Of a stretch of 64,000 nt of DNA, positions 1 to 64,000 are shown one piece after another. Both the position numbers and the translations under genes were made by a program. Origin of the DNA: Stropharia rugosoannulata (lineage: Eukaryota; Basidiomycota; Agaricomycetes; Agaricales; Strophariaceae); the NCBI GenBank assembly GCA_028532985.1, contig JANCIK010000005.1, positions 310,001 through 374,000 of the forward strand, in the 5' to 3' direction. Under the pieces are notes generated by a model, which had not been told where the DNA came from, ran no database searches, and worked only from the letters and a program-made list of their open reading frames with translations. The first letter of the stretch is position 1. Each line of letters starts with the position of its first letter.

Positions 1-2
1 TG

Positions 3-107
3 GGCATGCCATTCCATCTGCTGCCTTCTTCTGAGCGAATTGCAGCCGATGTTCAAGAAGTGGACCCTGATGCCGCGCTCATCGTAGATGACGTGTGCTC
101 TGATTAG
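3..107 (+). CDS. E1 acc-A, C-terminal end (partial)
   Basis: The frame entering the window reads GMPFHLLPSSE, then an acidic end VDPDAALIVDDVCSD, then TAG at 105-107. It matches the end of acc-A in element E3 (GMPFHNLPPSE ... VDPDAALVVDDISYD, ending at 12578 on the minus strand). The E2 counterpart also ends in an acidic stretch but is longer. Function unknown. It lies on the plus strand, opposite to the gag-pol of its element, 69 bp before acc-B. Most of the gene is outside the window. Confidence 0.75.
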   Translation, partial: GMPFHLLPSSERIAADVQEVDPDAALIVDDVCSD

Positions 108-134
108 GGTGGTCCGCTGCGCTGACCGTCTTCG

Positions 135-146
135 TATATAATATAA
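135..146 (+). promoter_or_regulatory. TATA box of E1 acc-B
   Basis: TATATAATATAA lies about 30-40 nt upstream of the ATG at 177, in the 69-bp gap after acc-A. A TATA box 30-100 nt before the ATG recurs for the accessory genes of all three elements, suggesting separate transcription units. Confidence 0.6.
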
Positions 147-176
147 CACCCTCTGTCTGTATTCGTATATGCCAAC

Positions 177-721
177 ATGCCCTCCTTGTCCGCTGAGAGT
201 AATCTCTTATTACGTGCCCATTCCGATCCTCGCATCCTTCGTCTCGATGCTTTGTCCCGTCGTCCGCTAAGCGACATTCCTCCTCACGATGTAGCCCGGG
301 TCTGCCGGATCTATGTAACTGCCCTTCACTACATTCTGGACTCCGCTGCGGAGGAACAGCTACCCATGAGTGTCTGTCTCCCGCTGCTTAACCGAGTTCA
401 AGATCACGCTGTAAGCCCATTCTCCGCTGACCATGCACTCCCACTGAGTAGTCCGCGCAGCGCGGCCTAGAGCTGACCGAGTCCACCTGTCATTCACCGC
501 TTCTTTCTCATCTCTGCGCTCAGCTGTATTACACCGAACTTGTGCTACGTCTGTGTGGTACCAACGACGCTGAGCGCTACGGCATCCTTAATCACACCGA
601 ACACTTTCAACGCCTCCATTATGCCGCCCAGCATTTTTACCAGGAGGACTTCTTCCCCGTCTGTCCCCTTTTCTCTTCCTTCTCCGCTGCGCTGAGACCC
701 AGATTATGTCAGGATGTTTGA
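177..721 (+). CDS. E1 acc-B, small accessory protein, antisense to gag-pol
   Basis: Three exons are inferred: 177-410, 524-658 and 713-721, giving 125 residues. Introns begin GTAAGC and GTCTGT and end CAG. The E3 copy (11960-12507, minus) has exactly the same exon lengths (234, 135 and 9 nt) and clear identity: MPSLSAESNLLLRAHSDP against MPSLNTESNLLQRARSDP, then RVCRIYVTALHYIL against RVCRIYIGALHFIL, and FFPDV at the end. The protein looks mostly helical, with no signal peptide or membrane segment. Family not recognised. Introns survive because this gene is antisense to the retrotransposition RNA, so the genomic transcript is not spliced here. The word CCGCTG occurs in exons and introns. Confidence 0.75.
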
Positions 722-1117
722 GGTATTGCGCCCCTTCCTTGGTTTACTCCGTAGGGTACCCTTGTTACAGTAACCAGAGTAAATGGCTATTACATGTGGT
801 GCCTCCTTTGCTATTTGAAATGACAAGTATCTAGTTAGGCACTATGTATTGTCGGTGCCAATACCTGATTCGGACATAATTTTTCTATATGCGGTAATCA
901 CACGATCAGCCCCCGCTGAGCGCTTTCAGCTAGGCGCGCCTCTCTGCTGGATCTCATTTCGTCTATCAACTGCTCCCGCTCTGCACCCCGTTTTATGCGA
1001 GCCTTGTCTCTACCTCCAGCGTTCATACCATAACTCCGCTGGAAGTCTGGTCCGCTGGGATGCCACATTCCTCGCTGCTGGCCGCCCTTCATTAGGTCCC
1101 CTGCGCTCTGCTGAGCC
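722..1117. other. Intergenic stretch between acc-B and acc-D of E1
   Basis: I see no convincing gene. Open frames here look like chance frames in word-rich sequence (several CCGCTG copies between 916 and 1110). It may hold the acc-B 3' end and the acc-D upstream control region. Confidence 0.4.
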
Positions 1118-1126
1118 TATATATAT
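1118..1126 (+). promoter_or_regulatory. TATA box of E1 acc-D
   Basis: TATATATAT lies about 36-44 nt before the acc-D ATG at 1162, the same geometry as the other accessory-gene promoters. Confidence 0.6.
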
Positions 1127-1161
1127 GCCCTACTCTCCTACCTTGAATCACTCAACCACTA

Positions 1162-2477
1162 ATGTCCAACGCACCCGCTCCGCTGTACAACTTTAGTAAT
1201 GTCAAGCACCAGCTGGCATTAATCCAAGATATCAGAGGCTTGGCTTCCGCCATGCCTTCCAACTATACCGGGAGCCTCGAGCTTCTGGCTATTGACTTAG
1301 TACGCACAACACTCAGCTGGTCCGCTGGGTCTTTTACTCCGCTGACCACTCGAACTTTTTTAGAACCGCTGGCGTGATCCCCACGGCGGCATTACTCGTA
1401 TCATTAATAACAGCGAGGCTGTTGATATTCTCAACGAGACGCGTGCCATCTACACCTCCTTAGAGGCGGATCACCACTTCCGCACTTTCTCTCCCGCTGC
1501 CAACGCTTTTATCACTCTGCATGAGCAAGTTTTAAAAGCGAAAGCCGCTGCTTCGCGCCAGCGCATGCATACTCCCACTGGACCAGTACGCTGTGTGCTT
1601 GCTGCCTCTCTTTATCCTTTTAACCGTCCGCTCAGCGCAACGTTCGCCTCCTCTCGCGCTCCGCTGCCGATCCTGAGACGGTCTCTGCCCCTGGAGGTAC
1701 CTCCTCCCCCGATTCTGATGACGACAAGGTGTGACTGACTTCCTTCACCCTTTTAGATATTACTAACATGCAGCTGTACCTCCTCCTTAAAAAGATGGCC
1801 CTCGATGACAAGATCGAGGCTGCCACTGAGGGCGGAGTACCTAGCCGCCAGAATACCCCAGAACCTAGTCCTTCGAAGAAGCGCTCAGCGCCTCCTCCCG
1901 ACACTCCTCGTCAGGTTCGTTCTGTTGCGTCTTCCCTCCCTCGTTACTTTCTTACTTCTATGTCAGCGGGAGCGCACTGAGGCCAGCGGACATCGCACTC
2001 GTGCGCTTGGCCGCGGCATGACACTCCGCTCCTCTGACAACCGGCGCTCTCCGCGCGACACACCGTTCCACGACATTTCCTCTAAGAAGGCCCGTCTCGG
2101 CGCTGACAGCGTTCCTACTTTCGCTGATTCTCCTTTCATTGTACAAGGTGCGCTCTTTGCCCTTATTCTTCTCTGTTGCGTCCGCTGAGCTCTTTCATTT
2201 TCTTTTAGGTACCAATCTTACTCTCTCGAACGACAAGGTCAATGCCTGTCTCGACGCTGCTACCAACCTCATTAAGGAACTGCTGAACACGGGGAACCCA
2301 TCCGAGCTCGTCACTCGCCGTCTCATCGGAGACTTGCAAGCTGAGATCATCTGTGACTTGCACAAGATTGACTTCATCCTAAAGTGCCGCGCTCTGCTCG
2401 TTAAAGAGTTAGAGACTTTACAGCGCAGCTTGGATTTGACAGGGACCAGCCCTGCTGAGGAGCCCGCGCCACAGTGA
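1162..2477 (+). CDS. E1 acc-D, intron-rich accessory protein, 347 residues
   Basis: Six exons join in frame with GT-AG introns: 1162-1299, 1364-1585, 1636-1728, 1774-1914, 1967-2147 and 2209-2477 (1044 nt). The third intron holds a perfect TACTAAC branch sequence. The N-terminus (MSNAPAPLYNFSNVKHQLAL) matches the acc-D stub of E3 at 11459-11350 (MATTHAPLFNFTNVKHQLSL). The middle is Ser/Pro/Arg-rich with basic clusters (PSKKRSAP, SSKKARL) that could be nuclear signals; the C-terminus is predicted helical. Family not recognised. It converges on integrase, with 120 bp between the two stop codons. Introns contain copies of the E1 word, and the acceptor at 1633-1635 lies inside a CCGCTCAGCG variant. 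Confidence 0.75.
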
Positions 2478-2597
2478 CGGCCTTCTTAATTACTCCGCTG
2501 AGCGCCTCAAAGTGGTCCTTAGCTAGTTTCTTTTGTACCTTTCTCCTTTAGTTTACCCAATATATTCTATTGTGGTCTCCTTTTCTACTTTGTGCCT
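2478..2597. other. Convergent spacer between acc-D and integrase of E1
   Basis: This 120-bp gap separates the acc-D stop (plus) from the integrase stop (minus). It contains TCCGCTGAGCGC near 2491 and T-rich tracts. Both transcripts must terminate here or overlap as sense-antisense pairs. Confidence 0.5.
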
Positions 2598-5330
2598 CTA
2601 AGCATCGGGCTCTGCCCACCCATCCTCATCATCATCTTCTTCGTCCGCTGAGACTTGGCCACTGCCTGAAACCACTCCTGGTTCATCAAAGATGTAGTCT
2701 TTAGGTATGGCCGGCTCGTAGTCTGGCGCTGACATCATCTTGTTGAGGTTCTCGCGCGTTTGATCAATGATATCGTCTAAGTCCGCTGGCAGCTTTAGCT
2801 GACGCCTGGCAAAGTAGGGTATTAAACGGAATGCTGCGACTTTGTCTTTCAGCACCGACCCATCCAGCTCAGCGACTAGATAAGCGCCTCCTTCCTTCCG
2901 CGCGATGACAATGTATGGTCCATTCCAGCGCGCCAACATTTTGCGATTTAAGCTGGACTCAATGCCAGAGTTACGCATCAGTACGACATCGCCAGGTTTG
3001 AACGCATAGTCCCTAATCTTAGCGGAGTGTTTTCGCTCAAACTCTCTGATAGCATCCCGCTTTATCTTTGACACCCGCTGACGCATTTCCTCCACTGTGT
3101 CCCTATGCTTGGCCAGCGCGCGCGCACGATACCCTACTAACTCCTCTGTGGTAAGTACGCGATCTGGTAACTTGACCAGCCACGTCGCCTCAGCGATGTC
3201 CAGCGGTAGTATCGGGTGCGCGCCAGTGACCATGAAGAAGGGTGAACACCCAAATCCGCGGCGCACTGTAACGCGGTCCGCCCACAGCACATGGTAGAAG
3301 AACTTGCTCCAGCGCTTATGTGCGCCCTCGGTACCACCACACGCTTTCCACAACATTTGTCTGATGTCCCAATGGGGCCGCTCTATCTTTCCGTTCGCCT
3401 GAGAGTTGTACGCTGAGATGGTAATCCCTGTAATACCATACTTCTTTTCTAAGTACTTGAGCGCTGCGCGGAACGGTCCACCGTTATCTGTGATTATCTC
3501 TCTAAGACATCCCCAGCGGCAGATAATATCCTCAAACATCCACTGCGCTATCGCCCTTGCATTCTCTTTCTTCAGCGGACGACCTTCCACCCATGAGCTC
3601 AGCGCACACCGTCCGTGCACTATGTAGTTATACCCATTTGAGGCAGGTGACATGTGCATAGTGTCCGCGTGTAGCTGCTGGAAGATGGAAGGCGTATGTG
3701 TCTCTGTCCGCGGAATCTGGATGATCGTCTTTTGCCTTAGCTGACACACATGGCATGTCTTGACATACCAGTAGACGTCCCGCTCCAGCTCTGGCCACCA
3801 GAAGCGCTCCATCAACAGTTTGCGCGTGGCGTATGCGCCTCTGTGCCCCAGACTGTCATGCGCGGCACGCAACATACGCGTCCGCTGAGCGGGATCAACT
3901 ACTAGTTTATGTGCCTCGTCCACTGAGCGCCGGTACATCCGCCCATCCTTGTCTAAGAAGAAGTTTCGTGCATTACGGATGAAATTCTGATACTCCCGCT
4001 CGCTCATATCCTTGGGTCTTGTACTGGGATTTTGCAGCCAATACCTTATCATTGGCAGCTTATCATCCATGTCCTTCCCCGCTGACGTTCGGTTCCGCTC
4101 ATCGTACTCTTCGTCTTCCAACTCATCTATCTTTGACTCTGGAATTACATGTGCCAGAACAAATTTCTCTAAGTACGCCCGCTGAGCGGGCGACACCTCC
4201 TCTGTCTGTAGGAAGTTATGCACTGTCCACTGTTCTTCTCTCGTCTCTTTTCTCGCCCGCTCCAGTTCCAACTGGAAACAGTCAACCGAATGTGCCTCCG
4301 TTCTAGCTGGCTCAGCGGGACCATCAAACAACTCGTTGAGGAATCCAGCTTGCAGATATCCTCCGCGGTCGTCAATCTGGTCCTTGAACTCTTCTAAACT
4401 CAGCGGATCGGGATCCTCTTCATACACTTTCTCGTACTCCAGCGGACCTACTTCTTGGTCATCATCCTCCGCTGAGTGCTCATACTCTTCATCTCCTGGT
4501 TGTCCTTCTCGTCGCGACAGGCCGTCCGCGCCAAACGTTTTGCCTGCTACATGCTTCAGCTGAAAGTGGTACATAAGGATCTTGTCTATCCAGCGGTTAA
4601 TGGTAGCGTTAGGTCCCATGCCCGGATTATCCAACATCCCTTTGAGATATTTGGCATCCGTCTCCACTACCAACTTCCGCGCTCCGATGAGCCAGTAATA
4701 GCACGCCTGCAGCGCTCGCAATAGCCCATATAGCTCTCTCTTTGGTTGTGAGAACCGCTGTTCCTCTCAGTTAACAGAATTGACCCAAAGCGGGCGTACA
4801 CGCTTCTTCGCGTTCAGCGGATCTTGCTGGTAGATATAAAATCCTACAGCGCGCCAAGACGTATCTACTGCCAGCGTGATCGGTCCTGGCAGTGTATAGT
4901 CCAGCGGCTTGACACAGTGTGCGTTCCGCGCTCCATCCTTCAGTGCATCCATACTGGCTTGCTGCGCTGGCCCCCACTCGAAGGGTTCTTTCCCACGCAA
5001 CAATCGCTGTATGTGCTCCGCTCGCTTAGCGTAGTCTGAGATGTAAATACGCAGGAGCCCCATCGTACCCATGAAGGCGCGCACATCGCTGACATTCTTA
5101 CACGGTCCCCAGTTGAGGATAGCGTGCACTTTATCTGGCGCTGGCTTTCGACCTTCGTAGGTACATAAGTGTCCCACCACCACAATCTCCGCTGCACATA
5201 ATATGGATTTCTTTCCGCTGAAAGTCCCTCCTGAGTACTTCATCCTCTGAACTATCCTATTCATGTTCTGCATGTGTTCCCATCTGACGCCGGATTCCGC
5301 TGTTCTCTGGAATCGTCTCGTACCCTCCAT
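2598..5330 (-). pseudogene. E1 pol: connection, RNase H and integrase, interrupted by TGA
   Basis: One frame runs from about 5330 to 2598, broken by an in-frame TGA at 4769-4767. Before it lie the RT connection and the start of RNase H (AVDTSWRAVGFYIYQQ). After it come RNase H (KRELYGLLRALQ, VETDAKYLKGML) and integrase. Integrase shows the H2C2 zinc region (AAHDSLGHR ... CHVCQ) and the catalytic D, D, E: LHADTMHM, IITDNGGPF, GKIERPHWDI. The end is acidic; no chromodomain is visible. Integrase would insert the cDNA into nuclear DNA. The frame differs from that of RT upstream, with the break near 5260-5330 just after IPENSGIRR by comparison with E2. The TGA could derive from TGG or CGA. Confidence 0.8.
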
Positions 5331-6528
5331 CCTCTAATTCATACCGTGTCTTCGGTCCGCGGATAGGCACATCGTCAATGTACGGCTCCGTGACGTCTGG
5401 TATTTCATCGCGGAGAATATAAGTCACATCTTCATGAAAGATGGGTACAGAATTGGTCCAGCCCATTGGTAAGGTTACTAAGCGGAGCGCACCAAACGGT
5501 GTCTGGAATGTTGTCAAGTCGCGAGACGACTCCGCTAAGAGTCGCTCGTCGTAGCCGACATACAAGTCCAGTATTCCGCCGCACGCACGCCCAGCGAAGT
5601 GTTCCGCCAGACTCTCCGCTGCCGGTGGCAATCCTGAGTGCGCGATGGTAACAGCGTTCAGCGGCTCTAAGCTATGTACGATTCTAAAGGACACCCCGTC
5701 TTTCTTTGTTACTGTGAACCAGCGCGACCGGTATGATGAACTGGATGGTTCATAAGTCCCAGCGCGGATCTTAGTAGCGATGAACTCGCACACCCGCTCG
5801 TACATGCCTGGCGGAATGGGTATATTTTTCAGTACCCACGGCGTATGTTCTACCGTTGGAATATCTACCGGCGGGAAGAAGTCTGTTCTAAACCTCCCCT
5901 TTTCCGTGTCATCCCACGCGAACGCCTCATTCTGCTGCATGAACACCTGATGTACTAGCTTGCGCTCCTCTGGCCACAGGAAGTCTCCTCCGTGCGCTTT
6001 ATCTATTTCCTCCTTCCGCTCCGCTGTGTACCTTCCCGTGGGTACAAACTCTGGTGGGTGTACCTTCAGCGGAGGCATTTCTTTCAGCGGATCCCCCTTT
6101 ATCTCTCTCACTATTCTGAATTTCTCTGGTAGCTCTTGGTAAACGGGTCTGACCTTGTCAGCGACCGGCTTATATTTCTTTCCTGCAAAGACGGTTACCG
6201 TAGTGGCATTTTTACCAGTTAACCGCTTTCTAGTTACTCCTTTCCGCGCTGACTGGCTTTGCTCGGGGTCCGCTGAGCGGAATTGCCCCCTCGGCTCGCC
6301 TTTCACCGTCTCTTTTTCTTGCCATTCTTTTTGCTGAAAGTACTTATAAATTGATGCTTTCTCTTTATCCTCCATCTTAGCCTCGTGCACAGCTTGAGCC
6401 ATGTACACATCTCTCAGCTCAGCGGAGCCAAATCTCCCTCCATTCTTTGGCAACGCATACCCCGCTATCTCTATCTTTCCAGTGCTATCATCCCGCTCGA
6501 ACATTAACGCGACCTCTCCTTGACGCAT
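5257..6528 (-). CDS. E1 reverse transcriptase
   Basis: RT-specific features: PIPPGMYERVCEF before the finger region, motif A ILDLYVGYDER, and the active-site box YIDDVPIRG (YxDD form). The start is taken at ATG 6528-6526, whose A is also the last base of the protease stop TGA (6530-6528), giving a TGATG overlap that suggests termination-reinitiation. The frame is open further upstream to 6627, but protease covers that. The C-terminal end (IPENSGIRR, then out of frame) aligns with E2 RT, where the frame continues, so a 1- or 2-base indel has broken the polyprotein. Confidence 0.8.
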   Translation of the reverse strand: MRQGEVALMFERDDSTGKIEIAGYALPKNGGRFGSAELRDVYMAQAVHEAKMEDKEKASIYKYFQQKEWQEKETVKGEPRGQFRSADPEQSQSARKGVTRKRLTGKNATTVTVFAGKKYKPVADKVRPVYQELPEKFRIVREIKGDPLKEMPPLKVHPPEFVPTGRYTAERKEEIDKAHGGDFLWPEERKLVHQVFMQQNEAFAWDDTEKGRFRTDFFPPVDIPTVEHTPWVLKNIPIPPGMYERVCEFIATKIRAGTYEPSSSSYRSRWFTVTKKDGVSFRIVHSLEPLNAVTIAHSGLPPAAESLAEHFAGRACGGILDLYVGYDERLLAESSRDLTTFQTPFGALRLVTLPMGWTNSVPIFHEDVTYILRDEIPDVTEPYIDDVPIRGPKTRYELEDGGYETIPENSGIRRQMGTHAEHE

Positions 6529-7796
6529 CAAATCATCGAGGACTGAAAATCCTGGTCGGCATGCGGCTCCTCCGCTGCGCTGGAGTCCTGCACATCTGGC
6601 TCCCGCTGAAGTATCTTCGGCCCGCACCCCCGATTATACGTAGGTACCACTAGCTTCCGCTGAGTGTTTGGGTCCGTCAGCGCAAGTTCCACTGTGCCAT
6701 CCCCGCGCGTCTTCACATTGCTTTCAGTGAGAATCTCAAACGGCTTCCCCAACAGAACCTCATAGGCGGCCGCGCTGATAACGTGTACTTGTAGGTACAC
6801 TGTCAGTCCGCTGAACACAAAAGGTACATTCCGCGCTAAACCCTTAGTCGACTCGACTTGTTTGTTAGCGCTCTGCATCCTAATGGTAAAATCAGGATCC
6901 CAGCTTAAGCCTAGTCGCTCCGCGGTATCTTGCGCCATGGACACTATTTGCGATCCGCTGTCGAGCAGAGTCTCTGCACGGCCCTTCCCATTAATCAGCG
7001 GAAATACTGCCTTGAGATGGTGCGATTCTCGTGCCACAATTAATCCCTTTGGCTTTTCGCCGGGTTGTAGCGTCGAGATGTATTGCTCATAAGGATCCTC
7101 CATGATTATTGTGCCGGGTTGTAAGCCACCGCGCTCCTCCGCGCAAGTGAGGAATGTCGCCGCTGGGAGCTCGTCCATTCGCATGAACTCTTCTTCTTCG
7201 TTCTCCTGCTTCAGCTGGGCGATGGCCTCGTCCATCTCCCACTCCTCTGCCTCATAATCCAGCTGCAAAACCCGCATGGTATTTACATCCAGCGGAACCT
7301 TGCGCGGTATGATACGCTCGACAAACTTCCTCCTAAACCCCGCTGTAGAGATCCCCAATAATTGTCCTTGAGTGATCTCTATTTTCTGGCTCTCTAAACG
7401 CTTAAGGACTTCGTCCGCTTGCGCCTCATCCTCAATGGCCGCACGCAACTTATACGCTGGCTTCCTCTTCTCTAGCACTGGCATCGGCGCCTCTCTTACA
7501 GGCGGCCGACTCTTTTCTGGTACGCACAGCGGAGGAACCATTACATACGGCACCTGCGCTGGCTTTTTATTCTCCCCAACTTTCTGCGCTGGCGCTGCAA
7601 AGCTTACTTTCTTTTTCTCCGCTCCGCTGGGCGCCTGTCTACTGATCTCCTCTATAAACTCTTCCTCATCTCCGCTGTCGACCTCCTCGATAGTCGTCCT
7701 TGGTGTACTTCTTACTGGCAGCTTCTTATTTACGTCTTCCGGGTTCTTGGGTTTATCAGAGCCGCTACGCTGAACTCTGCCCGCGCTTCCCTTCAT
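6528..7796 (-). CDS. E1 aspartic protease region
   Basis: A retroviral-type aspartic protease is marked by LLDSGSQIVSMAQDTAERLG (D-S-G active site) and VLLGKPFEILTESNV downstream. The N-terminal ~200 residues are charged and of low complexity. The ATG at 7796-7794 lies five bases after the gag stop (7804-7802), so gag and protease also look coupled by stop-start spacing. The end overlaps the RT start as TGATG. E2 has gag and protease fused in one frame, so the gag/protease break is specific to E1. Confidence 0.8.
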   Translation of the reverse strand: MKGSAGRVQRSGSDKPKNPEDVNKKLPVRSTPRTTIEEVDSGDEEEFIEEISRQAPSGAEKKKVSFAAPAQKVGENKKPAQVPYVMVPPLCVPEKSRPPVREAPMPVLEKRKPAYKLRAAIEDEAQADEVLKRLESQKIEITQGQLLGISTAGFRRKFVERIIPRKVPLDVNTMRVLQLDYEAEEWEMDEAIAQLKQENEEEEFMRMDELPAATFLTCAEERGGLQPGTIIMEDPYEQYISTLQPGEKPKGLIVARESHHLKAVFPLINGKGRAETLLDSGSQIVSMAQDTAERLGLSWDPDFTIRMQSANKQVESTKGLARNVPFVFSGLTVYLQVHVISAAAYEVLLGKPFEILTESNVKTRGDGTVELALTDPNTQRKLVVPTYNRGCGPKILQREPDVQDSSAAEEPHADQDFQSSMI

Positions 7797-7801
7797 CAGA
7801 C

Positions 7802-9703
7802 TCAATCGAAACCCTGGCTCAGCGCTGCATCCCGCTCCGCTTTCATGGTCGCGATCAGCTGCCGCTGTTCTTCTATCACCTCCTCTGGCGTCTTGACCGC
7901 TGAGCGCTCTTTTAAGAACGCCTTCCGACTGTCCAGCTCCTGTTGTAGTGTTCGAATTTGCTCCTCATAAGTCTCATCGAGAGAGCTGGCTGGTTGGTAG
8001 ACCTGGGCGTACACCATGCTCGGCGGAGTCCCCATGTACGCTGGGTGTACCGGCGCCATGTAGGTCTGCTGCGCTGGCGGCCCATTCTTCTTATGCCACT
8101 CATCTACACGTTCTTTGATAGCGCGCGAAGGATCCCAAGGTAATGACGATCCATCTGGGAGTTGGAGCCTTCCAGCTTCCGTGATGATTATCTTCCCAGC
8201 GGACAGATCCTGTTGTCTCACAATACACTCCGCTACGATGTGTCCCGTCTGTTTACAATAGAAGCACCTCGGTTCAGGTCGCTGTTGGTATTGAAACGGA
8301 CGCGGCGGCGCTCCGCTGAAACCTGGTCCTCCCATTGGCATCATAGGTACCGCTGGCTGGACTGGCGCAGCTACAGGCGCTGCCCGTGACGACATTACAT
8401 TGCGCAGAATATCTTCCAACTCCTTTTTATTGGTCTCCTTTGACTTCGACACCGTCTTTTCTACCAGCGACAACGTATCTTTAAACGACGCTACAAAGCC
8501 CTTCAAGTCCTCAATTTCCCCGCGCAGCGTATGCACCTCCGCTGACTCGGTCTTGATAGCAGGCACAGGCATGAGCCCATCCGCTGAGTCCCGACTCAAG
8601 CTGAGCGAAGTGCTAGGATTCTTGGTGCGCGCCATCTGCTCTGCCATTTCCGCCACCTGCTTCAGCGGATACATGTCCTCAGTCCGCGCTTCCACCTGAA
8701 TCCCCGCTGGCGCCGTAAAGGGTATATTGCGTTCTTTTAGGTACTTGTCAAACGACGTTCTCGTAGTGTAGTCGATATCCAGCTTGTTAAACAACCTCTC
8801 CCTGAACCCCGCTGTGAGACTGTTGGTGAAGTAGGTCACCAGCGTATGATTGGCCAGCAAGGTAGGCGCCTTGGTCAACTTCGCTGCCTCCGCTAAGAAC
8901 GCCCGCTTGAAGTCCAACAACACCTGGAGGTCTTCCTCCGAGATGCGCTGGTTCTCCTTGCACAGCTTCTTTAGGCGCGCGATGGACCCCGTCTGAATAC
9001 TGATCACCTCAGGATATTCATTGAGGATCATCTTCTTCAGCTCAGCGTAACTCTTGGTGTCATAGCCTGGTAAATTCTTCCACTCCTCCGCTGTCTGCAT
9101 GGGTACATATTTGATTACATAGCCTCTCCTCTCATCATCCTCCGTCACCTCAGCGCGCTTGAACCAGTCCTCTAAGTCCTCGAAGTAGCGTGGGAGTTCA
9201 TCACGCTCAGCGGAGGGGTCGAAGCTTGGTGCACCGCGCGCTCCGCGCACAGGCATAGACGTTTCCTTAGGCATGGTGATAATTTCAGGGGGCGGTTCGT
9301 GTTCACTTGTGGAAAGGTCTGACAAGTCCCCTTCAAATATATCTCTGGCCACGCGCTCGGCCTCACTCTCACTATTATCTGTCGTCCGCTGAGCGGATCT
9401 CTTAGCAGTCTCGAATACTTCCGAAAACGGAGGAGGTGTGTCTTGAGTAGCTTGGCTATCTGATGAGCCAAATGGTGCAACTTCAAGCGTAATGTCTCCG
9501 TCCGCTGAGCGGTCGTCTGTTTCAATTCCAGAAGGCGGTCCCCAGAATCCGCTGGGCCCGTCCTCCCGCTCTGAGTCACTCTCTGTAAGCGCTCCTGGTA
9601 CGCGCTGAGCAAGATCCTGCGTTTCTATCTGTAGCCACGCCTCTTCCCTTGCTTTCCTCTTCGCTTTTCTATCTCGAGTAGGTGTAATCACCAATGGTTC
9701 CAC
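7802..9703 (-). CDS. E1 gag
   Basis: About 630 residues. An acidic low-complexity N-terminus is followed by a helical capsid-like region (LPRYFEDLEDWFKRAEV ... WKNLPGYDTKSYAELKK) and one zinc knuckle, CFYCKQTGHIVAEC (CCHC spacing 2-4-4). Gag forms the particle and binds the RNA. The frame is open upstream to a TAG near 9871 without an in-frame ATG, so the true start is unclear: position 9703 is a GTG. A later ATG (ITMPKETSMPVRG), a splice or a mutated start are alternatives. The E1 word occurs repeatedly in both orientations inside the coding sequence. Confidence 0.8.
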   Translation of the reverse strand: MEPLVITPTRDRKAKRKAREEAWLQIETQDLAQRVPGALTESDSEREDGPSGFWGPPSGIETDDRSADGDITLEVAPFGSSDSQATQDTPPPFSEVFETAKRSAQRTTDNSESEAERVARDIFEGDLSDLSTSEHEPPPEIITMPKETSMPVRGARGAPSFDPSAERDELPRYFEDLEDWFKRAEVTEDDERRGYVIKYVPMQTAEEWKNLPGYDTKSYAELKKMILNEYPEVISIQTGSIARLKKLCKENQRISEEDLQVLLDFKRAFLAEAAKLTKAPTLLANHTLVTYFTNSLTAGFRERLFNKLDIDYTTRTSFDKYLKERNIPFTAPAGIQVEARTEDMYPLKQVAEMAEQMARTKNPSTSLSLSRDSADGLMPVPAIKTESAEVHTLRGEIEDLKGFVASFKDTLSLVEKTVSKSKETNKKELEDILRNVMSSRAAPVAAPVQPAVPMMPMGGPGFSGAPPRPFQYQQRPEPRCFYCKQTGHIVAECIVRQQDLSAGKIIITEAGRLQLPDGSSLPWDPSRAIKERVDEWHKKNGPPAQQTYMAPVHPAYMGTPPSMVYAQVYQPASSLDETYEEQIRTLQQELDSRKAFLKERSAVKTPEEVIEEQRQLIATMKAERDAALSQGFD

Positions 9704-9916
9704 AAGCTCAGCGTCTTTCTTGCTCCTAGTCGATCGCCCGCTCGGAGGTAGTATACCAAATGATGGTCTAGCCTCCGCTGGTTCTGCTAGCGACGACGGT
9801 GCAGGAAATTTGCCTCGCTTGTTACTCGTCCCCGTTGTATTTGAAATTTTTGAAATGTTTTGTAATAGGCGCTAAGCCGTGGTCCCCGAAACACTATATG
9901 AGATTTCTGAACCTTC

Positions 9917-9934
9917 CCCTCGCGGTGGGCTCCA
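9917..9934 (-). other. E1 primer binding site
   Basis: Read on the minus strand this is TGGAGCCCACCGCGAGGG, starting with TGG and therefore complementary to a tRNA CCA end, two bases from the LTR edge. The same 18 bases occur next to the E2 LTR. The implied tRNA 3' end has a plausible 7-bp acceptor strand and T-stem, but I could not name the tRNA. Confidence 0.8.
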
Positions 9935-9936
9935 GA

Positions 9937-11349
9937 TGAGAGGTCTGCCGCGGGGCTAGACTCGAATCACAAGAAACACAACACACACAACCCCAGCGGA
10001 GCGAGATCCTATCACCTAGATCGAGCGACGCTCTTCAACTAAGCGGGTTATAGATGTCTACGCTCTCCTGGTACCTCTCCGCTGAGCGGATCGTGATGTT
10101 TAAGGGTCTCGTAAGTTTCGTCCAGATGTCCGCTGTACAGTGCCTGCAAGTTCGTTTTTAAGGAGGGGTTTAATTCTAGAAGTCTCAGATTAATGTCTGG
10201 GCGACCTCCGCTGAGCGCAGGGTATCGATAGTAAGGTATAGTTTTGATGGTGGCTCCGCAGGGCTTATTCCGCTGAGTGGGTTTGAGGTCCGGTGACCGA
10301 TGCAGATGCTCACACAAGCTGGTATTCCCAATTGTGCCTCGCTCCGCTGACTATTCAAAGTCGTTCCGCTGGGACTGTCCAAAGTCCTATTCCGCTGAGG
10401 CTATCCAGAACCTCGTTCACCCGGTGGTGCAGTCTCAATTCTCAAAACACTACAGCGCGAGTTTTCGTACACGGTTGCACTGACTCCCCGCTGAGCTCTC
10501 CAAATGACCCGGTGGCCAGAAGCTATCCAAAACTTCTATAATTCACAATACACTTCACAGTAAAACCCTAACAAAAGCTAAACACAGCCCGCTGACGGTC
10601 TGGGACGGAGCCCAACACACAGATCTAGTGGGTAGACAATTGCTTGATTTCCGTAGTTACAATTACAAGTTTATATAGACGCGCGTTGTGTACTAATTTA
10701 GGTGGAGAGTAAATACTAGCAACGCCGGACCAAAGGTCCGCTGAGCGCATGTGCCTCCGCTGGGCGCCTTGATGGCTACTCCGCTGAGCGCGACCTGATC
10801 CTGTTGTTTTACCAGCCTCCGCCGAGAGCCACTGTTAAACTCCGCTGGGCGGTTCCGTCTTGGTCATCGAGGCCTGGTTACTGCTGCCAAAGTTCCCCAG
10901 CGGAGCCCGTGCTGTGTGCGTTGTTTATTCCTTCGGGCATCACACGCTCCAGCGCGCGTGCCACGGTCACCTGATGAGTGGACTTAGGCAAATTTCGCCT
11001 TCGTGATGTGTTCCGCTGAGTCCCTTTGAGACGCCGTCTACACACAGTCCTGCTCGTCGCCTTTGATACTTTCTGCTCAGCTGTACTCCTGCCTTCCGCT
11101 GGGACGGCAGTAACCGTTATGTGCCCCGCTGACTGCTATTCCGGGTACTTCAGCTGTGTACTTATGGCCTGTACAGTCCGCTGAACCCCACACAACCGCC
11201 CGCTGAGCACATGCGTGATGATTTGTGATGCACGCGCTGAGCGCTGAGACGGCTGACCAGGCTAGTCACCGCTCCGCTGTACCCCTGCACTCCAGCCCAA
11301 ACCACCCGCTGTGGCCACTTACAGCCTTGGTGTAAACGCAGGCCTGTCA
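9937..11349 (-). repeat. E1 5' LTR, 1413 bp
   Basis: It starts TGAGAGG beside the primer site and ends CCTGTCA. The last bases read in reverse, TGACAGG, match the start of the E3 3' LTR (25379). Several internal blocks align with the inverted E3 LTR, for example GCCACGGTCAC, GTGGACTTAG and GCTCAGCTGTACTC. It holds at least 20 CCGCTG sites, many as TCCGCTGAGCG, against fewer than one expected. The flanking base group CCGGT (11350-11354) is a candidate target duplication whose partner is off-window. Confidence 0.8.
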
Positions 11350-11459
11350 CCGGTGTAATTCGCAGGAGTGGCAGAGGCCAACCCATGAATGTCCTGGATC
11401 AGCGAGAGTTGATGCTTGACATTGGTGAAGTTAAAAAGAGGAGCATGAGTAGTAGCCAT
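11350..11459 (-). pseudogene. E3 acc-D, N-terminal stub cut by E1
   Basis: From ATG 11459-11457 the frame encodes MATTHAPLFNFTNVKHQLSL then IQDIHGLASATPANYTG, matching the start of E1 acc-D (MSNAPAPLYNFSNVKHQLAL, IQDIRGLASAMPSNYTG). It stops abruptly at the E1 LTR edge (11349/11350). The rest should resume left of E1, outside the window. This match shows that E1 is nested in E3 and that acc-D is shared by both families. Confidence 0.85.
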
Positions 11460-11520
11460 GGTAGTGGTTGAGAACAGTAGGAATAGAGTGCGATGCGCTC
11501 ATACAGAGACGGCGAGCGTC

Positions 11521-11527
11521 TTATATA
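11521..11527 (-). promoter_or_regulatory. TATA box of E3 acc-D
   Basis: GCTATATAAGAC on the minus strand lies about 62 nt upstream of the ATG at 11459. Confidence 0.5.
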
Positions 11528-11959
11528 GCATTCGCTGGGTTGATCAGTGCTGCACACAGCTGGTGACTGACCGAACAGCAGGCCCAAGGAGTTAAAGGAG
11601 GGACTTTACAAAAGGGTCCAGATGGGTCATAGCACAGGGCTACACCTGTCTAACGTTACATTCACGGAGATTGAGTGGGATGGAAGGGACCTGAATACAA
11701 GAGCCCATATAGCAACGAGAAGAAGGGGGAAGATCGTGCGCGCATCGCAGCAAAAGAGTGCGCGCATCAGAGGAGATGCAGGTCTTTCCCCGTTTGGCAA
11801 AATGATGTCTGTTTTGGGATTGATGCCGAAAATGCATAACAATGTTACCCGACAGTCTTATTTCAAATACAGGGTCATGACACATGTACCAAGGAATAGA
11901 TGCTAGCTAGGACTATAGATAGTTATCAATGGAAAGACAGCAAAATGTCAGTTTGGGAA

Positions 11960-12507
11960 TTAAACATCCTAAGAAGTGATTGTCAGGGTCAGCACAGCGC
12001 ACGAGGAGAAAGACCCACAGGAAAGAATTCCTCCTGGTAAAAGACCTGGGCAGCATAGTGGAGTTGTTGGAAGTGTTCAGAGTGAGGGAGGGTGCCGTAG
12101 CGCTCAGCATCAGTAGTACCACACAAGCGCAGGACGAGCTCGCTATAGTGAAGCTGAGCGCACAAGTGCGAGATGCAAGGCGAGTGACAGGTAGCTTCGG
12201 TCAGCGCCAGAGCCCGCTACAAGGATGTCAGAGCCGTGCACGAAAAGGCTGGAGAATGGGGACATGCGCGCACCGCATGGTCTTGAACGTGACGCATCAT
12301 GTCTAGGCAGATGGTCATGGGAAGCAGCGGTTCAGTCGCAGCCTCAAGAATAAAATGAAGGGCGCCTATGTAGATGCGGCAGACGCGCTCAAGGTCATCG
12401 AGCGGAATATCAGCTAGTGCCCGCTTGGGTAGAGCAGCTAAGCGCAGGAAGGAAGGATCGGACCTCGCGCGCTGAAGGAGATTACTTTCGGTATTAAGGG
12501 AGGGCAT
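11960..12507 (-). CDS. E3 acc-B, accessory protein antisense to its element
   Basis: Exons 12507-12274, 12153-12019 and 11968-11960 (234, 135 and 9 nt) encode 125 residues, the same structure as E1 acc-B. Conserved blocks are ESNLLQRARSDP, LERVCRIYIGALHFILEA, TICLDMMRHVQDHA, YSELVLRLCG, DAERYG, SEHFQQLHYAAQ and FFPDV. The first intron starts directly in a GTGCGCGCAT copy of the E3 word. Function unknown. The frame is intact, so purifying selection may have acted until recently. Confidence 0.75.
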
Positions 12508-12536
12508 GATGATAAGAGACAGGGTCATTGCTGGGC

Positions 12537-12547
12537 CATATATATTA
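12537..12547 (-). promoter_or_regulatory. TATA box of E3 acc-B
   Basis: TAATATATATG on the minus strand, about 30-40 nt before the ATG at 12507 and 31-41 nt after the acc-A stop (12580-12578). Confidence 0.5.
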
Positions 12548-12915
12548 CAAGACCGTCCATCAGAAAGGCGCACGGGCTCAATCGTAGCTAATATCATCTA
12601 CTACAAGGGCGGCATCGGGATCTACGTCTAGAACAGTGGGTCCTGCTGGCTCAGAAGGTGGGAGGTTGTGAAAAGGCATGCCAAGATGGCTGTACCGATC
12701 GAGAAGGTGAAGAGCGGCGTTACTGAGCATGCGCGCATCGAAATGATCATCGCTAAATCTGCGCTGAGCGCGGCCTTCGTGAAACATGATCGTCATGACT
12801 AAAGGCAGGAATTGGCGGTTGAAGTCGATAAAACGCAAAGGCAGTGTAATCCGATCCTGGAGGAAAACGTCAGCAGAGAGAGCGCTTGCAGGAAATTGAG
12901 AAGTTACCAATGCGC

Positions 12916-13868
12916 TGTGAGGTGCGTAGTTGGGTAGGACAGGTCTGAAAAGCCTGTCTCTATAGTTCACAATGTGCGAAGGCAACGTGTGTACAACGAT
13001 AGCACGTTGAAAAGGTTTTACTTGTTTTATAACAAGGAGCTTCCAGTGTACGAGGTTTAAACAATGGTTTCCGATGTGAACTGGTATGAAGTGTGTAGGT
13101 AGAATTTAACCCTGAAGGAAGCTGGAGAAGTACAGAGATATTCTACTCCTTAAATACCTGTCTGGTTGCCATGCCCAGATCGTTCCATATACATCCACGA
13201 AGATCCGACCGCCCGTGCTGTCTTTATCTCGTCGGAAACCATGCTGCACTACAGCATGCTTCATATCTTGGCCACAAATTTCCTTATCTTCGGAAACCAA
13301 GCCCAAGCACAAGAAATCTTCCTGTGGCCGGATCATCTCCATGTTCACCCCTAAACATACATCTCCTCCAACCCTCTCTCCACACCTATGTCCCTTGTGT
13401 TTGTGTTGAGATTCTTCTTCTCTCTGCTACCACACGCCTGCATGTCGTCGGAAACCCTTGCATATCGTCGGAATCCGTTGCCATATTTGTCCCAGGTCGT
13501 ATGTATGAGTATTTCCATGTGATTGACTCCCTTGTGGGTCCATAGTTACATCAGATTGTTAATATTGATCTGATGTTGTCAGCATCAGAAGTCCAATATT
13601 GCTCTGATGCTGTTATCTTTCTTGATCTGCCATTGAGTTGTAATAACATCTTGAGTCTTCCTTGTGCTTGTCTCTTGTTTCATCATGTACATATTTCATA
13701 TCTTGCATCTTCATATCTTAGACTTCATATTTCGTGCTTCTTCTTGTTCTTTCAGTTTCCGATAGTAGTTTCCGATCGTCATGGCGGATATGTCGCTTCT
13801 TGTGTATCTATGTTCTGAACCTTATGGTTTTTCATGTTTTCACGAGGGGCCAGCCCCAGCCCCTCACA
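12916..13868 (-). repeat. E2 3' LTR
   Basis: 953 bp, TGTGAGG...CCTCACA, same length as the copy at 21276-22228 and identical wherever I compared. The open frames in it encode nothing recognisable. It holds several TTTCCGAT/TCGGAAA words. Confidence 0.9.
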
Positions 13869-13922
13869 TCTCCCCCCAACTTTTAAAACACCACCCTCCT
13901 GGGTGGTCGGTAACCTATAAAT
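13869..13922 (+). promoter_or_regulatory. E2 polypurine tract (minus) and acc-A TATA box (plus)
   Basis: On the minus strand GTTGGGGGGAGA abuts the 3' LTR (13868/13869) as the plus-strand primer tract. On the plus strand the same DNA is a C tract followed by TATAAAT at 13916-13922, 33 nt before the acc-A ATG. The antisense promoter is therefore built against the polypurine tract. Confidence 0.65.
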
Positions 13923-13954
13923 TTCAGCCAAAAGTGTCGTCACCATCAAGCACC

Positions 13955-14671
13955 ATGGACCCCGCAGCAGAAAGAATATTTCGCTCGCTCTGTTTTGCTC
14001 CAGGAAACCGAAGCCATGCATTCGTTGTACCAACAACCATGCGTGAATTTGCGTTGTCCATCCGTCACCAACATGAAATCCTGTGCCTTGCCATCTACAA
14101 GGACATCCGCACACACAGCGTACGAGAACTGAACATAATCGACCATGCGCAAGTGGAAGCATACGTCCATGATCACCTTGATCACATGGTAAGCCCTCAA
14201 ACCGTTTCACAGCTAGCCCTGCTAATGATAGCGCAGCGCTTATTGCTATGCTCTCGTGTCAACATGCGGCCATCAAACGAGCGTGAAATTGAGCGCATGA
14301 TTCCGCCTGAATGCCGCTACCTAAGCGCAAGTGCCAGGCATTTACTGGAGATGTTTCCGATGGAGGATCACGAAGGGTTCGAGTATTGGTCAACCATACT
14401 GCGGTTCATGGCGCTATATGCTGAGGACACCGCCGATGCAACCAAAGAAAACCAAGTCGACTTCAAAGAATTTAATGAACTGGACAGCAACAGTCGGTGG
14501 TGGATACAGTTTTCAAACCGCGTCAAAGCCGAAGACCCCCTTGAAGAGCACCTGCCCGCATTCAGGCCAGCCGCAACACCTGAAGACACATCGGATATCG
14601 AAGAAATCCCAGCGGCGATCTTTCATCTTCAAACGGCCGTGCCCTCCCAGCGTCCACATGCCAGATTCTGA
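13955..14671 (+). CDS. E2 acc-A, accessory protein antisense to gag-pol
   Basis: ATG 13955 opens 238 residues (MDPAAERIFRSLCFAPGNRS ...). The segment RYLSASARHLLEMF resembles ARMLSNAALHLLDRY of E3 acc-A, and the end is acidic (ATPEDTSDIEEIPAAIF). Position, strand, promoter and following gene match acc-A of the other elements, but overall identity is low, so homology is probable rather than certain. No signal peptide or membrane segment. Function unknown; a possible intron near the 3' end would change the last ~10 residues. Confidence 0.6.
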   Translation: MDPAAERIFRSLCFAPGNRSHAFVVPTTMREFALSIRHQHEILCLAIYKDIRTHSVRELNIIDHAQVEAYVHDHLDHMVSPQTVSQLALLMIAQRLLLCSRVNMRPSNEREIERMIPPECRYLSASARHLLEMFPMEDHEGFEYWSTILRFMALYAEDTADATKENQVDFKEFNELDSNSRWWIQFSNRVKAEDPLEEHLPAFRPAATPEDTSDIEEIPAAIFHLQTAVPSQRPHARF

Positions 14672-14691
14672 ACATCGGTGCGAGAGATGGA

Positions 14692-14700
14692 TATATAAAG
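14692..14700 (+). promoter_or_regulatory. TATA box of E2 acc-B
   Basis: TATATAAAG, 37-45 nt before the ATG at 14737. Confidence 0.55.
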
Positions 14701-14736
14701 CGTAGAGCACTAGTAGATAGTTCCGTAGCACCCACA

Positions 14737-15225
14737 ATGCAAGCACCTTTGCGTCTATATCTTCAATCCTTAGTGCTTGAGTTGCCCACCGATCTAAACG
14801 ATTTCCGATCGCGATTTCCGATCCCATATGTCTTCAAACATTGCCTTGATCCCTTCGTCGACGCCCTAGAATACGAATACACACGAATACTCCAGCTTGA
14901 CACACCCAACCTGCAACCTGTCATAAACGATCTCCGGTCCTTCTTGTTCCTAGGACAGACCATAGCAGTACGCAGCTTCTTCAGATGACGTGCCGCCCTA
15001 ACACAAGCACAGTATATTGCATGGCATGGTCGTCAGCATGTAGCCATACATCGGTCGCCTGTCGAGCAAATCACCATGGTCGAATTGAGGGTGTTAATGC
15101 GTATGCGATACATGACGATGACATTTGGATACACCGGGCACGAGATTCCCGAAATCAAGGAGCGCATGGACGACGTTTTCTTCCAGTATCAACAGGCATG
15201 TGTGTGCAGAGTAGGCGACCCATAA
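14737..15225 (+). CDS. E2 acc-B-like accessory protein
   Basis: Exon 1 (14737-14967, 77 codons) is one codon shorter than exon 1 of acc-B in E1 and E3. A 45-nt intron (GTACGC...CACAG) joins in frame to 15013-15225, giving 147 residues. Exon 2 contains VELRVLMRMRYMTM ... EIKERMDDVFFQYQQ, which loosely resembles ELVLRLCG ... FQRLHYAAQHFYQ. Matching exon size, intron position and gene order support homology; sequence identity alone would not. Two TTTCCGAT words lie inside exon 1 (14802 and 14815). Function unknown. Confidence 0.55.
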
Positions 15226-15300
15226 CCAACAACCGGCGGTCGGAAATTAGCTAGATAATCTCCAGACAAGTGACATGTATCCATGTGTCCAGATCGTCCA

Positions 15301-15417
15301 ATGCCAAGCAACCCAGCGCCTGAAATCCGCCACTGCTACTTGTGCGAGACTGACTTCACCATAGATGGAGTAGAGAGATGGAGGGACTGGATTGAGAAAC
15401 AAGCCAATCAATCGTAG
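15301..15417 (+). CDS. E2 small ORF or exon with CxxC
   Basis: A 38-codon frame starting ATG encodes EIRHCYLCETDF and VERWRDWIEKQ. The CxxC pair with a nearby His suggests half of a zinc site. It may be an exon of a longer acc-D counterpart rather than a separate gene. No splice joint could be proved. It lies between acc-B and the pol stop, where acc-D sits in E1. Confidence 0.3.
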   Translation: MPSNPAPEIRHCYLCETDFTIDGVERWRDWIEKQANQS

Positions 15418-15608
15418 ATACAACTGCCCATAGTTGTAAAACCCCTATGATAGACTTCCGCACACAAATTTGACACTGCCATATGATGCCGAAAAAAAAA
15501 AGCCGAAGGAAAATGGAAGATGCCGAAGTAAAACTGAACAAGCCGCCCTGCGTACACATATGCCATTACAGCCGAAAAAGCCAGTTGAAAGTTCCGCGGC
15601 GGCCCAGA

Positions 15609-18600
15609 TCAATGCCGCAACAACAATCCGACGGCAGACAAAAGAGGTATTGCCAGTGGTTCCCTTGATATATAAGGTATCAAGCGATATGCGGTGAATC
15701 TCTTGTAAGAGACAGCTCCACTAAGTTCAGCACAGATGTAAGACCCTCCTTTCGTTCGTCGTAACACCATTAGAGGCCCGAAGTATCGTGGTTTTGTTTT
15801 CCGATCAAGTGATTTTTCAACTGGTGAATTCCTGACTAGAACCAAAGTACCTGGTGCGAAGTCCTGCGGTACGATGCGATGCTTATTATACTGTTCAAAA
15901 TAACGAGCTTGTCGCAGCTGTGCTTGCTCCACTTTGTCCTTGACCCTTTCAAGATCTTCCGGTCGCTTCTGCAGCATTATAGCTCTTCTTGCTATTAACT
16001 CTTCTTCGGAAATCATATCGACTTGATCGGGAAACATGAAGGTCGCTTCTGTGATGTCAAATGGGAATAATGGCTCCACTCCGTGCGCGATATAGTAGGG
16101 AGTATAACCTGTTGATTTTTGTACCGTAACACGTTCGGCCCATAAAACAAATCAGAGAATTAGTGGCCATATTGATAAGTCGCCTTCACAAGTCTTGACT
16201 ATTGCTTCCCTAACATCGAGATGTCGTTTTTCAATCAAGCCGTTTGCCTGCGAATTATATCCCGAAATTCTGATGTGGTAGATTCCATATTTTTCCGCCA
16301 AATAGTTCACGGCTTTAACCCAAGGTGTACCATTGTCTGTCACGATAATAGCCATAGCTCCCCATCGCGACATAACATCCAACAGAAATTCTCCTATAAC
16401 CGTATGGTTTTCCGACGCTACAGCCAGAGCTTCAGGCATTCCCGAAAGTGAACATCGTAGATGAAGACAGAGATGTTTTCCCCCTTTTCCTTTGGGCATA
16501 AAGAAAGTATCTGCATGAACCTTGACAAATAGCGACAATGGACGAGCTACCGTTGGCGGAATGAGGTTCTTTACCCTTGACTGTCGCTGACATATATCGC
16601 AAGTCTTCAAGTACCACGTAAGATCATTACTGATGTTAGGCCACCAAAAACGCTTCGTGAGCCTATTCCACACAGTAAAATAAGACTTATGTCCTAAGTT
16701 ATCGTGTACTTCTTGGAGTATCCGAAGCCTATCTTCTTGTTGTACCACTTGTTTATGTTCACCATCGTCGGACCTTTTCCATAGTTTTCCGTCCAGTATG
16801 AAGAATTGCCTTACTTTCTTGAGGAAGCGGTCGTACTCCTTTCTTGTGCGAATCCATGCGGGTCTTTCGGGGTCGCCTAGAAATTCTTTGACCTTCTTTA
16901 ATTCCTCATCCATGTCAGCTCCTCTGTTGGAAACCGGTAACTTAAGCGTTGTAGTAATTTCCGAACGGTGAGGTACCGATTTAGCTGCAATAAGTACCAT
17001 AGCCTTGTAAGACAATGACGATCCCGGTATTTTCTTCTGTACCATGGACATGTGAGTGAATTTCCGATCGTCATTTTTGTTTAAGACCCAGATTCCGAAG
17101 CCGCATGCCCTGTCAATCCAGTCTTCTACTTCTTCTTCGGAATCTTCTTGAGGATCTAATTCTGATCGTCTCCTTCTTGACAGACCGTCTGGTGAATGTG
17201 ATTTTCCAGGGACGTGTTCTAGCTTGAAGTCAAACAAAAGTATAGCGGCTATCCAGCGATTTATCGTAGCATTAGGTTGTATATCGGGGTTGTTTAACAT
17301 TCCCTTGAGGTAACTCGCATCAGTCCTGACTATCAAGTTTTCCACTCCAACCAGGTATATCCGATACGCTCTAAGGCTGCAAAATAGGCCATATAACTCG
17401 ATCTTGGCTTGTGAGTATCTTGATTCTCTTTCGTTCCAAGTTATAGAACCAAACCGCGCAGGATGTTCCTTTCCGTCTTCTTTAACCTGAGATAAAATAA
17501 AACCCACAGCGATGTTGCTTGAGTCCACCTCCATTATTATCTGTCCTTCGGATTCATAGTCCAATGCCGTTAATGCTGGAGACTGAATTAAGAGACGCTT
17601 TAAACTGTCCATTGCTTCTTGTTCTCTTTGTCCCCATGTGAATTCAACGTCCTTCTTTGTTAGTTCAGTTAATGGTCTTGAATGCATTGCATAATCTTTT
17701 ATAAAGATATGCATTACACCCAATGTTCCCAAGAATGAGCGAACTTCTGTCAAGTTTTCACAAGGTTTCCAATCCCTGATAACTCTGACTTTTGACTCAT
17801 CAACCGTCCTTCCTTGGATGCTGCACATATGGCCAACAACATTAATTCTTGGTACAGCCAAAAAGGATTTCGAGGCATTGAAGGTTCCTCCAGCATGCTG
17901 TATCCTTTGAATAATGCGATGTACATTGTTCAAGTGTTCCCAGACAAATCTTCTGATACCAGGGTTTTCGGAAATCGTTTCATAGACCCCATTCTCATCT
18001 TGATAATAAGATCGTGGTCCTTTGACCGGTACATCGTCCACAAAAGGTGCCGTAAATTCAGGAATCTCCGGCTCCAGGATAAATGACACATCTCCTTGTT
18101 GGACTTGAACCGAATTTGTAAATCCTTGTGGTAGACGGGTCAATCTCAGGTTTCCGATAGGCGAAGAGAACGTAGTATAATCCCTTGAATCTTGATGAAG
18201 AACCCGATGGTCAAATCCTACAAACAAATCAAACATGGCATAGATAGTTCTTCCACCGAAAGATTCCGCATAGAGTTCTACAACTGGCGGTAGAGCTGAG
18301 TCTTTTATGGTTACTGCATTCAACCTTCTCAGGTCATGCACTACCCGTATTGCTCCGCTTTTCTTTGGCACATATAGGATCCTGGACCGATAAGGTGAAC
18401 TAGAAGGTTCATATACTTTGCTTGTGACTTTATCTTGAAAAATTCTTGTGACTTCTTTAGCGATGCCTGGAGGTATTGGTATCGGTTTTTCCGCCCATGG
18501 TTCATGCGGTACAACGGGTATCTTTAGTGGTTCAAAATAGTCTTCTCTGAAGGCACCTTTCTCCATCTCATTCCAGGCGAATCCCATCTCATGTTCTTTA

Positions 18601-19088
18601 ATGATCCATTGAACTAGACGGGCTTCATCCGGTGTCAAGAAGCCATCTTCATTTATGTTCCAGGCATCCATTCGTTCTTTTGTATAGCGTATTCCTGGTT
18701 CAATATGGTCCACTTTAAAAGGTAATGGTTTCATATTAGCCAGAGGATCCGATGGAATTCTTCTAATAACACGATATTCTTCGGGAAGCGTAGTTGACAC
18801 AGGAAACGTCCGTCTCGCCACAGGTTTATATTTTTTCCTGGCTTTTATTATTAGTGCTCTTTGTTGAAAAGAGTAAGCATAAGTCTTCTGTAAACATTGG
18901 CCGATAAATCTGGCCGAAACTTCAAAATTAAAATTAGTAGGGTATATTTCGTGATATGATGATCCTCTTTCATCATCTATTCTTGCTGCGAATAAGGGAG
19001 TTATAAATCGTCCAAATGATAGTGCTGAAGGAATACCCTTCTTGTGCTGTTCATGTCGTTTCTCGTGCACTATATTTAACATGAACAT
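15609..19088 (-). pseudogene. E2 pol: reverse transcriptase, RNase H, integrase, one in-frame TGA
   Basis: ATG 19088 opens a frame through RT (motif A AMFDLFVGFD, active site FVDDVPVKG), RNase H (IIMEVDSSNIAVGF, KIELYGLFCSLRAYR, VRTDASYLKGML) and integrase (H2C2 with TCDICQRQ; D, D, E in VHADTFFM, IIVTDNGTPW, NGLIEKRHLDV). A TGA at 16154-16152 interrupts integrase after the catalytic core; the same frame resumes (FVLWAERVTV) to the stop at 15609. E1 has YHVLWADRVTV at that point, so the TGA replaces a sense codon, perhaps TGG. The ATG lies 14 nt after the gag-protease stop, in another frame. Confidence 0.85.
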
Positions 19089-19102
19089 CTTTCCCGACCG
19101 TG

Positions 19103-21085
19103 TTAATTCAGTCGGGATTCTGGAAAATCCGCTGACTCTTTTTCGGAAACCTTATTCCTGGGCTGAGTTGGAATAGTAACCACCTTCTGCGTGTTGGGGC
19201 AAGTCAAAGTGATTTCCTGGTCGCCATTTGTATAATCCCTAGTAGTGCATCCAGTATACACAAAGAACGGTCGTCCTATCAGAACTTGAAAAGGGGCTTT
19301 ATCCACGACATGTACTTGAAAATAGAGTTCAAGGCTTCCAATAGTGATTTTAAGGTTTTTGCACATTCCATCCGTTTGTGATAATTCCGTGTTGGCAGAC
19401 TCCATATATATTTTCCTTTCTGGGTTTATATTGTGAGACAGTTTCCTCCATATGCGCTTGTCCATTGCCATGATTTCCGATCCTTGGTCCAAAACACATT
19501 CTGCTGTGAATTCACCATTTAGCAATGCAGGTATCACCCTGAGTTTCATAAGGGGAGAAGCCGTCAAAAGGACTCTATCTGATGGCCCATTTTCCGAAGC
19601 AAATTGTAGCACATAAGACCCTTCATTTTCTTCGCCATGGACATAGCTAACTGTCGGAATTCTCTTTGGTGTAGTTGTTTCCTTGAAATATTTCCGAAGT
19701 TCTCCAGAAATAGCCAACAACTCTCTTTGAGAAATAGTAATTTCTGCATCCAAAGATTTTGATATGACTTTCTTAAGAAGGTCCAAATTTTCCGCTCCTG
19801 AGGTGAATCTATACTGGGGTCCTTTAGCCGGTTCAAATCTTACATGTGCTTCTGGTATTGTCTTTTCCGATTTCCTTTCGGCAATCACGACTTCAGGGAC
19901 TTTTTCATAAGCAGATGAGTTTTTTCCTGGTCCAGGTTTGTCTTGGGGCGAAGACCTTGTCTTCAGATAAACCTCACCGATTTCTTCGTCGACTTCTTCG
20001 AGTTTACTGGAAGAATTAAACAAGGTTTCAGCCGTAGTACAGGAAAACATCATTGTGGTAGCTGGCGACAGGTGAGGGGGTGCATCTCGAGCACGTTGTA
20101 GTTTGAGAATGTTTTCGATCCTTTCTTTTATTGTTCCAGTTCCATTGATCCAGTCGCCGTTAGCCATTGTGAATCTACCATTCGGTCCTTGTTTGATGAT
20201 TCCCTTGTTTATAAATTCATCCGGCAAGTTGCAAGACCTCATAATATGATTAATGTCTCCGCAAAACAAGCAACCAGGGGCGTAGCGCGGAGTGGAACGA
20301 TACATAGGTCTTTCTTGCGTCGGAAAAGATGTATTTGGTTGGCCTTGCATAAACATCTTTATTGACCCTAATTCCGATGTCATTTTCCTTAGCATGAGCT
20401 CAAGAGCAGTTTCTTCGGTTTTCGTCCGTTCACGAGGTGTGTCTTCAAGGCCATACCTGTCAGAATAAGCGTTATCTTGAAGAACATATCGAGCCGCTTG
20501 ATTAACTTGAAGATAATCATGAACTAGGCCCGGTTTCCGCTTTGGGTCTTCAGCCGTTAATTGAGTAAGAACCTTCGCCCTGAATTCTTTTGGGAGACCT
20601 AGAACATAGTTTCTGTTGATGTCGTCTCTTGATGATAATTGCTCCTTCTCCAGATAAGTAGCTATAATCATGAATTCACAATGATATTCTGCTAGAAGTT
20701 CTTGATTATCCATGGGTTTGCTCGAAAACTTCTGTATTAATTTATGCAGGTCGTTGACTGAGTATTTGTAGAGCGAATCCAACCCAGGGAAATATTCCAG
20801 TAATATTTGTTTATTCTCCTTCCAGGATTTGTTTTCATCTAGAATATTCTTCCATGTTTCGTGGTATCGGTAATCCACATACCACAGGGTTTTTGTAATC
20901 CGCGTGATATCCGATGTGTCTCCCCTGTCTTTGCATAATTCCTCGATGTCCTCTAGGTATCAATGTAAAGGAGTAGTTGGTCCTGTAAACGATGGAGCAT
21001 CTTTTGAGTTGTGGTTTGGGTAAGGCTTGACTTTGGGCGCCACAGTTTGAACTTCAAAAGGGTTAGCTTCGATTCCGTGATCCAT
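19103..21085 (-). CDS. E2 gag-protease
   Basis: From ATG 21085 (MDHGIEANPFEVQTV) the frame meets TGA at 20962-20960 after 41 codons, then runs open to 19103. The TGA lies within CATTGATACCTAG, which looks like a branch point and 3' splice site, so an intron may remove it; otherwise it is a nonsense codon. Capsid-like helical region, then one zinc knuckle CLFCGDINHIMRSC. Protease has CVLDQGSEIMAM, a D-Q-G where most retroelement proteases have D-S/T-G, and VLIGRPFFVYTG downstream. Pol starts 14 nt after the TAA. Confidence 0.8.
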
Positions 21086-21254
21086 TTCCGATATATGGCT
21101 GAGTACTGAAGATATTTGGCTTCCTGACGGTGTCGGTCTTTTCCTTCTTCTCTTGATGGGCGCTTCAGGATGTTGTAGGGGTATAGCAAATTCTGCAGCA
21201 AGTTGACGAGTTATCCGACAGTCTGGAACAGACGGATCTATTGTGAACTGTAGA

Positions 21255-21272
21255 CCCTCGCGGTGGGCTCCA
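21255..21272 (-). other. E2 primer binding site
   Basis: TGGAGCCCACCGCGAGGG on the minus strand, identical to that of E1, three bases from the LTR. Both families use the same primer tRNA. Confidence 0.85.
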
Positions 21273-21275
21273 CGT

Positions 21276-22228
21276 TGTGAGGTGCGTAGTTGGGTAGGAC
21301 AGGTCTGAAAAGCCTGTCTCTATAGTTCACAATGTGCGAAGGCAACGTGTGTACAACGATAGCACGTTGAAAAGGTTTTACTTGTTTTATAACAAGGAGC
21401 TTCCAGTGTACGAGGTTTAAACAATGGTTTCCGATGTGAACTGGTATGAAGTGTGTAGGTAGAATTTAACCCTGAAGGAAGCTGGAGAAGTACAGAGATA
21501 TTCTACTCCTTAAATACCTGTCTGGTTGCCATGCCCAGATCGTTCCATATACATCCACGAAGATCCGACCGCCCGTGCTGTCTTTATCTCGTCGGAAACC
21601 ATGCTGCACTACAGCATGCTTCATATCTTGGCCACAAATTTCCTTATCTTCGGAAACCAAGCCCAAGCACAAGAAATCTTCCTGTGGCCGGATCATCTCC
21701 ATGTTCACCCCTAAACATACATCTCCTCCAACCCTCTCTCCACACCTATGTCCCTTGTGTTTGTGTTGAGATTCTTCTTCTCTCTGCTACCACACGCCTG
21801 CATGTCGTCGGAAACCCTTGCATATCGTCGGAATCCGTTGCCATATTTGTCCCAGGTCGTATGTATGAGTATTTCCATGTGATTGACTCCCTTGTGGGTC
21901 CATAGTTACATCAGATTGTTAATATTGATCTGATGTTGTCAGCATCAGAAGTCCAATATTGCTCTGATGCTGTTATCTTTCTTGATCTGCCATTGAGTTG
22001 TAATAACATCTTGAGTCTTCCTTGTGCTTGTCTCTTGTTTCATCATGTACATATTTCATATCTTGCATCTTCATATCTTAGACTTCATATTTCGTGCTTC
22101 TTCTTGTTCTTTCAGTTTCCGATAGTAGTTTCCGATCGTCATGGCGGATATGTCGCTTCTTGTGTATCTATGTTCTGAACCTTATGGTTTTTCATGTTTT
22201 CACGAGGGGCCAGCCCCAGCCCCTCACA
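21276..22228 (-). repeat. E2 5' LTR
   Basis: 953 bp, partner of 12916-13868. It ends CCTCACA at 22228, followed by the 4-bp target duplication GCGC and then acc-A of E3. Confidence 0.9.
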
Positions 22229-22410
22229 GCGCGCACGAGGGACTGAGCAGATTGTAGAGGAAAGTGAAAAGGGCTGTTGTTGCAGTCCTCTGCGAGCTCC
22301 GCATGAACGGCGAGTTGTCTCAATATAGCAGTAAACTGGCGAGCGACTGCAGTGCGCTGATATCGGAGAGCCATGGAAGGCAGTAAAGAAACTGTCAACT
22401 GGGGACAGTT

Positions 22411-22440
22411 GAATTTATAGTGGGGGGGGAGAGATGACCT
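22411..22440 (-). promoter_or_regulatory. E3 acc-A promoter with an internal polypurine-like tract
   Basis: On the minus strand CTATAAATTC (22420-22411) lies ~37 nt before the acc-A ATG at 22374. On the plus strand the adjoining bases are TAGTGGGGGGGGAGAGATGACC, nearly the E3 polypurine tract plus LTR start (TAGTGGGGGGGAGATGACAG at 25366). The arrangement copies that of E2, where acc-A directly abuts the 3' LTR. Confidence 0.55.
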
Positions 22441-22768
22441 AGCCAATCAGGGATAAATCTAGGAGCTTAAGGAGATGGGCCATAGAGATCAGGAACTCAG
22501 GACAGGAGCAGAAAGTGATGGGCACATACAAGCAAGGGCGCATCATTCATGTGCACGCATCACACTTGTACTCGCTCAGGGAATATTACAGAAAATAAAG
22601 CGCTTAGGATCACACAGGAGGGAGGCAAAAGATAAATAATTCCAAAGCATATTTAGGCTAGACAATAGCTATTCTACATATGCTAGATAGAATAGTAAGG
22701 GAGAGCACAAGAAAGGGAGACATAAGAAGAGAAAACAAGCGCCAAAAATGCGCGCCCCGCAGCAAGAC

Positions 22769-24835
22769 TTAGGCCTCCATGTTAACGACATCTTCTTCCT
22801 CAGCGGAGGCCTCAGGGCTCGAGTCGTTAACGACAACGGGAGAGGACTTGTAGGAGCGGACGGGAGCTTTGCCTTTTCCTTTGCCTTTACCCTTGCCTTT
22901 GGACGTCGATTTCGGGACTTTAGAAGCCTTAGAAGGCTGGGGAGCAGGGACAAAGGAAGAAGGATCTTGACGCGGATGGTTGGGACGGTAGAAAGAAGAG
23001 GACGGCGGCGCGGACTCGATAGGGTGATCAGGATCCAACGGCTGACAGAGCGCATCGTAGGAGGCGCAGAGCTGCTCGAGATCCATAGACCGGAGGGCGT
23101 CGAAGGTCTCACAATCAGTGAAGCGAGAACCAATAATGACATTGGTAGGCAAAGTCACAGCCATAGCCTGCGCGAGCTGCACAAGCTGGATAAGTTCAGC
23201 AAAATAAAGGCGCTGGAGGCCTCGACGAGCCTCCTCCGCAGCGCGCTTGCTGACTGAAGGCTTCCAGACGGGCGAAAGAGGCATGTAGTTCTGAAAAGAA
23301 AAAGGATAAGTAAGGAGGAAAAGAAGAAAAAGGATATGCGCGCACCACGGGGAGAAGTGCGGTACCAACCGGAGGTACCTTCTAATGCGCTGTCAAGCTC
23401 AGCGCCAGTCATAGTATGCAGGCAGGGGCCCTGACCCCCTAGGCGGCAACTTGCGCACTTCCTGCCAGGACCGCGAAGGATACAGAAGTGTTTGAGGGAA
23501 GGAGAGTCGGAAGACTCGTCCTGGGGGCGTCAGCAAAGGGAGCACGTAAAGCCGGGCTAAGGAAGGAAATAATAGATAAATAAAAGGCTAAAGAGGAGAA
23601 AATGAAGAGACAAACTATAATTGCCTCGCGCAGCGCTTCTTCAGGCGGGAGTTGGGCCATGCTTATGGCGTCGGGCAGAGGCTCGCCAGCCAAGGCCAGG
23701 GATGCATGGTAGACCCCAGGAAGAAGATTGTAGATTGGACAAGTCGAGCGATATTGGGACTTAGAAGAATCGACGCCCTTCAGGCGTGGCAGCTCTTCGA
23801 GGCCGCTGGGAATGGCCTCTAGGGGGACGACCTTTGTACGCGATGCACGCACCTTGGGAACGTGAGGAGAGGCGCGCACGGTGGAAGGCCCCGCTACAGC
23901 CTCTTGAATCACTGAATAAAATTAAAATTAAAAAGGTGTCAGAGAAGGTAGAGGAGGAAATAAGGTACCAGTACCAGCGGTTTTGCACGAACGTTTGGCG
24001 AGGGGAACTGGAGGGACAGGCAAAGTCGAAATAGGGACGAGCGCGGCGCGCTTGCGCTTGGAGGGCGCAGCAGGTGCGGAATCGTCAATGCGAGGGGATA
24101 CGGGGTCTGGAGATGGAGGAGGCGGGGTTGGAGAAGGCGCTGCGCACTTGCGTTTTGCAGGTACGGCGGGAGGAGGCTCGACGGGCATGGGGTCGGGAGA
24201 AGGCGGAGGCGGGGTTGGCAAAGGAGATGCGCGCCGCTCTTCGGAGGGAGGGACGGGCGGTACTTCAATAATCCTTCCACTCTCTGTGGACTCGCCCATC
24301 TCCACATCGGTGCTGGTCGATGCCAGCGGCGCATACTCTAGGCGAGGCTCAGGCTCGCTTCCAGGGGACCAAGAAGGCGGGAACGCGGTGAGAAATGCGC
24401 GCTTGTAAGAGGGCAGCTAGAAGAGAATGAGCGCAGCGCAGCAACACAAAAAGACTGACTACATACCGGCTCAAGGTCAGACTTGGTGTACCACACAGTG
24501 CGCTGCGTAGGATCGGAGGACGCCCAACCGAACACGGGGTCGTTGTTCTCGAAGGCGAGCAAGGAAAGGAGAAGCACGAGTTCGCGTGTGCCCGCATGGT
24601 GAGATGCATCGATGGGGAAGGCGAGAAGGTGGTGCTCGAGGGCGAACCCAAATTGTTCTCGCACCAAGTGGAACTGCGCGGTTTCGTCTTGAGACAGGCT
24701 GTCGCGCGCACTCAAATCCTCCAATGTATCATATCATGCGAGCACCGGTCGGAGGCGGTGGAAATGATCGGATATCTCGCCCTCGCGGATGGAGGTCTTC
24801 TGCTTGCGATTTAAGCTGCGTTTGTGGAAAGCCAT
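22769..24835 (-). pseudogene. E3 acc-C, multi-exon accessory gene next to the 3' LTR
   Basis: ATG 24835 (MAFHKRSLNRKQKTS) is followed by TGA at 24736-24734, after which the frame continues (LEDLSARDSLSQDETAQ). Later exons encode a proline-rich region with basic clusters (KRKCAAP, SKRKRAAL, AKRSCK), a conserved-looking domain (YRSTCPIYNLLPGVYHASLA), a cysteine cluster RKCASCRLGGQGPCLH (near 23418-23460) and a C-terminus with repeated GK pairs, ending at 22769. Several introns are supported by GT-AG and frame, but the joint before 23310 is not solved. Basic clusters and the Cys/His cluster suggest a nuclear, possibly DNA-binding protein. The early TGA suggests the copy is dead unless spliced. 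An E1-type sequence CTCAGCGGA occurs near 22800. Confidence 0.5.
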
Positions 24836-24930
24836 GAAGTCACGGTGAGATGCCAGAATGAAATAGGAAAGGAAAGCAGCAGGAAGTGAAGGATGATGGG
24901 AGAGGCGGGCTGAAAAGGATTCAAGGAGGT

Positions 24931-24937
24931 TTATATA
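24931..24937 (-). promoter_or_regulatory. TATA box of E3 acc-C
   Basis: CTTATATAAACC on the minus strand, about 96 nt before the ATG at 24835. The ~430 bp from here to the LTR hold several GCGCGC words but no gene. Confidence 0.5.
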
Positions 24938-25365
24938 AGTTCGGAGGGATAGCGAAGGAAAATTCTGGAGCAGGGGAGAAGCCAGACGGCGAGGAGCGCA
25001 TGTCGAATAAGCTTTCCGGCGATGTACTAGAACAGCGAGCCGCAGAAGGAAGGCACAGCAGGGCCCAAAACAGGAAAAGGGAGGGTCTGACTAGGACGAT
25101 GACTCAGGGCTGACCAGAAAATAGTAATGAGGAGACCATCATCGGCGACAGGTCAGCAAGTAATGTAAAGGGGCGGTGCGCGCATCAGCGCGCAAGTGGC
25201 GTCTTGAAGACGTTTAGTCTGAAAAGGGCTCCGTGGGGATGCCAAAGAGGGAATCAAGAAACCAAATGGAGAGATGACTCAGAACGGTGCTTCAGGGAAA
25301 CTAGTAGACGGTTACTACGCAGGCGAGGCGCGCATCTGAAATTGACTGAGGACAGTCAAGATTTT

Positions 25366-25378
25366 AGTGGGGGGGAGA
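25366..25378 (+). other. E3 polypurine tract
   Basis: TAGTGGGGGGGAGA-type run immediately before the LTR start TGACAGGG at 25379. Confidence 0.7.
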
Positions 25379-26596
25379 TGACAGGGCTGCTTTTTGGCTA
25401 GGGGTGTAAACAGTTAGAAGGTCCGTTAGTGGGATAGCTGCGCGTGGGAAACACAGAGAGACTAGAGTTGAGCCTGCCTCATAGTCTATAGCTATCAGCA
25501 CGCGAGCATCATGACTACAAGCGCCTGCGCGCACCGTATCGCGAGAAGGATTGGTCAGCGAGCTGCACAGTCTAGAGTGCATAGTTTGGCCGTCTGTGCG
25601 AGCGATCAGGAAAGCGTAGAACGGTTAAGCACCAGCAAAGAGCGGTGTGAGTACAGCTGAGCGGATACCAAAGGCGGTGTGAAGGGCTGTGCGCGTATCT
25701 CATATGCGCGCATTGCAAAGGCAGAATTTGTCTAAGTCCACACATCATGTGACCGTGGCGGTGCGCATCAAAATAGACGCGCAAAAACCCGAGGGAACAA
25801 ACGACATGTGCGCAGTGAATGCCAAGGGATCAGGACACTCGAAGGGAAGCCCGGATGCGATGCGCGGACCTTTGGCCGCGTGTTGCTAGTATTTACTTTA
25901 CCTTATTATTAGTACACATGCGTGCATTGCATATAAACCTGTATCCTTGTCTATAGTAATTTAAGCAATTGTCTACCCACTAGATCTGTGTGCTGGGTTC
26001 TGTCCCAGGCTGTCAGCAGGCTGTGTTTAGCTTTTGTTAGGGTTTTAACTGTGAAGTATTTGTGAATCATAGGAGTTTTGGATAGCTTCTGGCCACCGGG
26101 TCATTTGGAGAGCTCAGTGAGGAGTCAGTACAACCGTGTACGGAAACTCGCACTGCAGTGTTTAGACTGTGAGACTGCACTGCCGGGTGAAAGACTTTGG
26201 AGAGTCTTGGATTTGTTGGACTTTGGAGAGTCCGCGCATCGTACGAGGTCACCGGACCCGGAAGTGCGCGCAGCGAAGCCGTTCGCTAAAAACAACTTAT
26301 TTCATTTATCATTTTGCTTTGCACACGCCACTAGCAACCGGGCTCTATCCGAGATTTACTAGAATTAAACCCCTCCTTACAAACGAACTTGCAGGCACTA
26401 CTTGCTGTTACAAAGACTAGAGGACACGAGGTGCGCGCATCGCACGCCCAGAACGGGAACCAGAGCAGAGCAAAGATTATACTAGCCGTTTAGTTGAGGG
26501 TGTTCGCTCGATCTAAAGGATAGGATCTCGCTCCGCTGGGTGTGTGTGTGTGTTGTGTTTCGCAATTTCGAGTCTAGCTACGCAGTAGACCTCTCA
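25379..26596 (+). repeat. E3 3' LTR, 1218 bp
   Basis: It starts TGACAGGGCTGC after the polypurine tract and ends GACCTCTCA. The inverted E1 LTR (9937-11349) has matching ends and shared internal blocks, but CCGCTG is nearly absent (about one copy near 26533). GCGCGC words are present instead (25526, 25707, 26272, 26432 regions). Confidence 0.8.
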
Positions 26597-27790
26597 CCGT
26601 CAAAGCTTGTACAGCACACATCCACCGAATACAGCACCTCGCACACACTCGAATATCAGCTCTAACAAGCAAGACAAGATGTTTACATCCAATATAAGTA
26701 ACAAGGCAGACTGTACACTCGAAGCTTCTCAGCCGGCTAAGGCTATAGGCGAACACATGGCAGAGTATCAAAAGAATCATGACTCCCGGTCCCATTCTCA
26801 AACATTAGCTGTGACTTGCAACATGTCAGTTTTGAATTCACAGTCACACGAAGCCAATCAAACGCAGCAAGTGCGGCAAGGCATTGATAACACACGTCTT
26901 TGGCAGATGACAGGTAGTCATAACATCTCTCAACAGTCCAACACACATGCACAGTACTTCGGAAATCAATGGTCACGATGTCACCAAGATGAAAAACTGT
27001 CGAATCCACGAAGAGCGAGGTATCCCAGAAAGAAATATGGATATTACAGAAATATAACCGCTCAATGTTCACGCCTCTTGCCTTCATGTTATGATTATCT
27101 CGAGCATGATTATGCACGCTTTACTTGAAGAACATCGAGCTGTCATAACAGAATCATCACGAAAAAGACTTTTGATCGGAGGGCACTTTAGGAAAGTGCG
27201 ATCAGATCATCAATTGATGGGGCCTTTAACTACTTTAGGATGTCATGAGATGCCTTGGCATGTCCTGGCATGCCCTGGCATGCTTTGAATTTCCATGCAA
27301 CGTGGGGAAATAAAGCCAGCTTGAATGACTTTTCCCACCTTCATTGTTGATTTTCAAACATTAAAATTATACACATTATGTGGGTGACATGCCCATTTAA
27401 GTACTTCAAATAGTGCGATAATTTGATTATGTAAGCCTATCCAATATCGCACTAAGTCGACTAAGTCCTCTAAGTTCACTTGCACTGCACTCTTGTGTTC
27501 CCCACCCCCCTCACCCAACTTTACTTGTATGCTTGGGCTTCACTCTACTCAGGCAGTTTTGATGGCTGCTACCTTGTTGGATCCTGACCTGGGCTTAGGG
27601 CAGACAAGGATGGATCATGGAATGGGCCTGTTCCAATAGAGATTGCTGTATATCGTCGGAACGGTGAACCGCATTATAAAGCGGTTTTTTGGTACGTTCT
27701 TAGCTCGTCTATACGTTTCTAACGCACCCAAGAACACTCCAAACGAACCAGTATTCGACGTGCAAACTTAACACCATCTGGAGACCCCTA
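26597..27790. other. Gene-free stretch after E3
   Basis: Open frames on both strands at 26607-27128 overlap and match nothing I recognise. Near 27250-27290 there is a short tandem array of TGGCATG. No RNA gene seen. Confidence 0.4.
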
Positions 27791-27794
27791 TTTG

Positions 27795-28741
27795 TACAGT
27801 TCACCATTTCCCTTCTCATCCGTTTATTCCGAGCCTTCGGTCGCCCCAGATTCAAAATGTGGGCAATTATGCGATTCTAACGAGCTCAATACCAATGGAT
27901 TTGGTCGCCTGGAAGGCGAGAACCGGCTATGTTACCCTCCTTCCCCCAATTTCCGATGTTTTATTGATTTTAAAGGTATGTGTTGAGTTTATTGCGTCGT
28001 TCTTTTCACATATGAGCTCCTGAAGATTAGGGAATTCCATAGAGTGCTTGAACGTTCGATTCCGACGCCTGGAAGCCATACAACATTGATGTGCTCCTCC
28101 TGCCCCTGGACTGCCCCTGCTTGTAAGTGCCATAACTCCAGATCCTGTCCACCTTTACTCTCAATTCTTTTTGAACCTTCAAGAGCATTTTAGTTCCCTG
28201 CCAACCGTCTCCAAGATCATGCCAATTCATCCTGTACTTGCCAAGTATCACCTGATAGGTGTCAAGTCCCCTTTCACCACTTTCTATCTTGTCCGTTTCC
28301 TCCGAGCCCTCGGTCACCGCATATTCATATTGTGGGCAATTATGCGATTCTAACGAGCTCAAGACCGATGGATTTGGTTGCCTGGAAGGCGAGAACCAGC
28401 TATGTCTCTCTCCTTCCCCCAATTTCCGATGTTTTATCGATTTTAAAGGTATGTGTTGGGTTTATTGCGTCGTTCTTTTCACATATGAGCTCCTGAAGAT
28501 TAGGGGATTCCATAGAGTGCTTGAACGTTCGATTCCGACGCCTGGAAGCCATACAACTGTGATGTGCTCCTCCTGCCCCTGGACTGCCTCTGCTTGTAAG
28601 TGCCATAACTCCGGATCCTGTCCACCTTCACTCCTAATTTCTTTTGCACCTTCAAGACCATCTTAGTCCTCTGCCAAACGTCTCCAAGATCATGCCAATT
28701 CATCCAGTACTTGCCAAGTATCATCTTATAGGTGTCAAGTC
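27795..28741. repeat. 473-bp tandem duplication
   Basis: Two direct copies of about 473 bp (roughly 27795-28267 and 28268-28741) share long blocks, such as GTGGGCAATTATGCGATTC, AACGAGCTC and GATAGGTGTCAAGTCCCC. Anchor CGTTCGATTCCGACGCCTGG is offset by 473 bp. Frames in both copies differ by indels, so it is not coding as far as I can see. Confidence 0.8.
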
Positions 28742-29780
28742 CCCCTAGGACACATTTTCCCTCATATATCTGTCAATACCCGGCCAAACAGTATGATCTT
28801 TGCATTTCCTGGTTCGTCTCATTAATACCTATCGAACAGTACCATTAATTGCGCGATTTGACAAGCTTGAGGGCGATCTCACTCTGTGTGTCCTCCTACC
28901 CCTAGGTGGGATAAATTAATTCATAGGTGCGCTTCTAGATGTCCTGAGTGTCTCAAACTTTGGGAAAACTTACTCAACTACATAAGGTACCCTCTCCTGT
29001 GACGGATTGATTTTTGGGGCCACCAAGCGTCCTTCATCTCAAGTTGCTAGTCAACTTCGGAGTTTTGGAGTATTTCTTTGATTCTGACATAGGTTCGTCT
29101 CCAATCTCCTTAATTCTTTCTATGATGAACTCACCTTGATTGTAGCTTTCCAACGAGCCCTTAAACGCTATATATCGTCGCTTGGAATCCAAAAATCCGC
29201 CATGTGCTCCTCCTCCCCCTCCCTCCTCCAGGTAAAGTACTTCATATCTTGGGTTCCAGTTCGTATTTTTGGCTAATTCTTTTTGGAGTCTCTTACTATA
29301 GATATGTATTGACTAATCGACCAGTTTACGGCGTCCGATATGCCCTCAATATCCGATGTCCTTAATGACCATATAACTACTATTGCAGACTTAAATATCA
29401 TCTCCCTCCTTCAATTTTCAACAAAGGCTTTCGAAATTTGGCATGTTCATTCACCATTTATGTGGGGTTTGAACGCGTTCCTTACACAAATTTTGAGACT
29501 CCTGGATGCCTGTGAGTAGCCATGTCCTCCTCCATCTCCCTGTCTTGGACTAATTTTGCTCTAAGTCAAGAACAACTTCTTCAATTGCGTCGTGGTTTTT
29601 TTGAGCTTCTTCACGTTAATTCAGGCTTTCTAACGAGCCCCTGAACGTGTTATTCCAAGCAGAATTACCATCTTCATAAGCGCCCTATCACTGTGTTGTA
29701 TTATATGTATCTACATGAATACTGTATTATCTAGTCTAGTTAGAGTCAATATATAACTTGTTTTTTATAAGAAGTTTGAA
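28742..29780. repeat. Degenerate repeat field related to the 473-bp unit
   Basis: The block TGxxTCCTCCTxCCCC recurs near 28090, 28563, 28890, 29203 and 29530, often preceded by CCTGGA/AGCC and a GAACG element. Spacing falls to about 315-325 bp. It looks like decayed copies of one unit. No gene found. Confidence 0.5.
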
Positions 29781-30480
29781 TAGTACTTGTTAAATGGCAT
29801 TATATATAAACATCTTTGAATGATACAAGGCCCATCTGGTGGATCCTAGGATGCCTTGAGCTGCCCTGGATTGCCTTGGGAAAGTTGTACCTGGTTGTTT
29901 GCAGAGGGACCTTGCCCTGAGTGCACCTAAGGGCCCTGGCTGCTTTGCATGCCCTGGCTGCCTTAGGATCTCTAAGGCAGTGCCAGGGAGATACAAAGCC
30001 CCTGGGGACAAAAGTCATTTTCCTGATGATGTAAACCTCGAAACAAGTTTGAAGTTATCAAGTTACAGCCAGATCGCAACCAAGTCGCAATACGCTGAGG
30101 CGGAACTCAGCATCTAAAGTGGGTATGTGATGTAAGGAGTCCGATCTGCGTGGACACAGATCCTATCGATTAGGTATGGTACAGGGGAGTATGTCTGCTA
30201 GTCTCGGACATAGTTATAGTTGCAAGAATATTCCTGAAGAATACGGTTGGTGCTCAGGAGTCAGGAGTCAGGAGGACTATATTTTATTTATATATCAAGA
30301 GTTTACAGTATATAAGGACGTCGTGTACATGTAGGTAGGCAGTTAATTTGCCACCCACTTGCATTCATATTCAGCCGTAGCTTGCACAGACACAAGTCAT
30401 TAATTAATTTCGATCTTTTCTTTCTTTGAACATACTCCCTCAAGACAACCACACAAGTCGTCTCTCGCACACACAAAATC
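29781..30480. other. Gene-free stretch before a pol remnant
   Basis: It contains interspersed CCCTGG/CCTTGG words (29840-29960) and AT-rich sequence. Possibly 5' debris of the pol remnant; I found no LTR partner. Confidence 0.3.
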
Positions 30481-30540
30481 TATCTTACATTAATTTACCT
30501 TAAAGAGAATGACGAAAAGCGCCTTTGTATACCGCAGGTC

Positions 30541-32130
30541 ATGGTCAATGGACGCAGCATCAGGGAGATTGTGATAGATGAAGCACACTCGCTTCTTGCT
30601 CATCTTAGTGCTCCCAAAACAGTTGACCACTTGCGAGCCCAGGTGTGGTGGAAAACGCTAGTCGCCGACACACAGGCGTTCTGTGATACATGTATGACAT
30701 GTAAGCGTAGCAAGGCCTCAAATCAGAAACCCTACGGATTACTCAACCCATTACGAGTACCGATGCAACCATGGGAAGCCGTGGGGATTGATTTTGTAGG
30801 GCTGCTCCCGTCGCTGTCTTCTAACCGTAACGGTTCCTTTGACATGATCACAGTCATTATATGCCTCTTAACAGGCATGGTGCACCTAGTACCAAGCAGA
30901 CAAGACTATACTGCTGAACAAGTTGCCGAACTCATGTTCGAAGAAGTGTACAAACATCACGGGCTACCTAAACACATGATCAGTGATCGAGACTTGTTGT
31001 TCACCAGTCGATTCTGGACGCGGTTACACGAGCTAGTGGGTACTAAACTTCGCATGTCGAGCGCTTATCACCCTGAAAGTGATGGGTCCACGGAGCGAGC
31101 AAATCACACCATTACCCAAATGCTATGCCAATGCATAAATGACAAACAGACCGACTGGGTACCCAGGCTACCAGCAATCGAGTTTGCAATTAATTGTGCT
31201 CGGTCTGAGTCTACGGGTTATGCACCCTTTTTCCTGAACCACGGACGGATGCCCAGACCCATGATCTGGGACTCAGCAGCGAGGGATGAATTTCCATCCA
31301 TACGCAACTTTGCATTGCAGAAAAAACTGGCGGTTATTGCTGCACATGATAGCATTCTAGCCACTCGGGTAAAGCAGACGCGCGCGGCTAATAGGCGCCG
31401 ACAACCAGCCCCGTTTACGGAAGGAGATTTGGTGTACCTATCCACTAAAAATATCTCATTCCCCGCGGGATTAGCCCGTAAGTTGGTACCGAAATATATT
31501 GGACCTTACAAGATCCTAAAGGACTTCGGGAACCACTCCTTCAAATTGGAGTTGCCTGACCGCATGAAACAGCGAGGGATTCACAACATGTTCCATGCCT
31601 CGTTACTGCGGATTCATCACCCAAATGACGATTGTCTCTTCCCCGGGAGGATGGACAATCAGCTGGGGAATGAGCTCGAGGATGGCCGTGAATGGGCCAT
31701 TGAAAAAATCCTCGGTCATTCAGGTGCTGGAAAGGCTTCGCAGTTTCAAGTACTGTGGAAAGCGGGTGATAAGACCTGGCTACCATATGATCAGATTGAT
31801 CACCTTGAAAGCTTGCGCGAATATCTCCAGTTGTGGGGAGTGGACAATATCGGACGTTTACCCTGGGGAAAGCTATCCCTGCCGACAGACGACCCTCAAG
31901 TTAGCTTGGGCACTATAGAGCCCGTTTCTCTCCATTATAAAAAGGAGAGAGTTCGCGAATGGCCACGACACACAGTAGTTGCCTATACCGATTCGCGGTA
32001 TTATCCCACCCGGTGCTTTACAGAGTGCAAGTGTAATACACTTCCGCTGTCTGCACTGATGGAGTTCTCGACCATAAATCATCCGAACTTAGTTCGAGTA
32101 ACATCAGCAAATCTGGGACTTACTATATAG
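30541..32130 (+). pseudogene. Ty3/gypsy chromovirus integrase remnant
   Basis: 529 residues from ATG 30541; the frame is open a little further upstream (to ~30484), as expected for a fragment of a polyprotein lacking gag, protease and RT. Zinc region with HSLLAHLSAPKTVDHL and CDTCMTCKR. Catalytic D, D, E in VGIDFVGLLP, MISDRDLLF and DGSTERANHTI. A C-terminal chromodomain follows (EWAIEKILGHSGAGKASQFQ ... WLPYDQIDHLESLREY). Chromodomains direct chromoviruses to marked heterochromatin. The frame is intact over 1.6 kb, so truncation is not very old. It is unlike E1-E3, which lack the chromodomain. Confidence 0.9.
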
Positions 32131-33375
32131 TACCTACTAGCATTATATAATACCATAGCACCATAGTAAGGGTTCTTATCTATTTAGCACGGCATAGCAT
32201 AGGCTCATATCTACATAGTAACTCGGCTACATTATGTAGTATTATATAACACTCTGTAGAATTACATAGTACAGTACCAGTACTTAAATTCGAGCAGCAT
32301 TTAGGTAGATCAAGGGCTATAATATTGTTTATTACTTATTCGCACTTTATGTCTATTACAAACAACATAATATTAAACTTATATATATATATGTAAGTAC
32401 ATTAAGAGCACAGGCTAGACAGGGGCTGTTTCGTGATGCAGTGGGGTCGTATATGGCATGGCATGGGTCTTGTGGTAGTCGGTTTTCAATGTGGCAGGGT
32501 CATGGGGTGGTTGGGACATACGAGGCAGTGGGACCTGCATGGACGGATTGGGGGATTTGGTTACTCACCTATGCTTCACCCCTTTTCGTGCCTGTTCCCT
32601 GCTCCCTGCAGCTTCATCGTCATCTTGTCATTGGCGTCATTGGCGTCGTCAACATTGTTAGGGTGGTTGCACTATGGGGGAGAGGGAAGGGGAGTTCGGC
32701 ATGGTGGTGGTAGTGGATGAAGAGGGAACGGCTGCGACGTGGCAAGAAATATCCATAACACAGCCTTGACACAGCCTTCGGAAATAGCCGAGAAAAAGCG
32801 GTATATGTATTCTTTAGTTCAATTAAAATAAATGGTGGTATGGCCTAGGTGGTTTATTACGGCCTTCTACTACATAAGTCCCTTGAGGCTTGGGGTTCAA
32901 TTCTTGCTGGTCGCATTTTTTAATAAGTTAGCATACATGAAATTTGGATTACTGCTGGTTGTAACTTGTACGATATGTCGATATCATTATATCTACACAT
33001 AGTATACTTTATTTAACTTAGTATAATAGCGGTTCGAAAGCCTGGAAAGATATAAAGATGAGCCAAAGACATAACAAGATCTACGAACTTTGAAAACTGC
33101 TGAAGCTATAACTATAGTCGTTATTAGATTAGTATTTATGGCATGACTTGCAGAGCCTATTATAGAGTACTACAACATGCTATATAATGATTATAATTAT
33201 ACTATATAGTGCTACGTGATTATGGGCCATTATAAGCCTAGTCTAATTACTATAACATGCTATGAGATTGTACGGTATTACTATGCCTTTCTATGAGATC
33301 ATGTGGTATTATTATGACATGCTATGAGAAAATGGTTGGATTTGCTGATGAAGGATCGACCAGTTCCTTTTTCGG
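32131..33375. other. AT-rich gene-free stretch
   Basis: Many repeats of short TATATAG/ACATGCTATGAG-type motifs (33160-33330: CTATGAGATT, CTATGAGATC, CTATGAGAAA). No gene recognised. Confidence 0.4.
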
Positions 33376-34401
33376 GTGAATGCCCAGGTCACACATACGC
33401 TCTCAGCAGATTATATCTATGAGTGTTGTGACTACGCTCGGATGCTCGGACATCTGAAGGGCGATGAGTTGTCAGTTAGGGTGGAACAATCACCCAACAA
33501 CTACGACAACTTTGCGAGACTATTTAATTTCAATGCCCTCAAGTTGTCCCCAACCTTCCCGGTTTGGGACCGGACCCACAACACCTACAGCCGACCACCC
33601 GGGCCCCTAATCACCTTCGAGCACTTCATGTGCGGACAATACCCCCCTCCAGCTATTCCTCAGCCGCCGCTGCCGCCCTCGTACTATTCAGCGCGGCCTC
33701 CCGCTCCGTTCAACTCCGCCTATGATGCACATCGCGCACTGGACGACGCTCGCGACCGCTCGGCTTACGCACGGCACGCATACCCACCTCGTCACACGGG
33801 GTACGCTCAGCACGCTTTTCAGCAGCGTGAAGAGCGACGCCGCCGGAACGCCTCGCCTGGATACTCCCGGCGTTCGGCTTCACCACCTCCGCGTTCGGTT
33901 CACAAACACAAGCAACAGAAAAAGAAACAAGAGCGGCAGGCGCACAGTCCGCAGAAGAAGCGTGACGCGCGTTCCGCTCGTTCCGAGTCCGGTGGCACCG
34001 ACGCCGGCGCATCTACTTCCTCCCGCTCTCGCGTGCGCGATGAAGACACGCACATGCCCGAGGCCGTTACCCCTACCACGATCCCAGCCACGGCCCCAAC
34101 AGCGCGCGACATAGCATCCGGCATTGTGCAGGCCACTGCCTCCCATCCCCAGGCCAATACCATCCTCGAAGCGATGGTTGCGGCCCTGCAAGCCGCACTC
34201 ACCCCTGCCGCAGACACACCCGCCTCTTCCAGCACTACCCTAAGCGCCGGCCCGGATGTCGAAGACGACTACGCAGAATATGACGAAGGCGAAGGGAACG
34301 ATGAGACTCCCGCAGACGAGGACTTCGCAGGAGACGACGATGCTGCTGGCGACGAGGATGACGAGATGGACACCGAGCCGACTCATACCACCGAAGAATA
34401 A
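33376..34401 (+). CDS. GC-rich low-complexity ORF, unknown
   Basis: An open frame of 341 codons, starting at a GTG; the first ATG is about 23 codons in (ARMLGHLKGDEL), so the 5' end is unsettled. The N-terminal 90 residues look folded (YDNFARLFNFNALKLSPTFP, ITFEHFMCGQYPPP). A Pro/Tyr-rich, then Arg/Lys/Ser-rich middle follows, and the acidic end is DDDAAGDEDDEMDTEP. GC content is far above the surrounding AT-rich DNA, suggesting a fragment of a mobile or transferred gene. Function not assigned. Confidence 0.35.
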   Translation: MNAQVTHTLSADYIYECCDYARMLGHLKGDELSVRVEQSPNNYDNFARLFNFNALKLSPTFPVWDRTHNTYSRPPGPLITFEHFMCGQYPPPAIPQPPLPPSYYSARPPAPFNSAYDAHRALDDARDRSAYARHAYPPRHTGYAQHAFQQREERRRRNASPGYSRRSASPPPRSVHKHKQQKKKQERQAHSPQKKRDARSARSESGGTDAGASTSSRSRVRDEDTHMPEAVTPTTIPATAPTARDIASGIVQATASHPQANTILEAMVAALQAALTPAADTPASSSTTLSAGPDVEDDYAEYDEGEGNDETPADEDFAGDDDAAGDEDDEMDTEPTHTTEE

Positions 34402-37400
34402 GGCCTCGCGAGCGAGGCCTGGAGGGCGCATGTAACAGACCGACCTTTCTTACATAAGCTTTTACCCATTATCTCCCTCCGTACTTATCTGCTACCTTCG
34501 GTTGGAGGTAGTACCTGTCCTTTATTTCTACCGCATTAGTCAGCCTGGTCTCCGTAGTATAAAAGCCCTTGTATTCTGCTACATAGAACCTCAGAATTAC
34601 ACGAGTTAAAACCGTCTTACAGTAACTCTCTACGCTCCTACTAGTTTATCTAGTGTGCCGTATCTTATCTCTGTCGCTTAACGTCACAGTCGATACAGAT
34701 CCGTCACATCCGTCCTCCCTCGTCATTCAAACGGAAATGCCCTTGGACGTGGGAATAGCTTACTCACCGCATTTCCCCTCCTGCCGCGCTGGCGGCAAAA
34801 TTCATACATACCTTGACTTGTATGTACGTAGTAGTCCAGCACCTCCCAGGAATACCCCAAACAAGTGTCCTTAGACCTGGAGTCCCACTCATGTAAGTTT
34901 TGGAGCAGTACTTACATCTACTTACATGCTCTATTGACCAACCAACGCGCGCTACGATCGGTAATTCTCTTCCGTCTTTATCGATTATCATCGGCAATCT
35001 GGTCTACCTCTTGGAAACGATGCGGTCAGAGTCCCTCACGAGGTGAGTTTCGGACATTTTTTGGTATACGGTGCTGCCTTCCTTCAATCCTTTCGCGAAT
35101 TTCTTCTAGCTTGCTCGTCCTGGTTACCTCCCCTATGCGGGCCTTTCTCCTGAACATTTCACCGCATGTAATCATTATCCCCAACCCAACTTACATGCGA
35201 CATACGGTGCTCCTCCATTCAATTTTCGACTTTTTCTCAGCGCCGGTACACATACACAATGTCTGCAGCCCGTCACCTCTTTCATCCCCATACATCACTC
35301 ATCCCATCTAGCGGCCTAAGCATGGAGGCATCGTCTGGGCCTTATAGATGGCGCATTTGTCACACGCTTCTTTCCCCTACACCTTGCCTCTCTTCACCCT
35401 GTGGATCTGACTTGCTTTACTGTGAAACATGTAACATTTGCGGTCGACTATATGACATTCCCTGCCTTCGGTCTTCCATAGCGCGATGCTGCATCACCCG
35501 CTACGAATACCGTCTCTAGCCATCCTTCGCTCTCGTAAGACTGCATGTTGCACAAGCAGACCGACGAACATATTCTCGACCCCCACATACATATGCACGA
35601 AACGCCGTTATCCATGAATTAGATCGGTCTCGCCTTGTTCGCTGCTATGCTCATTACCAGTCGCACCCACTTACCAATATTTGCCACAGGGTACCTACTT
35701 CTCTAGACCATTCATCAAATCCGACACCGATCAGCTTTTTTTGGCTAACGGATGTGCCTCACCGGACTGGAACAAGTACGAGAGCATGAAGCCCTTGCCC
35801 CGCGCTCCATCCCCGGGCTTGTGTATACGTATGCCCGGATACTCTGACAGTTGGTCATTGGAGAACTAGTTACGCGGTTTGTGGATTGACACGAACGTCA
35901 CCTACTCATCCGCATATCGTACGACGTCGATATCTATGTCCGCGTGTTCCGTCATACCGAGCCACGAGGTACACTCCGTACTCCATCCAACAATGGACCC
36001 GCCATAGGAATCACTCGTGGTACGTACATCTGGGTATGTTTTGCTATTTGCATTGCCTCCACTTCGACGAGACTACCGCATATTTAGGTGACAGCGATGA
36101 GTCGCATTCCATGTTGTGCATTGCCCCTAGCCTGACATCCTACTCCCGTCTTTCGTCGTACTTCATTAACCGCTGCATGTACGGTGCACAGGCATACCGG
36201 CCACGCTTGCTCAGTGACTCTGGCGATACGCACGAAGCATTTGTCCTATTTAAGCGACATATTTATTGCTGATTTGAGCTATTGTTGTTGTCCGGATCTG
36301 TCTGTGCAAACGTACGCTTGTTGTGGCTTTGAGGGGTTATCTGTTTGGTGCACGTTTCTGGTCTAAGTCGGTGCATCCAAGCGCAACCGTGCCTAGACTT
36401 TTTATTCGGGTATGCACGCCGCCTCGCAGCAGGGTGGGCGATGGAAATTATGTGGAAGGAAGCGTGAATAGGTAGGGGTCTGGGAATCGCGATTCAGAAG
36501 ATATCGAGGCTGTGTACTCTATACTGCTGTTGCTAGATTAGTGTACATACAGATCCTGCCTGCGAGAACACTGGACCGGACCAGAACGTCGTCTTGAGTG
36601 CAACGGCGAAGTCAGATAAAACGGGGCAGAAGAGCAATGGTGGAGATGGTCCATTCTCATTGATATAGAAAGTGATTCAGATCCATTCAACATGGAACAC
36701 ATACACGCACAGGACTATCCGGTTGAGCAGAACATTTTTGGACTTGGGGCGAATTTATTGGGACCTAACGCGTGATATCTTGAGGCCTGTGAATATCTGA
36801 CTCAGCGTACTTTCCCCTATAAGAGGCGAACTCAAGCAGAATATACCTGTTAACCGATACCCACCATGTCGTCGTAGCTCCACAACATTTCCATACGCAG
36901 TCGCTTTAAATGTACGCCTTATCCTCTTTTAAATACCCGCCCAGTACCCGCTTTTGTTTATTCTACAAACGACATGGAGCGTGGTCACCGCAGACCTACA
37001 GTAACCGCCGGACTGGGACAGAGATTTATGCAGAGGCGATGACTTTAGGCACGGTATTCTTTCTTTGAATTACGAACTAACCATCTGCCATGCCAGGTTC
37101 CTTGCTCACGCATGTGTTTGGCTCCCAATAGTTGGAGGCTCGATTCTGGTTCACCGTCCGCATAACTTATGTATGGACGAAGTTTCGCTCAACCCAATCT
37201 ATCATCCCACAGTTCATTCTTGGAAGAAGTCGCGCATGCTGTATCTGGTGAATCTCGGTGTATGCCTTTGCTCGTTTATTCAACGGTGCTGGGTTTTACT
37301 CGCGAGTTGCACATAAGTTACGGCAAACGCGATTTCGTCAAAGGGTAATTGTGGGACTCTCATATATTACATCACTATGTTACCCTTTCAACAATATCAT

Positions 37401-38163
37401 TTATTTGTCTTATTCCCATATGAAGGCGTAATTATTCGGTGAAGGTGCTGTAAGATTGATTGTGTCGGCGGAGGTGGGCGGGTGCGATTGTCTCGCACAG
37501 TTGTTGATTGCTTCGTGTTGGCTTCGTTAGCCGTAAGAGGATCGTACAAGATATGCGTGCGGTCTGAGTACACTACATAACATAGGTATGTAGATACTGG
37601 ATTACAACAGATAATTGAAACCGTTACGCAAGAGACAGGACGGCGACGCATGCTCGGTGTGAACGTGGAGTATATGTACCTAGTTGTGTATACATAGGGT
37701 CCTTGGAATTACCCGACCTTGACCCAACCTGCAGAGCATCTGTGCTTCGCAGAACGCGCCGTACTGAGAACATTGAAACTTTTCCAATGGACTCAACAAT
37801 TTACGCTATGACATTGACAGTGACAAACGTCTGCGTGGATTTCAGCGTTTATTTGCTGAGGCGGAGGACCGGCGTTTCATGTCCAATGGCAAGCCGGAGC
37901 CACTCATTTGTTTTGTTTGGCGCGAGCTGCACGGAAAGCAAAATAATCTTACCGCTGTAGATCATATCGTCTGTATAGTATCGATTCAAAATTCTGTTAC
38001 GGTAGTTTGGTGAATAGCACTCACGATTCCCAGGCTCACCAGATACTCTTTGGAGTAAAGGTGAATCGAGTTTGGCAAGTACTTAGACGCATATTCATTC
38101 GGAGGTAAGAACTGTAAATATAAGTCAAATCAACTCCGCGTACTGCAGCGTCAGATAAAAATA
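34402..38163. other. 3.8-kb stretch without recognisable genes
   Basis: Only short frames with unlikely composition on either strand. Some recurrent ACATAC/CATACATAC words near 34800-34930 and 35170-35260. It may hold decayed repeats or a non-coding transcript; I see nothing supportable. Confidence 0.4.
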
Positions 38164-38808
38164 TTAACTGACAATGTCGTCATATGTGGTGGACCAATGC
38201 GTTCTTCCAATCCATTTGGTCGAGTCTGCAGAGTTCAACTGATTTGGTATGAGTAGGGGCGCGGAGGTACCTGCACTGTGAATTCCTTGCGATGTTGGTG
38301 TTGGAGTACCGGAAGTATCAATGGTGGCGGAACGAGATAGTTCAACTTTGGTTTCATGAGTTGAGGAAAAAATCGATGCGGCCTTGATGTGTTTCGAGTC
38401 GGATGCTGAGGGCGAGCCACACATCTTCGACTTACGGCTTGTACCTGGGCGCTTTTTCTCAGCCCTCTCATTCTCCTTCTGTATCTTAGGCGTAGGTGCA
38501 TATTTGTAGTCAGGGTATTTGCGCGCGTGCTCTTCCCTTTCGCCGTTTGCCATATCGACATACGGCTGTCGCTCGGCAGGCGACATCCCACGCCACGCGG
38601 CGCTCGCAAGTGCCGAGATCTCCGGAAGTTTTGGCTTGGGTGCGTCCTTGGGGACGCCGAGAAGGACTGTATAAGCAGGCCAGCTTGTGGCCACTGACTT
38701 GCGAAACATGAGCCAGCAGTTGGGTGGCCTTTTCGGTTTTGCGGCAGATGGTGGTGGAACGTTGTTTGTCATATCGGCGAGGGCAGCAGTGGCGCTTACT
38801 TTAGGCAT
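38164..38808 (-). CDS. HMG-box protein, fungal MATA type
   Basis: Single exon, 214 residues, ATG at 38808. The HMG box is at about residues 24-105: KRPPNCWLMFRKSVATSW ... LPEISALASAAWRGMSPAER, then ARKYPDYKYAPT, the usual YPDYKY end of fungal sex/pheromone-response HMG boxes. An unusual ~10-residue stretch (VLLGVPKDAPKP) sits between helices 1 and 2. Basic linker NERAEKKRPGTSRKSK follows; the C-terminus is Ser/Thr-rich. It probably binds and bends DNA in the nucleus. It could be a mating or developmental regulator, but no mating-type neighbours are visible. A TATATATATAAAG sequence on the plus strand near 39001 is too far and in the wrong orientation to assign. Confidence 0.75.
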   Translation of the reverse strand: MPKVSATAALADMTNNVPPPSAAKPKRPPNCWLMFRKSVATSWPAYTVLLGVPKDAPKPKLPEISALASAAWRGMSPAERQPYVDMANGEREEHARKYPDYKYAPTPKIQKENERAEKKRPGTSRKSKMCGSPSASDSKHIKAASIFSSTHETKVELSRSATIDTSGTPTPTSQGIHSAGTSAPLLIPNQLNSADSTKWIGRTHWSTTYDDIVS

Positions 38809-39454
38809 GATATTAAAATGGAGTAGACGGTCTCTGAGATTGCGATGTTGTGTGTTAAGAATAGTCTGCCTTCAGCGCAGGAGCGCGCCTGTTAAAACGG
38901 GTAACAGGCGAGCCACATATTTCCAGCATCACGTGTGGGTCCACTGCGCGACCGTCGATGCGAACCTAGTAGATTGTTGAAAATATCCAATGAAGCGATA
39001 ATATATATAAAGATCAGTAATGTAGGTAACATACCTATTGGCGATGCTAGGTTCTAATAGATTAAGGTACTTACATTGAATGAGATTTTGAGATGGGCTG
39101 TGTGAGATACGTTGGATGTTGAGAATCTACAGAATAGCCTCTTCGAGCGGGTGGCACTGAAGAAGTTGGCTAATATTATCATTCTGCTAGTAAGATTACC
39201 CGCTTTTATACGAAAATACAGACCTCCCAGTGTCATCCAGACAGCTGTTTGACGTCAGACATTGCGTTGCAATTTCCCACCTCCATTCAACTCACAGGCT
39301 CCAGTCTTACCCGTATTTCCCTTTGATGTGTTGCTATTTATGAAACAATAGAGTTATGACAGAGTACATTTAACAAGTGGCACGCATACAGCCATACAAA
39401 TATTGCCATTAGGCGGGGTAACGATTTTTACCAAAGTATTGTTATTGAACTGCA
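38809..39454. other. Intergenic region between HMG gene and MULE
   Basis: No gene recognised; presumably upstream sequence of the HMG gene. Confidence 0.4.
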
Positions 39455-39463
39455 GCTACAATG

Positions 39464-39640
39464 GGGCACAGGAAAAAAGCAGTGAGCCGTGCGTGAGTGC
39501 GTGAGAGTGCGTGAGAGTGCGTGAGAGTGCGTGAGTGATGCGTGAAAGTGCGTGAGCAATGCGTGAAAGTGCGTGAGTGGTACGTGAAAGTACGTGAGTG
39601 GTACGTGAGGATGCGTGAAGGTGCGTGAGCTGTGTGTGAG
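39464..39640 (+). repeat. MULE left inverted repeat with GTGCGTGA array
   Basis: About 40 bp of terminal repeat, then more than ten imperfect copies of GTGCGTGA(G/A) to ~39640. Such subterminal arrays commonly bind the transposase. Confidence 0.8.
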
Positions 39641-39788
39641 GGTAAATGTGTGGTAAATATGTGAGTGAATGGTGTGTGAGCGATATAGTGGGTATTTCAG
39701 TTGATTATTCGTATGTCAGTGCATCCAGTAAACACTTCAACATGTATTTCTAGATATAAATGAATACCCTCAGCTACTCTACCTACTA

Positions 39789-42700
39789 CTAAATCCCACG
39801 ACGAGCACGACCACGCTTGGTGCCCCGACCAGGTCCGCGAGGTTTTGGTTTTGGTCTAGGTTTACTGGTGTCACTTTTAACACTCGGAAGTGGTGGGTTC
39901 TCAATGTAGGATGGCCCTCTCTATAGTATTATTGGATGGTAAATAAATGTCTCGAGGAATGGATCAATAGCACTTACCATTAGCTCATCTTCGTCTTCTA
40001 GATAGTCACCGTGGTTCCAATGTGACGGCAGGCCCAGGTAAGGCGACCAGTACTGATGGTCTCCGGCATCTAAACCCCACTGCCAATTACCAGCAACTCC
40101 AGCGCGTTTGGACACCTCAAACATCTCTTCCTCAAGACGTTCAAGGCATTCTCGATCAGGATCAATATCAGATAGAATCATTGACATATCATTCAGAAGA
40201 AGGTGCCATGCGAGCTGAAGTAACTCTGTGTCACTTTTTCCATGGTGAGCCTCGCCTTGGCGGAGTATTTCTGCCATGTAGACCGTATGAGCATGTGCAC
40301 TTGGGTATTTACCAAACCACAGCATTCGGGCGTCCTTATTACCGTCGCACACATGAACTTCAAACCAGTTCGCGATCTGAGCACGTTCGGTAACTGACAA
40401 AGTGCCGACATATGGAATCAGAGAGTCCTCGGATTTCTTGTTGTCCTTGAGCCATTGTTTGACTGGTATGTTGTCACTTGAGACTTCCTCTGCGGTCATA
40501 ATGCGCCTTAGAACATCACGCCAGGGCAACATGCAAGAATTTACATGCTCAGAGTACGGTGTTGAAAGAGGATTTGATAGAATATCCTCAGATGTTTCAA
40601 CCTCGTTTGCATGTTGCCATTTTCCTAACTGTAACATCTGCATTAGCTCATTTTTGTATGAACAACAAAAGCATACATACACGAATTGCTCGTCTACCTT
40701 GAGCATCATTCCAAAGTGAGTCGACCAAATCCGACTGTGGTAGTGTACTTGTTTGACCCGGGGATATAGCACGATCAAGGAATATATTACCTCTCCACCA
40801 CTTCACAATCCACTTGTTATCCTTCACTAGAATAAGTCGAACTGGATACCAATATTCACCATGACGAGCAAGTAATCCTCGTCCCGGCCTGTGTATTAAT
40901 GTAAGTACTCAATTTCCTTCTGGTATTTGTATATTTACACACCATAAACGTTCCGATAAAGGACTTTGCCACATTGTCCGCTCGAGCATTTCGCTACAAT
41001 TTATCAATTTTCATTAGTATAAATTTATACTATGGCACGGTCACTTACTCAGTCCCATTGGCCGGTCGTTCCTTTATTCCAGGTAGCAAATGACGAAGGT
41101 CGCAGTAATCACAATGAAATGGCTGTCTGCTGGTTAGTCTGCCTGCGCGTCCGTCTCGCTGACAGGGAACATGGGACCACTCGTCACATAATTCACATTG
41201 TATTGCTGTTCCGTAAATATTGGCGTCGTATGCAATGTTACCATCGCACGTAACACCGCAACGACAATGAATGTCAAAAGCAGAGTTAGGGAGTGATGAA
41301 GTCACAGATACTGCCGGATCATCTGGACTGCGCAAACGCGGGGCAACCTTCAAAGCATCTGAGCTGGGAGCGTGATCATTTCCCAAGTGAGAAGAATCAT
41401 GTTCTGATTCTGATTCAACTGATGCTGGGGTAGTTGTTGCTTTGGGGCCCTTTTCGATATGTATTCCGTAGTCTTGACTTTCCAATGATTCAGAAGCCAA
41501 AAGCGGTCAGTTGACGCCATTTTTACAAGACCCGGCATGCTGTATGAGACAGTTGGAAGCTCGGAAATTGTGGAAGAAAGTTCAAGCTTGTGCTTTCGCA
41601 GTATAGCATTTCGGCGACGGCTAAAGAACAGTTGTTGGGCCTCCAATCCACCTTCAAGTGTGTAAAAGACCTCATGAACGGCGTATGAGGCTAGAGTATG
41701 TGTATCAGCACCTGCCATCTGTACTGGGCGCTTACATGTGAGATGTTCAGTTGGGCGCCCACCGTACATCATGTCGTCATAGATGTAAACCTTTTGTCGA
41801 TCGGGAGAGCAGTGTTGTGCAATAAAGTGGCTGCCTGACCTAGACACAAGCCCATACCCCATCAAAACATAGACTAAGCCGCTGTCCTTTCCAGATTTCT
41901 TTGTATCGGGATATAGCTTCTCTGGAAAATTCCACGCAGGAAGCGGTGAGCTTTGATCGCCATTGACAAGTGATTCGTGCACAACCTCGACTGTGAACAG
42001 AATAGGAAGAGAAGTCACAATATTTCTGACATCAGTCCTTGATCCTTCGCACAAGAGCCGTCCATCTTTGCAGCGCCAGCAGAATAAATCCTTCAATGGA
42101 GCTGGATCTAGTGAGATAAAGTGATCGAAGAAATCTGAGAATTTACCAGAGAAACTCTTGTGGTTTGTCTCTGAAAGCTGAATAATTCGACGCCGCGAAG
42201 GAGGGTTTGTGATTTCAACGTGAGAGCCATTAGTGAGCTCACCGCCAGAGCACTTATGGATCTCCACAAATAGTACTTCAAAGAATGATACTGCTCGATA
42301 ATTTGCAGATATTTCTTTCGAAACAACATCCGTAAACCAGGCCTATAATTGGAATAGGATTAGCTTCGTGAGAGCTTATATATAGTAAGAGACACACATA
42401 AAAAGTGCCAAAAGCGCCTATGTCCTGAATGGTTTGAATTTTCAAAAGCTTCTGGCGAATTTTGTCGCGCTCAATACCCAGTTGTGAGCCCAAATCTGGG
42501 TCGTTGACCTGTTCAAGCGTTCTCCGCAAGCGTAAATGGTCGAATACCTGTCGCAAAGGTGAAGTGACGAGAAGATGGTCAAAGGCAGGCTCCAGCTCGT
42601 CAAGTAAATTAAACAATGAGATATAAAGCATTTGCAGAGACGAATCAAGCCAACAGGAATTGGACGACCATGAATAGCTTTGAGGGCCATAACCCACACT

Positions 42701-44975
42701 GTTGTCAATTTTCACTGGGTCTGAAGAGCTTTTCTTTCTCCTTTGTCGCTTCTTGGGCCCGACTAACTCATCCAGTGTATCAGGAGGCCTTCCATCATTC
42801 TTTTTGCGCTTCTTTGCCTCGGGACCGTCGCCGCGTGTTGGCTTTGTGCGACCTATCTTTTTGGCCATATGCTTCCAAGGCTCGGCCTTTCCGTATCGTG
42901 TAAGAGCTCCTTCTGAAGGTTTGTATGATCAGTAATGCTATAAAAAAGTGCTAATAGATAACGTACTTGATCCCTTGTCATATAAGCGCTCGTAATAAAG
43001 AGCCACGCTATACAAACTGTTTAAACCGTCTACAAACCTGTGATCACGTCCGCAAGCTCTATAAAGTTTCCAGTGTAGAGACTCTTCTGCGTTGGTTGTA
43101 TCAGGTATAGAGTCCCACAAGTCTTTGTCCATCTGCCGTTCAGTTTCAAAGAGCATCTTGGCGTGTACGGGTCTCATCCACCATTGCATCCAGTCCTGTG
43201 TATCCGGAAAGTCCGAAACAATGGAGTTTGCCTCCTCAAGGAAGACGTCTGAGGAGGGTAGATCTAGTAGGCCCACAGCACGCCTTTTGTATTCCTCAGA
43301 GCGTTCCGGAGGTATCACAGCATGCATGCGGCTCATACGAGTTACGCCTGCACGAAAGTGTTCCCGACAGCCCTTTAAAAGTCGCTCTGCATCGACCTGA
43401 AGCTCTTGAGGTGATCGCAAATCACCCATCTCTTGTTTGATGGTAATAAAAGCTTTGACAAATCCAAGGCGTTCCGCCTCACTAAAGTCCATTACCTGTT
43501 ATTATATGTAAGCCCCAATATTGCATAAATATATTTAATCATACCCCGGCAAACATTTCATCGACTAGTGCCACACCCTGTATGCTTGCTTCCTGTGCAA
43601 TACTTCGAAATAGCGCCAAAAAGTGATAGTGGAAGTGTGTGGCATGTGCACCATTAGTATATGAAATTAATGCAGGAACCCAACACTTGAGCTCGGGGCA
43701 GTAAGTTGAAGTTATCATCAAAAGCGAGTTACGCTCAGCCCAAAAGCCGTGTGCAGCATCACTGACAAGGCCATTGACAGGTCCATCTAGCCTGATACGC
43801 TTGACCAATTGTGAGCGCATAAAGTCTGTTTGCATGCAGATAACAGTGTCGAGCCCGACATTGTTATGAATAATGAATCCGGGATGTTTGCGGTCAAATT
43901 CTGAAAACAGTGCAATAAGACCATCTCCAGTACCACCTATCCCACGTGTTATCTTCTGACGCTCTTTTCCAACCCGGTGAACGTTTAACAGAACATCGGA
44001 TATATCTGCAGTTGATTTTCCCGGGCCGTCTAGCTGTGGCACGCCAACAAGAAGCTGTGTGGGGCCAGAATCAGGATAGGATGTGACGAGCTCAACGAGC
44101 TCAACCCTTTCATGTTCCAAAAGGTGAAGGAGATGAGTTGGTTTGCGATGCAGATGGCCTTTATTCTGTAGATAGTGATAACCTCCCGCATAGCGGTAGA
44201 TATATACGACCACATTACAGGTTTGATGTCGAAAATGTGCCCCACAACTGCATAGCTGCTGCAGCTGCTCCTGAAACAATTCTGTCCTGAGCTTCGGCCG
44301 TATAACCATGGGACACGATGGTGACTCGCACTCAATCACCCCACAGCAGGACCTGCGAATTTTCTGTCCATTTTCCCACTCATCAGCATTACGATTGGAG
44401 TTATTGGGATATCCACCATTTGCACGCATAGCCCAATGCATGCGAAGCTTTCCAAGCCTTTCGTACTCGGCATGCGTAAAATCAAGTTCCAAGGCATTGT
44501 CAGGCCACCCATCCCATTCTAGAGCTGAAGTCGACAATGTACCTATGCGCTCAGAGGCTAGACGATGACTCGAAGACATGCGCTTGGCGGAGTCTTTGGA
44601 CTCTGATAGGATTGGAAATTTCACAGGCAGGTACTGACCATCAGAGGTACGTGAGTACAAGGTCTGTTTCGCTTTAAAATCAAATATGAAAGCTGTTGAT
44701 CATTCGTAGTAGCTGTCACAACATACCAGTTACATTATTTTCTCCTAGCAGATCTTTTGATTCAACTTCTGCCACTGCAGGGGATTTTCCTCTAACATCA
44801 TCTACTTGGACATAGTAAATGACCGTTCCTATGGCCCCCAACCATTAGATATACAGTTTTACATAGGTTTTATGTGTAGACATACCAGAAGAGTCGCACA
44901 CCGGAATGCAGTTAGATAATGGTTGAAAGTCTGGTTGCTTTACAGCCGGTACACCTGCAAGTCGAGTATCCTCAT
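39789..44975 (-). CDS. MULE transposase fused to USP deubiquitinase, PHD and Tudor-like domains
   Basis: Most exons join in frame through GT-AG introns, suggesting one protein of roughly 1500 residues. Order: WRKY/GCM-like zinc region (RRSCCGVIECESPSCPMVIR ... CSCGAHFRHQTC, 44390-44200); MULE transposase with D (GLVSDAAHGFW), D (GVMDFSEAERLGF) and E (TNAEESLHWKLY); basic linker (KKRQRRKK); USP peptidase with Cys box SNSCWLDSSLQMLY (~42650) and His box SGSHFIAQHC ... VYIYDDM; PHD finger (CRCGVTCDG ... CELCDEWSHVPC ... HCDYC, ~41270-41090); Tudor/PWWP-like HGEYWYPVRLI ... KWIVKWWRG; basic tail PRGPGRGTKRGRARRG ending TAG 39791-39789. The junction before the PHD finger and the 5' end upstream of 44975 are not resolved. 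WRKY-GCM fingers in MULE transposases are known; fusion to an apparently active deubiquitinase I do not recall. Confidence 0.7.
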
Positions 44976-45269
44976 CTGTGGAAAAGTACATGTAAACATG
45001 GTGGATAAAGTCCTGAGAAACATGTTAGAACCTCGTATACCTGACAGGAGAGATAACATACCTTGAGTCCCATTGCGTATATTTGAAAGTGAGTGAAGTA
45101 AGAGAAAGTTTCTGTTTAAATACGAGTGAAGCAAGCTCACTCAAGCTTCAAGCTTTGCTTGTTGCACTCAAGCTTCAAGCTTTACTATAGTTGCTGTTCA
45201 ATTGTAATGATGACAATTGAACTTGAGCTTAATTTTCAAACAATGAGAGAAGTATTCATTATCCTACAG

Positions 45270-45725
45270 AATGAGTGCGTGATGGTATGTGAGCAAATGC
45301 GTGAAGGTGAGTGAGTACACGTGAGAAGTGCGTGGGTTGCGTGAGTGGCAGTGAAGATGCGTGACAGATGCGTGAGTGAAAGTGAAGGTGCGTGAGTGAA
45401 AGTGAAAGTGCGTGAGTGATGTGTGAAGGTGCGTGAGTGAAAGTGAAAGTGCGTGAGTAGTGCGTGAGGGTGCGTGAGTGAAAGTGAAAGTGCGTGAGGG
45501 TGCGTGAGTGAAAATGAAAGTGCGTGAGTAGTGCGTGAGGGTGCGTGAGTAGTGCGTGAAGGTGCGTGAGAGTGCGTGAAGGTGCGTGAGTGGTGCGTGA
45601 AGGTGCGTGAGTGGTGCGTGAGTGGTGCGTGAAAGTGCGTGAGGGTTCATGAAGGTGCGTGAGTGGAAGTGAGAATGAGTGAGTGAGAGTGAGTAGGTGC
45701 GTCAGTGAGTACGTGGGTGAGATAA
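45270..45725 (+). repeat. MULE internal GTGCGTGA array
   Basis: About 40 copies of GTGCGTGAG, GTGCGTGAA and AGTGAAAGT variants over 450 bp, upstream of the transposase gene. Open frames across it are artefacts of the repeat. It could be a promoter-proximal regulatory or transposase-binding array. Confidence 0.85.
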
Positions 45726-46119
45726 ATGATCCACACAGAAATCTTTGATGGAGAACTAAAGGCAATACAATTGTCACCATAACAAAGATTTTCGTTTCCG
45801 AGCCTAACATCTTTCATGCTATTAGTTCCAATGTGTTACAAATAGTAATTCTACATGATATAAGTCTAAAAGCCTTATGGGTGTTTGATTAGGTTAAATT
45901 TCAACTTCACAAATAAAAGGCATTAGCATAAGAAAAAATCACTCGGTATCCAAAACTGAGCTGAAACAGTTGACTGTGAGTCTTGTATTATCTGAATTTC
46001 TGTCTTATATACAATCTGTTCATGTATTATTACACTAACTCGATATGATTTACTTATAAGATAACTGTACTCGAACTCAAAGCACTACTGACTAGTCTGT
46101 TGTAGTAAACGAACAAGTA

Positions 46120-46314
46120 AGTGACAATGCGTGAGGTATCCGGTATTATGCATAACAGTGGTGTGGCTGTGTGAAAGTGCGTGAGGCTGTGCAAAGTGCG
46201 TGAAAATGCGTGATGGATCAGTGCAAATGCGTGAGGATGCGTGGCAAATGCGTGAAAGTGGCTCACGCACCACTCACGCACTCACGCACGCCTCACTGCT
46301 TTTTCCCTCTGCCC
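46120..46314 (-). repeat. MULE right inverted repeat with GTGCGTGA array
   Basis: Array copies from 46120 in plus orientation switch to inverted orientation at 46261 (CACTCACGCACTCACGCAC), followed by the terminal repeat ending CTCTGCCC at 46314. Confidence 0.8.
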
Positions 46315-46378
46315 GCTACAATGTGGGATTACACAATTATTCAAGATAGTAAGAGATAAAAATCATAGTTGAGTGAGA

Positions 46379-48687
46379 CTAAGCTTTGAGCTCAGTCAAT
46401 ATGGTAATAATCATGATAGTAGCATACAATGAAATCAAAGCCATCCCAAATCTCCGGCTAAGGCAAAAATCATTCAGGGGAATGTAGAATAGGGTAACGA
46501 TCAGAATGAAAAGCAACCCGAATCCGCTGACACTAAGAGTCGGTGATAACTCTACAGAGTAGGGCTGGCAAGTAGTGTTAATAGTATAGAGTGTGGAGGC
46601 TCCTATCCCCAGGAGGACGTTCAGCATTGGGCCTCCAAAGCAGGCAGAAAAGCTCATTATCGGAGCAAACATCTGTTTAACGTGCAAGCATGATAGGTCA
46701 GAGATCGCACTGGAAACATAAAGAGGGAGTCACTCACCGCAACGCTTATATTTGCCATGAAATCAGATAGTGAGTTTCCCGCAGCAAAAATTGTCAGACC
46801 AACGATAGCATCAGAAAATCCGAAAATCAGGCCGAATGCCTGTGGATATGTACCTCGTAAGCGAGTGGATTGGAGCCACCACAGTGAGAAACATCTTCGC
46901 ACCAGGAGCACCTTTACTATCTCATCTACCACGGCCATAATCCAAACTATGGCGACAAAAAAGCCAACTGAGCAACGGACCATTTGCATAACTTGACTTG
47001 ATCCAGTTCCTGGATGCACCAACACAACAGTGCCCACAATCGCTCCTGTAATCAGAGTGGAGTATAGGACTAGACTATTTTCTGTCATGCCTCCTGCAAA
47101 AACTGTCAGATATGCCATTCAAGAATAAGCAATTACGCAGCTGATATTGACAGACCGAATACGACATCAACACAGAAGAGCGGTGCAAGGACGCATTGAC
47201 AGGCCATTACATATTTATTGTATGCATGACAGTAAGCTTGATTATTGATCTCCTGCACTGTCGCATCTACAAGCACGCCCTCACCTCCACTGGCTATTAT
47301 GACAGGTTCTATATATTTTCGCCTTTCTTGAGGTCTAGGCAGGACGCGCTTCGTAGCTACGACGGGTACAGTCAGTGTCAAGCACAACACGATGGGAATA
47401 GTCAGTATGCCTGACAGGCGGCACAGTGCTGGTCGCTCCTTGTGGACAAATAAGCGGGGAAATAGAACGCGCGTTGTGTTGTTTATCGCCTGAAAAATAG
47501 GGCGACACCTGTTCAGTGGATGAATTACTCCTGCTGCATCGGGATCAGTCTCCCAATGATGCTGGTATAAAGAGCCTGCTTCAGGTCGTGCATCTAACAG
47601 TGATTGTTCCGAGCGATACGGCTGTATAGAAATAGAACCTTTTGCTGGGAGATCTTTAGATATCTCATGGGAAGAAGGTGGTTCTAAAAACAGACACGTC
47701 ATAAAAGTTTGGGGATGATCGGGAAGACGTACCATTGTCATTATATCTTGGATTCTCAGCATCCCCTGAGTGAAGTAGGCTTATCTCCAATCTACGGCGC
47801 GCTCTTTCCTTTTCCCACCATGTTCCGAGAATCACGACGAGCACGTAGACGAAATACAAGGCTATAAGTGCCTCTGCTTCAATTTTGTCGATCTTGTTGT
47901 CCCATACGACTACGAGGAAGAGAGCGACCGATAGCGCGAAGAAGCCAGCATCGCGTAAAAAGACAACGCGAGGGATCTTGAAAGGAGAAATAATGCACAT
48001 AGACCCCACAACACATGAAATGATGAATGACGCTGCTCCAAGAAGTTCGCCGATTGCGAGACTTCCGGAGTCAGCTCGTATTGCTGAGAATGTGGAGAAA
48101 ACGTCAGGGCTGCCGTTCCCAAGAGCGAGTAGAGTTACTCCAGCGACGCTGTCGTCTATACCCATGATACTTGACATAGTCTCGAGGTTTGGTGAGAAGA
48201 ACTCGGAAGCGGTGATCCCTAGTGTAGAGAACAAAAATATCAGCCATACGAGGAGGCCGGCGATGATGACCGGTCTCCTTGAAACGCTGGCGCAGAAGTA
48301 ATTGTGAATGTGATTGATTTTCACAAGCGTCTCTGGAATTAAACACTCCGACTGGACGTGCTTGCATTGGTTGGTTACCTCATAGGCTAGTGGTTGACAC
48401 TTCAAAAGCATGAATTTCAGCATTTTGAGCGGTTCCAAAATTTCTGCGCTCACCTGGCCGACGTAGCTGGTAAATTCCTGAGATAGAGAGTTATACGACA
48501 TGTCGACTGACATGAGCCGTGATTCGTATGCCCCGCTCTGAAAGGCGTACTTGTGTTGTACCAGGACAGAATTTCGCCCTGCTGACCAGAGTACGCAATT
48601 GACTAACAAGCTGAAGACAAAGATGTACCGTACGCAGTGACTTGACATCCAAGCTATGAGATATGGAGACAGCCATAAAAAGCCCAT
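46379..48687 (-). CDS. Cation/Ca2+ exchanger, CCX/NCLX-like
   Basis: A multi-exon integral membrane protein. The first alpha repeat is GVTLLALGNGSPDVFSTFSAI with AIGELLGAASFIISCVVGSM; the second is DAIVGLTIFAAGNSLSDFMA. Two GN(G/S)xxD repeats separated by a large hydrophilic loop are the signature of the CaCA superfamily; the form matches fungal YDL206W-like and animal NCLX exchangers. It would move Ca2+ or another cation against Na+, K+ or H+ across an internal membrane. ATG 48687 (MGFLWLSPYLIAW) or 48699 begin with a hydrophobic segment. Exon edges near 47740 and 46700-47130 are inferred. The MULE inserted just 65 bp beyond its stop. Confidence 0.8.
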
Positions 48688-48699
48688 CTTTATATGCAT

Positions 48700-50163
48700 G
48701 AGACAGGATGAAATGCAATTAAGACACCGATGTGTATACATACAGATCGTCGCGATATAAATACGCGCTTCAAAAATATATGTAGGTGATACGTAACACT
48801 TCCTATGTATAGCTTTACGCATCAACTCTACATATTACATATCGTAGCACGGAAAACCAGTCTTGTTTATTTTATCTTCTGTTATGCGCAGGCTATACTT
48901 CATGGCTCAACTTGATTTTTTTGGCGTGTCCTTCCGATAGAGAGGTAAGTAGTGTTACCATTTCTTAAAAAACGGGGCTCGGGACTCCGCTAGCCCCTCT
49001 CCTGAAAGATATTCTCGATTGTCCAAAAATATGCAAACTATTTTTGACAAGTTTATAAATAGTTCGGAACATAAATTGTTGCCCAATTATTTGGATAGTA
49101 GCAAAGTGCTTCATCGTATGGCCACGGAGACGCTACACCATAAATAACAAAACTTGAATAGACCCTATACATATATCATTTTTGCAGCGGGTTGTTTTAG
49201 ATGACAGAGTACGTGTCGTTAAGACGGAAACACGGTCTATACCTTTACATTCCGGAATACGGAAAAAGTTAATCCCGCCTATTATCAGGTCTTTGAATAC
49301 ATAAGGTTTAATACTGACTGACGTTGGAAGCTTCACCCATTGTGCCTTGTATTCCTGGCTAACGCACAGCCAATAGCAATTACCGCTCATGATCTTTGAG
49401 ATAGTCTGTATCTACCTGATGTGTACAGCCTGACACCTATGATTTACTTTTTCTATACACCCAGTGTACAGCAATCTCCAGATACAAACTTTGTTGACTT
49501 AACACCTTGCAAAAACGTTAACATGCCTGCCACCAATACATGTGTCGCATTTACAAGTGTAGTACTGTACGTACTATTGTGGCTTATAACCGTAAAAAAA
49601 TTTGATTATATTTGGAAGTGTCCCGCGAAGCTGACCATCGTGTCCCAAGTTGATCATCTCGTTAATCTACTCTATAGCTGCCTGCAGGTTGAAGAAGACA
49701 AAAGTCAGGTTAACTTAGGGTGTCTTGCTCCGGTCAATCCACACGCGTATTATCACCGCGGCTGATATTAATCTCAAGGGGCATACGGAACAAATATGAA
49801 ATAAATTTAGTATCTTATGGTCAATTGGTTATTAAATTTAAAGTTTGTAGTTGTACGTACTACGGAGAGTGTGTCCTCTCAATAAGAGGTTTGCACTATT
49901 TCAACGTCCCACGCCACCGAAGGTACGGAGAGAACAAGTGAGCACACGCTACTGCAAGAGAACTTTGCAGAATATGGTGCATGATAGTGGTAAGCACGTA
50001 TAACCGAAGCGAAGTATCACAGAGTGTCAGCCATTACATTGACACAGTTCACGTTCAAACCCCCGCACTGACATTTCCTTTACCTTGACTGCACCTATCA
50101 CTCAATTATCGCACAATTAAAGCTACATAAAATGCTACAAGTCTTTGTTAATTAACCTGTTAA
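48700..50163. other. Gene-free stretch upstream of the exchanger
   Basis: No coding region recognised on either strand; AT-rich, with the exchanger promoter presumably near 48750-48900. Confidence 0.4.
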
Positions 50164-50853
50164 TCATTTGTGTACCGACGCTACTGAGCCGGCATGTAAT
50201 GGGTTCGGCTTTTGGTCAACTTGCTGTGCGATTCCATAATTAACCCTCTCTCTTGAGTCTGTAGCCCAAACGTGAGACAACTTCGCCGCCGCATGCTGTT
50301 TGTCTGCTGCAGCAGCGGACCTATCCGCATGGTCAACAAGGGACTTATCATGAGGGAACTGCGAAAGTTCCGCCTGTGTAGCGATGTTTCGGTGTGTTTC
50401 TGCTCGATTCCGATGAGTGGCAGCTTGGTCAAGATGCGCCCGTGCCTTTTCCCGGTGGGATTCTGAAGTCAAAAAGTTATTGGCTTGAGGAAAGTGAGCG
50501 TGCGCCGCGTTTATATGAGCTGTGGCAGCTTCTTTATGTGCCTCCTCGGCGCGATCGTGCTTTTGTGCTGCGCGTTCATGTGCTCTCACAACCTGCGCAC
50601 TGCTTACGTGCCCTTCAGCCCCACGACGCATGAGGCGAGAGGAGCGACTATCGTCATCAAGGGTTCTCCGCTGAGATATTAGGTATAGTCAGTGGTTTGC
50701 AACGTCCTAAAAGATGCCTACGTTCATCAAAGAGAACCCAGTTTTTTCCGTACTCCTGGCTTGAAGCTCCATCGGACGGTTCAAAGAGGGAAATGCCATA
50801 GCACCTGTGCAGAGAAAGGCAGCTGTTGCAAGAGCAATGATGTGGAAACGCAT
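50164..50853 (-). CDS. Secreted Ala/His-rich repeat protein, unknown
   Basis: Exon 1 50853-50722 and exon 2 50670-50164 join in frame (48-nt... intron GTAGGC...CTCAG), giving 212 residues. A signal peptide is clear: MRFHIIALATAAFLCTGAMA, cleavage probably before FPSLN. Dibasic sites (MNRRTLDD, RLMRRGAEG) suggest Kex2 processing near residue 62. The mature part is helical, rich in Ala, His, Glu and Arg, with heptad-like repeats (AHERAAQKHDRAEEAHKEAA, THRNRAETHRNIATQ), and almost free of Cys. It resembles LEA-like or His-rich metal-binding secreted proteins in composition only. The 3' splice site lies in CTCAGCGGAG, which happens to match the E1 word. Confidence 0.7.
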
Positions 50854-50935
50854 GTTGAATCTCGGCCAGCGAGGGTACAAGATATAGGGAATGTTGTGGT
50901 GGGGAGCGCAGCTGAAGAATTTGATTGTTAGACAC

Positions 50936-51479
50936 AGCGCTTTATAGAAGGCAGCTGCTGATCATCGCGATTATCCTTGAATCATCCCGTTATGGATATT
51001 GCTGAAACTCATTCGATGATTATCAAATATATAAGTAGATGTTCCAAGAGCTTGTTGAAAAGGAGCTGGTATAACATCGAGTAAAAATTACCAGTAGTGT
51101 AGTCTTTCATAAAGTCTAACAGAACTTCCGTTGTCACAGAGCACATTCTCTGTTTGCACATTTCATGCAGAGTTGGTTGGTTGTAGTCGAAGGCAAGTAC
51201 GGAATGCCAAGATGGCGAGCAAAACTTGTCGCTGCGAGCAGCGCGGTCCTATGGACTCTCATTGATCATATTATGCTCGGGTAGCTCGGCCGATCCCTGA
51301 ATGATGTCACTTTGAAATTAAATGCATAGCAGAACAGCTGGGTCACAGTCCAGGTTTCTCGAACCTAAGTGAACGTTTACATCACACTTAACTCAAAGCA
51401 GAAACCTTCTATTTGTGAAAACAGTTTAAAATAAGACACAACATATACGACGAAATACGTAGTTTGATGGTCTACCCAT
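50936..51479. other. Intergenic region
   Basis: Upstream of the secreted-protein gene and downstream of the peroxidase gene. No gene seen. Confidence 0.4.
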
Positions 51480-53167
51480 CTAAGAGTCGCCATCGTCAGC
51501 CTGGGGACTAAACCAGTTTATTAGCATAGATGCTTTGACGTTGCATAAGTGAAAAATACGTACATGGGCGGAACAGAGGTAGCCGGGCCTGGCTGAGTGG
51601 CAAGGTTGGGGAAGGTAGCAGTAGCGCACTGTTTTGTTGATCAGATAAAGAAAAGGATATCAAGCAAGTAAAAAACTAACGGATTGGTCAATGTCGGACA
51701 GATGCTTGGTAGGCGGGAATGTAGCAGGGCCGAAGTTAGGAGCAATTGCCTGAGGAATGACCTCACTGCAGTCGACGAGATTGTTTGCATTCTGACCTAA
51801 GAGGGAAAGTTTGAAAACGCCAGCACCGAATGCCTGAGAGAGCTTGGTTGGTTGGTCTTTGTGAATGTTAGTTCAGCTGAGCTTATGAGCTGTGTATGGT
51901 GTGTCACTTACTGACGAAGGATTGCCATGTGCAGGCGGTCCTTGGGTCACGGGCAATCTAATTAAAATATTATGAATTAGCTCTGTGCAGAGCAAGTGTG
52001 TGAGGCGTATTTACCAGACCATCGGATTGGAGACGCACAGTTCCAGCGACGGCGGTCTCTGCCTCACCGGACTGTGGGCCTTGCCTGAAGAAGAGTCACT
52101 GCATCAGAACGATTCTGTGTAGTTCCATGCGGCAAAAAATTGCGTACCCGTCGGAGAAATTAGTGCCGTGGAGCAGGACATCAACGAAAATTTGGGCTAT
52201 GGATCATGAGTATCATGTAAGTAGCCACTATTAATTTCACCTACTATCGAACTGGGAAGGTGTTTGATCGAAAGGAACACTTAAGAAGGGGTCAGTATCT
52301 GGACAAAATTGTGATTATTAATGTCACTAACCCCTGTTGGTTGGGAACAATGTCGTCGGCGCCTGCAACACTGTGGGAACCACCGACAACTGCGACGACC
52401 TCCGCGGGAGAGAAACCAACCTCTCCGAACCGTTGAAGAATGGCGGTGACGTTATCGGTAGGCTCCGGAACGAGGAAATTAGGTGAAGGTGCGACAGGTG
52501 GTGCGCGTCCCATCAAGAAAGGAATGCGAGGTGCACCAGGGCACTGGACAAGAGAAACAGCTCCTGCCAATTGGATGCTACGGAAGGGTCAGCGAACAAT
52601 GCTAATAAAACATAGTTAAAAGGGGCTTACAAGTCTCCAGCGCTCAGTACGTTGGCGTGCTTAAGCAAGAATGGGCCAACATCGTCAAGAACATCGTCAA
52701 TTCCAATGTTTGCGTGGAATGTCAGCTCAGTGGCATTGAAGACAGCAATTGAGCCGTCTGCTCCTCCACCTCTACTCGATCATGAGTACACTGAACTTCG
52801 TGTTTGTTGACTACTTACCCTAGGGTCGGAGAAATTCCAATAGCGTCGTGGAAGACGAGGCGGAGAGCACCATGAGCCTATTCCATGTATAAATAATAAA
52901 GACTAAATTTGTAACTGTTTCAACGTACTGCGTCACCGCACTCGTTATCAAACAGGTTCTCTGTAAGATCTTGGACGACTGGGAAAAGAGCACAGCAAGC
53001 CTGGTTGACAGCAGAGTTGACTCCGTCAGGGCAAAGTGAACGCTTTACTCTCGCAGCTGAAGGCAAGTGTTGGTAAGTGTCAAAGATCAGAAGGTACTTC
53101 TATCCGTACCATGTGAGAGAATGGGCAGAGCGAGCACAAATGCTGAGAGGGCGGCGCTGAAGACCAT
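51480..53167 (-). CDS. Class II fungal heme peroxidase, generic or atypical Mn type
   Basis: ATG 53167 starts a signal peptide (MVFSAALSAFVLALPILSH) and a propeptide ending RVKR before SLCPDGVNSAVNQACC. About ten short introns follow. Distal side RLVFHDAIGISP (Arg, His), calcium-site GGGGADGS, middle QLAGAVSLVQCPGAPRIPFL, proximal His in VVGGSHSVAGADD, then PFDQTPSQFDSQIF. The end reads PGPATSVPPIPQADDGDS with TAG at 51482-51480. These are hallmarks of the lignin/manganese/versatile peroxidase family. By eye, the two Mn-binding Glu near the distal His are Asp and Gly (CGDAAHGALRLVFH), while the Asp six residues after the proximal His is kept. The position of the exposed catalytic Trp is Val. 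It is therefore probably a generic peroxidase or a weak Mn oxidiser, secreted. Confidence 0.88.
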
Positions 53168-53230
53168 GTTGAAAGACTGAGATGGAAGAGGCGAGGAATG
53201 CTCTGGCTTTTACAAGTCATGGTGCCAGAC

Positions 53231-53240
53231 CTTTTATACG
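53231..53240 (-). promoter_or_regulatory. TATA box of the peroxidase gene
   Basis: CGTATAAAAG on the minus strand, about 64-73 nt upstream of ATG 53167. Confidence 0.55.
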
Positions 53241-56200
53241 CGACGAGGACACCCGCTGGGCGGTGCATTGATATAGAGCTCACGATACAGTGGAAAAACG
53301 AAACGAAGTACTCAGCAGGAAATTCCACGCTCATGAGAAGGTACACAGAGGAAAGGAGTCCGTTAACCGTCCAATTGGTGACAATGGAGTGGTAAACGGA
53401 TGATTGCATAGGCAGATTGGTGATATGGTATGGACGGTACTTCGTAAATTTAACGAGCCACCATTATTTTAGCCCGAGCTTTCCACCTGTGAGACCGGTT
53501 GTCCTGCACAGAACACAAATAACCATTGCTCTGGTTTAGGCAATCGGCAGGGCAATGTCGTTATAAATATACATTCCCTTCAGAGTTTATTTTAAAAACA
53601 AGCTTTGTGAGATTTAAGCGTACATAGTAGTGTCATGGATGTGTATCGTACCTGGCGCTATGGTACACTATGTGGTTTTCATTCACATATTCCTGTAATT
53701 TAGTCAAACCATTAGGACCACATAAGCCAATTTTGAGCTGAGTAAGGTCAGTCATTTGATATAAATCGCGTCTGCACCAGCCTATACTTGCGCGGACTGT
53801 AATGCAAACCGATATAATGGCTCTTACGGTCGGTTGGCAAAATCCAGGTTGCGCCTGCGTAACTACGGGTTTATTAATAGAATACTCATACTGGTTCTAA
53901 GTATGAAATAACGCGATCATTGCCTGTGCATTTACGTGAATGAGCATGGGCGGTTTACAAGAGAATGCTTACTCAGTTTTCAGTCCTGGCTTTTCTTCCC
54001 AAACATAAAGTTTAAGCCCCACACAAATTCGGTCAGGTTCATGCGCCTTACTGACTGATTAATCCTGTACGATAAATTTAGATATCAGGTACGTATAAAT
54101 AGTTAGAAATGGATTATGTAGTTTTATCTAATGTGGTATTTTATCATTTGAAGAGTCTCACGGAGTTACACGGATGTGATTGCCTTTGAAAGAAGCACCA
54201 TATGACTTCGCATTCCAGCGCCGTACGCGTGTACACCTTTCTCGAGATTCTCGACGTCGTCGGCTCCCACTCCAGGATTGATTTCCCGCCGGTAATGCGA
54301 CAACTATCCCTCCCGGCACCACGTATCCCGGTCACCCTCATTTACCGAGCTTTACCCGGTAAAAGACGGTTATGTTCCTGTCTGCACCCTGCACACGCCT
54401 TCGCTTCCGCAGTTGCTATTGTTGCATCTAATATCATTTCCAATAGGACGGATGTCCTGAAGTCAGTAATGGACTTAAAATACTATCCTTTACATTGTCT
54501 CGGTTGCGCATTTGCTAATGATCAACAGAAAGCAACTTTTATTTGCTATGTGCGTTTGTTCCATTCGAGCCGAGCAACGTATTCCCATTGAATTGAGTAT
54601 GAAAAAACCGTGCCTTTGTTAGTATAAGCTCCAGGGAGAAGTGGGCCTTCTGAAACTGTTTTACTGGACTGAGTAATGGCCCGACCGGTCGTTGAGACCT
54701 GCGCAACTGCCTGCAACTGCTGAGGCAATACGCAATGAGAAAAGCTGACTCATAACACGTGCATGCTCCTACCTCGGACGAACCCGAGACCGGGCCTCTC
54801 TAGACTCTCCGTGCATGACCATACAAGTCGTGCTCAACCCATGAACCTGTTGCTCCACTGCGTACTATACGAGGTCTAGTATTATAGTGATACCGCTCTT
54901 CTATCTCTATAGCCGCATTTCCTGCACGATTTCCTCCCCAAAATGGCGTAAGTGAACCCCGCAACCCGCAGTTGGTACCGGCTGAGACTACCTGTACAGC
55001 TGCGGTAAAGTGCTGATGTGTAACCTTTACCACGTTTAAGGCGGCTAATAGTTATTCAGGACTCTTCACTTTCTCTGCAGGGCCTGAGCTTCTTTTAGGC
55101 AATTATTTATGGCAGTATTATGTTGCGGCCGTCGTGCTCACAAACACTGACATCTGTGCGTGAGCTCTTTTCCGGTTTAAATATAGTATTACCTGTCCCA
55201 CTATTATAATATCACATTCACGGTCTCCTCACTGAGTGATAGTCATACCCAGCACCAGCACTGGATTTCTGTCATTCTTGTGTATATGTATTACATATTT
55301 TTGTCGCCACATCAAGAGAGCGTTTGTGTCAAGGTGGGTCATCAATGAGCTCTAAGCGTTTTGCTGTGCATTTTCCATAACCATATACACCGACCACAGA
55401 TTACGAGCGAGAAAAGAGGATAGTACCGACGTGCCGCGGAACACTGACCAGTGAGCGCCTGCGACCTCCGAACCTGGGATATGCAAGTATGCGATACCTT
55501 ACCATTCCGGAGATATTATTTATCCGCTACTGGAGGAAGACGATAGCATTTAGAAAACAGAGTCATCCAGTATTCCATGGCTCCTTAAAACAGAAAATAG
55601 CAGTCAGTGCTGACTCTCTTCTGGGAGCAGTGGCCTGGAATAGCTCGAGCTAGTACATGGTCCAAAATCCTCTATCCCGGGCCCTTTGAGGCGGTTTACC
55701 GCACCCACCACGCGCTCCCGATTTTGCCCGCTTTCTGACCTTATTTTATAAGTCATCCTCGCCTGTACGATGGAACGTTCTGGTAGTTGACTATCAACCA
55801 GAGTAAACGCTACTAACACCACCGTTGAGCCATGCGGTGAGCGGCACAGAATCTAGGCTATGGGAAGAATCAAACCCCGCGCCACGCTATCCCGCGCTCT
55901 GCGACTGGTCCGTGCGTGATATACAAGCAGTATGGATATATAGGTCTGCATACACACCAGATGCTGGTATGAGCGCGAATAAACACATAGCGCTTTGACT
56001 ACTAGTACAGTTGCCCGATGAATAAAGGATTTCCTTTTAACAGTACTGTCTACCAGACCTGCACAGCGCACTCACGCACTTCTAATAAATCCGGATGCGC
56101 TTCGTATTGGACCTAGACTCTAACGAATTCGAACGCATACTAAGTATTGCGGGCGTCGACCCACTTTCGGTCGCCAAAACTATTTTGGCAGAGAAATATG

Positions 56201-56521
56201 CCCCAGCATTGAAATATTGACGTTTATAGTAATGGCCATAAAAGACGAATCAAATACATGACCTATATAGCAACACTTTTGTGGTCGCCATAAACAGTAC
56301 GTACTACACTGCCTTCCATTTTTATTATCTTCCAAATATAACGGTAATGCTTCAAATTACTCTTTGATGGCCACTGTGCGGCAAAGCGTTGTTTCTGTCA
56401 TTGTTTGGCTTCCTACTTAAGTACAACGCTTCCTTAGGCCACAGGCAGAGGGACAAGAATATATACGTATCATAAACCCTCACCAATCTCTATCGTCGCC
56501 TTGCCCTTCTTACATTTCATA
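53241..56521. other. 3.3-kb stretch without a recognised gene
   Basis: A 129-codon plus-strand frame (54202-54591) has no recognisable domain and an unconvincing context. Nothing else supportable on either strand. Confidence 0.4.
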
Positions 56522-57169
56522 ATGGCCAGCCAGAACGCCACCAATGACCGGGGCCGACACTACCGAAGGCAAGAGACTCGTCCTCATCGCACTATTGCGA
56601 CATTCTTTGAAGGGGCGAGCAACGTACACATAATTGGGGGCAGCTATACGACTGTCGGAGGGAGTGTCTTTGACACTACCATTTCAAGTAATCGGGCCTC
56701 ATTTCATGCTCCACGCATGCAGCAAGGACAGACCTTCGTAATGAACAACCATTCCACAAACATCGACATTAACGGCCAGCATATACGCGTAAATGCGAAT
56801 GGTCGCGTCTCTTACTTTCCCGATACGAGCAACCCCGTTATAGGAGGCATGGATGTTACTGTTATTGGCGGAAATTACTACTCCATGTCAGAGTCTACTA
56901 CCCCTAGGGGTAATGTACACCAAGATCGTCAGTCAGGGTATACTAATACATCATTTGGTGGTGCGAGTACTATGCACTTGCAAGAAGAAAAAGCTGCTAC
57001 CATCGACGACGATGGATATGGGTCCGATAGTACCCTTTATGAAGAGCCACCAATGCCACCAGTGACCTACGGCGGAGCAGCATCACAGAATGAACGTATG
57101 GGTGATGGAGTCAGTCATGATCCTGGTATGAATTTTCTTTTTTTCAACGAGTCTCCCATCGCTCACTAG
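56522..57169 (+). CDS. Small protein with glycine-rich GG(S/N)Y motifs
   Basis: ATG 56522 opens 215 residues. Two related motifs are visible: FFEGASNVHIIGGSYTTVGG near the start and GGMDVTVIGGNYYSMSE later. The form FxxAxxVxIxGGxFxxVxG is common at the N-terminus of many Agaricomycete proteins of unknown role, some leading into NTPase or kinase domains; here nothing follows. The C-terminus is Asp/Pro-rich and low complexity. A possible last intron (GTATGA ... CACTAG, 57126-57171) would replace the last residues with ATSFTPLCHR. No signal peptide or membrane segment. Confidence 0.55.
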   Translation: MASQNATNDRGRHYRRQETRPHRTIATFFEGASNVHIIGGSYTTVGGSVFDTTISSNRASFHAPRMQQGQTFVMNNHSTNIDINGQHIRVNANGRVSYFPDTSNPVIGGMDVTVIGGNYYSMSESTTPRGNVHQDRQSGYTNTSFGGASTMHLQEEKAATIDDDGYGSDSTLYEEPPMPPVTYGGAASQNERMGDGVSHDPGMNFLFFNESPIAH

Positions 57170-59957
57170 CTACTTCTTTCACTCCATTATGCCATAGATA
57201 GCACCATAAGCGACGAAAGTAGTCGTCAAAATGACACGCAGTACAGGAACAAACCTCTTCCTCCCATTCCTGGGGATATAACGAGGGGGACTGAGTAATT
57301 GTGGGGTAGAATGAGCTTGCGAGACAGAATGCAATACCTGAGTATATGCACCGCAGCGTGTCCGTAATCTAAACATCCAAACATATTTCGCAGATTTTTA
57401 ACGCAACCTTACATAGAGAAGTTAATACAAAATGCATTAGCACACTCGTTCCTCCCCGGGAAGGAGTGTGTAAAAAAGGCGCGATAATTTACAATAAAGC
57501 AAAATTTTATAATCAGATGAGCTCATGGCCTTGCTGAAAGCTAAGGTTCCCCACGTTCTACTTTCCGTCGGTTTGCCTCTGCTTGTCCGTGCTCTTCCCT
57601 TGCATACACGACCAAACAATCTCAAGAGACCCCCCGTTCAAATGTTAGTCGGTTTGTCTCTGCTTGTAGTCCCTTCTTATCCTCACATATCTAAACAATC
57701 TCCCCGTTCAAATGTTGGTCGGTTTTGCGTTGTTTGTCTCACCCATCTCTTCCTTATACTAACAAATACTATCAGGCCATTTTCGTTTATATTCTAACTG
57801 CGCTTGTTACCGTTATACACTTTTTACTTTGCCTATGTCTCCTCTATTTACGTGGAAATAACATTACATTTATATTTTCTCCTTAATTAAATAAAAAAAC
57901 CCAGCAAGGCCCAATCGCTGAAAGCGATACTTTAAGCTTTATGGGTCGTTGTTTGTTTCGACCCATCTCTTCGCCCTCACCCAACCGTGACCGTCCGCTA
58001 AGTAGGATGACAGTGCGTTTTTCCTTTGTATCTCATTAATCATTTCTGATACTTGCCCGCAGTCTTCCGTCTACGTGTACGGCGATGCTTCTCGGCTGTC
58101 CGTGTTTGCCTCCGGTTCTTGTACATCCGGTTCCGATCGCTCTCTCGCGACACGGCGACAAGCAACTTCAGCGCAACACATTCATAAGTGTCGAGACGTT
58201 CATAATGTCTCCTGCTTTGGTCGTGTACACACCCGCTCCATCCGCTGCGCATACCATGATCTTGCTCTTTTATCCTTCTCGACCAACCTTGCGCAGACGG
58301 TCCCGATTGTCCACGCTCAGTCTGTCAAGAGCTGTTTAACCCTTCGCCCACGCTGAAATGCGTGACATTCCGAGAAGCATACTTGTTTCAAACTCTCACA
58401 TACGCTTAATGACCTAGTATTTTGCAGCACCTTCCCCTGCCCCAGCGTACCTTCTTGTCTGACTCACAAGGAACGGCCTTTGCGCGTAGCCCTTCCTTTG
58501 CCGTAACACCCGTTTCTCATTCTGACGCTTCTTATCACTGGCCGCCTCCCTCACCCATATTAAAGTGAGTCTCATGCTTCAGGCCCCGTTCACATCATGA
58601 CTCCTCATCGCGTCACGGCCTACCTGTCCGCGCGTCGGCCGCGGACAGTTCGATCACATCCGCTCCCCTACCTAGGACATGTATCCCGCCCACTGCCCAC
58701 TCCGCTTTCCATATAAACCTCATCGCCCGGAAGTGCATCATCCTGTCTTTCGGCCACCAGGTATGCTCCCCTAGCCCCGACCGCTCAACATTCTCAAATT
58801 CAATTGCAGCCCGGTCCCCGTTCCTCGCATCGCGTACCCTATGCCGCCCGTTCACGCACACATGAATGATATTTCGGAAAACTGACAACACTCTCAATTC
58901 GATGCTCTGGTTATGTGTGACTCTTTCCCCGGGAACCCCTTGATGTAGCCTCGCATCGCACTCGGCTGCACCACTGCTTTTTCACTGATGCTTTTTGTTG
59001 CTGTGATCGACTGTCCTTGTTCTCATTGTATCACGTCCAGTGCCTCTCGTCATACCTCGTCTTCCCGCCTCGAAGTCAGGCTCACCCGTTTCGGGCGCAC
59101 GCACCGCGCAACACTATAGCGCCGCTCACTTGCATACAACAATCACCTATTACACTCCCCACCCGTCGGTCACAATGCGATTACGGACACGCCTCCCGGT
59201 TACCAAGCGTCAACTGTTTGTTTTGCCCTCGCTCCTCGCTTTAGCTCTCTCTCGGTGACAAATATTTGGATCCGCCGCTTCCTGCCTCGCCCCGTTGACG
59301 GTCACCCATACCCCGGAAGGCTGCACTGTCCACCCGTCCACCTCTCGCAATATAGTAACTCGAGCTCTGGTCCCACGGCAGATCATCTTTGATTTTGTCG
59401 TCTGTTCTATCCTGATCGATAAATCGCCTACTGCCCTACTCATCTCCTTTGACTACGTGAGACAATCATTGTCCTAACCTTCCTCTTTCTCTATATTGCT
59501 TCGTCGGCCCCTAACTCCATCTTGCCTTGCAGAGCTTTGAACTCGCCGATGTCCGTATTGTCCCATGTGTAACGTGAGCCGCTCAACCTGTTCCACACTC
59601 CCAGCATGCGTATTGTCGCACATACACGACGCCCCCTTTTTATTTCATGTTCTCCTCCTGGGCCCCTGAACATATCCTAGTTAGCCCTACGTTTTCTCTT
59701 CCGGCTCCGTTGTCCAAAGAGACCCCTAGGTCCCGAACAATGTACGACCTATGGATTGTTATCCCTATTGCTTGGCTATCTCTCGTGTTCTCTCTTTTCG
59801 CGTGTATATGTTGATCAAACTGTAGCACCTACTATGTCTATTTACAGACACTACCATCTGAGCATTTGAAATCGCTCTATACTTTGGAAAGTGGGTAAAT
59901 CTACCACAGCACTGGGTGGCGAATGAAGTACTCCATAGATTAATGTTCATCTTTATT
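57170..59957. other. 2.8-kb pyrimidine-rich stretch without a recognised gene
   Basis: Plus strand is C/T-rich. A block GTCGGTTTG(C/T)CTCTGCTTG occurs twice near 57568 and 57650, with a third partial copy at 57718, alongside repeated CCCCGTTCAAATGTT. Frames on both strands have unlikely composition. Confidence 0.4.
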
Positions 59958-61702
59958 TCATACATACAACATTATACATTGTAAACCTTGTCGGGCCAAA
60001 TCTCTTTCAGCTATACTTATATCAGAACGTATGAGTCCTTGAGGATCCATGGAATATCGCAGTGTGAACACAGGAGGTGAAGTTTCGTATGAAAACCATG
60101 TTCTTAGCTTATTGCTCGAAGTGATGCGCCCGGGTTGTTGGCCTCTGGAATGTAAGGGAATTGAGAGAGTGGGATTTTTCATCATGACTGTACCATTCTC
60201 GATGGAGAAGTTAACGACTCCGAAAAAGATTACAGACTCATCTGCATGTTCCTGAGAGTAGAGACGCATGTCTAATAGGTTGAAGTCCCAGGCTCGCCCA
60301 AACAAGTCACCCTTGCATCCATATGGTCCATAACGCTTTCGAAGGCCTGGAACAATGAGAAGGTGCATGCGAAGGCCAACGTGAGTCGGGAGGAAAGGCT
60401 CAACGGGAACGACGTCATCTAGCTTGGTCCTGGACTTGATAGACGGCATAAACTCGTAATCAAAGGCATCAGATCGATCACGGTATGCTTCCACTGTGGT
60501 TGGAATGACGCTGTTACTGTCAGCAGAGTAGCTATGGTTGAAAACATCCAAGACACGGTGCTTGCTACTGATGAGCTCACGCATGAGCCGAGAGAAAGCA
60601 CTCCTTGCCCCTTCGCCGTATGCCGTGGATATGCTGACGTCAAGGATCCCCATAAGGGAGTAGGCCCTATCTTCTGCGCGAGTAACATGCCTCCCGCACG
60701 CTATTTGCAGTCGTCTGGATATTGCAATTCTCCCCGGATACCCATCTCTAAAGAGTTCCATTTCCCGTGGAGTTATGCCCGCAGCAGCAGCTACTTCCTT
60801 CTCATCGCATGCCATCTTGTTCCAGATCATGTCGTAGACTGCAATTCTCTTTGGAGCTACGAGTTCTTGCAGTGTCCACCCACGCGTGAACCAAGAGTCT
60901 CGGGCTATATCATGCGCGAACTGAGTTCCAGACAAAAAAATGACGCAAATATCGGCCTGGCGGTACCACTTATACATGGATCGGATAGCCTCGTCTAACT
61001 CAGCGCTACTCTCCTTGTTGATACAACACGTGTCGATCCAGCCCAGACAGCACCCGTGAAATTGGGCAGAAACTCGGCAGAAGTTACTGATTTTGGAATA
61101 TCCACCAGGATTCTGTGCTCGTGTAGCCCAGTCTTGATACGTGATCTCTCCAGAAGGGTCGCTTGTCCATGTATGAGAAAGGATAGTGTAGCGAGTATAT
61201 TTTTCAATGAGGAAATGGGTGTCGTCGATTGGGATATCTTTAGTTTCAATAATGACTCCATCCTGATCGTGTTTGGTTGTTCGTAACATGTTACCGGTGT
61301 TGGGATGTACAGGTCCGTTGTCGATATGCGCAAGTATCATGGGTGCTAGAAATTGAACTGCTCCCCGATGGTCGACCAGACGAATGTCCAATCCATTTGC
61401 ATCAAACGCCAGCAGTCGTGTGGGTAGTTCAGATACAGCTTTACGGAGTCTGTTCAACATGTTTTGTTCCTTGTAGTTTTTGCCTTGACAAAAAGTTAAG
61501 CAATGAAAACAGCATCTAAAAAAAACGTACGTTCTGGTAGCACATCTCGCATGTCGGCCATGTTTACGAAACTGCGCTGGCCTGGATCTGCGAACGAAGG
61601 AGAAAAGTTCGCGATTCTTGGGTTGCCAGATGACTGGGACAACATCATAGCACGACAGTCACCAACGGTTTCCGCAATGAATGACTTCAGACAGTTGAGC
61701 AT
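59958..61702 (-). CDS. HET-domain protein
   Basis: Exon 1 61702-61531 and exon 2 61483-59958 join in frame across a 47-nt intron, giving 565 residues. HET domain core: YTILSHTWTSD, then GYSKISNFCRVSAQFHGCCL, GWIDTCCINKESSAELDEAI, MYKWYRQADICVIFLS and WFTRGWTLQELVAPKRIAVY. The order matches HET proteins that trigger cell death in heterokaryon incompatibility in ascomycetes; in basidiomycetes the family is large and its roles are mostly untested. No NACHT, WD40 or ankyrin part is attached. Cytosolic by appearance. Confidence 0.85.
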
Positions 61703-62229
61703 TTGATACTCCACCGATTGTGCGCGGGAGGAGTGGCCTATAAATTAAATTGTTCGTCGGCAATCATCGAATATCGACAACGTCGTAGACCCGGATAACG
61801 TGCCGGGTCTTGCATATAAATGTCCCCCGTGCCTGCCAGCCATTAATCACCCGGTCTGATGTGAGTTGTTACATAATCGACCTGTATCATATGATATATC
61901 TTCCACGGTTGGCGTACCCATCCCACCTATCCGCTCCCAAAGGTTCTGCCCGTAAGTGTCCTACCCTGTTCTGTACCTCACATACTATGCCAGTCAATGA
62001 CATTTGAATCTTCTGAATAGTACTGTATCCTTATAATATGAACATAAAGCTAGGGAGGACAATACCTTTTGCTGTTGATGTCATCATTACTGAGGGACTG
62101 CTAGTATATACATATAGTAGATATTCACTAAGTAATGTTTAATTAGACATTTCAACAATGGAGAACATGTCGCGAGCGTAAATGGTGACAATACGGTAAT
62201 GTACGCTTGTAGAATTGAACAACGAGCTA
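61703..62229. other. Intergenic region upstream of the HET gene
   Basis: No gene recognised. Confidence 0.4.
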
Positions 62230-63640
62230 ATCAATCAAACAAACGCGCGTGGTGTGCAAGCTCTGGTAGAATCCTACCATATGTGCGCTGGCACAAATTC
62301 ACCCACGCGCGCACGCTTTCCCAAGTCGTGGTGAAATTACACGATGGGTAATACATGAGGAGCGGTGGGGGGAATGCACCAATGCATGCGGGGTGTGCAA
62401 GCTCTGGTAGAATTCTACCATATGCGTGATGGTCTAAATTTACCCGCGCGCGCGCGCGCTTTCCCAGGCCGTGGTACAAATTCACCATGGGAATCTGTGG
62501 TAGAAACTTACCATACGCATACTTGCCTGAATTCACCGCGCGCGCGCGCTTTCCCAAGTCGTGGTGAAATTACACCATGGGTAATACATGAGGAGGGGTG
62601 GGGGGAATGCACCAATGCACGCGTGGTGTGCAAGCTCTGGTAGAATCCTACCATATGCCTGATGGCCTAAATTTACCCACGCGCGCGCGCGCTTTCCCAG
62701 GCCGTGGTACAAATTCACCATGGCTTCAATGTTGTGAGCGGTGGGGAAATATACCAATACACGTGTGGTGTGCAACCTCTGGTAGAATTCTATCATATGC
62801 GTGATGGTCTAAATTCACCCACGCGCGCGCACTTCCCCAAGCCGTGGTGAAATTACACCATAGGTAATACATGAGGAGCGGTGGGGGAATTGCACTAATA
62901 TGTGCATGGTATGTAAACTGTGGTAGAAACTTACCATACACGTGCTTGCCTGAATTTACCGCGTGTCCGCACTTCCCCAAGCCGTGGTTAAATTACACAA
63001 TGGGTAATACATGAGGAGCGGTGGGGAATTGCACTAATATGTGCATGGTATGTAAACTGTGGTAGAAACTTACCATACACGTGCTTGCCTGAATTCACCG
63101 CGCACGCGCGCTTCCCCAAGCTGTGGTGAGATTACACCATGAGTAATACATGAGGAGCGGTGGGGGAATTGCACTAATATGTGCGTGGTATGTAAACTGT
63201 GGTAGAAACTTACCATACATGTACTTGTCTGAATTCACCGCGTGTCCGCACTTCCCCAAGCCGTGGTTAAATTACACAATGGGTAATACATGAGGAGCGG
63301 TGGGGGGAATGCACCAATGCACGCGGGGTGTGCAAGCTCTGGTAGAATTCTACCATATGCGTGATGGCCTAAATTTACCCACGCGCGCGCGCTTTCCCAG
63401 GCCGTGGTACAAATTCACCATGGCTTTAATGTTGTGAGCGGTGGGTGAATTGCACTATATGCGCGTGGTATGTAAACTGTGGTAGAAACTTACCATATAC
63501 ACGCTTGCCTGAATTCACCACGCCCGCCTCCTGTCCCGAGTCGTGGTGGAAATTCACCATTGGTATGATGTGTGTGCTGGCGGGCGGAATGCACTATACA
63601 TGCATGGTTCCCGTAGTAGAAATTCACCGTGTATCAGTGT
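62230..63640. repeat. Palindrome-rich satellite, about 12 units of ~110-120 bp
   Basis: Units alternate between two related forms. Each carries a short inverted repeat such as TGGTAGAATTCTACCA (a perfect 16-bp palindrome at 62405-62420 and 63340-63355) or TGGTAGAAACTTACCA, then a (CG)n run within CACGCGCGCGCGC, then GTGGTGAAATTACACCATGG and ACATGAGGAGCGGTGGGG. Units diverge towards the right end (63500-63640), where the motif GTAGAAATTCACC persists. Open frames across it are repeat artefacts. Confidence 0.85.
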
Positions 63641-63816
63641 CTAATAATTATACCTTTGACAACACAATATACATTGCATTATGTCTGGTAGAAATACACT
63701 ATTGTGCATCTGTAGTACGTGCTGTATAGACCAAACACGGCCAAAATGCGCCACTGAATCTCCATGTCGGGTTTTTTCAATATTTCACTGTATTCTCCAC
63801 TACCCGGGGCTTCGCG

Positions 63817-64000
63817 ATGTCCACGAGCATTAACAAAGACATAGACACTGACGGTACGTAAATCTTTGGAAATTACTGTCGCCATACATTTCTAATACAT
63901 TGTGTAGACACCAACATACAGAACATGTTGGTCAAAGATCCAGACGATCCAGAGTGTCAGTACAAGAGTCATGTTTGCACCTCCATACCTTACTGTTGCA
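63817..64000 (+). CDS. 5' end of a gene running off the window, unknown
   Basis: ATG 63817 (MSTSINKDIDTD) is followed by a 54-nt intron (63854-63907, GTACGT...GTAG) and an exon in frame to the window end (TNIQNMLVKDPDDPECQYKS). Acidic start, Cys residues appearing at the edge. Too short to classify. The minus-strand frame over the same DNA (63679-63885) is less convincing. Confidence 0.4.

Follow-up and report, generated by a model that had tools for sequence, protein, structure and literature searches.

Three nested LTR retrotransposons of Stropharia rugosoannulata, here E1, E2 and E3, are each saturated with a short DNA word of their own, and the saturation is specific to the family. The window analysed is a stretch of 64,000 nt (assembly GCA_028532985.1, contig JANCIK010000005.1, abbreviated C5, positions 310,001–374,000, forward strand). 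The E1 word CCGCTG occurs 116 times in 14.7 kb against 7.7 expected from the host rate, the E2 word TTTCCG 30 times in 8.4 kb (3.6 expected) and the E3 word TGCGCG 80 times in 14.6 kb (8.7 expected). The longer E3 word TGCGCGCA is present 19 times with 0.3 expected. The host rate was derived from 18 arbitrarily picked, unannotated ten-kb segments of the same genome, in which the family words are rare. The saturation had been proposed in an earlier note on this DNA, and the word positions given there are correct except for 4179, where 11 of 12 letters match (CCGCTGAGCGG without its leading T). Its claim of at least 20 CCGCTG in the E1 LTR was confirmed, with 22 CCGCTG/CAGCGG (20 + 2) in 9928–11349, the repeat as first aligned. 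GCGCGC, which it listed as a further E3 word, is frequent in E3 (45 in 14.6 kb) but not specific to it (21 in 14.7 kb of E1; 68 in 180 kb of host DNA).

The enrichment stands against a Markov and host background, a comparison that the earlier note had suggested. The top 6-mer scores are 172.6 for E1, 89.5 for E3 and 29.6 for E2, and the maximum among the 18 host segments is 19.1. It also survives correction for codon use and composition. In 1000 synonymous shuffles of gag-pol, with protein and codon usage held, the 55 CCGCTG of E1 compare with 10.3 in the null (maximum 21), the 39 TGCGCG of an E3 copy with 12.5 (maximum 23) and the 17 TTTCCG of E2 with 4.6 (maximum 11). Thus, none of the 1000 shuffles reaches the count of an element's own word, whereas wrong words lie inside their null ranges. 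Among four 3.3-kb slices of related families, none has a word as strong as those of E1 and E3. This comparison speaks to E1 and E3 strength only; the E2 slice itself scores 11.5, hardly more than the top-scoring one of six host slices (11.2).

All three elements are of the Ty3/gypsy type, with LTR pairs, a short target duplication, a protease and the order RT-RNase H-integrase (Table 1). The RT match of E2 is under the Pfam cut-off, and proteins related to the E3 polymerase have RNase H and integrase domains. In E1 gag-pol the protease and integrase zinc-domain matches are above the cut-off and RNase H is under it. The earlier note had recognized the elements as nested; E1 and E2 are both inserted into E3. 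The extents needed correction: E1 reaches some 4.7 kb beyond the left end of the window and E3 also begins outside it. E1 and E3 are sister families with 77% DNA identity in gag-pol; their gag, protease and integrase are 80–88% identical. Parts of E3 gene B lie, on the minus strand, in the E3 fragment between the two insertions. The 34 genome matches of the E2 accessory ORF (74–100% identical) are E2 itself.

Table 1. Features of the nested elements (window coordinates; negative values lie left of the window).
Feature	Position	Strand	Remarks
E1, whole element	about -4732 to 11349 (C5:305268-321349)	-	LTR pair 99.8% alike; target duplication CCGG
E1, part in window	1..11349	-	CCGCTG/CAGCGG words throughout
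E1 5' LTR	9937..11349	-	TG...CA, 1413 bp
E1 gag-pol region	2598..9703	-	several ORFs in window copy; 54 words, 7.6/kb
E1 gene-B block	175..2474	+	antisense to gag-pol, multi-exon, exon limits estimated; last exon about 2172-2474
E1 gene A	-2892 to about -817 (outside window)		antisense gene
E2	12916..22228	-	target duplication GCGC; TTTCCG/TTCCGA words throughout
E2 3' LTR	12916..13868	-	second LTR copy 21276-22228; pair 99.9% alike
E2 gag-pol ORFs	16152-19088, 19103-20878	-	RNase H, integrase zinc domain, DUF4100 match
E2 antisense accessory ORF	13781..14671	+	296 aa, without Pfam match
E3, whole extent	-14618 to 26596		interrupted by the E1 and E2 insertions
E3 middle fragment	11350..12912	+	between E1 and E2 insertions; GCGCGC/TGCGCGCA words
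E3 right part	22229..26596	+	3' LTR 25379-26596; target duplication CCGT
E3 gene A pieces	24835-24581, 23807-23616, 23553-23353, 23245-22925	-	tblastn with E1 gene A

The words are mostly dispersed rather than tandem and run through coding exons. Their presence in LTRs, coding exons and introns, also claimed before, was verified: E1 word density is 7.6/kb in gag-pol, 5.8/kb in antisense exons and 7.8/kb in introns and spacers, and the LTRs have twice the density of the other compartments (15.5/kb). In the gene-B block, exons and introns both carry words. Tandem arrays in the window part of E1–E3 are short, and a few have word-like units (10343; 13439 with its LTR twin 21799; 14799). A word-rich stretch at 37–47 kb was considered as a further case of element-wide saturation and rejected; it consists of local 10-bp tandem arrays.

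Words in both orientations had been described. CCGCTG is indeed found on two strands, but in a ratio of 88:28 (p = 2e-8) that is constant along E1, and TTTCCGAT in the E2 unit is split 12:0 (p = 5e-4). The preference in E1 follows the orientation of the element, not the coding strand. The minority strand of E1 is also enriched, with 28 words in 14.7 kb where the host rate predicts about 4 on each strand. Of the two words thought to be palindromic, the E3 word TGCGCGCA clearly is; the E1 word is an imperfect dyad with strong strand bias (TCCGCTGA is symmetric in three of four pairs), and TTTCCGAT of E2 lies on one strand. A tidy dyad for E1 was dropped: against 116 CCGCTG there are just 11 CCGCGG and 13 CAGCTG, and the position matrices are near-symmetric partly because each site is read on both strands. 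Helical phasing is weak (resultant 0.08–0.17 for periods of 10–11). Even spacing is marginal for E1 and E2, with 573 and 626 of 20000 random placements equally even, and the tested E3 piece is not evenly spaced (18236 of 20000).

Comparison of element copies supports conservation of the words in E1, less clearly in E3 and not significantly in E2, so that the earlier expectation of conserved words appears to hold in part. Between the window copy of E1 and two other copies, 99 of 114 words are intact, versus 199 of 312 control words matched for CpG and composition (p = 1e-6). For E3, four pairs among four copies were compared and TGCGCG is intact in 106 of 149 cases (controls 67 of 119, p = 0.008); as few copies of E1 and E3 were compared, the same sites recur in these counts. 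The related E3 word GCGCAG is kept no better than controls (57/88 vs 364/581). The E1 word, scored in E3 copies as a wrong-word control, survives in 24 of 32 cases vs 397 of 637 (p = 0.10), a rate as high as that of TGCGCG. CpG positions evolve fast in the element copies, with a mutation signature resembling that of CpG methylation. At non-CpG letters, differences are found at 3 of 446 positions inside E1 words vs 306 of 8739 outside; with CpG set apart, conservation is not clear for the E3 and E2 words.

At a subset of homologous places the word is switched between the sisters E1 and E3. The E3 motif is found at E1 sites 13 times vs 6.6 predicted by divergence (6 bits; 0 of 400), and the E1 motif at E3 sites 20 times vs 8.7 (0 of 400). 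The amino acid differs between E1 and E3 at 43 of 144 E1-word codons vs 147 of 916 nearby codons; E3-word codons show no excess of change (14/89). To polarize the gain of the word, 17 E1-word codons with a changed amino acid in the RT-integrase ORF were compared with outgroup proteins; at the codons that could be scored, these agree with E3 and with E1 to about the same extent (4:3, 3:6, 3:6 and 4:6 with 2, 6, 20 and 60 outgroups). No DNA of relatives beyond the source genome was found in viral_contigs or genome_contigs.

In E1 and E3, two antisense genes accompany gag-pol. Gene A of E1 encodes 634 aa in four exons, one of which resembles a zinc cluster with six cysteines (CX2C-X14-C ... C-X2-C-X7-C), all common to E1 and E3. 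The 28 matches of this exon that adjoin an E1 gene B are 73–100% identical (24 of them 85–100%) and the 44 that adjoin an E3 gene B are 30–47% identical, with no crossover between the groups. Gene A diverges between E1 and E3 over its whole length, so this contrast does not single out the cysteine exon. Furthermore, two of the E1 copies in which the cysteine exon is 73% identical, those among the copies listed, have the exact word at the places of the window copy; thus divergence of this exon does not always change the word. Exon 1 is 53–64% identical in 22 of 26 matches adjoining E1 gene B. Exon 4 was dropped as a candidate reader of the word (55–100% among E1 copies). The E3 gene A in the window copy has two in-frame stops within the aligned pieces. 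A Pfam search of gene A gave no match at cut-off (one far under it, DUF3526, 13.9 of 25 bits) and no PDB or database homologue was found; its suggested DNA-binding role thus derives from the cysteine pattern. No gene A homologue was found in E2, whose reader would therefore be another or an unrecognizable protein. Gene B, searched in its own genome, has E3 homologues with exons at 60–82% amino-acid identity to E1, and its last exon is 92–98% identical in 31 other E1 copies.

We consider it somewhat short of an even chance that the words serve as sites of a family-specific DNA-binding protein that is encoded by the element, with a purpose like that of VANC. Spread over the whole element, they would allow the protein to coat and recognize its own DNA copies. 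The reader would most likely be gene A, acting through its six-cysteine exon and, we infer, as an oligomer; gene B is the alternative. Its likeliest purpose would be to keep or make its own chromatin active against host silencing, leaving other families untouched. Words that are family-specific, kept between copies and switched between sisters are the expected look of sites of a co-evolving DNA-binding factor, an expectation that the data partly support. The strand bias is unexpected for a symmetric dimer and counts against this reading, and the case is weaker for E2. What the sequences show is saturation, family specificity, kept words in E1 (less clearly in E3), a partial switch between the sisters and the way gene A has evolved; binding of the words by gene A and a VANC-like countering of silencing are what we infer. 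A wider version is doubtful: a genome-length self-recognition code of fungal Ty3 retrotransposons in which a word of 6–8 letters fills LTRs, genes and introns at the price of amino-acid changes and is read by an antisense-encoded bipartite protein. Its cysteine cluster would track the word and its N-terminal exon would be in an arms race with the host; a shift in specificity would lead to rewriting of the word throughout the element and to a new family.

A host transcription factor or chromatin protein might instead read the words, which each family would have collected as enhancers or shields, with no reader in the element. The LTRs are densest in words, as for enhancers, and TCCGCTGA of E1 is one letter off TCCGCGGA, which is given as a target of yeast Pdr3 (PMC2536678, in the part consulted). 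Yet one host would have to account for three words in three families, two of them sisters, coding DNA is as word-dense as introns and spacers, and the antisense genes diverge along with the word. As the words are rare in the host segments, such a factor would have few host targets. We regard this reading as improbable. Action in RNA, with sense-strand sites that serve packaging, are bound by Gag or a different RNA-binding protein or help the element to escape RNA-based silencing, is less probable still. It would fit the strong strand bias of CCGCTG and TTTCCGAT, but the minority strand of CCGCTG is enriched too, words are present in predicted introns of the antisense genes and the palindromic E3 word is strand-neutral.

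A non-adaptive origin, in which the words would be made and kept by base composition, codon use, CpG decay or gene conversion among copies, is also quite unlikely. The words carry fast-evolving CpG, so that protection or mutation bias could shape them; the amino-acid excess at word codons could partly reflect places that the protein tolerates, and the unclear conservation of E3 and E2 words outside CpG points the same way. As regards composition, codon use and CpG decay, this origin fails against the synonymous shuffles, the Markov and host nulls and, for E1, the matched conservation control and the non-CpG comparison, and sisters of similar composition bear different words. Least probable of all are landing sites for integration, with CpG-bearing words that would turn each element into a safe place for its kin to insert. 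Integration does take place at CpG: the middle of the 4-bp target duplication is CG, CA or TG in 75 of 75 listed outer E2 junctions, and the duplications read CCGG in two of two E1 insertions and CCGT in the one of E3. In the window, E2 is inserted within an E3 word (TGCGCGCA), and another E2 comes after TTGCGC. However, CG suffices as a target, which leaves the 8-letter words, the family differences and the conservation unexplained, and E1 entered E3 at a point that is not an E3 word.

Sequence-specific self-recognition by transposons is already established for plant VANDAL elements. If binding by an element-encoded protein is correct, the present elements would add an independent case from a different kingdom and element class, with words that run through coding DNA and are switched between sister families in one genome, and would show that such codes arise repeatedly. 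They would offer a natural system in which to follow how a DNA-binding protein changes in step with dozens of sites. Selection of retrotransposon coding sequence for DNA words would also distort tests of the dN/dS type.

Pdr1 and Pdr3 are Zn2Cys6 zinc-cluster regulators with the site TCCGCGGA, and the classical cluster has the pattern CX2CX6CX5-12CX2CX6-8C. Gene A is comparable in its six shared cysteines and E1 in the near-identity of TCCGCTGA to the site listed for Pdr3, but the cysteine spacing of gene A departs from the classical pattern in that the first loop is longer, and a Pfam search gives no match to this domain. Retand, a plant gypsy LTR retrotransposon, has family-specific repeats and, from pol to the 3' LTR, a long region with TRP28 ORFs in antisense, for which DNA binding has been suggested; it differs in its plant hosts and its TRP28 domain, and the parts of the report consulted describe no element-wide dispersed word (PMC11963269). 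VANDALs are Mutator-like DNA transposons of Arabidopsis with a transposase, and their VANC proteins act in sequence-specific anti-silencing (Hosaka et al. 2017, PMC5735166; Sasaki et al. 2023, PMC10398659). E1–E3, on the other hand, have LTR pairs and retroelement domains. As far as these sources were consulted, the VANDAL motifs are tandem repeats in noncoding regions, and VANC binding and loss of methylation were demonstrated; the words of E1–E3, known from sequence, are dispersed over coding exons, introns and LTRs with a strand bias. No VANC homologue was recognized, gene A having no Pfam or database relative and the E2 accessory ORF no Pfam match, so the parallel drawn in the earlier note is one of function. 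In the parts of the VANDAL reports consulted, the likeness is that related families are each rich in a short motif of their own that differs between relatives, as in E1–E3, and that an element protein with conserved and highly variable regions diverges together with the motif.

The first 26.6 kb of the window form a nest of elements in which E1 and E2 are inserted in E3. The domain content of their polymerases assigns all three to the Ty3/gypsy type. Gag-pol of E1 and E3 is 77% identical across 7.7 kb and, judged by sequence, the two are sister families. The genome searched comprises 48 Mb in 20 contigs and, judging by its short introns and by DUF4100 and HET matches, is probably of fungal type. 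The last exon of gene B, one of two antisense multi-exon genes (A and B) of E1 and E3, yielded at least 32 matches for E1 (92–100% identity) and at least 57 for E3 (72–80%), classed by identity. E2 has at least 25 matches that cover 90% or more of a polymerase probe. The E1 polymerase frame is split into several ORFs in the window copy; at the same place, frames of about 1346 codons are open in several further E1 copies.

Positions of the nested elements and of further features (negative values lie to the left of the window)
Feature	Window position	Genomic or fetched stretch
Window		C5:310001-374000
E3, outer element	-14618 to 26596	
E1, inserted in E3	about -4732 to 11349	
E2, inserted in E3	12916 to 22228	
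E2 ends	12912-12916 and 22228-22232	
E1 gene A, exon 1	-2892 to -2199	L009:7108-7800
E1 polymerase frame	2598-9703	
CCGCTGAC words in antisense-gene introns	-1864 to -1810; predicted introns at ~-190 and ~420	
472-bp direct duplication	27800-28744	
Tf2-1-type SH3 and integrase matches	30541-32130	
TGCGTGAG arrays	39482-39680, 45270-45715, 46128-46290	
140-bp satellite array	62296-63596	

Each family has a short DNA word of its own, and the positions that the earlier note had claimed for the three words were recovered, except that the site at 4179 is one letter short. The E1 word CCGCTG occurs 7.9 times per kb in E1, 1.2 in E3, 0.2 in E2 and 0.5 in the host, and the E2 word TTTCCG 3.6 times per kb in E2 vs 0.4–0.8 elsewhere. 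At these rates the words are most frequent in their own element and not equally frequent in host DNA or in the wrong element. TGCGCGCA is present 19 times in E3 and absent from E1 and E2. GCGCGC, also proposed for E3, is indeed commonest there (45) but less specific, with 21 occurrences in E1, none in E2 and 68 in 180 kb of host DNA. The top 6-mer scores are 172.6 (E1), 89.5 (E3) and 29.6 (E2), compared with at most 19.1 across 18 arbitrarily chosen ten-kb host segments; for 8-mers they are 126.4, 106.3 and 28.0, compared with at most 18.2.

Genome-wide, the E1 word TCCGCTGAGCGG has 213 exact matches vs 4 for its backward reading, and the E3 word TGCGCGCATC 815 vs 49. Among the matches listed, 81 of 100 E1 words have an E1 match no more than 15 kb away and 3 are near an E3 match only. 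Ten of the 19 listed E1 words without a nearby E1 match form five pairs spaced 763–768 bp, which may represent solo E1 LTRs. On contig C1, 55 of the 95 listed E3 words are near an E3 match and none near E1 only; the remaining 40 include some in LTR-like groups, one 9.15-kb series and one 201-bp series. The signal in these LTR retrotransposons is real and family-specific.

Codon use and composition were controlled for with 1000 gag-pol shuffles in which synonymous codons changed places but protein and codon usage stayed the same. The excess of each family word survives: CCGCTG occurs 55 times in E1 (null mean 10.3, maximum 21), TGCGCG 39 times in the E3 copy L035 (12.5, 23) and TTTCCG 17 times in E2 (4.6, 11). 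The wrong words fall inside their null ranges in gag-pol. Within E1 the LTRs are densest in words (15.5 per kb), followed by introns and spacers (7.8), gag-pol (7.6) and the antisense exons (5.8), the gene B exon limits being estimates. Strand counts are 20:2 in the LTRs, 37:19 in gag-pol, 20:3 in gene B and 9:3 in gene A, with the same strand preferred throughout. Thus, the preference tracks the element, whichever strand is coding.

Conservation was scored as a word present in either copy and intact in both, with words of the same letters and CpG number as controls. The window copy of E1 was compared with two others, one sampled in four stretches (L002, L003, L004, L012) and one in a 1-kb stretch (L008). 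CCGCTG is intact in 99/114 cases vs 199/312 for controls (p 1e-6), and the neighbor words TCCGCT and TCAGCG in 92/110 vs 183/267 (p 0.002) and 72/88 vs 167/234 (p 0.04). The E3 comparison drew its four pairs from four copies, so that sites recur; with this proviso TGCGCG is intact in 106/149 vs 67/119 (p 0.008) and GTGCGC in 64/88 vs 257/419 (p 0.03). GCGCAG shows no difference in E3 copies (57/88 vs 364/581), and the wrong word CCGCTG gives 24/32 vs 397/637 (p 0.10). Neither TTTCCG (28/33 vs 60/78) nor TTCCGA (25/31 vs 143/205) reaches significance in E2 copies. The anticipated conservation of words across copies is therefore found in E1, less clearly in E3, and is not significant in E2.

Protection of CpG from decay might by itself preserve such words. 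In E1, only 3/446 non-CpG word letters differ, compared with 306/8739 positions outside words, so this explanation alone is insufficient for E1. The direction is the same, without significance, in E3 (4/251 vs 398/14601) and E2 (1/181 vs 80/6790). Between the two LTRs of one E3 element no conservation is seen (CpGs differ at 7/22 in words vs 13/64 outside), as expected once an element is inserted. Taken as comparative evidence, these data argue well for selection on the words in E1, to some extent in E3 and little in E2.

Codons carrying E1 words encode an amino acid unlike that of E3 in 43/144 cases, compared with 147/916 for nearby codons, 139/1354 for far codons and 69/483 for composition-matched control words. 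So the E1 words sit at, or have driven, amino-acid changes; at the codons that could be scored, outgroup proteins agree about as often with E1 as with E3. E3-word codons show no excess of differences (14/89).

Homologous gag-pol sites were compared by means of position matrices trained solely outside gag-pol. At 5 bits, E1 and E3 sites coincide 19 times (6.6 under shifting; reached by 0/1099 shifts), at 6 bits 11 times (4.5; 7/1099) and at 7 and 5 bits 14 times (4.8; 0/1099). With expectations conditioned on the E1 site and on how many differences there are, the E3 motif is found at E1 sites 13 times at 6 bits (6.6 expected) and, in reverse, the E1 motif at E3 sites 20 times (8.7 expected). 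The observed counts were reached in 0/400 simulations each way at 6 bits and, for the counts at 5 bits, in 2/400 and 1/400. As an example, E1 TCCGCTCAGCGGA stands opposite E3 TCCGCGCAGCGCA. Since only 13 to 18 of 87 E1 sites are matched in E3, the majority of words look private to one family. Inspection of the LTRs by eye places most E1 words in stretches diverged from or missing in E3, and well-conserved stretches are word-poor.

Searches with the E3 and E2 reverse transcriptases (RT) revealed further families of the same clade and genome (58–74% RT identity), sampled by one 3.3-kb slice each from F4, F5a, F5b and F6. No strong word is present in these slices (top 6-mer scores 8.8, 5.5, 6.9 and 6.4, respectively). 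Matching slices score 31.0 in E1, 28.0 in E3 and 11.5 in E2, and six host slices up to 11.2. As the E2 slice barely exceeds the host, words of E1 or E3 strength are ruled out in the four slices, but not words of E2 strength. A match to gene A exon 4 lies within 12 kb at 3 of 22 loci of these families; the three were assigned to adjacent E1 or E3 copies.

The 100 matches listed of 101 to E2 LTR ends genome-wide divide into 25 at internal LTR starts and 75 at outer junctions. The 75 represent 48 different flanks of 5 letters, and some lie in duplicated copies. At every one of them the two central letters of the 4-bp target duplication are CG (49), CA (14) or TG (12); 37% is expected for 5-mers passing the search. 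Judging by these junctions, E2 integrates at CpG. The target duplications read are CCGG for E1 (2/2 insertions) and CCGT for E3 (1/1).

Antisense reading frames lie between pol and the 3' LTR in all three elements. Gene A of E1 has four exons and an open spliced frame of 634 aa in our splice model; Pfam gives no match at cut-off, and neither PDB nor database searches gave a relative. Its exon 3 contains six cysteines common to E1 and E3. E1 and E3 share 80–88% identity in gag, protease and integrase, 60–82% in gene B exons and 35–59% across the alignable parts of gene A exons. The cysteine exon is 73–100% identical in 28/28 matches adjoining E1 gene B (85–100% in 24 of these) and 30–47% in 44 adjoining E3 gene B; 20/92 matches adjoin neither. 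Exon 4 varies from 55 to 100% within E1. Among exon 1 matches adjoining an E1 gene B match, which covered identities of at least 47%, 22/26 are 53–64% identical to the window copy and the remaining four 47, 86, 96 and 99%. In the E1 matches adjoining diverged exon 1 copies, the last gene B exon is 92–98% identical. The exon 1 pattern is that of a sequence evolving very fast, or in modules, within the E1 family. A cysteine cluster that tracks the word, together with a hypervariable N-terminus, would fit a protein that reads DNA and carries an arms-race domain. The accessory ORF of E2 looks unrelated and has matches only in E2; hence no case is made for a reader common to the three families. Some introns of the E1 antisense genes carry CCGCTGAC words close to their 3' ends, where these match the branch-point consensus CTGAC.

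Other repeats are present in the window. Near a weak PHD match and an ORF with an HMG box, TGCGTGAG forms tandem word arrays with 10-, 21- and 31-bp steps, unlike the words of E1–E3; GTGCGTGA occurs 35 times between 36 and 49 kb. A 472-bp direct duplication (91% identical) close to Tf2-1-type matches is perhaps another LTR element. The GCGCGC peak at the window end arises because the 140-bp satellite unit contains this sequence.

Among E3 copies (L035–L037 vs L009 and L015), CpG columns outside words are about five times as variable as others (173/705 vs 238/4591). Raised CpG variability usually marks methylation and decay of CpG, and the pattern suggests CpG methylation in the host. What the words are for, and which protein reads them, we infer. 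A reader would bind words along the whole element and, most likely, by analogy with VANC, would keep its chromatin active. Among the open-licence literature matches listed for fungal LTR anti-silencing, antisense genes and family motifs, no title or start of an abstract describes such a system. A CpG is present in all three family words and, together with the CpG-decay pattern, this setting fits a VANC-like role. In the Arabidopsis VANDAL transposons, VANC proteins keep the element chromatin active (PMC5735166).
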